Source of the DNA: Branchiostoma floridae
Taxonomy: Eukaryota > Chordata > Leptocardii > Amphioxiformes > Branchiostomatidae
Reading direction: 5' to 3'
NCBI RefSeq assembly: GCF_000003815.2
Contig: NC_049992.1
Coordinates: 6,143,918 to 6,207,917, forward strand
Length of the DNA stretch: 64,000 nucleotides
Shown here: positions 1-64,000 of the stretch, in pieces
Layout of the letters: each line of letters opens with the position of its first letter
Position numbering within the stretch: the stretch's first letter is position 1
Position numbers and translations under genes: made by a program
The notes under the pieces: generated by a model
Told to the model about the DNA's origin: nothing
What the model saw: only the letters and a program-made list of their open reading frames with translations
Database searches by the model: none

Positions 1-119
1 GGCGATCCTCGCAGTATTAAAGAACATATTTAGTTGTTATACATGTGTGGCGATCATGAGGTTGCGCTCAAATTGTATTCTACTCTGTTTTGTATATATA
101 GCCTGTATTTAATCACGCT

Positions 120-515
120 TCGGTGTAACACACAGGCTATTGTATTTGTACATCTGTATAGCCGTATAACCGCACTTTGGCGTAACACATCAGCTTCTGT
201 ATCTGTATAGCCGGTATAACCGCCCTTTGGCGTAACACATGAGCTTCTGTATCTGTATAGCCGGTATAACCGCCCTTCGGCGTAACACATCAGCTTCTGT
301 ATCTGTATAGCCGGTATAACCGCCCTTCGGCGTAACGCACCAGCTTCTGTATCTGTATAGCCGGTATAACCGCACTTCGGTGTAACACACCAGCTTCTGT
401 ATTTGTATCTGTATAGCCGTATAACCGCACTTCGGCGTAACAGTGACGTAAAGTTTTCTCTATATTTGTATCTGTATACTAGTAGCCGGTATAACCGCAC
501 TTTGGTGTAACATGC
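120..515. repeat. 50-bp minisatellite
   Basis: Tandem array of a 50-bp unit with the core CTGTATAGCCGGTATAACCG followed by a CGGCGTAACACA-type segment. Starts at 191, 241, 291, 341 and 391 give the period directly. Outer copies carry small insertions. The long open frames across it are a by-product of the repeat. Confidence 0.92.
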
Positions 516-970
516 ATGTGTCTCAAGTTCTATAAAGTTCAAATAACTAATTATTTGATTGAGAGAACACCGAACATCGCTAACTATCTCTACCCAAACA
601 CGAAAACGGGGGCTCTGCAAACTTCCGCACGCAATATTTCCTTCCATGACACTCAGCAAAATATGACTCATGAACAAAAGTTAAGATATAAAAAATGAAA
701 TATAAACCTACCTCAAAGCCAAATGCGACTCCTTAAAAGACAAGTAGCGGCGGTCACTTCTGTACTGTTTCTGAAAATCTCAACGTGAGTCAACGTGTAC
801 TTAATTAATATTCCACCCTCGCGACATATGTACCCGCCATCGGAGATCCGTAATTGAAAAGATTCCCCGCAGACAAAGGTTTGAATCCTTTCATTTTGAT
901 CGGTGTTTACTTTCGTGTGGGTTTGCCTTGGCACAGGCTGTGGCGTCCTGGCTTATCGGCTCTTGAGCCA
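516..970. other. Flank without a recognised gene
   Basis: No convincing gene is seen. A 73-codon minus-strand open frame (713-934) has no recognisable domain, although its upstream edge could be part of an exon of an unseen gene. No repeat structure was noticed. Confidence 0.4.
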
Positions 971-979
971 CTCCTTGCA

Positions 980-1265
980 ACAATAGCTGAAACTAACGCA
1001 GTGGAAATGCCGATAATGTCCAAGTTAAATCCTTGCTCCATCTGTCGCGTTAGTGATTGGGGACTTGATAAGCTGATATTCACTGGTCGCGACTGGACTT
1101 ATCCTGTTGATCAGTAGAACTGATATCGACAGCGTTCGTGTGTGCAACAACTTTACTACAATGGCTGAAATCAGAACGTGGTGGAAGTGCTGGTATTGTC
1201 CAAGTTAAATACTTTCTCCAGCTGTTGCGTTATGATATTGGAACTTGATAATCAAAAGGTCGACT
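980..1265. repeat. Diverged tandem duplication, unit about 180 bp
   Basis: GTCCAAGTTAAAT occurs at about 1018 and again at about 1198. Each is preceded by an AATRGCTGAAA-like stretch and followed by a TTGCGTTA-like stretch and ACTTGATAA, so two diverged copies lie head to tail. Confidence 0.65.
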
Positions 1266-1354
1266 CGACCTATTTTCTTATCAGTCCTAAGATATGAATG
1301 GCATCCGCCCGTGTACCAATTTTCGAGCGCTTCCTCCAAAGAAATTTGCGGCGT

Positions 1355-1530
1355 CGTGTGTGACCTAAGTGTTAGAGCGTGCGGCTCGGAATCCAAAGGT
1401 CCCGAGTTCGATACCTGCCGTGCCCCGACGTTGTGCCCTTGGGAAAGGCACTTTGTACGACTTTCCTCACTTCACCCAGGTGTGAAAATGGGTGCCTGAC
1501 TTCGGCCGGGGAGATAAAAAAAAAGAAAAC
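1355..1530 (+). mobile_element. tRNA-derived SINE
   Basis: A tRNA-like head contains GTTAGAGCGTGCGGCTCGG and a pol III B-box-like GAGTTCGATACC. A shared body follows, TTGTGCCCTTGGGAAAGGCA. The same body recurs at about 10060-10200 (+), in degenerate form at 7000-7150 (-) and at 37905-38050 (-). That recurrence supports a dispersed SINE family rather than a tRNA gene. Confidence 0.75.
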
Positions 1531-1976
1531 ACTACATCCACCTTCTGTCTGTACTGTGCATGTGGCACTGTTGATATAAGTTACTAACTTGAGTGCAGTG
1601 CCACATTGTCTTTGTCTGTCCAAAGGCAAACAAAAAAACAAGGATATATGGCACAACTGTTTTTCATTCGCTATACTTTAGTGCTCCCATCCTCTTAAAT
1701 TCTGATAGCACCCAATTATGCCTTTTCAGACTCTTGGGTGAAAAAATAGCATCAATGTTAGCCTAGAAATTAAGCAGGCGTTGAAGAATTGAACACAGTT
1801 AAGGATAGTAACATGTCTAAATACGACATGTCCTTAAGCGAGTATTTTAATTATAATAATAGACCGCGGCTGTTTGCGCCAAACAGACCAATCGTTACCA
1901 ATCTTTTTGAAATGCAGAAAATTATCATTTTATTACTGTCTTCCCCTGCAAACTCCCTTTCATACCATAGATTAAT

Positions 1977-2355
1977 GCCTCGCCAACTGGCATGTTTGCT
2001 AACATGGGAATGAAGGGCCTCTTAGTAAGAAGAAGCTCAGCATCCTACAAGTACAACACACCCGTGTGCAGAAGAGAAATCAGGCCAATGTAGCAGTCTT
2101 GGTGCAATTATTTCACTATCCGCCAGGTGTCCCCACTAGACTGTCATTGCTGAATTTGCCCTAGATTCACGCCTCGCCAAGTTGCATGCTTTCCGCACAT
2201 AGATTTGTAGGCCTCTTCGTAAGAGGAAGCTCAACATCCTACAAGTACAACACCCTTGTGCAGTGGAGATATCAGGCCAATATCGCAGTCTTAGTGCAAT
2301 TATTTCACTGCCCGCCAGGTGTCCCCACTAGACTGTCATTGCTGAATTTAACCTT
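1977..2355. repeat. Tandem duplication, unit about 194 bp
   Basis: Two head-to-tail copies each contain GCCTCGCCAA, GCATCCTACAAGTACAACAC or a close variant, and GGTGTCCCCACTAGACTGTC. The copies start at about 1977 and 2171. No coding function is seen. Confidence 0.8.
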
Positions 2356-2457
2356 TCGTGGTGTCAACTAAAGTTATGTGGCTCTCTGTTAATAACCATT
2401 ATAGCTGGTGTGGTTCTGAGTCTCTGTTCAAATGGAGTGCACAGCACACAACCTTTA

Positions 2458-2530
2458 AGCATGCACACACACAGACACGCACACACTCTCTCTGACTCTC
2501 TCACACACACACACACACATTCGCACACAC
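2458..2530. repeat. (CA)n-rich microsatellite
   Basis: An interrupted CA/CT dinucleotide run in the region downstream of the DDOST stop. A TTTATT at about 2583 (AATAAA on the minus strand) could be the DDOST poly(A) signal, which is an inference from position. The rest of 2530-3206 shows nothing else recognisable. Confidence 0.8.
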
Positions 2531-3206
2531 ATTTTCACATAAAAATGGATTAAAAACAGAGACATATGCGTGTGTTTTGTTATTTTATTGCAGCATTCTC
2601 CAAGGGAACAGCTTTTCTTAGCTTTATGGTCATCCTCATGTAGACTGCAGTTGTTGTTACATGTTTCAAGCAATTCCATAGGGCAACAGATGGGGAACAG
2701 TTTCACATTGTTGTACTTATCACAAAGACACTACACAGAAATCTGTACTCTCTGCATGCTATTTTGTAGGTACATGTTTATGTGTGTTCGTGTATAAAAT
2801 GTTGTCTTCAGTTCTTGCATCTTTAGCTCTGACTTCTTTCTTATTCAAGCTCATTCATGGGTCAAAGTTGAACGCTTGTTCATAAGTACAACAAAGTTTG
2901 CAAGTACTCTTTGCTCACAATAACATGTGCAATGTATTGTATTGTGTGCAATATGTCAATGTTAGGGGCCCTGTCTGGACAGGCATTGAGCATAGTCAAA
3001 ACATAAACCGTTTACAGCTTAGGGGCCTCCACCTTTCACATATTACCCAACAATGCATCCCATTGAGCATGAGCAGTTAAAATCATGACCTGCTTATCAT
3101 GAAGATAAAAAAAAAACAATCTACAAATGAAGATGATCAGAAGCTAGAACAATACAAAAAGGGTGCTTTGTAAACAGAAACAAATAGACGAGGACCCCGT
3201 TTAGTG

Positions 3207-6200
3207 TTATTCTGCCTTTTCCTTGGTGTCTTCGCGGTGGTGTAAAAACACCAGGCTGAAGACGAAGAGTCCGAACATCATGGAGAAGGCACTGGCGTAG
3301 TACGGGTAGGCCGCCGCGATGAACCGCTCGTACTGGGTGTGGGTGAACGGGCGCACAGACACCTGAGGGAACAACAAAAATTCGGGAATGAGTAAAAATG
3401 GAATCAAGGGTCTTGAACTTTTTTCCAAACCAGTCGAACAAGAAAAAAAGGTTTTGTACCAAGCCCTAGTTTTGACCAATACATCTCAGCGTACCTGAGT
3501 AGTAGAGAAGAGGTGAGTGTAGCCTAGCCTGTTGTAGTCCACACGGTACTGGAACACTCCGTACACGTCGGGTAACTTGAACTCAGCCACAAACTTCCCT
3601 CCTGAAACACACAGGGAATAGACAGGTAAGGATACAAAAATGGTTGTGACAGAGAAGATAGATGCTATGTACAGTGTTTACAGGTTTGTTGTACCAGGAA
3701 AGTTCCCGTCTCTTTTCGACAGGCACTATGAACAGTGGCTTAACGTACCGTCTTAAGGATTGCAACCCTTTCCGGTAGTGTGTGTGTCGGGTGAGCAACA
3801 CAGCCGGGATCAAACTCACGGCTTCTAGTTCCAGAGACAGGGCCGCTAACCACTGGACTAAGCACACTACAGGTATTCATTATTGTTTACCCATGGCTCT
3901 TTAATTCATTCAAAAGTTTGTGAAACTTTTAAGTGTCAAGTTTCTACACTTAAAAATTTCACTGGTATTTCACTGGCCATTTTAGTTTAGTGAAGGAGTA
4001 GTTGGGTGCTGGATGGTTATTAAAACAGAAGTTTCCTAATAATAGAATATTCCTCAATCAGTCACTCTATGAAAGGCATAAATAAGTACCTTCCATTTTT
4101 TGATGGAAGAATATTCTATTATCTCCATTCATACATGACCAATAAACATCTTGAACAAAATGTGAAGAGTTGCAGAAGAGAGGTCACTGTAAAATATAGG
4201 GGAGTGCCACTCCGAATATATCGCCATGTACAATAAGCGACGAACCCCGACCTTTGCGTTGCATGGTGGTGCGCACGAACGGGTCGATCCGCACAAACTC
4301 CAGCTGGACATCGGTGGCATCAAACGGGACCCACTTCCCGTTCACCAGCTGCTCAATCACAATACTGTACACCTGTGGGTGGAGATGGGACAATCATTAT
4401 TAACAATCATCATAAACAATTATCAGAAACTAAAACCATCAACAATCATCATAAACAATCATCATAAACTAAAACCATCAACAATCATCATAAACAATCA
4501 TCATAAACTAAAACCATCAACAATCATCATAAACAATCATCATAAACTAAAACCATCAACAATCATCATAAACAATCATCATAAACTAAAACAATCAACA
4601 ATCATCATAAACAATCATCATAAACTAAGACCATCATCATCATAAACAATTATCATAAACGAAAACCATCAACAATCATCATAAACAATCATCATAAATT
4701 AAAACCATCAACAATCATCATAAACTAAAACCATCAACAATCATCATAAACAATTATCATAAACTTGTTTGGTTTATATAAAATCACAGAACCCACTAAT
4801 CATTAAAAATGTGGGACTTTTCATCAGCCACTGCCTCCAAAGAAGAAGTCAAACCTCGCAGTCAAGTATGTAGAATCATAAGACAGCTGTATAGAATAGA
4901 TACCTGTTACTTTGTTACTATCTGTACCCTTGCAATTAGCCTACGGGTATGAATTTGCAAATAAACAAATACAAATATACAGCTGTTCCTTTCTAGCCTG
5001 GTATCCAGCCGTACTATAGCAGTCTCTTCTGTGTAATCATGGGGAGGACAGAAAAGACTCAGGAGCTATAATATGGCTAACCTGACCTGAATTCGCAGCC
5101 CTAAATTTGCCATAAAAAGTTTCAACTGTGCCTTTGTCATATAGAATTCTGATCAAAGATTTTCAAGAGACTATGTACATGTACAAAATGTACTTAGCTT
5201 ACCGGTATCTTGACCTCAGGATATTATGTGTCTTTGTCACATGAAATTTTGATCCATGATCTCAAGAAACTACATGTATGATTAAGACATACATGTATAT
5301 AGACATCAGGATATATACGTTGTGGTGCCTTCCTTTTAACAGCTCTCATAGTTTATAATAGTATATAACAGAGAAAAAAACATGTATGGACCGTACCACT
5401 TCCTCCATGACGGTGTAAGCTGTGGGGGGTTCTTGTTCCCCCTTGCGGTGATGGCTGACCACCCCCCCACGCAGCACACCCTCCTCCTTAAACACCCAGC
5501 GAGACAGCGCCAGGGCGAATGCCTCGTTACCGGACTTGTCGTGCCTGAGGAAAGAACAACAAACCGTTCAATTTATTCATCAACTTCACAAGGAGGTGCA
5601 TATCGTTACCCGGCTTGCAGGGCTCTAGTCAGCTCGACATTTTTTTTGTCAGCCAATTCCCATTGTCGCGAAAACACTTTTCCAGAAGTTAGCGAGACTG
5701 AACTGAGACCTTGAAAAACGGGTTTTAATGAGATTATCGTATGCGAAAGGGCACCAACACACATTGTCAACAATCATAACAATAGCAAAACAAACAGTGT
5801 GTGGCTTTTACAGCCGTGGACGACGCCCCCAAGCAGCCTGTAGCTTCCACCAAGGAGCTTTTATCAGATTTTTGTCCGTCAAAGTTGACGGATTGGTTTT
5901 AAAATTTTTCCGTCACACGCAGCAAATTTCCGTCAATTGACGGAAAAACAGACGCTGGCTAGAGCCCTGCCGGCTTGTCATGCCTGAGAAAATAACAACA
6001 AACAATTCATTTCATCTATCAGTGTAACGAGATGCATTTCACCTGTTGGTGTTTTAAAAAGATTTTTGGGAGCCGAACCTTGGCATCATCTGGGTTGTAG
6101 TTTACTCCAAAGTAGGCAGAGGGTGTTTCGGGTGTTAGAATGCCTATTTGAATGATTGTTTGAACCAATTCCTTAATTTGCTCATGTGTAGGGACTACTA

Positions 6201-9200
6201 GTAATCAGTGCCCTCGTCAAAAATTTGGATGATTCCAGGCGTTAGAGATGTCAAGGTTCCCAGACAGAATAGCACAGATGCGACTGTATATATGTATATT
6301 AAAAGTCGGAGAGATCTACTATCCGGATGATAGCTAGGCTAGGGCAAACCCCAACATAAAACAACATTATGATAAGTCTGCAATACAAACTTTACAGAGC
6401 ACATGAGATGAGATTGCAAAGAGGTCAAGACAAAAGTAGGGAATATAAAATGATGCCGAATGTTTCACTACTATGATATCAAATGTTTGAAAAAAGATCC
6501 TTACTTCTGTGCCCCGGCCAGTGCCTTCTGTACAGAGGCAGTAAAGAACTCATCACTGAAGAGCTCCAGAGAACCAGTGAACACCACACGGGCGTTGTTC
6601 CTAGCCTGGAGTGCAGCCACCAGAAGGGTGTTCTTCCCTACAGCATGTGGGTACTGGAAGGTTGGAAACAAACACTGTTAACTAGAGCTCCAGAGACCCA
6701 GTGAACACCGCTCGGGCGTTGTTCCTAGCCTGGAGCGCAGCCACCAGAAGGGTGTTCTTCCCTACAGCATGTGGGTACTGGAAGGTTGGAAACAAACACT
6801 GTTAACTAGAGCTCCAGAGACCCAGTGAACACGACACGGGCGTTCTTCCCTACAGCATGTGGGTACTGAAAAAAAAATTATGGTTTTTAGTGGCAAATGT
6901 TGCCACATGCGCGTACATGTGGACATTGGCTCACCAAATACGTGTGTTTTGGGTACACTTTTGACAGATTAGCCATGAGAGTCTCAGTGGGCGTCACTCT
7001 ACCGTCAGGGACAGTGATGTGAGGTGCCTTTCCCAAGGGCACAATCCTGGGGGCAGGGCAAGTATCAAACCTGAGGCATGTAGATGATTCTAAGCCCAAC
7101 ACCCTTGGGAAAGGCACATCACACCTATTTCCTCACTTGACGCAGGTAAAAATGAGTACATAGCTTCAGCTAATTTTGACTTTAGGGACAGCACTTTAAT
7201 GCGATTGAAAGCAAGAGGCCTTATTACTACATTAGATTAGTCTTCTTTTCAGAAACCTTTTATCATGTACTGATGAAGATGACAGACAAGTTGTTGTAAT
7301 GTCTGCAGTAGAATAAAAGAGGGTTGTGTACCGAAGAAGACTATGGTCAACTGATTTACCTTCCTGATGAAACTATACAAACGTATATTGCTGAAGGTCC
7401 TGTTTTTGAGGAGAGAAACGTCTCTTGCACATTTAAGAACCCACCGCATTTATTGAAAAGGGTAGGGGTCCTTTCTGGTGTGAGTGGATCAAACCTTACA
7501 TTTGGACTTACACAGCTTTTACACAGTACATACAAAACTGGTGTGTTATGACTTGAGGCTGTTTACCAGGTATACAAAACAAACAAACAGAAAGAAAACA
7601 TACCTCAGACACTTTCTCATCAGGGTAGAAGGAGTAGGAAGTGGAGGATCCAGTCAGGACATCCAGCACAAGAGGGTTGTCTGTGTCTGCTACCATGCTG
7701 GAATATACAAGAAGCCACATGGGTATACTCAAGGCTGTTTGTCAATGCTGTAGACCGTACTAACGTATTTTATGGAGACAGAGGTTTTAACTCCAAACAC
7801 TCAAGAGTTACTGGTACAAAAGCATTTACTGATAAACATAGATTTAATTATGTTCCCGTGACAACCTACCCCTTACACTGGATTTCTGGGAAGACTTTCT
7901 CTAGCAATGAAATGGACATCACAAAAATTACAGCATATTGGGTAGATTAATTCAATAAAGCTCAAGCCAACACTTTCTACCATTTTGTGCCTTTACTAAA
8001 ACTGGACAGCACTGGGGACCTTTGGTTTGACATCTTATTGTTACATGAATTCTAAGAACTGGAGGGTCTAGGAACAGTTATGTTATACTTGGTAACAGAA
8101 AGATATCACTTACCCGACCCCCCTGAAGAGAATGGGTGTGTCCCGTTTGGTTCCCACGATGTTCTTAACGTCAATCAGGTTTTCTGGGTCGGCAACAATC
8201 AGGGTGTGCTGGCAACAACAAGTAACATAAGAACATGATGCACATGTACTACTGAACAGCCTAGTGGTGCATAAAAGAAAATGAATAGACAGTTGCAAGT
8301 TGAACATCAGTTTCAATATCAACGTAAATTCACAAATTTTTGCGGAGACTTAATTTTGAAATTAAGATGGATTGTACATGTTTGTTTTGGCAAGTGGGTG
8401 AAGTCAATGCACTTCATTTTGCCCTTTTGGGATGGAAGATGTAATACAGATCATTGCCATTATCTATAGTATAAAAAGGAGGGCCTATATACTCATTTCT
8501 GTAAGGCAAAGGCTGCCTGATTTTGTTTAAATAATTTGTAGGGGAATCTGTCTTATTCACATTCTACGGTGCGGTCAAATTTCTTGGTATTGCTTTCCTT
8601 GATTTTGACGTAATACACGGGGATCATCTAGAATCAGCTTTAACTGTTGTGCAGTCCCTCAACAAGTGACCACTGCATGTCTGCAACACTTGTTTGTTAC
8701 ACTAGGAGGCAATACAAAAACACAGACAGATGTTAAGGTACATGTAGTACAGGTGTGTGTCTATGTTTACCTGTCCCTCGTCAGCCAGGTCATAGTTCAG
8801 GTGATCGATCACTGCCGTCTTCTCCTCATCAAACTCCACGCCACACTCACTGGCCAGCTCACGGATTGGCTCACCTGAAATACATGAGCAAATATATATC
8901 TCACATATCTTTTTCTGTGTTAGCCATTACCTTAGTATGGTTTGCGTGCATCTTCAGTGACGCTAAAGAATAGTGATGGATGTCACTGGAAGCGTCCGGA
9001 AGAAATCTTTGTCTTATATGTTGTAGACATTAAATCGTCTTTAATTAAGCCTAAATTTACCTGACGAAATAGTTTGTACAATTTAAAGCCAACAATCAAA
9101 TGAGAAAAGAAATATCCAAACATGTATATCCTTTTACTCATGTACATTTGAAAATCTTTAGAAGAGCAGATACAGGGTTGATAGTCCACTACTTAAGGTT

Positions 9201-11146
9201 ATGCGAGTAATTTCCTCTTGGTGCAAGTAACTTTTGGCTTAACTTGCACCAGTGCATGTCTACCCATAATTGTATTTGAAGCCCTGGACTTCCTCTCAGA
9301 CTTTGTTTCCATGTTAATATTCCAATCTACTAGCATTACTTTTTTTAGGTCCAAGAAATCAAATTGATGCGGTCTTACATGTATCTATTTTTCAGGTAAG
9401 TAAACGGCTTGAGTAAGGACGTGCAAATCCCTCCTTCACCTTAAAAAGTCAGGTACAGGCTAGGCAGATGGCGAGTAATAACTGTCTGCCTACCATTGTC
9501 TTCCGAGACAGACGGATGCCAACAACAACAAAAACTGCTTGAGATAAGAAGAAATACTTACCAATCTCAGAGCTTGCGGCTACCAGGATGTTTCCACCTC
9601 CATCGATGAACTCTGTCAGAGCACTGGTGTCCAAGTTACCTCCAAATTCTGGGGAAAAAAACACATACACACATGTTGACTGTGATAAAGACATTTGCAA
9701 ACTAGAAATCTTGAAATGTTTATTTTCGCAGTTCTTGGAATGACCTCCCTGAGTCCCAGTCATGAATATGCATTTCCTGTACTACACGTACTGTACAGTA
9801 CGATGCACCGTAAATTAAAGTTAAACACCACAGAAAACCTCAGTGATATGTAAGCATTTAAGGAACATGAAAAAAATCGAACCTTCCACTGATGGAGCGA
9901 AGATGATGAGGTGTTCGAAGAGGAACTCTCCGTACTTGATGAGAGCAAGGCTTGAGTCGTCAGCAGTCTTGAAGGTCAGGTCGAAGCCTCGGTCTGAAAC
10001 AATGAGGAATTTCAAAAATTATACAGCCACGAGTGTGAACCTCCCTGCAATATAATATTTGGCAGTACGTTTGACTCAGGCCCAGAAGGTCCGGAGTTCA
10101 AACCCCGCCATGTCACCGATCTTGTGCCCTTGGGAAAGGCACTTTACACAACTTTTCTCACTTCACTCAAGTTAAAAATGAGTATATAGGCTACAAAAGT
10201 CTGCAGCAAGTTGAAGTTGGTAGCCTCAAAACAAAAGAAAGATCATGCTGGCAACCTTGGTTGTGCAAAAATTGTAAAATCTGCATTGTCTATAATAATA
10301 TATCTTTAACCTGGAAGCCTTAGGCTTAGGTCTCAGTTGCCAACCTGGGGCCCGGCCACGTACATGTAGCTTTCAGAAACGAAAAATATGATATAACAAG
10401 GCAACTAAACATACAGAACATAAGCAAAATTAGTCATTAGCATAATTTGTGCATTTATAATACTGTAAATGCAGAAATGTTCGCGGTGGATTAATGTTCG
10501 CGGTTTTTGCGGGGGTCGCTTAACCGTGAATTTAAAACCACTGCGAACATTTTTCCATAACAGTTTAGAGACTGCAGTGCATGGTGCTACCGCGAAATTA
10601 AAACCACCGCGAAAAGTCCATTTTCCCGCTACAGCGAAATTAAATCCCCGCGAACTTGAATTCATTTACAGTATTTTCTTCGTTTCCGCAAACATCCCGG
10701 CCGGGCCCCGGTTCTGAAAAATTTTGGATGGGACCGAAGTCTTACACTTACAGCGACTACTGACAAGCTCCTCGGCTCTAGTGCAAGGCCAAAATGCTTC
10801 CAAGGGAAAAAGACCCAGAAAATTGTTTGGGGCATGTTGGTCCTGGAGCCAAGGAGCATGCAGGTTTGAAACGAACCTGGACAAAGTCCTACTTCAGGCT
10901 ACACCAAAATTTGTGCATACTACTATTACTAGTACGTGGTGCCCCTCCCCACACGAGGAGCACCAGAATGTACACGCCTCCTGGGAACAAGTCACACCAT
11001 CTTCAAGACTTCTTACCTGCCAGAGACTTAAAGAAAACGGAGTGGGACTCCTTGATGGCCAGGTTGTCCAGCAGAACGAGTGTCCGCCCGCCTGCATGGA
11101 CGCCGACAAGAGCCGCCAACAGAACAATCAGCACACGGGAAGCCAT
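3207..11146 (-). CDS. DDOST: Oligosaccharyltransferase 48-kDa subunit (OST48)
   Basis: Non-catalytic subunit of the ER oligosaccharyltransferase that N-glycosylates nascent proteins. Eleven exons, in order: 11017-11146, 9883-9993, 9562-9648, 8771-8874, 8114-8208, 7604-7697, 6505-6653, 5397-5544, 4252-4372, 3495-3601 and 3207-3362. All have GT-AG borders and phases that join without a break, giving 433 aa, a normal family length. The start [10 protein letters not shown] begins an evident signal peptide. Family hallmarks seen: [17 protein letters not shown]-like [78 protein letters not shown] and [15 protein letters not shown] single TM helix near the C-terminus ([20 protein letters not shown]) precedes a short charged tail. 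Exons 7 and 8 have duplicated 5' edges in the introns upstream of them. The gene stands head-to-head with the TTC17-like gene. Confidence 0.96.
3740..3870 (-). mobile_element. tRNA-derived SINE head in DDOST intron
   Basis: On the minus strand an A-box-like TTAGTCCAGTGGTTAGCGG is followed by a B-box-like GTGAGTTTGATCCCGGC. The spacing is tRNA-like but no cloverleaf with a paired acceptor stem is evident, so this is read as a SINE head. It lies in the intron between exons 10 and 9. Confidence 0.65.
4395..4770. repeat. AT-rich minisatellite in DDOST intron
   Basis: About ten copies of a roughly 39-bp unit built from ACCATCAACAATCATCATAA and ACAATCATCATAAACTAAA. It lies immediately upstream (in transcript sense) of exon 9 in the intron between exons 8 and 9. 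The plus-strand open frame through it ([15 protein letters not shown]) is an artefact. Confidence 0.9.
5527..6050 (-). repeat. Duplicated 5' edge of DDOST exon 8
   Basis: The exon 8 edge with its acceptor (plus strand GTTACCGGACTTGTCGTGCC, then CTGAGGAAAGAACAACAAAC) is followed by a second copy. That copy is split by a hAT-type insertion into GTTACCCGGCTTG (5605-5617) and CCGGCTTGTCATGCCTGAGA onward from 5970. Only the copy ending at 5544 belongs to a complete exon. Confidence 0.75.
5618..5969. mobile_element. hAT-type MITE with 8-bp TSD
   Basis: The ends CAGGGCTCTAGTCAGC and GCTGGCTAGAGCCCTG are inverted repeats. The flanks are a perfect 8-bp direct repeat CCGGCTTG at 5610-5617 and 5970-5977. 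The element is 352 bp with no coding capacity. Terminal CAGGG and an 8-bp duplication are hAT-superfamily traits (established knowledge). Confidence 0.88.
6075..6340. repeat. Dispersed repeat in DDOST intron
   Basis: Shares ordered blocks with 44755-45135: TGAACCAATTCCTTAATT-like, GCCCTCGTCAAAAATTTGGA-like, and a block reading AGCACAGATGCGACTGTATA or a close variant. Probably a non-autonomous element. The exact ends were not determined. Confidence 0.6.
6654..6868 (-). repeat. Two extra partial copies of DDOST exon 7
   Basis: A 124-bp unit carries the 5' part of exon 7, its acceptor and adjoining intron. GAGCTCCAGAG starts at 6561, 6685 and 6809. The third copy lacks about 40 bp internally. 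Both extra copies keep the acceptor-side sequence (plus strand CAGCATGTGGGTACTG) but lack the exon's donor. Confidence 0.88.
7000..7150 (-). mobile_element. Degenerate SINE copy
   Basis: Plus-strand GGTGCCTTTCCCAAGGGCAC is the complement of the body of the SINE at 1355-1530. The head is strongly diverged. It lies in the DDOST intron between exons 7 and 6. Confidence 0.6.
7320..7570. repeat. Dispersed repeat (TTTAAGAACCCACC family)
   Basis: Shares the order GAGGAGAG, TAAAGAACCCACC (or variant), GGGGTCCTTTCTGGTGTGAG, GTGGATCAAA and ACTGGTGTG with 17640-17900. Shorter pieces of the same family (TTCTTTAACGTG...CTCTCC) occur near 30055-30120 and 41818-41880. Confidence 0.6.
10060..10200 (+). mobile_element. 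tRNA-derived SINE
   Basis: B-box-like GAGTTCAAACCCC is followed by CTTGTGCCCTTGGGAAAGGC and TTTCTCACTTCACTC, the same body as at 1355-1530. It lies in DDOST intron 1. Confidence 0.75.
10315..10745. mobile_element. Composite MITE in DDOST intron 1
   Basis: The outer arms carry AGGCTTAGGTCTCAG with a GGCCCGGCC block and, inverted, CCCGGCCGGGCC followed by GGACCGAAGTCT. They match the arms of the element at 38230-38880. Nested inside (about 10443-10680) is a second element bounded by ATACTGTAAATGCAG and TTCATTTACAGTATT, with GTTCGCGG / CCGCGAAC inner repeats. Confidence 0.7.
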
Positions 11147-11722
11147 GTTGGAGAGAGAAGAACGAGACTGTTCACAGCGGAATGATACAGCAAGTATTAT
11201 TCCTTTTTGATGCAAAATACATTAATAGAAATATCTTATAAAGTTTTAAAAAATATTTCAAATCTCGTAAAATTGTATATTTTACTGTATATTGTCATTA
11301 AATGTGTTTGAAAATGGACAACATGTTTGGACTACTTTTTCAAAGCGTCGATATACAACCAGCTGGAGCCGCATCACAGCGTGCAACGTGGCTAAGGTTC
11401 AAAGGTTATCATTAATAAGTTGATAAGTTACCAAGAAAAACAGTCATTATTTTCAATAACTTCATCAATACCTTTATTTAAATTTCATCTACTTCCATTA
11501 ATTTAATTTCGCACACGTTATATAATTTGTAAAGTTAGTGACATCGATTTTAAAGTAAAAAGGTTCAAAGTTGAAAGTTGAAGCCTAACCATGATGTCAT
11601 GACCATCATACCTTGCGGTGGTCGGAGGAGGTCGTCCTTTGACATTTGTGGGGGCAAATATTTAGTATTCGGAAGATTTCCCGGGATTTTCGTTGTTTAT
11701 TCGATGGTTTAAGGAAGTGACC
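11147..11722. promoter_or_regulatory. Divergent DDOST / TTC17-like promoter region
   Basis: 576 bp separate the two start codons in head-to-head orientation, so the promoters of both genes must lie in or overlap this interval. No TATA box was assigned. A bidirectional promoter is inferred from geometry only. Confidence 0.6.
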
Positions 11723-14700
11723 ATGGCGGGAGACCTTCCTAGTATATCGTACATGGCGCTGTATATAGTTTCAGCGAGCGTTGTAACGGACTCGCGCTCG
11801 GCGACCCACTGGAGGTTGGACCAAGAACGGGGGCTGGTCAGGCCGGCAGGGACAGAAGACGTCTCCGATCTCTTAGTAGGGGAGGGCGAAACCACAGACC
11901 CGCTTCTTGGCATCTTAACAAGAAATACTCAAAGTCCCTGGGAGGATTCGAACCCGGGAGCGATAGACGGAGCCTGTAGCACATGTGGAAAGTTCGGATC
12001 TGGCAGAATTAGTGGACAAGAAAGGTGAGGTTTGTCCGTTTTTGTCGAGCCCAGATAACGGTATCAGGGTTCGAGGGTATCAGCTGTCAGTTGTTGTTTA
12101 CGTTTCTGCACCTGTTATGGAGAAACAACACCTCGTGTACATAAGCCTTCTTCACTAAGACTGCGAATATGAAGAAAATGTGTATGAGGAAATAAGATTC
12201 AGTACACAAGGCAAGGAGCCTTACTTTTTTTTAGTGAACAACATTATTTGGAGCCTGCTGGGATTCGAACCCATAACCTAAAGGTCCTTAATCAACAACC
12301 TTATCCACAAGAACCTATGTATAGGGCCTGGGAAAAAATTGTTGCGTTTCCTGTTTCAGTCTTGTAAAAGTTAGGGTTGTTAGGTAAGGATAATCTTCTT
12401 TTTTTCTTATTTCTAATGCTGGCTACAACTGTAGTGTGGCATATTGAAAACTATAATAAATACAGTTGAGCAAAGTAAACTGAAATATATAAGGAAACTT
12501 AGTTTATTACAATGTTAAACTTGAATGTTGTGCATAATAGATTCATTTATCCTTCATTAGATAGGACAAGCAGTGTTTTTACTTCAATTGGAATCCGACT
12601 GAATGAAGATTTAAACTGGAAGCTATGTGACTCCACTGTCCACCAAAAAAAATTCTAGGGTCGGCAGGTTTTTCTGGAGTAGGTAGAGAAACAGGAAAGA
12701 CAACATTCTTTTTCTATTCCTAGGCCTTGTGTACACGAATGGTGTCTTAGCCATCAAATAAAGATAAATAAATCAGTATAAACCACTAACTGTGATATTG
12801 TGTCCGTAGATTGTTAAAACTTGAATCAGAAACGACGATCCTGACCTGTGGTGATGCAGTAAACGAAACGCAGTACGACCACCTGGACGGCATCGCACAA
12901 CGACACAAGCACAAGTCCCACCCAGAACCCGAGGTCGCCATGATCTTCAAGAAAACAGAAGGGGACGAGATTGACATGAACGCTCTAGAACAAAATCTGA
13001 GGATGACCCTTGATGAGGTGCGATATTCATTTTCCTTAACTTGAAGTTCTTTATATAGTAGGACATTCATATATGCACCATATCTAATTTATGGTAGATT
13101 GTACACTAACAGATACCAAGTAAGGAATTAATGTGCTCGATTAATGCATAAGTGCCATAATTCCTTTGTGGTAAATGGTGGGAATTTCATACTTGTGACA
13201 ATTTAAGATGCATATTGCCATGCAATAGATGTAATGTGACAGTAATTTGCATAATTAAAATTCAAAGGACTACCAGTAATACTTGAACACTACATGTATG
13301 TAATTTTAGTATGACAGAGAAGGCTCAGTCTATCATTTAGAATTGATTATGCTAGTTACAGCCTTATTTGCATAATCAATAAGACAAGATAATAAACAAA
13401 GGAAAGCTGTAAATATTCATGGAGCTTTAACTCCAACCCTGTACAGTGAAAACCAGAGATTTGCAAAATCAAGGTTTTCCAACAATTTGTGCTGCATGTC
13501 TTAAAATAACTTTTCCATGGGAAATATCATATCTATGTAATAGTAAGTGTGCTTCTACAATGACTACACCATATTAATTTTTGTATGCTGTACAACTACA
13601 AAGTTAGACAATCATCTAGTCATCCATCTTTTTCAGAATCCCAAGTCGATAGCCGTGTACAACCAGATAGGGAACTTCTTCCGAATACGCGGGAACACCT
13701 TCTCAGCCATAGAATGCTTCCGGAAGGCGTTGTCTCTGTCGCCTAGCAACCCGGACATCCTGCTGAACCTGGCGCGAGTGTTGTTTAACCTCCAGTATCT
13801 GGACGACGCCATCCACCTGACCAGACGGTCGCTGGAACTACAGCCTCCGGGACAGAACTGTTGGCTGCATCATTTTACACTGGGTCAGCATTTCATTCAC
13901 ATCATGTTATCTGTTTCATAGTCTTACCTAGGGGCTGGGACAAAACCGTTTTTTCTTGTTAGACTGGTCCGGAAAAAAATGGACCTGAAATAAAATCAGT
14001 GGAGTGGACTTTGGATTGTAACAGTGCACTGTGAAAGCTCTCTTCCAGGCTGATGCATTCATAAATTCCTGCATCATTATTTCTAGTTACTGGTTCTCTC
14101 AGGGACGTATAGGTGTAGTTGGAATTGGCATAGTTGTCCAATTTAATACAATATAATTTCATGTAAAAATGGTAAAAATGCATTATTATTCAGTCTACAA
14201 TCCATCTCCCCTTTGCAGGTGAAATACTAAAAGCATACGGGAACTACCACGAGGCCAGTATCCACTTCAGACATGCCCTGGACTTAAATCCTTCCTTCCT
14301 ACCTGCCAGGGCCCACCTACAGGTAAGTAGACACAAAAAAAAGTCTCAAACAAGCTGTGCAAAGATCCTCATTGCACAGAGGTATTGTTTTCTGTCAATG
14401 CAACTGTCTGTGTTTCTGCAGTGATTTTTAATTGCTAGGCATGTCTAAACCACATTGATAGTGAAAGGCAAAATGGTCTCATTGTAGAATGACAGAGAAG
14501 TGAAAATCATGGCAGGAAGTAGAGATCAGTGTTGGCAGAATTAGCAATTACTAGTATCCAGCTTGTATGACAACGAACAGACAATGATTTACTGGACTCA
14601 ATGAAAGAGTAATTCACACATAGGTATTCTTTTGGTCTCTGTGTGTTTCGCAGTTACATATTTTTCATATGCGAGTCACATTCAACATGGAGTGATCAGT

Positions 14701-15039
14701 GGACACTTGAAATGTTGTGTAAAACCTTATTTGCAAGATTGATCAACTACAATTAAACAGAACATGCGATTTTACTTTAGATATTTCTGGCTAATACACC
14801 ACTCAATTCCCGTGCTTTTCTCTTAGTCGCTGGCCAACCCCCAGACCTCCTCAGCAACGGTATACACTGCAGTCATCATCAGCTGCCTGATCGTGGGGGT
14901 GCTGATCTGTTTATGGCACAGCCTGGACATCTGCCATCACACGTGCGGAAGCCCCACCAGGAAGACCCTCCGAACGGTCGACTGGGACCGCAGCCGAATC
15001 TCTATACCCTCCCGCGTGATACGCTTCAAAAAAGTTTGA
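11723..15039 (+). CDS. TTC17-like TPR membrane protein
   Basis: Five exons: 11723-12024, 12810-13017, 13637-13883, 14219-14322 and 14827-15039. Phases join without a break and give 357 aa. The start is ATG in CCATGGCGGG. The N-terminus is weakly signal-like, followed by THWRLDQERG, which recalls the N-terminal THW motif of TTC17. Residues from about 101 contain QYDHLDGIAQR, then IAVYNQIGNFFRIRGNTFSA, ECFRKALSLSP, ILLNLARVLFNLQYLDDAI and KAYGNYHEASIHFRHALDLN. This is a run of TPRs in the same layout as one of the TTC17 modules (my recollection of the family). After the TPRs a clear TM helix (VYTAVIISCLIVGVLICLW) and a basic tail of about 47 residues follow, which TTC17 itself lacks. TTC17 is linked to actin and cilia, but no function can be assigned here. 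A GEIL / HFTLG exon junction confirms the splice at 13883/14219. Confidence 0.8.
12240..12320 (-). mobile_element. tRNA-like SINE head
   Basis: The minus strand reads GGTTATGGGTTCGAATCCCA, a near-consensus B box, with an A-box-like GTGGATAAGGTTGTTG upstream. No acceptor-stem pairing was found. It lies in intron 1 of the TTC17-like gene. Confidence 0.45.
12323..12728. mobile_element. AGGCCTAGG-family MITE
   Basis: Left end AGGGCCTGGGAAAAAATT then GTTGCGTTTCCTGTTTC. Right end AACAGGAAAGACAAC then TTCCTAGGCCTT, inverted. The interior contains ATAGGACAAGCAGTGTTTTT and TACTTCAAT, shared with the copy at 18063-18384. A left-end fragment lies at 62316-62400. Confidence 0.8.
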
Positions 15040-15844
15040 CCGAAAAAATTAAAACTTCCGTGTTAAAAAAGCCATATTCTTGACCAACTCAATGGTACCA
15101 CTGAATGATTTTGGTACTGAAAAAATAGACAATGTTGTCGCCCAGAAAGCGACACCTCCAACTGAAAAAGATGGATGAAACTTCGTTTTTCACGATATGT
15201 AAATTGCATGGAACTTCTTAAAAAAAGGTGGTGAAACATGACTGTCCTTCAACAGTGAGTTTACAAGTGCTGTTTGAGATTAGACAACCTACATGTATCT
15301 ATAGACAAGATGGGCAAATGTTTTGTTGTTTTGTAACAGAAGTATTTCTGAATGGCTACCTCTACAAGGAAGTCGTTTATAGGACTCTTAAGTTTCCTAT
15401 TGCAGTGGAAAATGACAAGACTTGTTATGAATGTTGATGAAAGCAGGTTGAAAAAAATCCTGGACTGCAGTATGGTTAAGGGCCAGTAGAGGTCTCTGTT
15501 TTGCATATGTAGGTCGAAAACCACATGGTCAATTTGTGAAACATAACAGTTACCTAACCCTTCTCAGTTTCAACCACACCCATCTTTGTCATTACAATAG
15601 TGCCAGTATTTTTGTTCACAAATTTGTTGCAAACTTTTTACCCACTGAAATATAAGGTGACCACTAGTACATGAAACGGCAAAACCTGGGGTCTAGATCA
15701 CCTTGAACATTTGTAGTCCATTGTTTATTCTAATTTTAACTGAAAGTTTTATGATTTGAAAATATATATATATTGTTCAGTTGCAAAGATGTTTGTTGAG
15801 AGAGCATGAGGACTTATTACCAGTATTTAATGTGAAAAAAAAGG

Positions 15845-15850
15845 AATAAA
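15845..15850 (+). terminator. Poly(A) signal of TTC17-like gene
   Basis: AATAAA about 805 bp after the stop codon. 15040-15844 is otherwise AT-rich with no second gene seen, consistent with a 3' UTR. The assignment is positional. Confidence 0.5.
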
Positions 15851-15964
15851 AGTACTGTTGTTGGTTCCTTGTATCAGTTAGTTTACTACTTTGTATCTAT
15901 TTTAAAGTTGTCGTCGTTGATATATATGTACTGTGGCCTTGAATGCTAGAATACAAATGTGCCT

Positions 15965-16425
15965 ATCCTTGTTGCTGAACACCATCCACACACATAGAAA
16001 CCTGTCTCTGGTGCTGAACAACATCCATACACATACAAACCTGTCTCTGGTGCTGAACACCATTCACACACACAACCTGTCCCTGTTGCTGAACACCATC
16101 CACACACATACAAACTTGACTTGTCCCTGGTGCTGAACAACATCCCCACACATGCAAACCTGTCCCTGGTGTTAAACACCATCCACACACATACAAACCT
16201 GTCCCTGGTGCTGAACACCATCCACACACATACAAACCTGTCCCTGGTGCTGAACACCATCCACACACATACAAACCTGTCCCTGGTGCTGAACACCATC
16301 CACGCAGTTGTTTGTCACATACAACCCTGCCCCTGTTGCTGAACACCATCCACACACATACAACCCTGTCCCTGGTACTGAACACCATCCATACACACAA
16401 CCCTGTCCCTGACCACCATCACAAA
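15965..16425. repeat. 39-bp minisatellite
   Basis: About eleven copies of a 39-bp unit, ACCATCCACACACATACAAA followed by CCTGTCCCTGGTGCTGAAC. Because 39 is a multiple of 3, long antisense frames appear (CVDGVQHQGQ repeats), but they are not genes. The core CTGTCCYTGGTGCTGAACAC is shared with the array at 34655-35500. Confidence 0.93.
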
Positions 16426-16429
16426 AATT

Positions 16430-17378
16430 ACATCAAGACATTCAGTAGTTCATAGTTCAGACATTGTATCTTTTAATGCTGAAAACCATAGCACCTTCAA
16501 CAAAAAGGTATGTACAATGAAACTGCTTCGTACAACAATACCATAGCCATTACCAGAATTCTGAATATCCCGTTACATTTGCTGCATGTGCCAACATGAA
16601 TATCTGGAAAAAAATATCCATCTTTTGGCCCATAAAATATATATAAATGAAACCCTCCCTTTGGTTCGAGTGAGCTACTTTGCTAGATTGTTTTTTTGGT
16701 CATAGAAAGGGGCAAAAATATAGAATTAACTCTACCTTCATCCCTGAAAAATGTGACTTGGCAAAAGAAATAGATAAGATATAACAGGTATCATTCCTTT
16801 ATACCCAACCACATACATGGGCTGTAAATTCCCTTATAGTAAGTTCACAGCTCTTACAGATAGTGTCAACGTAAAAGGTTCACTGTATCTTTAATTTTGT
16901 GGCTGAAACAATGGCAGTAAGTGTAGTGATAGGCAATTGCAAAAGCCATATATATACCTGATTTTACTAAAAATATCTAATTTTGCATGTCTACATTGCA
17001 TCTTTAGTAATGTTACAGCTTAATTTTTCAACCTCCCCTCCAATATACAAAGAGCTTCTTTCAGAACAATAACACTTTTATGCAGCTTGTTAGGTTTTAT
17101 TACTTTTATTCAGAGATTCAGAAAACAACAACAGAACGTTCATATCTTATTGTAAACTTCAGGACATTCAGAATACATTAGAGAGATTAGACACAAATGT
17201 AGTCTTCATTTGAGGGCAATCATAATATATGGACATGATAACACTGTTGATGCACTAACAGAAATCGATAATAACGAAGTTTTGATTTGCCAGAAAGTAT
17301 ACTATTTTTTGACCTTCCCCAAAGGGTCAAAAACAAGATGGCTGACACAGTAACAAACACAATGGATCTAGACACTAG
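16430..17378. other. Convergent intergenic region, RBM42 3' side
   Basis: AT-rich, with no gene seen. Plus-strand TTTTATT at about 17096 and 17115 are minus-strand AATAAAA and could end the RBM42 transcript about 270 bp after its stop. Confidence 0.5.
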
Positions 17379-20300
17379 CTACATCTTGTATCCAAGCTTG
17401 TTTCTTTCCTTTTGTTTCTTCCGTACAATGTCTATTGATCTGTCTTTCCATGTGCTTTTCCTCAGCTTGATGGGTCTGTTACCTACATATTTTCCTGAAA
17501 AGGGGGGAAAAAAAACATGTTAGTCAGGAACTCAAAATGAAAATGGTATTTCAGAAATATCAGCAAAGCTTACCAAAGATAGTCTAAAGGCTTCAGTGTT
17601 GTGCATTTAGGAAAGACAACTATTTCCCTACTACACTCCGGTGAAAACGAGCTCGGGCTAGAGACATCTTTTAGGATGGGATATAAAGCCAGAGGTCCCA
17701 AGTTTGAGGAGAGCCACACCTCGTGTTAAAGAACCCACCAGACAAAAAGTTTAGGGGTTCTTCCCAGTGTCAGTGGATCAAAAAAATCTGCTCTGATATT
17801 CTGCTTGTACTGTTCTGTACAAACCTGGTGTGTTTACGCCATGAGATGATTCACCGGGTATGCAATACAACAACAAAAAAACAGGGATGGACCCCTACTC
17901 ATCACGATAAGTGTTGGTTCTTTAACATGCTTGAGTTGTGTCAGTAGTCATATCCTCTTTTTCACTTGAAGTGATGTATAAGTGAATTTCCCCCCACATT
18001 GTGGTCTGCTAGAGACACTTTTGCTTACATTGGATACTATGTTAGCCAATAACTACACTTATAAGGCCTAGGAAAAAAATGTTGTGTTTCCTGTTTTAGT
18101 CCAGAAAAAATTAGGGTCGGTAGGTAGGGATTACATTTTTTTTCTTGTAATTTTTTTAGGCTGGCCAAAACTCTAGTAATACAGATAACAATAGAGTTAA
18201 ACAAAGTAAACTAAAATACATAGGACAATTGTCTTTCAACCAATGTCAAACTTTAATTTTGGGCATAATGAATACATCTATTCTTCATTAGATAGGACAA
18301 GCAGTGTTTTTACTTCAATAGGAAGCAAGCTCTAGGTTCAGCAGGGTAGGGAAACAGGAAACAAAACATTTTTTTCTAGGCCTTTGCTAATAACTTTTCT
18401 TATAGTACAGATTTCAGAGCTGTTGGTGTCGTTTTCCTGTTTGTACAACTCACCGTTCATTTCCCTCATGGCTTTTACGAAGTCGTTTGGGTCCTTAAAG
18501 CTGACGAACCCGTAGCCTTTGGTCTTATTCGTCCTTTTGTCCCTGATGACCTTGGCCTTCAGGAAGGACGGATATTTGTTGAACGCTCGGGCAAGAACGT
18601 CGTCATTCACTTCATTTCCCAAGTCCCCACAGAAAATTCTGAAGTCATCTGGAAGGAAAAATATTATGCTGTTGTTAGGACTTTGTTTGATGATTAATGA
18701 ATAAAAAGCATATTGTAACCTGTTGATTAGATATAACACAAGTTTTTCTGCACTTCTCTTAGTTTCCCAAGTCCCCTCAGACAATTCTGAGTCGTCTGTA
18801 AGGAAAAATACTATGCTGTTGGGACTTTGTTTGATGATGAAATGAATAAAAAGCATATTGTAACCTGTTGATTAGATATAACGCAAGTTTTTCTGCATTT
18901 CTCTTAGTTTCCCAAGTCCCCTCAGAAAATTCTGAGTCGTCTGTAAGCAAAAATACTATGCTGTTGGGGCTTTGTTTGATGATGAAATGAATAAAAAGCA
19001 TATTGTAACCTGTTGGTTAGATATAAGTTATAACGCCTGTGAAAAAACACATCCAGCATTTCTCTTAGTTTCCCAAGTCCCCGCAGAAAATTCTGAAGTC
19101 GTCTGGAAGGAAAAATATTATGTAGCTAGGACTTTGTTTGATGATAAAATGAACAAAAAGCATATTGTAACTAGTTGATTAGATACAACACAAGTGAACA
19201 AAAAAATCAAGCATGTCCCTTAGTAAGTTTAAGAGAATTAAACTTCCTGAAATGTATTAAATTATCCAAGGGCTACTAAAACAGACATGGGCACTGTCCT
19301 ACACACCAGGTTTAGATCCGGACCTGGACTCAGACCTAGACCTGAATTTTCTGTACCAGTACCCACCCCTACAAACAACTTACCTGTTTCCCACTCCTGG
19401 AGACTGGAATCCTCCCACAGCTGTCCTGCTGCTGTTCTGATGTACTTCTTCTGTTTGTCCTTCTGTTTTCTCTTCTTCTGGTGGTCTGGTCCCGATGTGC
19501 TCTCCTCAGCCACTGCTACCGCTGGGCCCTGCTCTACTGTAGGGGCTGCAACATGGCAAACAGGAAACAATAAGAAACAAGGAACAATACTAGAGACATA
19601 TTTTCTTCTGGTGGTCTGGTCCTGAAGTGCTCTCCTCAGCCACTGCTACCACTGGGCCCTGCTCTACTGTAGGGGCTGCAACATGGCAAACAGGAAACAA
19701 TAAGAAACAAGGAACGGTACAGGTGAAATATTTTCTTCTGGTGGTCTGGTCCTGAAGTGCTCTCCTCGGCTGCTGCTACCACTGGGTCCTGATCTACTGT
19801 AGGGGCTGCAACATGGCAAACAGGAAACAATAAGAAACAAGGAACGGTACAGGTGAAATATTTTCTTCTGGTGGTCTGGTCCTGAAGTGCTCTCCTCGGC
19901 TGCTGCTACCACTGGGTCCTGATCTACTGTAGGGGCTGCAACATGGCAAACAGGAAACAATAAGAAACAAGGAACGGTACAGGTGAAATATTTTCTTCTG
20001 GTGGTCTGGTCCTGAAGTGCTCTCCTCGGCTGCTGCTACCACTGGGTCCTGATCTACTGTAGGGGCTGCAACATGGCAAACAGGAAACAATGAGAAACAA
20101 GGAACGGTACAAGTGAAATATTTTTTTCTTGTGGTCTGGTCCTGAAGTGCTCTCCTCGGCTGCTGCTACCACTGGGTCCTGATCTACTGTAGGGGCTGCA
20201 GCAAGGCAATTAGAGAACAATAAGAAACAAGGCACAATACTAGAGAAATATTTTAAGCTTTGCCAATTTCTTGCTTTATTCATATTGCAAATTTCTTGCT

Positions 20301-23300
20301 GATTCTGTCTAATAGATGCATTTTCCAACTGGCTCACATAAGGCAACAGATATATGTATAGCAGAAACAGACAGGAAATGAGATAACCTTTCTTAGACCT
20401 GAAATTTCTGTCAATGAACAGTGGACCCCCATTTAACCCCTAAACTGTCAGAGTTTCAGCCCTATAAAATGCTATCAGTGCCAGGGTTGGCTGCTGACCT
20501 CCAAAAAGAAACCCCCAAACAAGGCCCTAACTTCCGGGGTCCGTGCACTACAGGTGCGTAAAACTGCTACTTCGGGGAATACGCTATCCTGGATATATCT
20601 GGCACGGCACAGACATTCTCCTACGCAGAGGGACCACAGTCGTGTCAAAACGCCTTGTGTTTACCTCTGCTATCTTGTGCATTCAGACCAAATAGGGACC
20701 GCCCTACTTATAAATGTTAATGAGCTTGCCCTTATATGGGCAGTCAGCCGTTGGGGATCGGGCGTAGGAGGATGGAGCCATGTAATACGTAACATGATTG
20801 GCTGATAACTTCCCAGCGGCCTTTGCGAGACAGCTTGCAACAACAACAAGCCCAAGAAAGGTCTATTCTCTGATTGGTTGACAGCTTGTTTGTGGCGACA
20901 ATCATAATAGCCACTGATAGGGCATGAGATAGCAGGGCCCCATAGGCTAATGCCGTTGGGGACCGGGCGTTAGGAGGATGGGCACAGAGAGCATGTATAA
21001 GTGTGCCGGATATATCTGGGCTTGGCAGTTGAAGGGTTAACATATAACAGTTCGCAGTAGCACCATATACTGTAGTCACGCACATAAACAGTAAAGGAAA
21101 AATGTTCATAACGGTTTGAGTTCACAGTTAAGCAACCACAGTGTAAACCAAATTACATGAAACCACTGCATTTCTGGTACCTGCTTGCTGGTGGCCTGGC
21201 TGTGGGAGTTCCACTGGCTGTTCCACTGTGGGCTGGACAGGTGCAATTTCAACAGCCTGGACCAGGTCTGTGGAGGGCTGTTCTTCTGACTAGGGGGGCA
21301 CACAAACAAGGTCAACAGTTAGCAATGCCGTAAGAAACTCCAATGTGGAATGACATTGAATTTAGTACAGGGCTGTCTGCAGCTTTAAATTTTTGGGGTT
21401 GATGCGTTTGTACGAGTTCAGGTGATTGTGGTGCTTTGGTGAGTGTTGAGACTTCTGGCGGTGTTAGTGACAAATCTGGCTGATCTTCATGGTACTGCTT
21501 CTATTTTAATGATGATTGCGGTCTTTGTGGTGTGGGTCCCAATTGTGTATGGCATACACAAGCCTTGCTNNNNNNNNNNNNNNNNNNNNNNNNNNNNNNN
21601 NNNNNNNNNNNNNNNNNNNNNNNNNNNNNNNNNNNNNNNNNNNNNNNNNNNNNNNNNNNNNNNNNNNNNCGACGGGGCCTGTCGGTTGACTGCCAGACTA
21701 ACTCTAAGTGAGGTCTAGTTGGCTTGTGTATGCCATGTACAGTAATATGAGTTAGAGGTACTGACCTGTTCTGTTGCTGTAGTGGGTGGTTTGTACACCG
21801 TGGGTCCACTCTCCACCACCACCCCAGGCTGGGGACGCGGGGGTGGGGGCTGCATCGGAACCTGGCGCGGCATCGGCATCGGTCCCGGCATCGGCCCCAT
21901 CTGCATCCGCTCACCCCCCATGGGACCGATGGGACGACCCATCATTGGTCCCACAGGCCCCACCATTGCATGTCGGACCATGGGATGGCCCATTTGGGAC
22001 ATGTGGATGTGGCCCATGGGGGGGAGGGGTGGCATGGGTGGGGCAGGGACCATGGGGGGTCTCTGCAGCTGGTGGGGGATGAAGATAGGACGAGGGGCCG
22101 GCACCGGTCTGCTGACGGGGATCACAGCAGGACCAATGGGAGCTAGGGACGGAAACAAAGAACTGTTGATTAAAAACTTGAAACTCTTGCAACAGAGTAC
22201 TACCGGTAGTAATATATACTTTGTTGGTAAAGAAATGTAGGAATCAGAATAGCATAATAACAAGTGCATACAATGTAGGAAGTTCTTTCCCAAAGGCTAA
22301 TTACAAGCAACATGAAAAAGATGGAAGAGCAACAAAAATGGAAAGCATTATAGTAAACAACTTCTCTAGTTTATATGCCGATGGTAAGGTCTAACTTATC
22401 GGGTTTGGCTTTCTCTGACGGAGTGGAAGATAAGATTCCACCTCTTCTGTTTCTGAAAATGGGGAGAAATTAGCTATAGGATTCTGTAAATGTGGGGAAA
22501 CTAAGATTGCATTTGGTGCTATATTGTTTTTCATCATAGAAGGGTCATTTTTTAGTAATCTCCATACTGTTTGCGTTAACAGTAATAATTATGTAAGATA
22601 ACAAAACACCAGTCTACTATAAACAGTAACAGTGAGTCAGTGTAGAAGAAATATTTTGTTTATTTTGTTTATTTGTTTGCACTTTAAAAACAACAACACA
22701 AAGTACATATGAGTGAATTATTATACATGAATAGTGCAAGGTAGGCCAAAAGCATAGAGCTTATAAGAAAGCCTTCCTGTATCATCTCAATTCAATTCAA
22801 TATATGTGCACATACCTGAAACAGGCTGAACACTGTGAACAGTGATTGGTCTGCTGATCATTGGTCCAACACGAACTGCAGTAACCCCCATAGCCATGGT
22901 GGCCTGGGCAGTGGCAATACTAGCTGCAACCTGTCAGGGAAGAAAAATAAACTTCTTCAATCAGACTATATCAGAACTTTCGATCGGAATATATCAGAAC
23001 TTTCGATCGAAATATATCAGAACTTTCAATCAGAATATATCAGAACTTTCGATCAGAATATATCAGAACTTTCGATCAGAATATATCAGAACTTTCAATC
23101 AGAATATATCAGAACTTACAACAGATACATGTATCAAGTGCAGTTCTAAGGGAAGATGCTAGGTGACATAGAAACCATCCTCATGTCCTATGTACTGATT
23201 GCAAGATAGCGAGAGAGAATATACATTTTTATCAAACATATCATCCCTCAACAACAGATACACATAACTGCAGAGTTCCTAATGAATGTGCTTGAGAGGA

Positions 23301-25004
23301 AAATCTATTCCAGGGAAAAGTTACCTGCATCATTTTTGGTGATTCTCTGACTGAAAAAGCATGAACAAAGAGAAGCTCTAAGACAAAAGTTTAGCTTTCG
23401 ACTTTGAGAAAGAACGGTCTTGCCTTACCTGATTGAATATGTTGGGTCCTACATAGGGGTGGGCATCGAAAATCTACATAGGGGTGGGCATCGAAAATTC
23501 TTATCTTATTCCTAACTTAGTGTAGACAACATAACTGACTGTTAATGTTAAGACTTAGTAAAAATAACTAGCAACTCTCCTCTACTTCACTCTTGTTACC
23601 TGTGAACCGGTAAGTCCGAAAAAGCACGAATGTTCCCGCCGGTATAATCTGTTAATTTTCCAATCGGTTCGAAATCCGGTCTACTGATTTTTCAGGTCTA
23701 TTTTTTCCAGACTGGTCCAATATGAAAACCAGTTTTCTATCGGTACACCGTTCTGGTAACCACCCCTAGTCCTACATGTATATGTATATAGTATATGAAC
23801 AGATGTGGATTACTGTAGTCTTGCCTTACCTGATTGAAAGTTTGTGCCCCTATGACCATGCGAGGATGTCCCCCAGGCATGGCCAGGGCAACAGCAGGCA
23901 TGGCTGGGGAGGGGGCCGCTATCTCCTGCTCAAAGCTAGCATGGACAAAAACAGACATTTGTGAGTCAAGGATTTCCAAACAATTCACACTATATATACA
24001 GCACATGACTGTACTGTAAATCTATAATTTTTTTTATGATATCTTGTAGTTCTGTATCTATATGTAGTTCAGTGGTTGTTGCCATATGTGGTATCCTGTA
24101 CAATTTTTGAGCAATAAATTTTATTCATTCATCCAACGCACTGTAAATGCATTTAAGTTTGTTTGGATTTAATTTCACAGTAGCGGGAAAAAGGATTGTT
24201 CACTGTGATTTGAAGTTTGCGGTAGCATCATACACAGTAGTCTGCCATGGAAAACTGTTTGCAACTTTAAGTTTGATGTAAATTTGTAGCGCAAAAACAG
24301 TGAACATAAAAGCACAGCAAACATTTCTGCATTTACAGTTCCTAGTATAAGGTAGTTCATGGTTTTTAGTATGCATGTGCCATGCGGTGCACTGTGGATA
24401 TATGTCAAAATTGAAGGCCACTGGCAATAACATATTTATAAAAATTAAACATAAGAACCCACTACATGCACACTTAAAACCTTGACATAGATTACTGCTG
24501 AAGGAGAAATGTTTGCAGGGATTCAATTTTGTCATGGGAAGAAAATGGAGTGTTGGTGGTTGATACAGCTGGTAGGTAGGCAGACAAAACAAAATTTTCT
24601 CAGTGGAAACAACACACATGTGATGTGCATGGTCACAACATTGCAGCCACAACATTACTAGTAGCCATTTCTTCAGACAAATGGTTAAAGGTTGTGACAA
24701 CAAAATAAAGTCTCAATGCGTCAATTAAACTTACCACGTGTTTACATCAGATATGTAGAGATTTGATATAAAATTTTCAATTATTTTTTCACCAAAAAAT
24801 CTTGTTGGTGGGGAGGGGGGGCGACAATTACCATGATTATTCCGTTAGTTTGACGCATTATGAAGTACAAGAAACGTTCCCACAAGTAGCAAAACATGTT
24901 CGTTACAAAGTAGACATCGTGATAAGGACTCTAGAGCTTCCTTACCGGCTCATTTCCGCCTCCATTTCTCGGAGCTTCTGCTGGTGGTCCTCTGGAGCCG
25001 CCAT
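17379..25004 (-). CDS. RBM42: RNA-binding motif protein 42
   Basis: Eight exons, in order: 24946-25004, 23830-23935, 22816-22930, 21766-22142, 21181-21289, 19384-19545, 18454-18648 and 17379-17494. Phases join exactly for 412 aa. N-terminus MAAPEDHQQKLREMEAEMSR then FEQE matches the RBM42 EMEAEMALFEQE region. The middle is Pro/Met/Gly-rich (PMGHIHMSQMGHPMVR). Then RTAAGQLWEDSSLQEWE precedes one RRM at about residues 311-388, with RNP2-type FRIFCGDL and RNP1-type KGYGFVSF. The end KYVGSRPIKLRKS-like KYVGNRPIKLRKS and VRKKQKERNKLG are diagnostic. RBM42 binds RNA in the nucleus and has been tied to hnRNP K, splicing and stress granules. Exons 2, 6 and 7 have partial tandem copies in neighbouring introns. 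The start codon lies in AAAAATGGCGGC, a YY1-like element. Confidence 0.95.
17640..17900. repeat. Dispersed repeat in RBM42 last intron
   Basis: Second copy of the family at 7320-7570: TTAAAGAACCCACC, then TCTTCCCAGTGTCAGTGGAT, then CTGGTGTGTTTACGCC. It is followed by GGGATGGACCCCTACTCATC, a block also found near 30040. Confidence 0.6.
18063..18384. mobile_element. AGGCCTAGG-family MITE
   Basis: The ends AAGGCCTAGGAAAAAAATGT and ACATTTTTTTCTAGGCCTT are inverted. It shares interior blocks with 12323-12728. It sits 69 bp downstream (in transcript sense) of the RRM exon donor. Confidence 0.82.
18757..19110 (-). repeat. Three partial copies of RBM42 RRM exon edge
   Basis: CCCAAGTCCCC, the 5' part of exon 7 on the plus strand, recurs at 18766, 18911 and 19072 after the true copy at 18618 (periods 148, 145 and 161 bp). 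Each copy keeps the exon edge, acceptor and the AAAAAGCATATTGTAAC intron block, but not the rest of the exon. Confidence 0.9.
19600..20215 (-). repeat. Five partial copies of RBM42 exon 6
   Basis: An exact 130-bp period. AGGGGCTGCAACATGG recurs at 19671, 19801, 19931 and 20061, and as AGGGGCTGCAGCAAGG at 20191, after the true exon edge at 19541. Each copy contains the exon's first about 75 bp plus acceptor. None carries the exon's donor. 130 is not a multiple of 3. Confidence 0.92.
20433..21040. mobile_element. Possible inverted-repeat element
   Basis: Left end TTAACCCCTAAACTGTCAGA resembles the complement of the right end (GGCAGTTGAAGGGTTAA). ATATATCTGG occurs near both sides and a GTTGGGGAYCGGGCGT block is duplicated inside. 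It lies in an RBM42 intron. The ends are imperfect. Confidence 0.4.
21546..21736. other. Assembly gap inside an inverted repeat
   Basis: 100 Ns (21570-21669) are flanked by TGTATGGCATACACAAGCC and its inverse GGCTTGTGTATGCCAT. The gap lies in an RBM42 intron and no exon is missing by phase. Confidence 0.8.
22955..23125. repeat. 23-bp minisatellite
   Basis: Seven to eight copies of AGAACTTTCGATCAGAATAT plus ATC, with small variants, just outside RBM42 exon 3. Confidence 0.9.
23417..23446 (-). repeat. Copy of RBM42 exon 2 donor edge
   Basis: Plus-strand GTCTTGCCTTACCTGATTGA is repeated at 23817 as the real 3' edge and donor of exon 2. The copy lacks the rest of the exon. A hAT-type element lies between the two. 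Confidence 0.7.
23454..23768. mobile_element. hAT-type MITE with 8-bp TSD
   Basis: Ends TAGGGGTGG and CCACCCCTA. The flanks GTCCTACA at 23446-23453 and 23769-23776 are a perfect 8-bp duplication. The left end carries a short internal duplication (CTACATAGGGGTGGGCATCG). 315 bp, with no coding capacity. Confidence 0.85.
24140..24345. mobile_element. CTGTAAATGC-family MITE
   Basis: Ends CACTGTAAATGCA and TGCATTTACAGT are inverted, and the inside holds paired TTTGCGGTAGCATCATACAC-like blocks. It resembles the element nested at 10443-10680. A possible relic lies at 21055-21175. It sits in RBM42 intron 1. Confidence 0.7.
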
Positions 25005-25320
25005 TTTTGCTTCTTTGTAGCAAGATGCACAGCGCACCCAAACGAAACCGTTTCCCTAACCAAAAATGTACAAACTCTCACCAAAAGAAAACATCATTAA
25101 ATTCAAGTAATAAATTCTGCAAATAATACTTTAAGAAATATTTTAGTTCTATGTAACATTGAGTAATATTTGATATGGAGCTGTTAAGATTATTTTGTTA
25201 TGAACGTGTTGATGCTTTCTTGTGAGGTCATTCCGGGTCAAATCCAACATGGCTGCGCTCATTGTGTAACTGAAAGGTTTTCTTACGGTTTTAGTCCAAA
25301 TACTGGTTTGTTAAGAAAAA
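25005..25320. promoter_or_regulatory. Bidirectional RBM42 / SCO promoter
   Basis: 316 bp between two divergent start codons. Two YY1-like elements flank it: AAAAATGGCGGC over the RBM42 start (minus strand) and CCAACATGGCTGCG at about 25243 (plus strand) near the likely SCO transcription start. A shared promoter is inferred from the spacing. Confidence 0.7.
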
Positions 25321-28300
25321 ATGATGCTGAGATCCGTCGGCAAGTGTTTGCTGAGTGATACGAGATTCCTCTGGTGCAGGAATGACGTTTTTCCGACGCT
25401 ACATCGAGCCGTAACGCGAGCTCCAAACCAGGTAAGTCGTGTGTTGTTATGGCAAACATGGTTTGTTACGCAAGTCAGTGATTCAGCAGAAATGTTTTCG
25501 TTGTGTAAAATATACTCCAACTTGATTTCAAGCACGCAGTTTGCATTTTCCTTGTATGAATAGCTTTCATTTGACGTCTGTGTGATACAACATAATTTGA
25601 TAATTGTGTGATTTGGCCTGTTCAAAAGGAAAATTCAGACTTGATTTCGCACATAGTACTACTAGTAGGTTTGTGCAGTTTGCACTGGTGTACTTTCTGT
25701 TTTTTACATGAATGTCCTATGATGTAGGTCTATTTGGATCGTTATGTAGGAAGGGTACAATTCTGCGTAGAAGTAGAAAAGTACATTCTAAGAAAACTAC
25801 AGTTTTTACAGCGAACGTAAACGACTTCGAACAGCGACGTTGGCGTTCGGTTCGCAGGTGGGGTATTCGAACGCGTTTGGAACGCGTTCGCACAATCAAA
25901 TAAAAGTGAGTTGAGTTCAGGATTCAGAAGTGTCTGGACGCGTCGTCTTTTGTCTCTTGTCTTTCTGTGCTTTCGGCATCTAAAACCCTCTGCAACAACC
26001 TGGTACTTCAGGGGAACATCGATACCATCAACGTTTCCTTACATTTGGCGTTGTCGGCAGGATGTTGCACGTCGTTTCCACCTCGACAAGAGTTCCTTGA
26101 GAGAAAAGCGCCAGCAGCCAAGAGACCAAGGTGGAACAGGGCCAGGAGAATGTTGGAGGCCAGGGAGAGCAGGGGAGCTAGCCCAAAGACAGGAGTTCGG
26201 AGCGGGCCAGGCAATGTTGGGAGACCCAAGAGCGAGGAGGCCGCGGGATCGATGCTGCTGAGCCGAAGAAGAGGCGGGAAGTCGGCAAAGATAGGGACAG
26301 CAGGGCCAAGTTCAAGGGGCACGGGCCGTAAGTGTGCCGGAAGTGTGGAAGAGAGAAAGAATGCCACGTACACTCCGGATGACCGTCTATGTCCAAGTTT
26401 GAGGTCGTCATCATCATGTAAGTTAGGCAGTACACGGGTGATGTGATTTCCGGGGAAACCCAGACTTCGGGGGTTGTACTTCGGTTCTTCAGGGGGTTAC
26501 ATTGCCTGTGATAGATAGGAACTTTGCTAGAAATATCATTGTGTATTGATCTATTGTCGCATTGGTTTTTCAGAAGACCTTGTTGCGGGTTGTAATGTGT
26601 TCCTAGTTAATCTTTTGAATGTAATGCTTTACATTTTGGTCAGACATGTGAAAATGTTATGGACAGTTGTTATGACACAAAGACAGAAGTGTAGTAAACA
26701 GAGGCGTTCAGGTCTTTAGTCAAAGGAGTTCGTAGGTTTAGGACGGTCGGTTGTGTGTACGTGCGTGTTCTGTTCTTTCTCCATGGCTGATCCCTGCATG
26801 GGTCACACCTGGACACGAGAGTGTTGGCGGCAAGGTGTTCATGGCACCCGTTAACCATGTCCAATCAGGCGGGCTGACCCGGACACGTTCCACATCGGGA
26901 CACCTGACGCAGCGTAGCGAGTCGCCGTGAAAGCTTCCCCAGGAAGGCGGTGATCGGGGCTGCAACAGCAGGAGGATTCGGGGAGGACGTCTGTGGCCGT
27001 GCGACAAAGGGGAGGAGGGAGGACAACACGACACGGTAACGGAGAGCGGCGCTCCAGGATCAAGGAGGCTGTGGCGAAACAGAAAGCGACACCCGAGAAA
27101 GGAGAGGTCGTGAGAGAGAGGTGCTGAGAATAGCAGAGGAACAGCGTGGATTTGTGATGAGACGGGAGGACCAGAGAAGACCTGAACTATGGACACTTGA
27201 ACAATCCCATGAACTGACTTAATTAGATATTTGCCATATGAGGAGACCCTTTCAATTAGCAAATTGTAACTTATGATAAACTATCTGTTTTTATATTGTC
27301 AAACTGATGAGGGTTGATTTACGTAGGGCGTTTCACTCGCCGAGGACGGCGAGTATTTAAACTGGGGGTGAGTGTAGGAAGGGTACAATTCTGCGTAGAA
27401 GTAGAAAAGTACATTCTAAGAAAACTACAGTTTTTACAGCGAACGTAAACGACGTCGAACAGCGACGTTGGCGTTCGGTTCGCAGGTGGGGTATTCGAAC
27501 GCGTTTGGAACGCGTTCGCACAATCAAATAAAAGTGAGTTGAGTTCAGGATTCAGAAGTGTCTGGACGCGTCGTCTTTTGTCTCTTGTCTTTCTGTGCTT
27601 TCGGCGTCTAAAACCCTCTGCAACAACCTGGTACTTCAGGGGAACATCGATACCATCAACGTTTCCTTACAGTTATTTATATTGACTGTTACCACTTCTA
27701 CTAGCAACATACACATATACACTCAGCACAAAAAGTTTGGAATATCAACTTCGGTTGATCATATTTATGTTGTTTCTGCATCAATTTCAATATATTATAT
27801 ATCTATAGAAAGCTTGCATGATTTTCTTTCCAATGGCATCAAACTCATTATCATTGTTAACTCATGGAACATACACTAGGCCTGCTAACGTGAGTGGGTC
27901 ACGAAAAAAAAGTGCCCAAATTCCCCTGTTTCTGTTCAAAACTGTATCGTCCGGTTCAACCGTTGTTATGGCCGCGGGTGACAATGATTCAATCAATCCT
28001 TTTATCACCTAACGTTTGGTATACAGAACATCCAAGTTTCTTTCTAGCATATCTGAGTAGAGTGTTTTATGAGTGTAAATTCATGGAACGAGGACTAGGC
28101 CCGCTTACGTACAGGGGGTCCTAAAGATAAAGTGCCAAAATTACCCTACTAAAGTCAATCACCCCATTCTGCTATTTTTCTTCCGTCAGTATTGACTTGT
28201 GAATGAAGGCAAGTTGAATAAACAGGACATGTCAATCAAAGCTACTATTACTCTTTATTCAAGCAAAAAATTTGAACCATGGCAAGAGGTGATCAATCGA

Positions 28301-31300
28301 GTGCTAGCCATAAGCCGTAGGAAGGCTATTCCACCCTAAGACTGTGCTCCAGCATCCAATGGTACTTGCTCTGTGTGGACTGGTGTTGTAATCTTGCAGA
28401 ATGGCATTTGGTCCAATATTGAAGAGGTAGAATGTTGCCACTGGATGGAGGATGTTGTCCCTTTATGTCACCACATTAACTTGCCTGGAATGATGTCGAG
28501 TCTTGTTTACCCCATGGTGGTTTAAATAAAATAATACCGCCCCACACCAAATGCCGAAAGTTACTCTTGCCTTGTCAGTGTGCGGTTCTTCTTGCCGCAT
28601 CCATGCTTTGATTCTGCCATCCAACTATCGAAAGGGCAGATGAACTCTACTCAAGTGTGCTAAAACCTTGTATGTTCCGTATACAAAATGTGAGGTGAAA
28701 AGAGGATTGATTGAACCAGTGACACACGCGCAAATATCAACAGGACGATGCAGTGTTGAACAGAAGTAGGGGAATTTGGGCACTTTTTTTTCGTGACCCA
28801 CTCACATAAGCAGGCCTTGTGCTCGTTTCATGTGTTTACAATCATAATAAGTTTGATACCATAGGAAAGAAAATCACACAAGCTTTCTATTGATATATAA
28901 TACATTGAAATTGATGCATAAATAACGGAAATATGATATACCAAAGTTGATATTCCAAACTTTTTGTGCCGAGTGTACATACATCAAGTGCTGTGTTGTA
29001 GTCAGTGTGTGCCCTTTCAAAGATGATGCCCACTTCTGCACACATTTGATGGCTGTTACAATTATAAGAAAACGAATGTTATATGTTGTAGGTGACGTCC
29101 AGTGGCCTGTGTACATGTGCTGTGAGCAGGAGGCCATCAGCTCTCCTGTCCTCCAGACCATTCCAACAGCTCAGGGGGATGACGTCAAACCCTGTCCCAC
29201 CCTCACGCCCCAAACCTGAGAGGACGGTAAGGAAACTTTGTTTGTTTGCTGCATTGTAGAACCAGTAAACCACCTTAAGGTCTAACTTACAAGTTGTTTG
29301 TACAGTACTAGTAAGTAAAAGCTATGAACGACAGGACTGGAAGGTTTGGTCAAGTCGTGATCGCACTGATATGCACCCCTACTGCTTTTGATTAGTGTGG
29401 TGTGTTCTTTTAGTCTGTAGACCAACCCCTATGAATACTGTGAATGTGAGTGAGTGAGTGTGTGAGTGAGTGAGTGAGTCAGTCAGTGAGTCAGTCAGTC
29501 AGTCAGTCAGTCAGTCACTAAAAGTCAGTCAGTCAATGAGTCAGTCAGTCAAGTAGTCAGTGAGTAAGTGAATTATTAGTTTAACATGTTCGAGGTGTGA
29601 TACTTCTCAAATACAGAACCTCTTGTGAGGATATTCCTAGTCTGAGCTGAAAATTAATTTTCATCACAGTCAAGACAGAACATTTCCCAAAGGCACAACA
29701 TAGAGGTCTGCTTTGTAGAACTCAATCCCAAAACCTTCATCTTGATCATTGATGAACATGATTTCTGCCCGTCCAGACCTCGGTGTGGAAGGCTTTAGTT
29801 GGAGCTGGTGTGATAGGAGCTGCACTGCTGCTGTTCTTCAACTATCTCAAGAGAGAGAAAGAGCTGGGTAAGTGAACATTCTGTTATTCCAGTACCTATA
29901 GAACAGATAGAGTGAATTTCTATTAAAGCTGATGATTTTTGTGTGGCATACCATGAGGTAGGATTTGTTTGTATTGAATACTCTCATGTCATAAAACACC
30001 AGGTCTGCATATACTGACAGATTTGTTTGTACTCCCATAGGGATAGACCCCTACTCTTATCAATTCGTCTGGTGGAGTCTTTAACGTGCTTGAGGTGTAG
30101 CTCTCCTCAAACACAGGACCACCACTTATTGTCCTGTTAAAAATGTCGATACTGTACTATATTTTTTAGGAATATTCTATATACTAGTATATATATTCTA
30201 GGAAAAGTCGCCAAGTTTGGTTGTTTTAGCAAAAGCTGTTTAGGAGAGCTCTATACAACGTCACAGTTGACGCGGGCACTTTTAGCCCCACCCAGTCTGG
30301 ATTGGGTTAAGATATTTGTAATACTTATATTAATTTTGTATCTCTCATCAACCCTAGCACTTGAAAAGGAACGATCCAAGTCTCTGGGAAAGGCTCTTAT
30401 TGGAGGACCGATCTCCATGGTAGATCACCATGGTAACCCCAAGACGGAGAAGGACTACGAAGGACAGTGGTGTCTGCTGTACTTCGGCTTCACACACTGT
30501 CCTGACATCTGTCCTGATGAGCTAGACAAGATGGCTCAGGTGGGTCTTAGTGCTCTCAATTGTTTCAAGCTTTCATTAGAACTAAAGCCAGGGCTTGAAA
30601 TACCACCTGCATATGCAGGTTAGTGCAGGTAAAATTGGAGCTATGCAGGCTTTCCTGATGTCTACCTGTACCTAACCTGCACTGGTCCATGCACTGGGTT
30701 TTATTCATAAATGTCCTATGATATAGGTGTATGTGGTTTGTTATTAGCTGCATTGACTGTTACCGCCTATTAAGTATAAAGAAAAATAGCAAAGGTTCCT
30801 CAACAATTTTAGTATGATCCATACTTTCTTAAGTCCAAGTGTTGCAGGTAAAAGTTGTCTGGTGCAGGTAATTTTCAATGTTACCTGCACTAGTGCTGGT
30901 ATGCAGAAAAAAGTATTTCGAGCCCTGATAGTGCATACTGTACAGTAATTGAAACACCTGTTTTCAGTTCACAGTCTGAACTGTTTGGCCATACTGATTT
31001 GATTATGTGAATCATACATCCTCTGGGTACCCCAAACCTTTAGTGTGTGAAACAAAAAGGAAATATGGTAGCCAAAAAAAATTACAACTACGCAATCTGG
31101 GTTGTCAGGAAGGTTGAATTGAGCCGTCACTATGAAAACTAAGAACATGAAATACATGTAACTATAAAAATTCTAAGAATTACAGTGATGTAAGATGTCT
31201 CAGAATGCAACAAACTCTTTGCCGTTTGCAACCCCAAGTTACCCCATTCAATAGTTTCCTATGTTTAAAGAGTATTTTCTTTGAACAAAAGACTTATTGG

Positions 31301-33445
31301 TTGACAATTTATGTTCTAAAGGTTGTAACGGACATGGCTAACATCAAGCACCTGCCCAACATCACTCCCATCTTCATCTCCATCGACCCAGAGAGAGATG
31401 ATGTCAAGTCTATCGCTGAATATGTCAAAGGTTTGCCCTTTTTACCTTAATGAAAAAGGTTATCTACTTGATGCTGTTTGCCTGTCTATGGTGGCATAAC
31501 TCAAGGAGTCATGGGTGGATCTTTATGACATTTTGTTTACGGGCAGCAGTAAGGAAAACACAGGTCATTTTCAACAATTGGCCTTGTAGCAGCTTTCTTT
31601 GGCATCGCAGTGGAAATTCCAGTTTTGATGTCTAATGTTCAAGACACACTATATTTGTGATTTTTGAGTGGTAGGGACAGCTTTTGAGACAGAGAGTAAG
31701 TGTTGTAGGATTGGACCCCCTAGCAACACTTTTTTTAACTGCAGGGTCAGTTTTGTTAAAGACTTTGGAAGAGATAGAATGATTTCAGAAGGGGTTCATG
31801 GATCGTCCTATACATGTTCCTTACTCTGTAGACGTCTCTTGATAATATTTAGCTGTTGTATTTCTGGTCGAATACTACACCATAAGGTGTAACTGGATAA
31901 TTTGGCCTTTTTGCATCAAAATAGGGAAAACAATTAAATTAAATTGGTACAGTAATAATATGGTAGAAAGGCATATTATAGGTGGAGAGATCACCATAAA
32001 ACTGCAGAAATAAAACCACATGGAACTTTTTAAGGCTTACAGTTCCGTGTTTGCTTTGAAATCAACGTCCATTCACTGCAGACTTTATCGTTTGAATTAG
32101 TCCAATTGGGCAACAAATGATTATGATGTAATCTTTGTCTTAAAATGTTGTTCCTCTTCCCTCCAGAGTTTCACCCGGAACTGATCGGCCTAACAGGTTC
32201 GCTGGAACAGGTGAAACAGGTGTCCAAGAACTTCCGTGTGTACTACAGCCAGGGGCCTGTAGATGATGATGGAGACTACATTGTAAGTATGGCTATCATT
32301 TGTTAATCTCTTTACTAGCAGCATAAGATAGTATCAAAGCTGGCTAAGGAGTACAGCTGGCCAAATGGAGTCATCAACCACTCCAGTAGCCAAACACACT
32401 CATATGCTGCCTTCACTCCTCTGGCAGCTTTTGATACTATCTCAGGCTACCATAGGATCTGCTTGGAGATTAATCGTTTGTAACTGATACATTTGCTGAA
32501 CTGTGATTGGTTAAGCCACCTAGGGGATTTTGCACCTGGTGTATAAAAAAGCAGATCACATTGGATGTACTGTGCTCATTCAAGCTCTGACCATTGAAGT
32601 AGCCATGTACAGAGGGAAACAGTAGTCTGGTGGTGGGCTTGAATAAAAATCTTGGCCAAGAAATTAAGAAATTTTGTAGTCCATATGCTACCTGGCAGGG
32701 CACCAGTTTAGATTTGTGATTGTAGCATATTGTAACAGAATGCCTGTGCTTTGTGCCAAATGGCATTTCATTTATTTGTTTTACCAGAGTTACATCGCTC
32801 AGGCTTCAGCCTGTTTTTCAGGACTCCCTGGACACATATAGAAACAGACACCATACAATACTTGGGAACTACACAGTCACATAACTTAACTTAGGATTAA
32901 GATAACAGTAAAAGTCCTGCCAGCAGTATTACCCTCAGTTACTTCTACACAAGCAACAGGATATGATTTTGGAATTGATGTTCCAGGTAGCATCCACTAG
33001 CTTTCGTCAATGATCTGTTGCAGAGCAGTTTGAAAATCGAGTTGCTTGTGTGACTACTATTTGACTTACTTGACTTAATCCTCTTTGCCCCTTCGGGAGC
33101 ACAGGGCCTCAGTAAGTCGTCTCCACCCCTTCAATCTCCGGCAGTCATATTCGCCACGTGCCATGAGGTGTTTTCTTGCTTTAGGTCTTTCTTTACCCCT
33201 ATCCTCCATGAAAGTCTGGGTCTTCCCCTTCTTGTCTCACCCTGAGGAACTGCTATTTATCATATCTTATTACCTGGATGTCTAACCTTCATTGCTGTGT
33301 GTTTTACATCTTCTAGGTGGACCACACCATCATCATGTACCTCATGAACCCAGACTGGCAGTTCCTCGACTACTACGGCAAGGACAAGAACTCAGACCAG
33401 ATCGTCGCCAGCATAGCGGGGCACATGCGCAAATACAGGAGCTAA
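25321..33445 (+). CDS. SCO1: SCO1/SCO2 copper chaperone
   Basis: Mitochondrial inner-membrane thioredoxin-fold protein that delivers copper to the CuA site of COX2 during complex IV assembly. Seven exons: 25321-25431, 29092-29226, 29777-29867, 30358-30539, 31322-31430, 32167-32282 and 33317-33445. They give 290 aa with matching phases. Residues 1-80 are Arg/Ser-rich and presequence-like. A TM helix lies at about 84-104 ([18 protein letters not shown]). The SCO core includes [59 protein letters not shown] and [12 protein letters not shown]. The copper ligands Cys160, Cys164 and His251 are all present, with the Cys-His spacing of 91 expected for the family. Sequence alone does not separate SCO1 from SCO2. 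Intron 1 (3.66 kb) contains two transposons. Confidence 0.95.
25745..27671 (+). mobile_element. Young non-autonomous LTR retrotransposon
   Basis: Two 299-bp LTRs (25745-26043 and 27373-27671) start TGTAGGAAGGG and end TTCCTTACA. They differ at only two positions that I could find. A primer-site-like TTTGGCGTTGTCGGCAGGAT follows the 5' LTR, and a purine-rich ACTGGGGGTGAG precedes the 3' LTR. The flanks share GTTA (or GTTAT). The 1.33-kb interior has no gag, protease, RT or integrase motif. The LTR holds a putative AATAAA. It sits in SCO intron 1. Confidence 0.9.
27720..28975 (-). mobile_element. Tc1/mariner-type transposon, long TIRs
   Basis: Inverted ends CACTCAGCACAAAAAGTTTG and CAAACTTTTTGTGCCGAGTG, with arms of about 200-250 bp, flanked by TA on both sides (27718-27719 and 28976-28977). 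It lies 48 bp from the LTR element in SCO intron 1. Confidence 0.88.
28250..28560 (-). pseudogene. Broken Tc1-like transposase remnant
   Basis: Inside the transposon, the minus strand keeps pieces resembling the C-terminal half of a Tc1 DDE transposase. [16 protein letters not shown] aligns with the usual QQDNARPHTA region, and a stop-interrupted SIDHLL matches the NPIEHLW region. In-frame stops and missing N-terminal domains make it non-functional. Confidence 0.6.
29445..29575. repeat. (GTGA)n/(GTCA)n microsatellite
   Basis: A four-base repeat that changes from GTGA to GTCA units part-way, in SCO intron 2. Confidence 0.9.
30589..30927. mobile_element. hAT-like MITE
   Basis: Ends CAGGGCTTGAAATAC and GTATTTCGAGCCCTG are inverted. 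The interior has repeated GTGCAGGTAA blocks. No clean 8-bp duplication is seen. It begins 49 bp after the donor of SCO exon 4. Confidence 0.75.
32322..32446. repeat. Short hairpin element
   Basis: AAGATAGTATCAAAGCTGGC pairs with GGCAGCTTTTGATACTATCT, which gives a small palindrome-ended element 40 bp after SCO exon 6. Confidence 0.65.
33060..33250. repeat. Probable old repeat relic
   Basis: TTGACTTAATCCTCTTTGCC and AAGTCGTCTCCACCCCTTCA partly recur near 35815-35900 (GTCGTCTCCACTCCTCCCTG). Probably two relics of one retroelement. The family was not identified. Confidence 0.35.
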
Positions 33446-33929
33446 CCAAAACCATCAACCATAGCTGTCTCACGAAGTAAATTACTATATGATAGAAATA
33501 GCTCTATAAAAGTAGCATTGTGCAAGTTAAGGACAAGTTGTTGTATAGTTTGCTTTTCACTATTTTGATTAGTTCATGTATCTTTAACTAAATGAAAAGA
33601 AATACTTTAAGAGACCAGCAGGCTACCTCGCTAACCAACTCGCAACCACAGATGACTTTGCTACACGATTAGTTCCCAACGATGGTTTGGAGAAGGTCTG
33701 GAGGTCATTGTCAGGCTTTCTAGAAGATTTTGCATGTCTTGTCTGCCTCAAGTGTCAAGAGTAGCTTCCTCACAGAATGTTTAAGTTTAAAAAATGGATG
33801 AATTCTTGTGCAAGAATCCCAGCAACTGACTTGTGTGTTTCATGGTATAACTGGAGAATAATGTAAAAAAATCTATCAAAGTTTATGTTGATAATTAAGC
33901 TCATGATGTGACAATTTTATAACAATCAG

Positions 33930-33935
33930 AATAAA
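33930..33935 (+). terminator. Poly(A) signal of SCO gene
   Basis: AATAAA 485 bp after the stop. The intervening sequence has no other gene. The assignment is positional. Confidence 0.5.
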
Positions 33936-34654
33936 GTCATGCAGATGATAGCAAGTTACATGCAAAATGATGTTTTTTTGCAGAGATTTGATACAGTTTC
34001 ACAGTGTACTGTTTGAGATTCATTTTTTTCTGTTTATAATTAACTTTTACGTAATAAAAGAGTCAGTTGATTCCGTTGAGTTAAATTTCTTTCAGTTGGA
34101 GAACAGTTTAACTTGACTCATTTCAAATGACACCAACTCAAATGACACCAACACAAGAGTTACCAACTCAAATGAATTTATATGCTTTTACTTGATGTGT
34201 TTTGATAGAATGAGATGAAATGAAATAAACCAAAGGAAAGTGGATAATAAATGAATGAATGAAGTTGTTCCAGTGTAAGACCGACACAACATACATCTAG
34301 TGTTGTACTCTGTTGCCTGCCAAATGGTAGCTTGTGTAATACAAGCTCTTGCTGGCAGGGGCTATACTAGTAAATAGTACAACCTTCTCTGCAATTAATA
34401 CCCCTTTTTTCAAAAGATACATGAAATAATACAAATAAAGGTAAAAAGACAAAGTGACAGCAGACTCAAGCTGTCCTCAACTTCTTTTAGCGCCGCTTAA
34501 ATACAAAAGCTATCTTATCAGCAACTAGAGTTTCACGGCCCCATACCTTCACTAAATGATTTTCACTTTTACAACTGGTGTAATGAATTATGCCACGTAA
34601 ACCTGATGCGCCAAGATATGTGGTGGGACCTGGTCCATACGAATAAATGAACAA

Positions 34655-35500
34655 CTTAGCCTGTCCTTGGTGCTAAAAATAATCAATACATGAACAACTA
34701 AGCCTGTCCTTGGTACTGAACACCATTAATACATGAGCAACTAAGCCTGTCCTTGGTGCTGAACACCATCAATACATGAACAACAAAGTCTGTCCTTGGT
34801 GCTGAGCACTATCAATACATGAACAACTAAGTCTGTCCTTGGTGCTGATTGCTGAACACCATCAATACATGAGCAACTAAGCCTGTCCTTGGTGCTGAAC
34901 ACTATCAAGATATAAACAACTAAGCCTGTCCTTGGTGCTGAACACTATCAAGATATAAACAACACAACTGCGTCTGTCCTTGGTGCTGAACACCATCAAA
35001 ACATGAACAACTAAGGCTGTCCTTGGTGCTGAACACCATCAATACATGAGCTACTAATTATAAGCATGTCCTTGTTGTTGAACACCATCAATATATGAAC
35101 AACTAAGCCTGTCATTGGTGCTGAACACCATCAATACAAGAGCAACTAAGTTTGTCCTTGGTGCTGAACACCGTCAAAATATGAGCAACTAAGCCTGTCC
35201 TTGGTGCTGAACGCTATCAATACAAGAGCAACTAAGTTTGTCCTTGGTGCTGAACACCATCAATACAAGAGCAACTAAGTTTGTCCTTGGTGTTGAACAC
35301 CATCAATACATGAGCAACTACGTCTGTCCTTGGTGCTGAACACCATCAATATTTGAGCAACTAGGCCTATCCTTGGTGCTGAACACCATCAACATGTGAG
35401 CTACAAAGCCTATCTTTGGTGCTGAACACCATCAAAATATGAGCAACTAAGCCTGACATTGGTGCTGAACGCCATCAATATATAAACAACTATACATGAA
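34655..35500. repeat. 43-bp minisatellite
   Basis: About nineteen variable copies of a roughly 43-bp unit, AACTAAGCCTGTCCTTGGTG followed by CTGAACACCATCAATACATG AGC. The 25-bp core is the same as in the array at 15965-16425. Confidence 0.93.
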
Positions 35501-35504
35501 CAGG

Positions 35505-37900
35505 GGTCAGTACATGATAAGCATGAAATTCCTATCCGAGCCAAGGAGGATTATGTAAGGATGACACTAATTTGCATGATAAATGTCTAATAATATTCAC
35601 CTTCACTAATCTTCGTACTGCGTTTGACGGTCCTATCATGGAACGCAATGTTTTTTAACTTTCCTATCTAATTATGCAATAGAATATTACATAGAATATT
35701 ATTAGCATTCAATCATGTAAGTCATCACTATCTACACACCAAAAATCAAGATGACTCGTCAACATGTTCTTGAGTCATTCTCATTCAAAGTTCGAAACAA
35801 GATGGCGCTTCCAGTTTTACTTTACTACTTTACTTTGGTCGAGGTCCCGCTCGAGCCAAGCTTGAAAGTCGTCTCCACTCCTCCCTGTCTTTCATCAAGG
35901 ACTGGATTTCCCTCACATCATGTAGGTTAGTGTAGGCTCTAAGATTATCGATGTCAGAAGTTTTCGTAAAGCCACAAGGTGGCAAAAACTTACTGCACCT
36001 TTTCTATGCACCAAGAGTTATAAACCTCTCAAATATCACGGCCACAGCATGTCCAGAACACGAGATACCAAAATGGAAGTTCCTCTGTAGTAATCATGTT
36101 TTGTTTTGTTGTTTTTGTATAGTGGGCCCCCTTGGAAATCAACTACCAATAAGTTGAAGGGGCCACCCACTTGTCTTGAGATCAATAAATAAATAGATAC
36201 ATAAATAAACTTAGAGAAGCCACTAAGGGGCCCATCATCAAACTTGACCGTAGTTTTCCCAACTCTAACCCTCATGTCCAAAACAGGACATATGAAAAAT
36301 GGAAGTTCCGCTGCAATACCTCAAAAGGCCGTTAGGGGGTTCGAATCATTATCGAACTTGACCATTGTTTTCCCGACCCAACTACCAAGATCTACCAAGG
36401 CTTCTCGAGGTATGCTATTGACAGACAGACAGACAGACGCCTAAAACATAACCTTCCGCCATTCTGGAAGGTAATCAAGGGCGTAGTGACTTTGAGGAGC
36501 AGATATCAATGTTATCTTAAGCATAGGCCTTATAATTATGAACAAAAAGACGAACTTCCTCAGCTGAATAGTGATTTCTGACAGGCGTTGATCTGTGAGG
36601 TAATCAAATAAGGTTAGCCATTTGATACCAATAGCACCAAACATCTCACAACCTACAAAAACACCATAATTGCTTCATGGAGGTATGTGTCCTACGAACT
36701 CTTGTCTTGATCTTGCAAAATCCGTCAGGATTCTATTCATCTTGTCTTATGCTATGTTCACGCCCCTATTGGGACAAAAATCCTGCCAAACAAATCAAAT
36801 AAAGTTATGTTTACCATGAAAGGGCAAAGTGTCCTGTTTGTTAATTGCCAAACATTTTGACGGCTGAAACCGGACTTTGATCGTGTCGGAGAGCGATTTA
36901 AGGGCTGTGGTGGGTCACCTGTGATCACGTGGTTTATCCGTTTTTGCTAACACAGCGAGGTTGACCTATGCATTCGGACCGCCATAATCAATAATATTGG
37001 AAAAATTGCTTCATTGTCGGTAAAATTTTGACACGTTTGTCATAACGGGTGGTCAACAGGGCGTCGGGCAACCAAGACGATCAGATACAGGTACCGTCTG
37101 TCTTTGAATTCCGTTGTAACTATTTGACGTATACTTACAGTGATAGGAATAATGGTTCCTTTCTTTGAAGCTATTTTTAGAAATGAGTGCTCGTTTGTTG
37201 ATACTATCTGGTTGTTTTTTTTTTTCTGTTTCTTTTACATTGTTAAGAGTCGCCATGTAGAATGGCAACTTCCCGGTACAAAGGTTATAAATTAAAATTA
37301 TACTCGGGCAAGATTTTTACAGTTATGATTTAGAGTTTATGTAATTATTGTTATTCATATCATATTTTGGGCTGCGTCGAAACATTATAGATGAATATCC
37401 TGCAACAGCCGAAAGGAAAGTAGCTACAAACTCACAAAAACATGTACATAGCTTGTCAGCAATATATATGCATGTATTTGTTTGCCGGGCAAATACGGAT
37501 CGGTGTAATGGATGATAAATATGCCACTTTGGTTTGGGTACCATTCAGGTATACCGGTAACTAGTTAACCCCAGCGACTACCGGAACTTACTAATAGGCT
37601 AAAAGCCGATCACATTCGAGCGTCGTACGACAGACAAGTTAACGGCCAGAAAATGGGAACATTCTTGTGTCAATAGTAGTAGAAGTGTCGCACCAAAACA
37701 AGTGGCTGTCTTGTAATGGAAAATAATTCCGGCATATCCTTATCGACGGTTTCTGTTATCCCCAGGCACTAAAAATCTACGCCCAAAAAATTGTAAGACG
37801 AAAGGCCGCAGGGGCAGTGTGTTTTTATGTGTCTAGGGTACAGTATTTGAAGGCTGAGCCCAACCACCTCCTTCCATCGCCTTTTACCTCCCCAGCCAAA
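35505..37900. other. Intergenic region without recognised gene
   Basis: No gene was found. 35955-36440 holds two diverged copies of a block with ATGGAAGTTCC, AACTTGACC and GTTTTCCC, so it is probably a repeat, and it ends in (GACA)n. A CAAGATGGCGCTTCC (YY1/ETS-like) occurs at about 35799 without a gene beside it. 36440-37900 shows nothing recognisable. Confidence 0.45.
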
Positions 37901-37904
37901 GCCA

Positions 37905-38050
37905 AGTACATGTACCCATTTTACGCTTGTGTGGAAGGTTGTTAAGTGCTTTCCCATGGGTATGAGATTGGTAGCGTGACAGGATTTGAATCCTGGACCT
38001 CTGGGTTCGGGGCCAAACTAATCTGGGTTCGGGGTTCGGGGCCAAACTAC
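37905..38050 (-). mobile_element. tRNA-derived SINE
   Basis: The minus strand carries CCAGGATTCAAATCCTGTCA (B-box-like) followed by CCCATGGGAAAGCACTTAAC, matching the SINE body at 1355-1530. GGGTTCGGGGCCAAACTA is duplicated at its edge. Confidence 0.65.
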
Positions 38051-38160
38051 ACCCTGCAGGTACGCCACTACTAGATACACATGTAGATTTATTGAGTGAA
38101 ATGACGTTTCCTGCTCCCTCTGCCGAATGGCGGTTTCTCAAATACAGCGGACAGATTACT

Positions 38161-38933
38161 CTCTACCAGACTCCGGATCGCTGGAAAATCGTAGAAACGC
38201 AGATCGCGTGCTGTTCCCTAGCCGGCTATAGTTCTCTGGTCGGCTTAGGCTTAGGTCACATTTCCATAGCAGGGCCAAAATAGGATTACATTGATATATG
38301 AGCTGCTAATGCACTGCTTACAAATGCTTTGTATATCAGTCCAAATTGGATGCTATGCTCTGTGAAGATAAAGGTCATCAGATTCAGAGGTGACCTGTGA
38401 TTTCGACGTCATTACTTAAATACGATTTCGGCGCTAAAAGGGACGACCAATCCTTTCTTCAGTGAAACTGTCCATAATTTGGACAAATTTAGCTTTGTAT
38501 TAATTAGATTGAAAATTGAGATTTAAAGTAATCATTGTATTTAGTGTCAACATTTAGCCGAGCAAAATGTATGCCATATTCGAAACCCCCATGCACACCG
38601 TATATCTCAGGTATTTGGCACGGCGCACAAATTTGGCGCTTGTATCTGCCAAATCCATGCTAGCGCAGGGATTTCGCCAGCGCAGGGATTTAGCTTGACA
38701 CCGGCCGGGCAGCTTTCGGGAGTGAAAAGAATTATATAGAATACATCAAAATACACAGTATATGTCAAAATAAGATTCATGGGCATGATTTGTGTATATT
38801 TCTAGCCATACGTTTTAATTTTTCGTTTCTTAAAACATCCCGGCCGGGCACCGCTTTGGAAATGTGACCTAAGCCTTACTCCTCTATTTGTTCCATTTCT
38901 ACGATTTTCCAGCAATCCGGAGTCTGGTAGAGA
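38161..38933. mobile_element. Inverted-repeat element upstream of LAPTM-like gene
   Basis: Outer arms of about 37 bp: ACCAGACTCCGGATCGCTGG (38161-38196) and its near-perfect inverse (38897-38933). Inner arms GGCTTAGGCTTAGGTCACAT and ATGTGACCTAAGCC (38239 and 38860). It has CCGGCCGGG blocks as in 10315-10745. The right arm ends about 30 bp before the downstream start codon. Confidence 0.7.
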
Positions 38934-38964
38934 CTAGGACAGATTTCCAGACGACCCCTCTGCA

Positions 38965-41900
38965 ATGGCGTGCCGGGCACACTCGTGTTGTTGCTGCTGC
39001 AGCGTCAGGGTTGGGGCCATCATTGTCGGAGTGCTGTACCTGGTAAGTTAAAAAGTTAAAGTAAACCGTACATCTAAGCAGATGCGTAGGGGTGGCACCT
39101 ATCACTATTTCTGTAACCATTGGGCCACATTTCTGCAACTACAGCAGGCTCGGGGGCTGACCCGCTGGTAGTGATGTGTGTTTAACTCCCATACTCATTC
39201 CCAAATGCTGAGTGCTAAGCGGCGAAAGCAGCATGTACCGTTCCTTTAAGTCTTTGGTATGACTCGGCCGGGATCGAACTCACGACCTATCGAATGCAAG
39301 GCGAACACTCCAACCACTCGGCCATTGATATTCAAAGCGGACACTCCACCAATGAATTCGAAGCTGCTGTACGTTTACGACCACGCTTAAACCGAGCTAT
39401 TTGACGTAGTGTTCAACGAATTCCATCGCTAAAAACGAATCTTGTACCCTTTATCTTTTGTTGTCTTTTTTTTTGTCATTGTAAAGTCGAGTGGTAACAT
39501 AAATCCACTTCAAGACGCAGCGACGCCGCCAACGTGACGCACTCCAGTGAGATAGTCGATAAGCTAAGTCAAGATAACTTCTTCATCACCAAGAAATGTC
39601 AATACCCAGCTCGTGAACTTACGGACTAGGACAGAGAGAGAAAAATATGAAAAGAGAGAGACGGAAAGAAAGAGGGAGAGGGGAGAGAGAGAGAGAGAGA
39701 GAAAAAAAGAGAGAAAAAAATAGAGAAAGAGAGAGAGAGAGAGAGATGTTGCCCGTCATGCCTCCTTGCATGTGCAAAAGTGAAAAACAAAATTTCATAT
39801 TGTTTAAAACCGGTACCTCCATTGATAACGTTTCTATTTCTCTGACGTCTGCAGATTTTTGCTGTGGCCGGCGATATTGTTCTGGCCGTGATAGACATAG
39901 TGGGAGTGTTCACGGCAACCCGACCTAGCAACGGCAGCACCTCAGCCACGCCTAGCAACAACGTGACAGAAGGGAATAGCACCGACAATAGCAGCGCTTG
40001 GACCAAGATATCAAGTAGGGCGACCAAAATATAACATTGGCGCAAATTTGCAAGTTGGCGCAATTTTCTAGCACAAATTGGGCACAGTTCAGTGAGATAT
40101 CCGCTTTATTTCAGACCAACTTTTTCTTCAAGCAGATGTTGGGATGACAAAGATATGGATGACAAATCTTCCGTGGCCGGCACGCCATCATTAGGTGAAA
40201 TGCATGTGTCAGGTTAAGATTGCGACAGCTTAGTTTTGCTAAAGATCTGCTATAGTAAATCTTTTGCTCACATTACGTGCGGCCAGGATGAAGTAACGTT
40301 AAATCGTCCTTCATCATGTGTATTTTTCAGTTGCCACGTGGGTAGAGTTGGGCGTTGACGTGCTTTTCTTGATCATCTGCGTCCTTCTGGTCGTCGGTGC
40401 TGCAAAGGTACACATACAGACCACGCTACACTCTCTTGTATATTATAATATGCATTGCATAGCTGACTGGCTGACTAGATACAGTCCACCTAAAGCTAAG
40501 GGCACAACCCGCCGTATGTGCAAATATGTGTTCTCTACGTGCCAAAACGTGGGTAATCTTTTGGGAACCGTAAGTGTTAAGTACCGCATCCGTACTAACT
40601 CTTAGGGAATCCGACGGCTTTTGGAACACGCAGACACGCCGCAGAACTTTAAGTGCAGGTAAAACTTTGTGTGCCATCGGGCTGCGGATTCGCCGCCGTA
40701 CGTGTCAGTACGGGCGACGCGTTTTCAGAAATACGTGGCGGACGTGGCCTCCCGAAAAAACGTACGGACAAATTGCACGTACAGTGGCCTTAGTTTTTGG
40801 ATTTATCATTTCAGTCCCCAAGCATCGGTTACTAGTATATACACTGCACAAATTTATATAAGGGTGCCTGCCTACCTGTTTAAATGCTCAGTCTAGGTGC
40901 TGATCCGGTTGCTATTGTCTTTATAAGAAAAACGGAAGCATTGCAACCATGCAGTCGGTGTATTTGCCAATTCCTTGTAACATTTGGTAACATTTTGTCC
41001 ACATCATTTCACTAAGGCAGGGGTGATCTAGAAAGTGTAGGTGAAGAAATAATGCCCATCAGTATCATAGTTCGAAGTACAGGTATTAGGAGAAACACAG
41101 AGAAAACGGATTTTCGCCGACCCTATGGTCTATAGGTTGAATGACCCACAAAAAAGTTGTGCGTCATAGGTCATGTAGGTAGTCTCTGTTTAAGAGTAAA
41201 GAGGCATTGGATTCGACTGAAAAGTCAGTGAGCGTAACATCATTTGGTGAAGGGGAACTTTAGCTTTTTTTCTATCATTCGCCTGTAATACAGTAGGAGA
41301 CGCTTAATTGCACGGCCTATTTGCCAGTGAATTTCGTGCAATTATCCGGCTGGTGCAATAATGCGAAGTCATCTAGCTGTTCCGCACCGGTTTGGAATTT
41401 TAGTACTCCGTGCAGTTAACAGAAGTGTGCGTTAATCCGTTGTGCAAGTGGCTTTTACTGTATTACAGAACAACAAGGTACTGTGTATGATCTGGCTGGT
41501 TGCGGCTGGCCTGTGGACGGCCTTCATGGCGGGTGAGGCCGTCTACCTGACCGTGGAACGTTACCTTGGCGTGGAGCAGAGTCTGGACGCGCTGTGGCAG
41601 ATCTTTCTGGACACGCTCGTCATCAAATGGGGTGCAGTCGTGGTCTGGCTCCTTATGTTGGTGAGTTTACTCTCTTTGATGATTTTATGAACCCCGGTGT
41701 CTTCCTTTTTTCTTTCATTTTGAGGCTACCAACATAGATTTTGCAGCCTATATATCGAATACTGTAAGGTTTGGTCAATTCAAACCGAAAAGGACCTGCT
41801 CTTTTCGATAATTCTAATGGGTTCTTTAACGTGGTCGGTGTGACGCTCTCCACAAACGCGGGACCTCCGTTCAACGTCCTGTCCAAGAGACGTATATACT

Positions 41901-42145
41901 ATAGCCAAAGCTAGCTACTCATGTCCACCTATTTACGTTTAGCAGTGTTTTGTTCTTTTTAGTATCATGTGCAAGCAAAACGCATTATATCCGACTTGGA
42001 AATGTGACATTGTCACAAGCTTCCTTACGGCTTTTTTCCGTCTTTCTCTCAGATCGCCGGTGCCGTTGTGGTGTCGTCCCATGTAGCAGACATACGTGAT
42101 GACAAGGAAGCACCACTGATATCCGAGAGGTCCTTCCCGACATAG
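38965..42145 (+). CDS. LAPTM-like four-TM protein
   Basis: Five exons: 38965-39042, 39855-40014, 40331-40407, 41469-41660 and 42053-42145. Phases fit and give 199 aa. The start ATGGCGTGCC opens a Cys-rich N-terminus (CCCCCSVRVGAIIVGVLYL) that resembles the CCxCCxVRTGTIILG start of LAPTM4-type lysosomal membrane proteins (from memory of the family). Four hydrophobic segments lie at about 14-44, 82-103, 110-133 and 155-180. The loop between the first two has four N-glycosylation sequons (NGS, NVT, NST and NSS), so it should be luminal or extracellular. The tail is short and ends in PLISERSFPT. It lacks the long PY-motif tail of LAPTM4, so orthology is uncertain. The acceptor of exon 4 borders a MITE. 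Confidence 0.72.
39165..39326 (-). mobile_element. tRNA-derived SINE with intact A and B boxes
   Basis: The minus strand begins AATGGCCGAGTGGTTGGAGT (A box TGGCCGAGTGG), with GTGAGTTCGATCCCGGC (B box) about 40 nt later. A non-tRNA body with GGAACGGTACATGCTGC and GGGAGTTAAACACAC follows. It lies in intron 1 of the LAPTM-like gene. Confidence 0.85.
39625..39750. repeat. (GA)n low-complexity tract
   Basis: A purine-rich run of GAGAGA with A-rich interruptions, in the same intron. Frames through it are meaningless. Confidence 0.92.
41291..41460. mobile_element. Tigger/pogo-like MITE
   Basis: Ends CAGTAGGAGACGCTTAATTG and GTGCAAGTGGCTTTTACTG, flanked by TA (41289-41290 and 41461-41462). The same family, in opposite orientation, lies at 48311-48482. 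The right end runs into the splice acceptor of exon 4 of the LAPTM-like gene (TATTACAG). Confidence 0.82.
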
Positions 42146-42183
42146 CCATAAACTAAGGCACTATAATTTAGAATTGCAGACGC

Positions 42184-42775
42184 TTATAAAGGCCTAAGAA
42201 CATTTAATGTTGTGTTTTTCATTACAATCCTAACATGTGGCTCGGTATACAAATGTACATGCAGGGTTCTCTTTTTTTCCAGATGGCCGAAGTGGTCCGA
42301 GAAAAAGTGTTTAACAAATGAATGTAGAAGTAAAAGTCAGGTATTCTTAACATCATATAATATAAGTATTCGAATTATACAGATATACATTATATTCTCT
42401 ATGACATCAGAAATGAGAACATGTTGGAAGACGTTCAACATGTTGAATGCCTTCATCACTCATCGTTGAACGTATGAATACAGTTGAAATAAATAAATCC
42501 AATTTTCTTCAACCAATGACTGTTTTGTAAAGGTAAGGTACATACCTTCGTCACGGGGAATGACCTAGTCTCAATCTCGCGAGAGGACACGAGATTAGGT
42601 CATTCCCCGTGACGAAGATGTGCTGTTTGACATCAAAATGCACCTTACCTTTACAAAACAGTCATTGATTGAAGAAAATTGGATTAACTTCATCCCTCAG
42701 ATATCAAATGGAAAGGTCGGCAGGTGTTTACCAGTGTAACCGAAAACACAACATTGTTTTCCTGAGGCCTTATAA
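42184..42775. mobile_element. Composite MITE with central foldback
   Basis: Ends TTATAAAGGCCTAAGAA and CTGAGGCCTTATAA, with AATGTTGTGTTTTTC pairing with CGAAAACACAACATT, give inverted arms related to the AGGCCTAGG family. In the centre (42496-42685) is a large hairpin. TCCAATTTTCTTCAACCAAT and TGACTGTTTTGTAAAGGTAA each have inverse copies, and CTTCGTCACGGGGAATGACC forms an inner stem. Confidence 0.85.
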
Positions 42776-43643
42776 ACAAGTTCATTATTTTGAAATCCTC
42801 TCCAAGCTTGTTTCCGAATGAACAATGCTGCTAAACGCCTTATGCTGCGACTGCTTCAAGCAACTTTTAATGTACAACGTTGTTAAGATTTTCCTCTAAA
42901 AATAAAGATTTCATGAAGCAAAACTTTAATATAATGTCTATAACAACAACAGACTATAGATTTTCTGGTGTATAGAATTTCCTACATAATGCAATAACTG
43001 TCTAAGACTTTAGTGTTTGTAACACAGCACAGAATTAGAACAATATTATGTAATTCTTCTTTTGTGCAATTTTCCAGAGAGTATTTTGGAAATACAAATA
43101 CTACAACCATGAACCAATTAGTAATATACATTATCATAGTATTATATACACAATAGTCAGTAGTACCATTTACTATTAGTGTAATATTAACAGGAAACTG
43201 CTTACAAAGACAACTCAATTCTAGAAATACACGTATCTTTAAAGGAACAAAGTGATTTAACAAATGTTGCAACACTCATGGCTTTAAGGTAATTCATGGC
43301 AGAGGCTAAGGAAATAACCTAACAAGGCAACAGTTGGTATTAAGACCTCTACTAAATGTAAGTCAATTTTGCATAACATTTCCTAACAAATGCATTTTAC
43401 AGAATAGAATTTTCCATGCATCAAAGCTTACATTTAGTTCATGTGTAAATTGAGATTATTCAATAATTAAACCAGCAACTATAAGTATAACTTGTTCTTT
43501 TTTTAAGGCATCTGGTAATATTAAACACTATATAAACAGGCAACCTGTGAAGTAACATTTTCAAATTGAATTAAATAAGATAACTGAACAGCATTCGTGT
43601 TTGTGCATATGACATTGTACTCTACTTGATCCATTTTAACAGC

Positions 43644-46600
43644 TTATTCTTCCAAGTCAAACGGTTGTGAGTTGTCACTGAAGGTGTCTTCAGCACCATG
43701 GACAGGAAGGCAACTTGCATCATGGCAGTCAGAATCCCGCTCCTGTAAATCCATCAGCGGGCTTACAGGTGCGCTTCTGTCTTCCAGGTGTTCGTCAAAG
43801 TCCATAGCAGGGCTGGAAGGAACGCAGCTGTCAAATACAGCTGGGTCCACATCTTCTTCAGGCATGTCCATCCCTGGACTTGAAGGACAGACATTTTCAG
43901 GAGCAGCTTGATCTGGTTGGTCAATTGAAGGACTGGTAGGGGCACTGTGAAAATCATCAGCACCATCTACATTGGACACCTCTGGAACACTGTGTGGCAT
44001 GTCATCACTGTGACTTCTCTGAGGTGTGTATGCTTCATCTGTAGCTTTCTTCGTTGTCTGAAAGGGATGCTGATCGCCAGTGTCTTGATGCTTGTTACAG
44101 CTTTTTTCCTGTGAATCCATTTCCATGGTGAAGACTTCACTGTCGAAGGGGATGGGAGGCTCACATTTGGGCTTGGCTGCCTTGCTGTCCGTTTTATCTT
44201 TAGAGAGAGGAATGGCAGGTGTCGTCGTCTTTGGCCTTGGCGGCTTGAAGCTGGGCTTCTTTGCTTTGGGGGCAGATGCTGCATGCTTGCCTTTGGTCTT
44301 GGGTTTTATCTCATTTTCATTGTTGCCTGTAACGTCTTTATCATTGTTACTGACATTGTTCTCCTTCTGAGATACCGTAGGTTTAGACTTCTTCATCTTT
44401 GGTTTGAATGCAGGAGCTTTCTTGGGTCCTGCTACATCTTGGCAGCCTTCCTTATCCTCTAAGGAAATTTTAGTCTTCTTCCCATCTTCCTCTGAAAGAG
44501 AGGTCTTCTTTTTCTTTTTCGGCACTTCATTTTCATTTGATTTCTTCTCTTTTCTTTTGTTACCTAATTTTGGTTCTTTAGGCTGCTTCTTCTCTTTCTT
44601 CAGGACAGGTGGTGCATCTGAAATCTTCATGACCTTGCCAGGGGAGTACTCGAACTCTTCATCACTTTGGTCATCTAGAAGAAAGAGTGAGACAGCATGC
44701 ACTAGTTAGAATAGTTATTCTCTTGAAATAAATCATGCTATACTACTCCTGTACCTTAGCCTGGGTACCATCTGGGTAGTAATTCGCTTCTGCTACCCAT
44801 GCTGCACATTCAAACTGCTTGGTACTAACGTCAGTTAATGAACGAATTAAGGAATAGGAGCGCTCATTTGATGACAACAGCCACCCCACCCACCCCCAGC
44901 AAGCGGACGGAGAGCTTTTCGGGGGTTGGAACGACCGCTTGAACCAATCCTTAATTAGCGCCCTCGTCCAAAATTTGGACAATTCTAGATGTTACCTTGG
45001 CCAAGGATCCCAGAGAAGCAGCACAGAAGCGATTGTATACAGTGTATGATAAATGTCAGAGCGAGAAGCAACTGTATATATAGTGTATAATTAACGTCAG
45101 AGTGAACAACTTTCTGGATGGCTACCTGTACCTCCTTCTATCACAAAAATAAATGAATAAACAGTAGTTGAGGTTGTATTTATTTTTACTATGAAAAAGT
45201 GCCCCAAGCAGGTGTAACCACCCAAGGCTCACCATTCTCTTTTTCATCTTTCTTCTGCACTGAACTGAGGAAAGACTCTGCATTGCCCAAAACCTTCTCT
45301 GCCTGTTCCATCAGATCTTCCACACTTCCGCTGTCTGAAAGGTCATCAGGTGATGGGAGCTGTGCTTCTACCTGTGGGGAACTTTTCCGTGCTGTTTTCT
45401 TAGCAGGTTCTGCAAGTGAACAATCAGTTATTACTAACAGTTCATCATCATAGTCCTTTACGTCCTAACAGACGATCTGTTCAACGCCGATGGGCTCGTC
45501 TATGAGCAACCAGGCCAGCTCGGCTTCTGCACGGCTTCCCACAGGTCTCGCAGCAGAATTCCGTGGATTGACATGGTTGACTAACAGTTAATACAAGTAC
45601 AAAACTTATGCAGAGCCAAATTATGTAGTTGCCTGTCAAAGCATTGTTTAATTAACATTGAGATTTTACATATTGTATCCTTCCCAAGAGTAAAATATAG
45701 TCCTAATAACTTCAAAAGAAATGTCTCAATTATCTTTGTGCTATGACAATATAAAATGTCATTATTTGGTCTTCAAAAAAGACAATGACTGCATATTGGG
45801 ATGTTTGGCTTATTTGAGAGTTTGATAGTAGACAAACCTTTTTCATCTTCATCCGAGCTGACTTCTTGCCTTCCCCAGTGTCCTTGGAACCGCTGACCAA
45901 ATCCAAAGGTTTGCAGTCTCTTCTGCAAATTCAAAAGACATTGTGGAGTACAATGTTAATAGGAGAGGAAAACTACATTGATTTCAAGGGCTGAAAATTG
46001 TATGAAAGAAAGCTATCTTTAAGTACTAAATAGCTGCAAGAATCTAGAGGAATGTAGTAGTCTAATATTATCACAGCATTGAATGAATATGACAATTCAG
46101 TTAATTGGGACAATGCATCATGAAATAGATCTTTGGCTAAAATTGTCTTGCATGCAGAATATATTTCAATGTTCTAAGTGACTAATTAAAGTCAAGCAAA
46201 GAATTAACAGTTACAGTGTTTGAATGTGTGGATTTGGTACCTTTATGGATAACACAACGGCCTGTCTAGCCATTGTCAAAGCACACTTCACACGCTTTCG
46301 GTAGTTCTTGCCGTCAACTACCAATGACCCCAGGTGATCAACGTCATTCTCCTGGGTAAAGGGGCGCACTGATCTCTCCGGTATCCAGGCACGGGACACC
46401 GTCTTTCCAAAGAAGACGACATGGTAGCGCACCTGTTGGTATAAACGCATCAAATTAGTACTTTGGGTTAAAACGTGTCTAACAGAACTATGGCCACATT
46501 AATCAGTTTCCTTGGCTCTTGCCTTCAAGTTCTTACTAATCATTGGAGCAAATATTCAAGCAAGAGAATAAGAGTAAAATATGTTGCATTTCACACAGAT

Positions 46601-49600
46601 AAAACTGTGTGCAGAATAAACAGATCTTTTTTGTTCCAGCAGTCTTAATGCTTAGTTATCTTTATTGCCATTCCAAACGCCAAGAAAATCAACTTTGATT
46701 TGGCTTGAAGTTTGGTTTCTTTCTGTCATTTCCTCACAATTAAAATAATTGATGACAATGTACATGTACATCAAACCAAGTTTTTCATTATGACATTAGT
46801 AGCATATGCCATGTACATCATACAGTCAGTCATTGTGTATGTCACTATGTTTTGAACTGAGAGTACTAAGTGTATGTTACAAAAATGTAGAAAACAATAA
46901 GAAGTCTTAGATCACTTTACAAGAAAATTCTGATCAATTTCACACGATTTTCATGACACTGCCAGAAATGTACACTCAGGCTTAAGTGGAGTGGAGTGCC
47001 TACTACTATACTACTAGTGAGACAATTTCATCAACTGGTGCACGAAGAAAACCTGGGGGCATTTCCTGTACCGTATATTCTCGAATAAAGTACGCACCCC
47101 AATTAAAGTACGCACCCCTGATTTTGGACAAGTCTTAGACAGATCTTTGGGACTGAAAGGTAAAATGGAAAAACTCAAATAAAGTACGCACCCCTTCTCC
47201 ACCAATTTTGAACAGACCTTTAAGTTTAACTGGATAAATTCAAATTTATGATGTTTTCCCCCGGTTATTTTGCATAAGGTAACCTGGAGAATTGCCTACT
47301 GCAATTATAAAAATCACTGAGAACTGGTAGAAGAAATCAGGAAAAACCAGTTGTACAAGTCAAAGTCACTAACTCAAAAGGATTGTATGCAAATGCCAAT
47401 CTTATGTAAATCATGTTTAGACAATTTCTTTGTTTCATGTTTAGACAACTACAAGACAACAACAATGTGCATGTTTTGAAAAATTACTAGAAGTGTAGCT
47501 CCACCTTGCTTTATTTTAGGCTTTTTTTACCATTTCTCTGTGCAGTAACCTCAAATAAAGTACGCACCCCAACTTTAGCAACAACTTGTAGCACCTTTTC
47601 AATTTTGAAAAGTTAAAAAAGTGCGTACTTTATTCGAGAATATACGGTACTGTGCTGCGTAGGTGGAACTTTGAGAAAATAATCTCCCCCGAGTTGACCC
47701 AGACGTCTGGTATTTGCCCCGTAGAAGTCAGGATGTACAGTGGACCATATGATTGAAGGGTTGAAACCATTCTATATCCAACACATTTTTATGGAATTTG
47801 TCTGCAGAACAGACTTCACGCCCACGTGGATCACATACACCATCATGTATCCATGCATCTATGTTCCTTTCAGTATCAATATCCAGTGCATCCGACGAAC
47901 TGCACACAGGAACACTTCACTATACAAAGCCTTATTTATACAGAGAACAATTCCTCGGAGTCCACACTTCAAAATAAAGTCAATCTAGAGAGAGTTTACT
48001 TATAGAATTTGCAAACTTCATGTAGTTTAACTAGTAGTATAGTAGTAGGCACTCCACTCCACTACTTTTCATGATTGATAAATCTCTTTTACTTTAGATT
48101 TGAATTTGGGTAAAAAAATAACTGTTACTGTAACAATACTGCAATGTTATATCATGGTAAATTGTCCATGGCAACTGAAATGATTAATAATCATAGAATG
48201 AGATTCAACCAGTTTTTTTTTTTACCTTTTTCGGTTGTCTGTTTTTTTTAAAGCTTTCACTGATTATTATTAGTCAACAGATGAGGATGATAAGATATAA
48301 TATAATAATACAGTAGAAGCCAGTTAATTGCACAACGGATTAACACACACTTCTGTTAACTGCACAGGATTCCCAAAACCCAAACCTTTCGGACCAGCTG
48401 TAAACTTTGCATTATTGCACCAGCCGGATAATTGCACGAAATCCACTGGCAAATAGGCCGTTCAATTAAGCGGCTTCTATTGTATCAAGAACTACCTGTT
48501 AGACTAAGAGCAAAAATTGAGAGCAAAATATTAACAAAATTTGACATCTTCTTTACAATAAAATACAATTTTCACAAAGACTTTATTTTGACACAGAAAT
48601 AGAGGCAAGCATCTTCTAGTCGTCAGAAGCCTGGGGGAACTTTCTCTGCTGGGGTTTAGGCGGAAGAGAGAACTAATGAGACTGTTTAATCTCCACTGTA
48701 GTCCCAGACTTATCCATTAGTAATGAATAATGTATATATCCGACAGCTCTGTCGAAGCACTGCACAACAAGAAAGTTGCCAAGGCATTCAGATCGTACAT
48801 GTCAAGATGGTGCCAAGTCAGGCAATTCTCCTGTTGCTTCTGATATTTTCTGTGGATAAAGCTGCCTCCCAGTGCCCATACAGTTGTCATCCCAACGACC
48901 CTGGACAAGGCTTAGTCTTTATCTGTCACTGTCCAAATGAACATGGGGAGGAGGCTCCCTGCAGCTGGGTTGGACATGGAGGGGCTGTATACAGCTTCGG
49001 AATATGCCTTGATGCCATACCCACTGGCTTCTATGAGGAAACCAGAGTGATCTACATCCAGCACCTGCGCTCTTCTCGTCTCCTGGAGCGGTCTTTCCCA
49101 AACATCTCAAGCCTTCAGCACCTGCGGATCCAAAGGTCTAACATCTCCACAATCCAGCCCGGGGCTTTCCGCGGTCTACCATTGCTCCAGAGGATCTATC
49201 TTGACGACAACAGACTCACCAGTTTGGGTAAGTTAAAAATTGTTTCAATCTATTTAGTTTTCAGTTTTCGGCATAATTGCAGATAGTGGAATTGGCAAAG
49301 GGATTAACTTTTTATCTGATAATAAGAATGGCTAAACTAAAAACACAGTCAAGTATTACAATTAATTTCACATTTTTCATAATAAAAGCCAATGCCAAAT
49401 TCAATTTGGTTTGCATGTCTGCTTTAAAAAAAATATTATACAATACATAGTGTGTCTTCTGTTCTCTACATAAGTTTACCACAGACTACAGAAAAAGCTG
49501 GCAGAAAAAGCATTTGGGCTTAGGAAGGTGCACAATGCAACTTTATAGGTCCTCTTAGCAACTTTTCTAGCAGAACTACTGAGTGTTCTGGAGAGACACA

Positions 49601-52600
49601 TGTTCATAAGAACATAAGATAAGTTCATAAGATAACTCAAGAAGGGACAAATGGATTTGGGGCATGTCTATGTTTTTGCTGGTTAAGAAATTTTTAACAC
49701 GAGATAGAATGAATGATTCACGGATGTAGAATGAATTTTATTTGTAAAAGAAATTGCAGCCTATAATCAGATGTTTGTTATTCTTATAGTTACTAATAAA
49801 TTAATTTGCAAAAAGAAACTTTATTTTCAAATTACAATATGTGTTACATGGCAGATATTCATACACTAAGTTTGGAGAGTGTAACACCAATAGGCATCAA
49901 TTGTTAGCAAAAAGTCGAACATGTTATCATGATTAATATCATTCAAGCCATCTTTTCTCACCCCTATTTGATTATGCACCCTCAAACCAACGACGTTATA
50001 ATTATTTCACATAACGTCCTTGCTCAAACTGGGCCAAGCCGCAGACAAATCTGCAAGGCTGAAATGAAAAATCAGCTTAAATACGGGCCTAATCTTGAAA
50101 ACATTTTAAACTAAATATTCAACAATGTAGTGCTGTGTCCCTTCTCTTTCCCTAGGATAAATCTACTTAAATCAAGGTTTTCCTGGTGTTGCTGAAAAAT
50201 GCTGTTTTTCTCGTTCCTTTACAAACTTGTCAAGCACCCACTGCTTAGTATAAAATTCAGTGATGCAGCAGAGGTAGTTTGTTCGCAGAAGCATATAGAA
50301 AGCAACGTGACTCCAGATTTAGCATCTGATTCAGTTCTGCTCTATTCTATGGGAAAATGGAGTTTACATTGCATGTTTTTCTGTCCTATCGGTATAATCT
50401 TAAGGGAGGAAATTGCTGCCAAAAATATGGCTTCAAGTTACTTTAAGTCTTAAAACTTGATGTTCGAGCTGATTTCACCATGAGTCTTGTTAAACATATT
50501 ATATTATCCACATGGAGTCTTGTTAGGAAGTCCAACTGAACTGCTTTTTTGCTTCCCCCCAGGCCCTGATGCTTTTCTTGGACTTGATGGACTCAAACAA
50601 TTGTGCCTGACCAAGAACATGATTTCTGCCATATCCAAGTTTGCCTTCTATGGCCTCCCTGTCCTCACTACACTGCAATTGCTGCAGAACCGCCTGACGT
50701 CTGTTCCCATCAATGCACTTCTTCAACCAAAAGCATTGATGATGGCCGATCTGGCACAAAATGCCATCACCACCATATACAGTGATGTCCTGCACCTGAC
50801 ACAACACAAACACTTGAAACTCGTGATGCAAGCAAACAAGCTGAAATGCGACCAGGATCTGAAATGGTTCATCTGCAATCTACCGATCCTGGACCAAATC
50901 CAGGATCGATTCTTCCTGAGGTGTGCTTTCCCACATAATCTCGAAGGAACTCTCATCAGCAGCATGTCCAACAACCAGGTTGCCTGCCAGACCAATCAAC
51001 AAGGGGCTGGGTCCAAAACGCGCAACATAATGGCCAATACAACAGTTGTTGCAAAATCATATGGATTCATTGCAGGATCCAAGCTGGATGTAACAGGCCC
51101 TCAAACAGTCAACGCACATTTGTACAACCACACCACTGAGGACCACACAAGTTTACCATTCACAAATGCCATGATCCCAGTCTCCCAGGACACCACTGTC
51201 ACAGAGGGGTACTACGTCATCATCCTTGGGGGAGACCCAACCAATAAAGGGGATGGCACACAAAACATGAGCAATGCCCTTGTTGCTGTACTGCTGTTTT
51301 TGTTGGCAACAGTTGTTGCCTTCTTCGCCTACAAAAGCTGTCCTGGTAGAGGATTAGACTGTCATGACATATCAGATGATGAAGAAACAGATAACCATCA
51401 AGTTGAGCCATACGCAGTAATCTATGCTGACATGGCTGAACTAGAAGGATCCAACTCAGCCACGGAGGTACAGCCCAGCCCTACATGTGACCAGACATCA
51501 GACAACATTCAGCCAGATGCAGTGGCTGGAGGCCCAGGACCACAGCTTCAGCCTCATGCAGTGACCTGCAATGACAATGCCAGGCATAGCAAGGAGATTG
51601 GCTACAAGATCGAGCCATACGCAACAGGATACCCTGGTGACCATGACCTTCCAGAAGCTGCAGAAATCCACATCGAGGCAGATTCTACGCCACTGGAAAA
51701 CAGCGCTGACCAACAGGTTAGTAATACAGGCATCAAACAACCAGTCATCCTCTCTGAAGATTGTGACCAGTCAATTGTAGAGGATGCCAACATACAGCTA
51801 GGATGTGAGGACCAAGAAGTACGAGATGGCAACCACTCCAGCATCAGGACCACAGACCCAGTACCACAGCCTCATCCTCATCTAATGACCGGCAGTGATG
51901 ACCAACAGGAGACAATCATCAAACAACCACTCATCACAGAATCAGATGGACAGCCACAGCCAAATGATGATGAACTACAGCCAACATATGAAAATGAGTT
52001 CGAGGAAGCAGGAAAATGCAACCAATCCATAAGAAATAAAAGAGGTCCTAATAACACAAATGAGATTCCAAGTGAAAATGGGATGCTGGACAGAAGTGGC
52101 TCACAGCACACTGGTTCAAAAGAGCGCAGCCTGTCTTGCGTCCTGTATAACCCAGCTCATGGACAGCCTGAGTGTAAGGACGACACATCTAATGTCCTGT
52201 ACAACCCAATTGATGGATAGCCTAGTACATCAGTCAAAGTAAACCTTCAGTACAGCAGTGAATGACAAAGACCCTAAGTATATACACTGTACTTTCCCAT
52301 GAGTTGCTGGGGAGGGAAACCCAGGGTCAAATCTGGGTCACTGAGAGACAACTGTTATAAGGTTTTGGAACTTGAATTTACCTCTTACTAGACACATATT
52401 AACTGTTTGTGAATATGCATCCCATTCCAACTACATTTAAAATGAAGGTCCTTCATAAAAACAATATATAATCATCATCATTATTAGTATACCATCTGAG
52501 AGTATGAAAACACTCACTGACTCTTTGAACCAACTTTCCAACACAAGAATTTGATTCACCCCTGTTCAACTCAAGTCTTTGTCAAGGCAAATTGAGCATT

Positions 52601-55600
52601 AAATCCACTGCTTCTGTGATGTCAATCTATGTACATAGAACACGTGACTCTGTGAGCAGTGGATCAGATGTTCCACTGCTCTTATATCTAGTACATAACG
52701 ATGTAACAGAAGCAGTGACTCTGTGAGCAGTGACACGTTACACGTGAGCAGTGAATCGATGTAACATTGGTCACTCTTTGACAAAGACTGGACTTGGACA
52801 GTTGAAACTGGGGTAAGTCCTTTCAACTGGGGTAAGTCCAATTTCTGTGCTAGAAATCACAGTAAGTTCAACTGTGAAACAGAATAACTAGTCTACCCAA
52901 CATGCACATGATCTAATGATTTCCCAATATATAGCAATTCAAACAAAGGCCAACTGCATGCAGGTCCACAAAAATCATATTTATAACAGACTAGTACTAA
53001 AACAATGGACAGGAGAGCAGGATTCTTTTAATTGTCTGATACAGAAAGCACGGAGATTTAACAACTCTGCTTTCATGGTGACTTTGACTGCTCAAGAGGG
53101 TAAAGCCTTAGCTTTGAGATTAAACTGGTCACAAACATCCTGACACTAGTGAAAAAGAAGAAACAGTGGTTTGGCAATTGCTACAAGTGCAAAGGGCACT
53201 TTGACCCACACTATACTCCAAAGAAGGGCGGAGGGTGCAAGACCTAGGGGACGTCCACGACGGACTTGGACTAGTGATTTGAAAGAATGGTCAGGACAAA
53301 CAGTCCACCATCTGGCAACCTTGGCTGAGGACAGACAAAGGTGGAAAACTTATGTTGATGGATGTGCTGCCCCTACGGCCGATGAGGCTATGGGACCGGT
53401 GAGGTGAGGTGAAACATCCTGAGCTGCCCAAGGCAGACTGAAACCAATCTCGGCCCCAAGACTAATTTCCCAACAACATGAAGATTCTGATCAGCATTGC
53501 ACCTCCCTTACATGTACATGTATCATTAATTTACACAAACATAATTTGTATTCTGACAACCTTTGTGAAACAGTAGCCAATATGTAAAAAAAAAAATTTT
53601 AAAAATCAATGAAACCACCAAGTGAAAGGAAATTGCATCAAACTCATTTCATAATTGTAAAATACAATCCATATTCAGGCAGTTGACTATGTATGAAGTC
53701 CATAGGTGACGCACATTCATTCAAGATGTTGCAGAGAAAGGCACTGGTCTTACTACTGCTGGTCTCCAAAAATTTGCTATTAGTAGCTCAACAGTGTCCA
53801 GAAAACTGTCATGCCACGGGTAAGGCATTCTCATCTCACTGTAACTGTCCAAGCAAAAATGGGATGAGATCACCATGCGGCTGGGTGGGACATGGAGGAA
53901 ACCTATACAACTTTCCTGTATGCCTTGCCTCCATACCAAGCGGCGCCAACAAGAATTTTCAAGCACTCTACATCAAACATCTTCGTTCTGCTACACTCCT
54001 GGAACAGTCTTTTGAAAGCTATAGGCATTCAGGGCTTCAATTTCTGAGTATCCATCAGTCAAACATTTCCACAATACAGCCGAGGGCTTTTGAAGGTCTG
54101 CAAATGGTGACATGGCTCTACCTTGTTGACAACCGAATCTCCAATATAGGTGAGTTGAAGTAGATTTTGACACTTGTTAGCTTTGACATTTAGTTAACCA
54201 TATAGAATACAACACGGTGTATCACCCGAAGTACCAGCCCAACCGCGGGAAGGATCTCCCGACGGCCGAAGGGTGATCCGACCCGCGGGAAGGCTAGGAC
54301 CGAGGGTGATGCGGAATACACCGTGTTGTATTTCATTTATGTCATACCCACCTGAGCAAACACATATTTCGATGCGAAATGCACCAGAAGTTGAGAAAAT
54401 GTTGTGTCCTCGAACAAAAGATTGTAACAACAGCAATTCTAACGTCCGAATCCGGTATTCAAATTTTCAACCATGCCGTATTCAGCCCATTCGAAATAAT
54501 TTGATTTAGTCGAAAGAAGCCTGTGTGATACAACTTTCGAATGTATGTGAACGGAAGTTATCACACGGTTCGAAACACCCGTATCGAAAGCTTTCACGTC
54601 ACAGGTATGACACATAAAAAAAAAAGTGCACTGTTTTTAGTCTGTAGGTTTGCTTGTTTGTGTTTCTAAATATTTGTGGTCAGCAGAAATTATAATCAGG
54701 ACTGGATGGATGTGATGATGTTTGGTGTGATGGTATTTTTAGTAGGCAATGGTTAAGGTCAATCATAGAGTCTGACCTCTCAGTAGCTGACCTTGGTACT
54801 GTCGCACAACTTCTGATTTTTGTACCTTTTGGCCTGGACATGCTACTAGTACTAGTCCTGGGTCTGTATTTTTGATGGTAGAAAGCTTGATGTCAAGAAG
54901 GGGTGACGTTTTGTTAGTTTGGACCCCTTATCAGCTTGTTTTAGAACTGCAGACGTGAGACATTTCCGATAACCTGAACTAGGCAAGGATGGCTTTCCAT
55001 ATTTGGTATGCACTGCCAGGTAGCATTATAAAAAAACAATTTGTAATATATATATATATACAGAGGTGGTTTTTATAAGGTTCCAGTTCGAAATTTGTTG
55101 TGACTGTACCATAAAGTAATCTGCGAAAATAAGACGCAATTAATAGGTGTCCACATTTGTTTTGGCTCTCAAATTTTCTGCTACCGCTATAGAGTGCATT
55201 ACCTGTTTGTATTCCCCCCAAAGTCTGTTCTTCGTAGCATTTTTCTGTGGCGCAGATTTTGCCATGCGGTCAATACTTCCTGATATTAGTGCTCAATAGC
55301 GGTAATGCCTTTTCGTCGCCTGATTACCCAGAATGTATGTTCTATGTGCATTTTGAGTGTTTTGGAGCCACTGGAGCTTGTGGAAAACGTATCCTCACAA
55401 TTTTCAATTTTTTACTCAGTATACAGAAGAAATCTTGACCTTGACCTTCATTGCCAATTAGTCATTATCCAGGGAAACTTCATTTTTTCCTTGTAGCAGC
55501 TTGTAAAGAATGCCCCCAATTTTGGGGTAAAAATTTCATTTTATTGATCATGGTTTTTACCAAAAATAATATTTCTACAGAAAATGTCAACTGTGTCGGT

Positions 55601-58600
55601 CAGCGACAAGGCACCCTTTTCTACAAGAAACAATTTGAATTGTCGGAAAACGCTGTTTTGGGAAGCAATTAAGCGCTTTTCCGAAAGACACTCAAATCAA
55701 AACAACAATTTGGTTGTGCCTTGAACCTTCTTTTATTTCCTCACAGAAACTGATGCTTTCCTTGGGCTACAGAACCTGACAGCCTTGATCCTAGACCAAA
55801 ACATGATTTCTGACTTATCAAAGCATGCATTCCGTGGGCTGCCTTTGCTGAAAAGACTGTCCTTGGCCAGGAATGAACTGGTTACCGTGCCCATTGATGC
55901 AATTCTACAGCCTAAGGCTTTAACAGATGCAATACTACACAAAAACCACATTACCACTATTGGCAGTGATATCATGCGTCTGGAGCAAAACCAGCATTTA
56001 CAGCTTTCAATACCAGATAACAAGCTGCGATGTGATGAGACTCTAACATGGTTCGTCTGCAACCTGCATCACCTGAACCAGATTTCTGGTCGCAAGAAAC
56101 TGAGGTGTGCATCACCTGTTGACCTGCATGGACATCTCATCAACGATGTCATGATCAGCTGCCCGCCTTATCACCATACAAACAGGCCACAAGACATCAT
56201 TGCATCCACGGCACATGATGAATTGTCCATCACAACAGGTATGAGTGTACAGATGACATCAGCACATCCCGTCACCATCTATCCGAAGAATGAGACCATT
56301 GCCACTGAGACGTACACAGACATGTCATCTTCAAAGGACATGTCAGTCTCTCAGTGCACAACAGAGAAAGACCATGTCATACTTCTTGGGGCAGGCCCTA
56401 TCACCAAAGACAACAGCATCTATATACTAGCCATGACCGGTGCTGCTGTTCTACCCCTAATTCTTACATTGGCAACATTAGGCGCGCTCTTCATCTACAA
56501 AAGCAGTTGTGGCACAGAAAGCGAGAAAATCGATCCGTATGCAGTGGTTTACTCTGACACTCTTAATCCTCAAGTATCACAGGAAAACATGGCTACTGAC
56601 AGAGAAACCAATGCTGCTAACCAGGCCCAAGAACACAATGATGATACCATTCAGCCATATGCAGTGGCCTACAATGAAGACCCAGGGTCAGAGATTCAAC
56701 CATATGCAGTGGCTTATGTTGATGTGTCTGGGAAAGGGAAAAATGGCAAGCTACCACCATATGCAACCACATCCTGTGGTCCCGATCAAACCCCAGATCC
56801 TAGCAATACCATTCAGCCATATACAGTGCCCTATGATGATGACCCAGGGTCAGAGATTCAACCATATGCAGTGGCTTATGTTGATGTCACAGGAAAAGGG
56901 AAAAATGGCAAGCTTCCACCATATGCAACCACCTCATTTGGTCATGACCAAACCCAAGTTCCCAACAATACCATTAAGCCATATGCAGTGGCCTACAGTG
57001 AAGACCCAGGGCCACAGCTTCAGCCTTATTCAGTGACCCACGAAGAACCAGGATCAGAGCTTCAGCCTCATTCAGTGACCCACGAAGAATCAGGGCCACA
57101 GCTTCAGCCTTATTCAGTGACCCACGAAGAACCAGGACCAGAGCTTCAGCCTCATTCAGTGACCCACAATGACGACCCAGGGCCACAGCTTCAACCTTAT
57201 TCAGTGACCCACGAAGAACCAGGACCAGAGCTTCAGCCTCATTCAGTGACCCACAATGAAGACCCAGGGCCACAGCTTCAACCTTATTCAGTGACCCACG
57301 AAGAACCAAGACCAGAGCTTCAGCCTCATTCAGTGACCCACGATGAAGACCCAGGGCCACAGATTCAGCCTCATTCACTGACCCGTGTTGAAAACCCAGG
57401 GCAACAGTTTCAGCCATACGCAGTGACCTACGATGAAGAGTCAACAATTGTTAAACAACCAATCACCCACTCAGAAGTCCAGATGAAAGACCCAGGACAA
57501 ACACCCAGGACCACAGCTTCAGCCATACGCAGTGACCCACAATGAAGACCCAGGACCACAGATTCAGCCATATTAAGTGACTCACAATTAAAATCCTTAG
57601 GACCACAGATTACATGCAATGACCAGACACAACCCATGACCAGAGTCAGCCTCATGTAGTTGCCAGTGAGAGTATGAAGACCCAGGACCACAGATTCAGC
57701 TATACCCGTGATCAGTAGGTGAGATGTGGCTAAACATTTAGTGTACTTACCTAAAGGGGGACACCAAAGACACTTCCTTTGATGACAAATAAACTGAATT
57801 GATGACACAGACCAGTGCAAGTGACGAAGAAGTAATTTTGGGGAAGATTTTGTATACGAAAGGAAGGTGTATGGGAGGTCTCTGGTGTTCTCCTTTCATT
57901 CTAGTCTAAGTTTTGATTTGTCAGAACCCTAAAGGTTGCATTAGTCTGTAGCTTACAGGTTTCTGCTTGCTGTCTGTCTCATAGTATGCTTGGTCATCTG
58001 GGTCCTCTTCTACCATCCCTGGCCACCTGTAGGGCAACAGTACATGTTAGTGTAGCCTGACTAAAATTGCGCCCCTAGCGGCCGGCCCTACGATTGCCGC
58101 CGCTCTCGGGGAGGGGGTCATTAAGCCCAGCCAGCTTGTGTAAACACAGGCTACATGTTAGTGCATGTGACCTGGTCTTAGTGACTTAAACCTTGACTGA
58201 TTCAGTTTGTACTATCTGTATCTGAAATTGTTCCCCCAGTGTGACTAGAATCCTGTTACAGGTTGCTAAAAATAGTCAAATTTTACTGAAATCAATAATT
58301 CAACTTAAAAAACCAACAACCAAAATATCACATTACATTGCATTTCTGTACCAAAAAATACAGTATTGGGAAGCATTCCAACCAGAGTCATATGACATAG
58401 AATCGAAAGAAATACATTTGATTGTAAAATCTTGAACTTGACATCTAAAATAGTTTGATGCAGATACCATGGGTATCCAGGCATCTTGGCCCAAACCAAA
58501 GACCCCTCCACATAACAGGTGTCCACAAACTCCAGTTTACTCCAGTCAGCTTCTGTCTTTTCACAGCTGTTGTACTCTTCATCTAAGGACACAAAATTAT

Positions 58601-61600
58601 AGGCATCAAAAATTTTGCTATGATTTTATTCAACCTTAAAACTCTCCCTGTCTACTGAAAAATTCAATAGAAAGTAAGATTAAAAGCAAGCATGTCAATG
58701 TAACACAAGTGCCTTAAAGCTCTATGGTCACTCATTAGCTCATACATGTATTACGATATAGTAATAACTTTGCAGTGCTATCCAGTAGTAAAAAGTGCCT
58801 TTGTCAGTAAAAGAAATAGGCTGTGGAACAAATATGCTGTACTCTTAGTCTCATGATGTTAGATTCAGTGCTAGCTGAATTCAAAAGTGACTGCTTGCAA
58901 ATTTGCCATTGAGGAGTCAAAAAAGCGACTTAAGTCAGACACAGATCTGCACTTTAATCTAAGCTTTAGGGCCATTTTTTTCTCAGCCTCACTGCTGATT
59001 ATGCACCTAATAGATTGACTACAAGTAAATTCTTCACCTAATAGATTGACTAGAAGTTTGTAATATATTATATTTTTATTATAGTTGTAAGCCATAAGTT
59101 GTAACTGACCTAGCAAAAATATATGTGCATGGTATAGACATTGTGTAGTATCTAGTGTGGGACTCTTGACTGATCATGAACTTTAATTTAGCATCAGGGC
59201 CTAACCTGGGTTCATAGAACATGTCCACTTGTCTGGCACGGTGGTAGGATCGGTCACATCGGCCAGGTAGCGCCACTTGTTACACTTGTCTGCAGTGCAC
59301 TGCACCCAGGTCCCCTGTTCCTCGATCTCACGAGACAGAAAATGTTTCCTCCTGTAGAAAAATAGTGAAGCGTTCAACATGTATAAGTGAGGTGATCTTT
59401 GCAAACCTAAGAGGCTGAAGAGACAGCAATTCAGTGAGGATTAATGCATAACATTTTGGAATGTTTTAAACTTTTCATAATTAGGCTGAAATAGTTGAAT
59501 AGAAGTCTACAAGTAAATAGAATGATAGCCATGTGGAAACAAAAAAAAAAACAGAAAAAAAACAATAGAAGAACTTAGAAGTGGCTTAGTTTAAAGTTGA
59601 CGATAAAAAGAATCATGAAAAATAACAAACATGATCGACTGACTTTGGCATCCTTTTCTTGCCGTTTCTTTGTTTTCAGTTTTTATAATTAGGCTGAAAT
59701 AGTTTAATCGAAACAAGTTTTACTAAATATAATGTAATAACCATCAAAACAAAAGAAAGAAATAGAACTCTTAGAAATGCCAGTGGCTATTTAGCTTGAA
59801 ATTACTGAAAGAATGTAAAATAACAAACGTGATAGACTGACATTCTTACATAGAAAGAATGTAAAATACCAAACGTGATAGACTGACATTCTTACATAGA
59901 AAGAATGTAAAATACCAAACGTGATAGACTGACATTCTTACATAGAAAGAATGTAAAATAACAAACGTGATAGACTGACATTCTTACATAGAAAGAATGT
60001 AAAATAACAAACGTGATAGACTGACATTCTTACATAGAAAGAATGTAAAATAACAAACGTGATAGACTGACATTCTTACATAGAAAGAATGTAAAATAAC
60101 AAACGTGATAGACTGACATTCTTTCATAGAAAGAATGTAAAATAACAAACGTGATAGACTGACATTCTTACATAGAAAGAATGTAAAATAACAAACGTGA
60201 TAGACTGACATTCTTACATAGAAAGAATGTAAAATAACAAACGTGATAGACTGACATTCTTACATAGAAAGAATGTAAAATAACAAACGTGATAGACTGA
60301 CATTCTTACATAGAAAGAATGTAAAATAACAAACGTGATAGACTGACTTTGACATCCTTTTCTTGCCCTGTTTCTTTGGTTTACGGGTAGAGGAGATGGC
60401 AGGGGATGATGGCCTTGTCTCATCTGTAAATTCATAGATGCTCTTTTTGCCTGGAAATGTAGTTCAGTAAATTATGTTATTTCATTCCATAATCATTTTG
60501 AATTGTACTGTCATCGAGAGTGAGAGAATGAGAGAGAGTCATTGCTGGTTTGTATGGAGCAATTGAATGATACTTTTCTGAGCATCAAATTCTTTAGAAA
60601 TAATTCAATAACAGAATAATGATGATTGAAATATGAAGCTATGCCTTGTCATTTCATGTTGATCTTTCATAGTTGCACTTTAGTTGCTAGAAATGTACAT
60701 CAAGAAGTACCATCTGGGCTGCACAGGGCAGGTAAATACTTTATACCCATTAATTTTGAAGCACTCATACTGGATACTGTCTAACAAGTAACATGAAAAA
60801 TTCAATACATGTATCATTTTTTTATTCAATAATATTTATCTTCCCGTTGGCTACGAAAACAAAGTTCAACTTCAAAATTATAGCTCTCCATACAGGCATA
60901 CACTGAATATATCACCCATAATTTGGGCCATTGTAGGTGCACAAAAGAAATTACCTAGCAGTACGTATACACTAAACCATTTTTACCTGATATTCATTTA
61001 ACCTGTATATTTTTTTTTAGGCAATGCAGATGGTACTTTGTGACCTGATTCTATTTTGTATTACAGTTGTTTCTATTTATACATGATTTGTATAATTATT
61101 ATAAAAGCACTATTTTTCTGAATATTCTTTAAAATTATCTAGTTTGTATCATTATCAAATCAATGATTAACTTAAATCACAATAATTTCACTCTTTCATA
61201 GATGAAAATGTAGTGTTATGAATTTTGTCTTTGTAAATTCATAGATGCACTGGTGTATGAACATGTCCAATGTAGGTGGAATTCACGTCTACATTAAGTT
61301 ACAATGATGAGTGTATTTTGAAAAAAAAAATTGTGACTGATTGTTAACTTGAATTGTTGAAAGTTTATCTGTGTTCAACTTGGTAGAAGTTATTCTGGAT
61401 CAAACTAAGGTAGTGTAATTTCTAACAGAAGAATTTGATTTAAAGAGTCCTAACATTTTCAACTGTACATCCAACTCCAGTGTTAATGTCATTCCTAACA
61501 TTAGAGTTGGACAGTCGATTATTTTGTTGGAAATTACAGTTTAACTTTGATGATAATGACTGTTATTACTACTTATTCTGATCACTAATGATTAAATGGT

Positions 61601-64000
61601 GTGGTGAGTCTTCGGTTGTGAACATCAGTGCTAAGTATTTTGTGCATTACATGTCGTATGACTAACTTTGATATGTGTATGTAAAAGTAGCCAGACAGAT
61701 CAATTGTCAGGAAATTACCTAGAGGGGGAGAAATGAATATGCCCCTACCCTCACATTTGCATGTACATCAGTGTGCAAGAATCAAATTAAAAGGGAAATT
61801 GACAAGCCAGGACTTTATGAATAATGTACACTTATGTATATTGCAATCATCTCTTCTTGATACAAAATCATATGCAGAATTGTGTAAAATTATCTTTTAA
61901 TGCACTAAAATTTGTGAAAAATTTTAAAATAAGGCATTTTGTGTAAATTGTAACTTTCCAGAATCGAATTGTGAATGTTGTTAATTTTGCTGTTGGCTGT
62001 CACATTATCTTGGCACAATTAAATTCATCATATGTTGCACCATATCCAGTATCATGTGTTGTTTGTCATATTAAGATAACATACTGGAAGACTTCGGCTG
62101 TTTCTTCTTCTTAGTCGTCATGCTCGTCTCAGGGTTCTCAGTCCCCTCTGGTGCCTTGTCAGAGTACACCAGCTGCTTAGGGTGTAGCTTCCTTTTCTTA
62201 CTTCTTGGCTTGGTGGGTTTCTGGGGCGTGTGGCACTTGGGGGTGGTGTGTTCTGACGTAGCAGGGGTCTTGTCAGGATAGTCTTTCCCACTGCACACAA
62301 AAATAAATAGATAGGTCCTAGGAAAAAAATGGTGTGTTTCCTGTTTCAGTTCTGAAAAAAATAATAGGGTTAATAGGTAGGGATTATCTTTCTTTTCTTA
62401 TGAGGATCAAAAGATATCTTAACACAGAAAAGGATAAGGTGAGGCTGAGAACAAGACAGTTCTAAAAGACTTTTCTTGAGTGACTACATTGCACTGACTC
62501 TAAATGCCACGGAAAACCTACAAGATAATCATAAAGAGAAAATCTTACTCATAGCCCTGCTCCTCTGTTTCACCATGCTCTTTTTTCCAGTTGTCTGATC
62601 CTTCTCCTTCAACCACTATGAAAATAAAAGAAAGAACAAAATTAATGTACGGTAAATCATCTAATAGTCGTGCTGGTTTTATGTTTGCCCTTCTGCAGTG
62701 AACTCATTGCACCATGAACTCACAAACCCCTAGCTATAGCCTCCTTTTCCAGTTGTAACAATGAGTCTACAAAGTCAGGAACTTTTCAAAATTTACAGAA
62801 TCATATCTTTGACCTATCTAGTCTGTTAGATGCATTTTGAAAAGGCACTTTGTATGTGGGAACAGTCTACGAACTTATATATAATACCTACACATTATCC
62901 TCTACCAGGGTTGGACAAGTCCTCTAGCCCTATTGTCCCGGGCAAGTGAAATAGCCCATCGGGCAATGAGCGCATGTCCNNNNNNNNNNNNNNNNNNNNN
63001 NNNNNNNNNNNNNNNNNNNNNNNNNNNNNNNNNNNNNNNNNNNNNNNNNNNNNNNNNNNNNNNNNNNNNNNNNNNNNNNNNNNNNNNNNNNNNNNNNNNN
63101 NNNNNNNNNNNNNNNNNNNNNNNNNNNNNNNNNNNNNNNNNNNNNNNNNNNNNNNNNNNNNNNNNNNNNNNNNNNNNNNNNNNNNNNNNNNNNNNNNNNN
63201 NNNNNNNNNNNNNNNNNNNNNNNNNNNNNNNNNNNNNNNNNNNNNNNNNNNNNNNNNNNNNNNNNNNNNNNNNNNNNNNNNNNNNNNNNNNNNNNNNNNN
63301 NNNNNNNNNNNNNNNNNNNNNNNNNNNNNNNNNNNNNNNNNNNNNNNNNNNNNNNNNNNNNNNNNNNNNNNNNNNNNNNNNNNNNNNNNNNNNNNNNNNN
63401 NNNNNNNNNNNNNNNNNNNNNNNNNNNNNNNNNNNNNNNNNNNNNNNNNNNNNNNNNNNNNNNNNNNNNNNNNNNNNNNNNNNNNNNNNNNNNNNNNNNN
63501 NNNNNNNNNNNNNNNNNNNNNNNNNNTGTTTCGGGCATTAAATTTTTCATGTACTTGCCCAATAGGACAAGTGAATTTTAGAAAACAACCCTGTCTACCC
63601 TATGAACTGGGTGTACTAGTACCTTTTTTGGCATCCACTGCTAGACATTCGAAGTCATCTATTGAGGTGATGTCTACTGGGTTAGCCTCCTTGGCAGGAT
63701 CTTCCAGAAAATAAAAAAATAAATTGAAATATAGATTTTATGAATCTAATTTGAAGTCTGAATGGACGTTTTGAGTTGCAACTTTGAACTTCAACTAGAA
63801 CAGTTTGAGCTGAGGTTGGAACTCCCTTGCAAACCTTGGACTTATAAACGACCTACCATGGACCATAGTTCTCTTTTCACCGACAGAAAGTCCAATGGTC
63901 TGAAAATTGACTTACTTGAAGGAGGACTGAGGATGTACTTACTGCCTAAATTGGTTACTCTGGATAATAGTCCACCAAAACTAACACCAACAGTTCTCAA
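43644..64000 (-). CDS. ZCWPW1: CW-PWWP histone reader ZCWPW1 (5' end outside window)
   Basis: A chromatin reader. Vertebrate ZCWPW1 binds H3K4me3 through its CW domain and H3K36me3 through PWWP at PRDM9-marked meiotic break sites. Exons, 5' to 3': 63943-beyond 64000 (tentative), 63623-63700, 62549-62615, 62085-62290, 60348-60450, 59206-59351, 58468-58582, 57957-58026, 46241-46432, 45838-45922, 45233-45409 and 43644-44674. All phases agree, giving about 755 residues in view. The CW domain spans an exon junction: WVQCTADKCNKWRYL, WTCSMNPD and EEYNSC hold its Trp and Cys ligands. PWWP follows: EGSLVWAKMPGYPW|WPGM, YHVVFFGKTVSRAWIPERS. Then FGFGQRFQGHW, as in vertebrate ZCWPW1, and a 400-residue Lys- then Asp/Ser-rich disordered tail. 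The 11.5-kb intron 46433-57956 hosts two plus-strand genes. Confidence 0.92.
44755..45135. repeat. Dispersed repeat in ZCWPW1 intron
   Basis: Second copy of the family at 6075-6340. TTGAACCAATCCTTAATTAG, GCCCTCGTCCAAAATTTGGA and AGCAGCACAGAAGCGATTGT occur in the same order. AGCCTGGGTACCATCTGGGT begins the copy. Confidence 0.6.
46985..48063. mobile_element. 1.08-kb inverted-repeat element in ZCWPW1 intron
   Basis: Apparently perfect inverted ends of about 34 bp, AGTGGAGTGGAGTGCCTACT then ACTATACTACTAGT, at 46985 and 48030-48063. The interior includes a nested MITE and a short unrecognised plus-strand frame at 47740-47988, which is not called as a gene. Confidence 0.82.
47069..47649. mobile_element. 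MITE nested in the larger element
   Basis: TACCGTATATTCTCGAATAA then AGTACGCAC pairs with its inverse at 47621-47649. The block AAATAAAGTACGCACCCC recurs several times inside. No coding capacity. Confidence 0.88.
48311..48482. mobile_element. Tigger/pogo-like MITE
   Basis: CAGTAGAAGCCAGTTAATTG and CAATTAAGCGGCTTCTATTG are inverted and TA-flanked. It matches 41291-41460 in reverse orientation (GTTAACTGCAC, TTGCACCAGCCGGATAATTG). Confidence 0.87.
48807..52220 (+). CDS. LRR receptor A, nested in ZCWPW1 intron
   Basis: Two exons, 48807-49227 and 50563-52220, give a 692-aa type I membrane protein. The start MVPSQAILLLLLIF is chosen because it opens a signal peptide. An in-frame ATG at 48723 would bury it. 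The ectodomain has a Cys-rich LRRNT-like cap (CPYSC, CHC, CSWVGHGG), about six LRRs (LQRIYLDDNRLTSLG, LKQLCLTKNMIS, LTTLQLLQNRLTSVP) and an LRRCT cap (NKLKCDQDLKWFICNL...CAF). A TM helix lies at about 379-400 (ALVAVLLFLLATVVAFFAY). The cytoplasmic tail is about 290 aa with EPYAVIYADM (YxxM, as in PI3K docking sites) and, at the very end, VLYNPAHG and VLYNPI, the latter an ITIM-consensus match. The ligand is unknown. Immune or adhesion receptor is an inference. It is a tandem paralogue of the gene at 53726. Confidence 0.87.
49228..50562. other. Intron of LRR receptor A
   Basis: A 1.3-kb AT-rich intron. No repeat or second gene is recognised. Confidence 0.5.
52570..52830. repeat. Inverted repeat with internal repeats
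   Basis: CAAGTCTTTGTCAA at 52571 pairs with TTGACAAAGACTGG at about 52788. Inside, GACTCTGTGAGCAGTG occurs twice and GTGAGCAGTGAATCGATGTA once more. Possibly a small foldback element between the two LRR genes. Confidence 0.5.
53150..53410 (+). mobile_element. LINE ORF2 C-terminal fragment
   Basis: A plus-strand frame with ILQRRAEGARPRGRPRRTW, LKEWSG and LAEDRQRWKTYV has the typical look of the last residues of non-LTR retrotransposon ORF2 (GRPRxTW...EW...A.DRxxW). No RT core is present, so it is a 5'-truncated relic. Confidence 0.7.
53726..57545 (+). CDS. LRR receptor B with repetitive tail, nested in ZCWPW1 intron
   Basis: Two exons, 53726-54149 and 55747-57545, give 740 aa with the same splice phase and position as receptor A. 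MLQRKALVLLLLVSKNLLLV is a signal peptide. LRRNT-like CPENC, CNC and CGWVGHGG match A almost residue for residue. Then come LRRs (LTALILDQNMISDLS, LKRLSLARNELVTVP), an LRRCT cap (NKLRCDETLTWFVCNL) and a TM helix at about 370-393. The tail of about 345 aa is mostly repeats. Two long units of IQPYAVAY...KLPPYATTS are followed by about ten short units alternating QLQPYSVTHEE and ELQPHSVTHN. Near 57490 the frame shifts, the last residues are unlike the repeat, and repeat DNA continues past the stop. No function is assigned. A scaffold for tyrosine phosphorylation is an inference. Confidence 0.87.
54205..54615. mobile_element. Two adjacent MITEs in receptor B intron
   Basis: First, 54207-54333: AATACAACACGGTGTAT and ATACACCGTGTTGTATT are inverted ends around a GC-rich core with ACCGCGGGAAGG and ACCCGCGGGAAGGCT. 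Second, about 54336-54615: TTATGTCATACCCACCTG and CAGGTATGACACATAA. The remaining intron to 55746 shows nothing recognised apart from a short TA run near 55050. Confidence 0.72.
57546..57700 (+). pseudogene. Decayed continuation of receptor B tail repeats
   Basis: GACCCAGGACCACAGATTCA and ATTCAGCCATAT/CTATACC units continue beyond the stop of receptor B, with stops and frame changes. The frame used by the upstream repeats re-appears just before the present stop. This is former coding repeat now in the 3' UTR. Confidence 0.7.
58045..58150. repeat. Small GC-rich inverted repeat
   Basis: TAGTGTAGCCTG and CAGGCTACATGTTAGTG bracket a GC-rich core (GCGGCCGGCCCTACGATTGC). Possibly a short MITE in the ZCWPW1 intron next to exon 57957-58026. 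Confidence 0.45.
59632..60345 (-). repeat. 46-bp minisatellite abutting a ZCWPW1 donor, with exon-edge copy
   Basis: From about 59815 to 60340 some eleven copies of a 46-bp unit, GTAAAATAACAAACGTGATA then GACTGACATTCTTACATAGA AAGAAT. The array runs into the donor of exon 60348-60450. At 59633-59685, GACTGACTTTGGCATCCTTT then TCTTGCC is a partial copy of that exon's 3' edge and donor. Confidence 0.88.
60451..62084. other. Long AT-rich ZCWPW1 intron
   Basis: No gene, element end or array was recognised in this 1.6-kb intron. Confidence 0.5.
62906..63593. mobile_element. hAT-like element containing an assembly gap
   Basis: Left AGGGTTGGACAAGTCC and right ACAAGTGAATTTTAGAAAAC AACCCTG are inverted-end-like, flanked by TCTACC on both sides. 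Inner blocks GGGCAAGTGAAAT and ACTTGCCCAATAGGACAAGT also mirror each other. The middle is 547 Ns (62980-63526). Confidence 0.6.

Follow-up and report, generated by a model that had tools for sequence, protein, structure and literature searches.

Minisatellite-like duplications of intron-exon boundaries, termed "mirages", have been described in amphioxus (PMC3087553, PMC3902484). In the globin genes BflGb9 (157 bp) and BflGb6 (150-160 bp), they are on the acceptor or donor side, AG or GT is present in many of the copies, and the inner units are homogenised, according to PMC3087553. Mirages or similar structures in amphioxus are also cited, in PMC3087553 and PMC3902484, for Adh3, retinol dehydrogenase, presenilin, and troponin C. 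In these citations, tandem repeats cross exon-intron boundaries in Adh3 and troponin C, and the Adh3 mirage, with units of 10-72 bp, shows length and somatic instability. In lancelet PGBD5, 60-bp and 108-bp tandem repeats at exon edges include the splice sites; the copy number varies between assemblies, and the structure is supported by re-sequencing (PMC3902484). No genome-wide count of mirages was found among the open-licence papers searched.

In the window, the whole 64,000-nucleotide stretch of Branchiostoma floridae DNA analysed here, six exons of three genes (DDOST exons 7 and 8; RBM42 exons 2, 7, and 8; ZCWPW1 exon 4) have tandem copies of one exon edge. At all six sites, each copy consists of part of the exon, its splice site, and adjacent intron, and the likeness between copies is far above chance. 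The exon-edge copies in DDOST, RBM42, and ZCWPW1 are real, and these structures are further cases of the already published amphioxus mirages. All six sites claimed in the initial annotation were recovered, as were four acceptor-side and two donor-side locations, differing units or periods (124, 79, 136-161, 130, 78, and 46 bp), and its copy counts, which are given with each gene below. RBM42 exons are numbered here on a nine-exon model, in which exons 8 and 7 are exons 7 and 6 of that annotation, and ZCWPW1 exon 4 is numbered within the part of the gene visible in the window. The statement that whole exons are never copied is correct for the six window sites; elsewhere in the genome, however, L005:2620-2963 resembles a whole-exon tandem duplication, based on predicted exons.

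The window sites share with the BflGb6 and BflGb9 mirages, as described in PMC3087553, the boundary-spanning tandem structure and the retained AG or GT, but are in other genes, and two of the decoy regions have later element insertions. The cited Adh3 units are shorter than most of those in DDOST, RBM42, and ZCWPW1. PGBD5 likewise has exon-edge tandem repeats with splice sites, although in another gene and with an annotated, unconfirmed extra exon within its repeats (PMC3902484). Intron gain by tandem genomic duplication (PMC4974935; Rogers model cited in PMC3087553) also involves duplication with splice signals, as outlined in these sources, whereas the window copies are in existing introns and no new intron is seen.

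The DDOST gene model, on the minus strand, has an intact reading frame of 434 codons, including the stop, across the authentic splice sites at inferred junctions. Exon 7 (6505..6653; authentic acceptor 6653) has decoy copies of its edge at 6654..6871, with acceptors at 6777 and 6865. This array (6560-6871) has a 124-bp unit and two copies, one full and one internally deleted. Exon 8 (5397..5544; authentic acceptor 5544) has one decoy copy at 5605..6040, with its acceptor at 5983, interrupted by an inserted 352-bp element; discounting the insertion, the period is 79 bp. The insertion, at 5618..5969 with no strand assigned, is MITE-like, with inverted ends CAGGGCTCTAG and an 8-bp target duplication CCGGCTTG, and judged by these two features we take it to be hAT-like.

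RBM42, also on the minus strand, has an intact reading frame of 432 codons across its authentic splice sites, again at inferred junctions. Exon 8, the RRM exon (18454..18648; authentic acceptor 18648), has three decoy copies at 18754..19195, with acceptors at 18795, 18940, and 19102. The unit length in this array (18606-19195) is 136-161 bp, and its four units are 75-90% alike, with no inner or outer pattern among them. Exon 7 (19384..19545; authentic acceptor 19545) has five decoy copies of 130 bp each at 19603..20254, with acceptors at 19675, 19805, 19935, 20065, and 20195, the array spanning 19473-20254. Here the inner units are 95-100% alike (98-100% for units 2-4) and the outer units 85-93% (85-89% for the outermost), which is the turnover pattern described for a globin mirage in PMC3087553. 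On the donor side, exon 2 (23830..23935; authentic donor 23829) has one short decoy copy at 23417..23446, with a GT at 23428. About 30 bp are alike, the period is 78 bp without an inserted 315-bp element, and the copy was spotted by eye, being too short for the BLAST filters. The MITE-like insertion, at 23454..23768 with no strand assigned, has ends TAGGGGTGG and CCACCCCTA and an 8-bp target duplication GTCCTACA.

ZCWPW1 exon 4 (60348..60450, minus strand) has its donor, GTCAGT, at 60347. Adjoining this donor is a 46-bp array (59807..60347, minus strand), 11 units of which contain the donor-like GTCAGT. At least one copy of the exon edge is present, the distant copy of the exon end at 59603..59676 on the same strand, which has an intact donor-like site at 59643 and 85.5% identity between 59603-59676 and 60310-60382.

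When the RBM42 exon 7 and ZCWPW1 units were searched against the 513-Mb genome (513,431,437 bases), matches were at this locus only, among the matches listed from the best candidates scored. A dispersed transposon carrying splice sites is therefore rejected for these two units, there being no other loci among those matches, in agreement with the earlier view that no single transposon is the source. Among the same matches, from one assembly, there was no second haplotype of either array. It is extremely unlikely that the copies are assembly artefacts, with alleles or reads joined in tandem. Published globin mirages do vary between haplotypes, and BflGb6 was misassembled in one draft (PMC3087553), as would suit an artefact, but the copies here differ by substitutions, the inner RBM42 exon 7 units are the most alike, and the two decoy regions with element insertions show 8-bp target duplications. 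The same structure has, in addition, been published from other sequencing, with PGBD5 backed by re-sequencing (PMC3902484).

The splice sites in the copies are largely intact. All 11 decoy acceptors still have the AG and score in the range seen for real acceptors. GT is kept in the RBM42 exon 2 copy and in the distant ZCWPW1 copy, each with the same score as the real donor, and GT is present in 11 of the ZCWPW1 46-bp units. It is possible that the copies are functional, with decoys serving as alternative acceptors or donors, as tuners of splicing, or as a source of decay-bound transcripts, and both the acceptor scores and the first RBM42 exon 8 decoy (18795), where extension of the exon would add 147 nt, or 49 codons, in frame and stop-free, are in favour of this. 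However, extension to the decoy would cause a frameshift or early stop for 11 of the 12 decoys tested, and the authors of PMC3087553 suggest, from Adh3 data and their own globin RT-PCR, that regular splicing is undisturbed; function is considered very unlikely. The AG in 11 out of 11 decoys may reflect merely age and shared descent, and selection on the decoys is not claimed.

The initial annotation had also proposed a recurrent process acting on exon edges, which is not supported. In 24 random 10-kb regions, where exons are ab initio predictions, 3 out of 21 local arrays duplicate an exon edge (in L020, L022, and L032), against 1.8 expected under the unit-level null (P=0.26), and at L032:7987 the decoy itself had been predicted as the exon. 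The total of 21 excludes three simple-repeat arrays and L021, which is satellite-rich and has 10 of the 120 predicted exons and three arrays. Two arrays, L011:9202-9438 and L032:3202-4059, also run across a predicted exon edge but are not treated as edge cases, the predicted exon being minisatellite; counting them too gives 5/21 against 1.8 expected (P=0.026). The unit of L031:6204 was entered by guess as 43 in this test, where TRF gives 62, and for all unit-level tests the array lists and unit lengths were compiled by hand.

At the unit level, 6 of the 14 window arrays straddle a splice site, against 1.7 expected (P=0.003). This excess does speak for the proposed process but is post hoc: the window was selected because it shows the feature, and of the six copies two are weak. 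For units of at least 60 bp the figure is 6/9 (P=0.001), and without the two weak copies it is 4/12 against 1.5 expected (P=0.048). The inputs to this test were a 90-bp unit for RBM42 exon 2 and a 78-bp unit for DDOST exon 8 (later 78 and 79), and the coding array of a second leucine-rich-repeat gene is omitted. Edge-duplicated boundaries number 6/89 in the window, chosen for the feature, against 3/220 in the random regions (P=0.019).

Local repeats cover 5 of the 89 splice boundaries in the window, compared with 10.6% of noncoding bases and 3.5% of exon interiors. In the first 20 random regions, 17 of 198 boundaries (8.6%) are covered, against 6.0% of noncoding bases, and 15 of these 17 are in L021; exon interiors are 8.1% covered, which is unlike purging. 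At eight RRM loci, the L005 whole-exon duplication accounts for both of the covered boundaries (2/32), compared with 8 of 18,948 noncoding bases covered. When whole arrays are placed at random, 5.7 crossings are expected in the window, where 4 are observed, and 3.6 in 19 random regions, where 3 are observed. This placement overstates chance, since an exon can be engulfed by a long array, and the unit-level null is therefore fairer. The BLAST filter behind the whole-array placement counts four of the six window sites, and the boundary-coverage filter counts five; the placement used four ZCWPW1 boundaries that were one to three bases off, whereas the coverage and unit-level counts used corrected ones.

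Exon-edge targeting is thus unsupported by the random sample, in which the edge-duplication rate is indistinguishable from chance. Were exon edges hot spots, at which a factor linked to splicing signals, transcription, or exon chromatin starts tandem duplications more often than at other places, the unit-level excess in the window and the random count with the two doubtful arrays would both fit. The random count without those arrays does not, nor do the boundary coverage in the window, below that of noncoding DNA, and the whole-array expectations, above what is seen. Likewise, although several independent genes have been published (PMC3087553, PMC3902484), these cases were met in gene studies and their number is therefore uninformative on other places. 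Such hot spots are considered unlikely.

Mirages are probably local tandem duplications of the ordinary kind, in which the unit spans one splice site by chance, and they are probably neutral and tolerated. On this reading, amphioxus abounds in tandem duplications, its genome producing these and minisatellites at a high rate. A duplication within a coding exon would usually break the protein and presumably be lost by purging, while one in noncoding DNA would be free to persist. Where the unit straddles a single splice site, the exon would stay intact as long as the spliceosome takes the copy adjoining the exon body (among acceptors the one furthest downstream, among donors the one furthest upstream), and such duplications would be tolerated because splicing takes this copy. 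Exon definition, in which the nearest acceptor and donor are paired across the exon, would probably favour it, and the decoys would be ignored in vivo. The copies may then spread and homogenise by unequal exchange, as in any tandem array.

In the random regions, a small sample drawn from a single amphioxus genome, the rate is approximately one edge duplication per 80 kb, which extrapolates to approximately 6,400 genome-wide (95% range 1,300 to 18,800). This provides a rough rate for a phenomenon described gene by gene in PMC3087553 and PMC3902484. If it holds, there would be thousands of natural tests of spliceosome choice between identical tandem sites, together with a source of intron gain that could be measured. 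There is a slim chance that amphioxus has a genuine exon-edge hot spot, with thousands of decoy sites as a lasting reservoir from which alternative splice sites and new introns could be drawn; the RBM42 exon 8 decoy that is in frame and free of stops would then already be poised for use.

Nine globin loci of this genome were put through the same pipeline. At L040 there is a 117-bp duplication at a donor edge, the copy being without the GT. At L037 there is a donor duplication with a period of 157 and an identical decoy donor, and at L041 an array on the acceptor side, whose acceptors are 154-158 bp apart. In side and period, L037 and L041 match the mirages reported in PMC3087553 for BflGb9 (157 bp) and BflGb6 (150-160 bp).

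The gene models for the window, built from open frames and splice consensus, contain 89 splice boundaries, with all junctions predicted. The DDOST model is on the minus strand and has 11 exons, its frame being uninterrupted over 434 codons including the stop, and a match to the solved 48-kDa OST subunit lies in exon 7 (E 4.3e-19). The RBM42 model has nine exons and 432 codons, also in an uninterrupted frame, with a match to RRM_1 in exon 8; for the gene called ZCWPW1, matches to zf-CW and PWWP fall in two exons. Beyond these domains, the names RBM42 and ZCWPW1 are provisional. In these models, a single intron of the minus-strand ZCWPW1 contains two plus-strand leucine-rich-repeat membrane-protein-like genes (46433-57956), the second of which ends in a coding tandem array (56620-57700; periods of 42, 87, and 162 bp) built of a LQPYSVTHEEPGP-like motif.

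All six exon-edge repeat sites reported in the initial annotation are present, with the numbering shifted for two RBM42 exons (its exons 6 and 7 are exons 7 and 8 here), and the copies do carry decoy splice sites, as it had claimed. In every case the authentic site is the copy adjoining the exon body, a consequence of the way the frame is read rather than an independent result. AG is kept in all 11 decoy acceptors (DDOST exon 7, two; DDOST exon 8, one; RBM42 exon 8, three; RBM42 exon 7, five), with scores, descriptive only because the matrices were trained on the same window, of 4.0-8.2 against medians of 6.4 for authentic acceptors and -0.9 for background AGs. On the same descriptive scale, the decoy donor of RBM42 exon 2 (8.1) and the far donor copy of ZCWPW1 (4.1) each equal the authentic donor, and eleven ZCWPW1 46-bp units score 3.4, equivalent to the bottom tenth of authentic donors. 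Were the exon extended as far as its decoy, an early stop would follow for 11 of the 12 decoys examined (all 11 acceptors plus the donor of RBM42 exon 2); the sole exception is the decoy at 18795 of RBM42 exon 8, where 147 nt would be added in frame and stop-free.

One MITE-like element lies within the decoy's exon edge at DDOST exon 8 (5618-5969; target duplication CCGGCTTG) and another adjoins the RBM42 exon 2 decoy (23454-23768; target duplication GTCCTACA). Both insertions came after the decoy regions had formed; the DDOST exon 8 duplication is older than its insertion because the element divides the decoy. With the elements discounted, the periods are 79 bp (DDOST exon 8) and 78 bp (RBM42 exon 2), in keeping with the 78 bp first reported. 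The RBM42 exon 7 array has divergent end units and almost identical inner units, a pattern not seen among the units of RBM42 exon 8, which are 75-90 % alike. Whole-genome queries with RBM42 exon 7 and ZCWPW1 units found this locus only, among the matches listed. In the first SCO intron, 298-bp direct repeats (25746-26043 and 27374-27671; 296 bases identical) resemble an inserted element's long terminal repeats, and an element of approximately 1.25 kb with inverted ends CACAAAAAGTTTGGAATATCAACT (27720-28980) is presumably mariner-like.

Amphioxus 'mirages', minisatellite-like duplications of intron-exon boundaries, are described for globin introns in PMC3087553 and treated also in PMC3902484. 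Both papers refer back to previously reported examples from Adh3, retinol dehydrogenase, presenilin, and troponin C. As a positive control, nine loci from a globin search of the same genome were put through the same repeat search with an exon threshold of 10. Globin locus L037 has a donor-side duplication with an identical decoy donor and a period of exactly 157 bp, as given for the BflGb9 mirage in PMC3087553. Globin locus L041 has an acceptor-side array with three decoys upstream of the exon (AGs at 1347 and 1035 by script; the third, at 1189 before GTTACTCC, from the printed letters), and its acceptor spacing of 154-158 bp compares with 150-160 bp, in six or three units depending on the haplotype, for BflGb6 in the same paper. 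The agreement of these two loci with published mirages shows that the exon-edge repeats of the window are of the same kind. It is also in line with Branchiostoma floridae as the source, although a sister species might give the same result. Two other globin loci have a 117-bp donor-edge duplication with GT lost in the copy (L040) and an array between predicted exons (L036); the same search found no such repeat in five of the nine.

When duplication units were placed randomly over noncoding and edge positions, the window had 6 of 14 at an edge against 1.7 expected (P=0.003), 6 of 9 against 1.6 for units of at least 60 bp (P=0.001), and 4 of 12 against 1.5 with two weak copies removed (P=0.048), an excess that is post hoc because the window was selected for exon-edge repeats. 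With whole arrays randomly placed, 4 of 14 by filter cross a boundary against 5.7 expected; local repeats cover 5 of 89 boundaries, 10.6 % of noncoding sequence, and 3.5 % of exon interiors.

The random sample comprised 24 regions of 10 kb (226,688 bases excluding N), the first 24 of 200 positions drawn by a seeded script on contigs C1-C17 with estimated lengths; it does not reach the distal parts of several contigs or any of the smaller contigs. Exons were predicted ab initio at score 14, midway between the checked values of 12 and 16. At score 12, with genes left out in turn, 31 of 36 internal exons were recovered with five distinct false exons, and both edges were exact in 24 of 36, four ZCWPW1 reference edges having been misread in that check. 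At unit level, 3 of 21 arrays are at an edge against 1.8 expected (P=0.26), or 5 of 21 with two doubtful arrays added (P=0.026). The process acting on exon edges proposed initially is not supported by the random sample, which is too small to detect a two-fold excess reliably; duplications at exon edges may be in modest excess. Whole arrays randomly placed gave 3/19 crossings against 3.6 expected in 19 random regions, 6/22 against 5.9 with the satellite-rich region L021 included, and 4/22 against 4.4 for random and RRM loci together. Local repeats cover 17/198 boundaries (15 of the 17 in L021), 6.0 % of noncoding sequence, and 8.1 % of exon interiors in the first 20 random regions, and 2/32 boundaries, 8 of 18,948 noncoding bases, and 5.1 % of exon interiors in eight RRM loci. 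One RRM locus has an apparent tandem duplication of an entire exon near the RRM exon (L005:2620-2963; predicted 2627-2754 and 2812-2939, 77 % alike).

The three random-sample edge duplications are a 47-bp-unit array with a 135-bp duplication (L020:9-450), with seven TCTCCYACAG-form acceptors in total, preceding a coiled-coil-like exon that begins after 376; a 188-bp duplication including the donor and approximately 9 nt of exon in sequence that is ion-channel-like by eye (L022:4845-5223); and an 80-bp unit (L032:7987-8254) in which the reading frame marks 8183 as the authentic donor and 8103 and 8023 as decoys. This is approximately one per 80 kb, or 6,400 genome-wide (1,300 to 18,800).

Tandem duplication is frequent in this genome. 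A unit over one splice site leaves the exon usable if splicing takes the site closest to the exon body, and whole-exon or internal coding duplications alter the protein, so survivorship alone would give partial-exon copies with no edge-seeking process needed. Exon definition is the probable reason that decoy-bearing exons are tolerated.

Elsewhere in the window, minisatellites downstream of two different genes, at 15951-16428 (39 bp) and 34612-35525 (43 bp), have the core CCTGTCCYTGGTGCTGAACACCATC in common.
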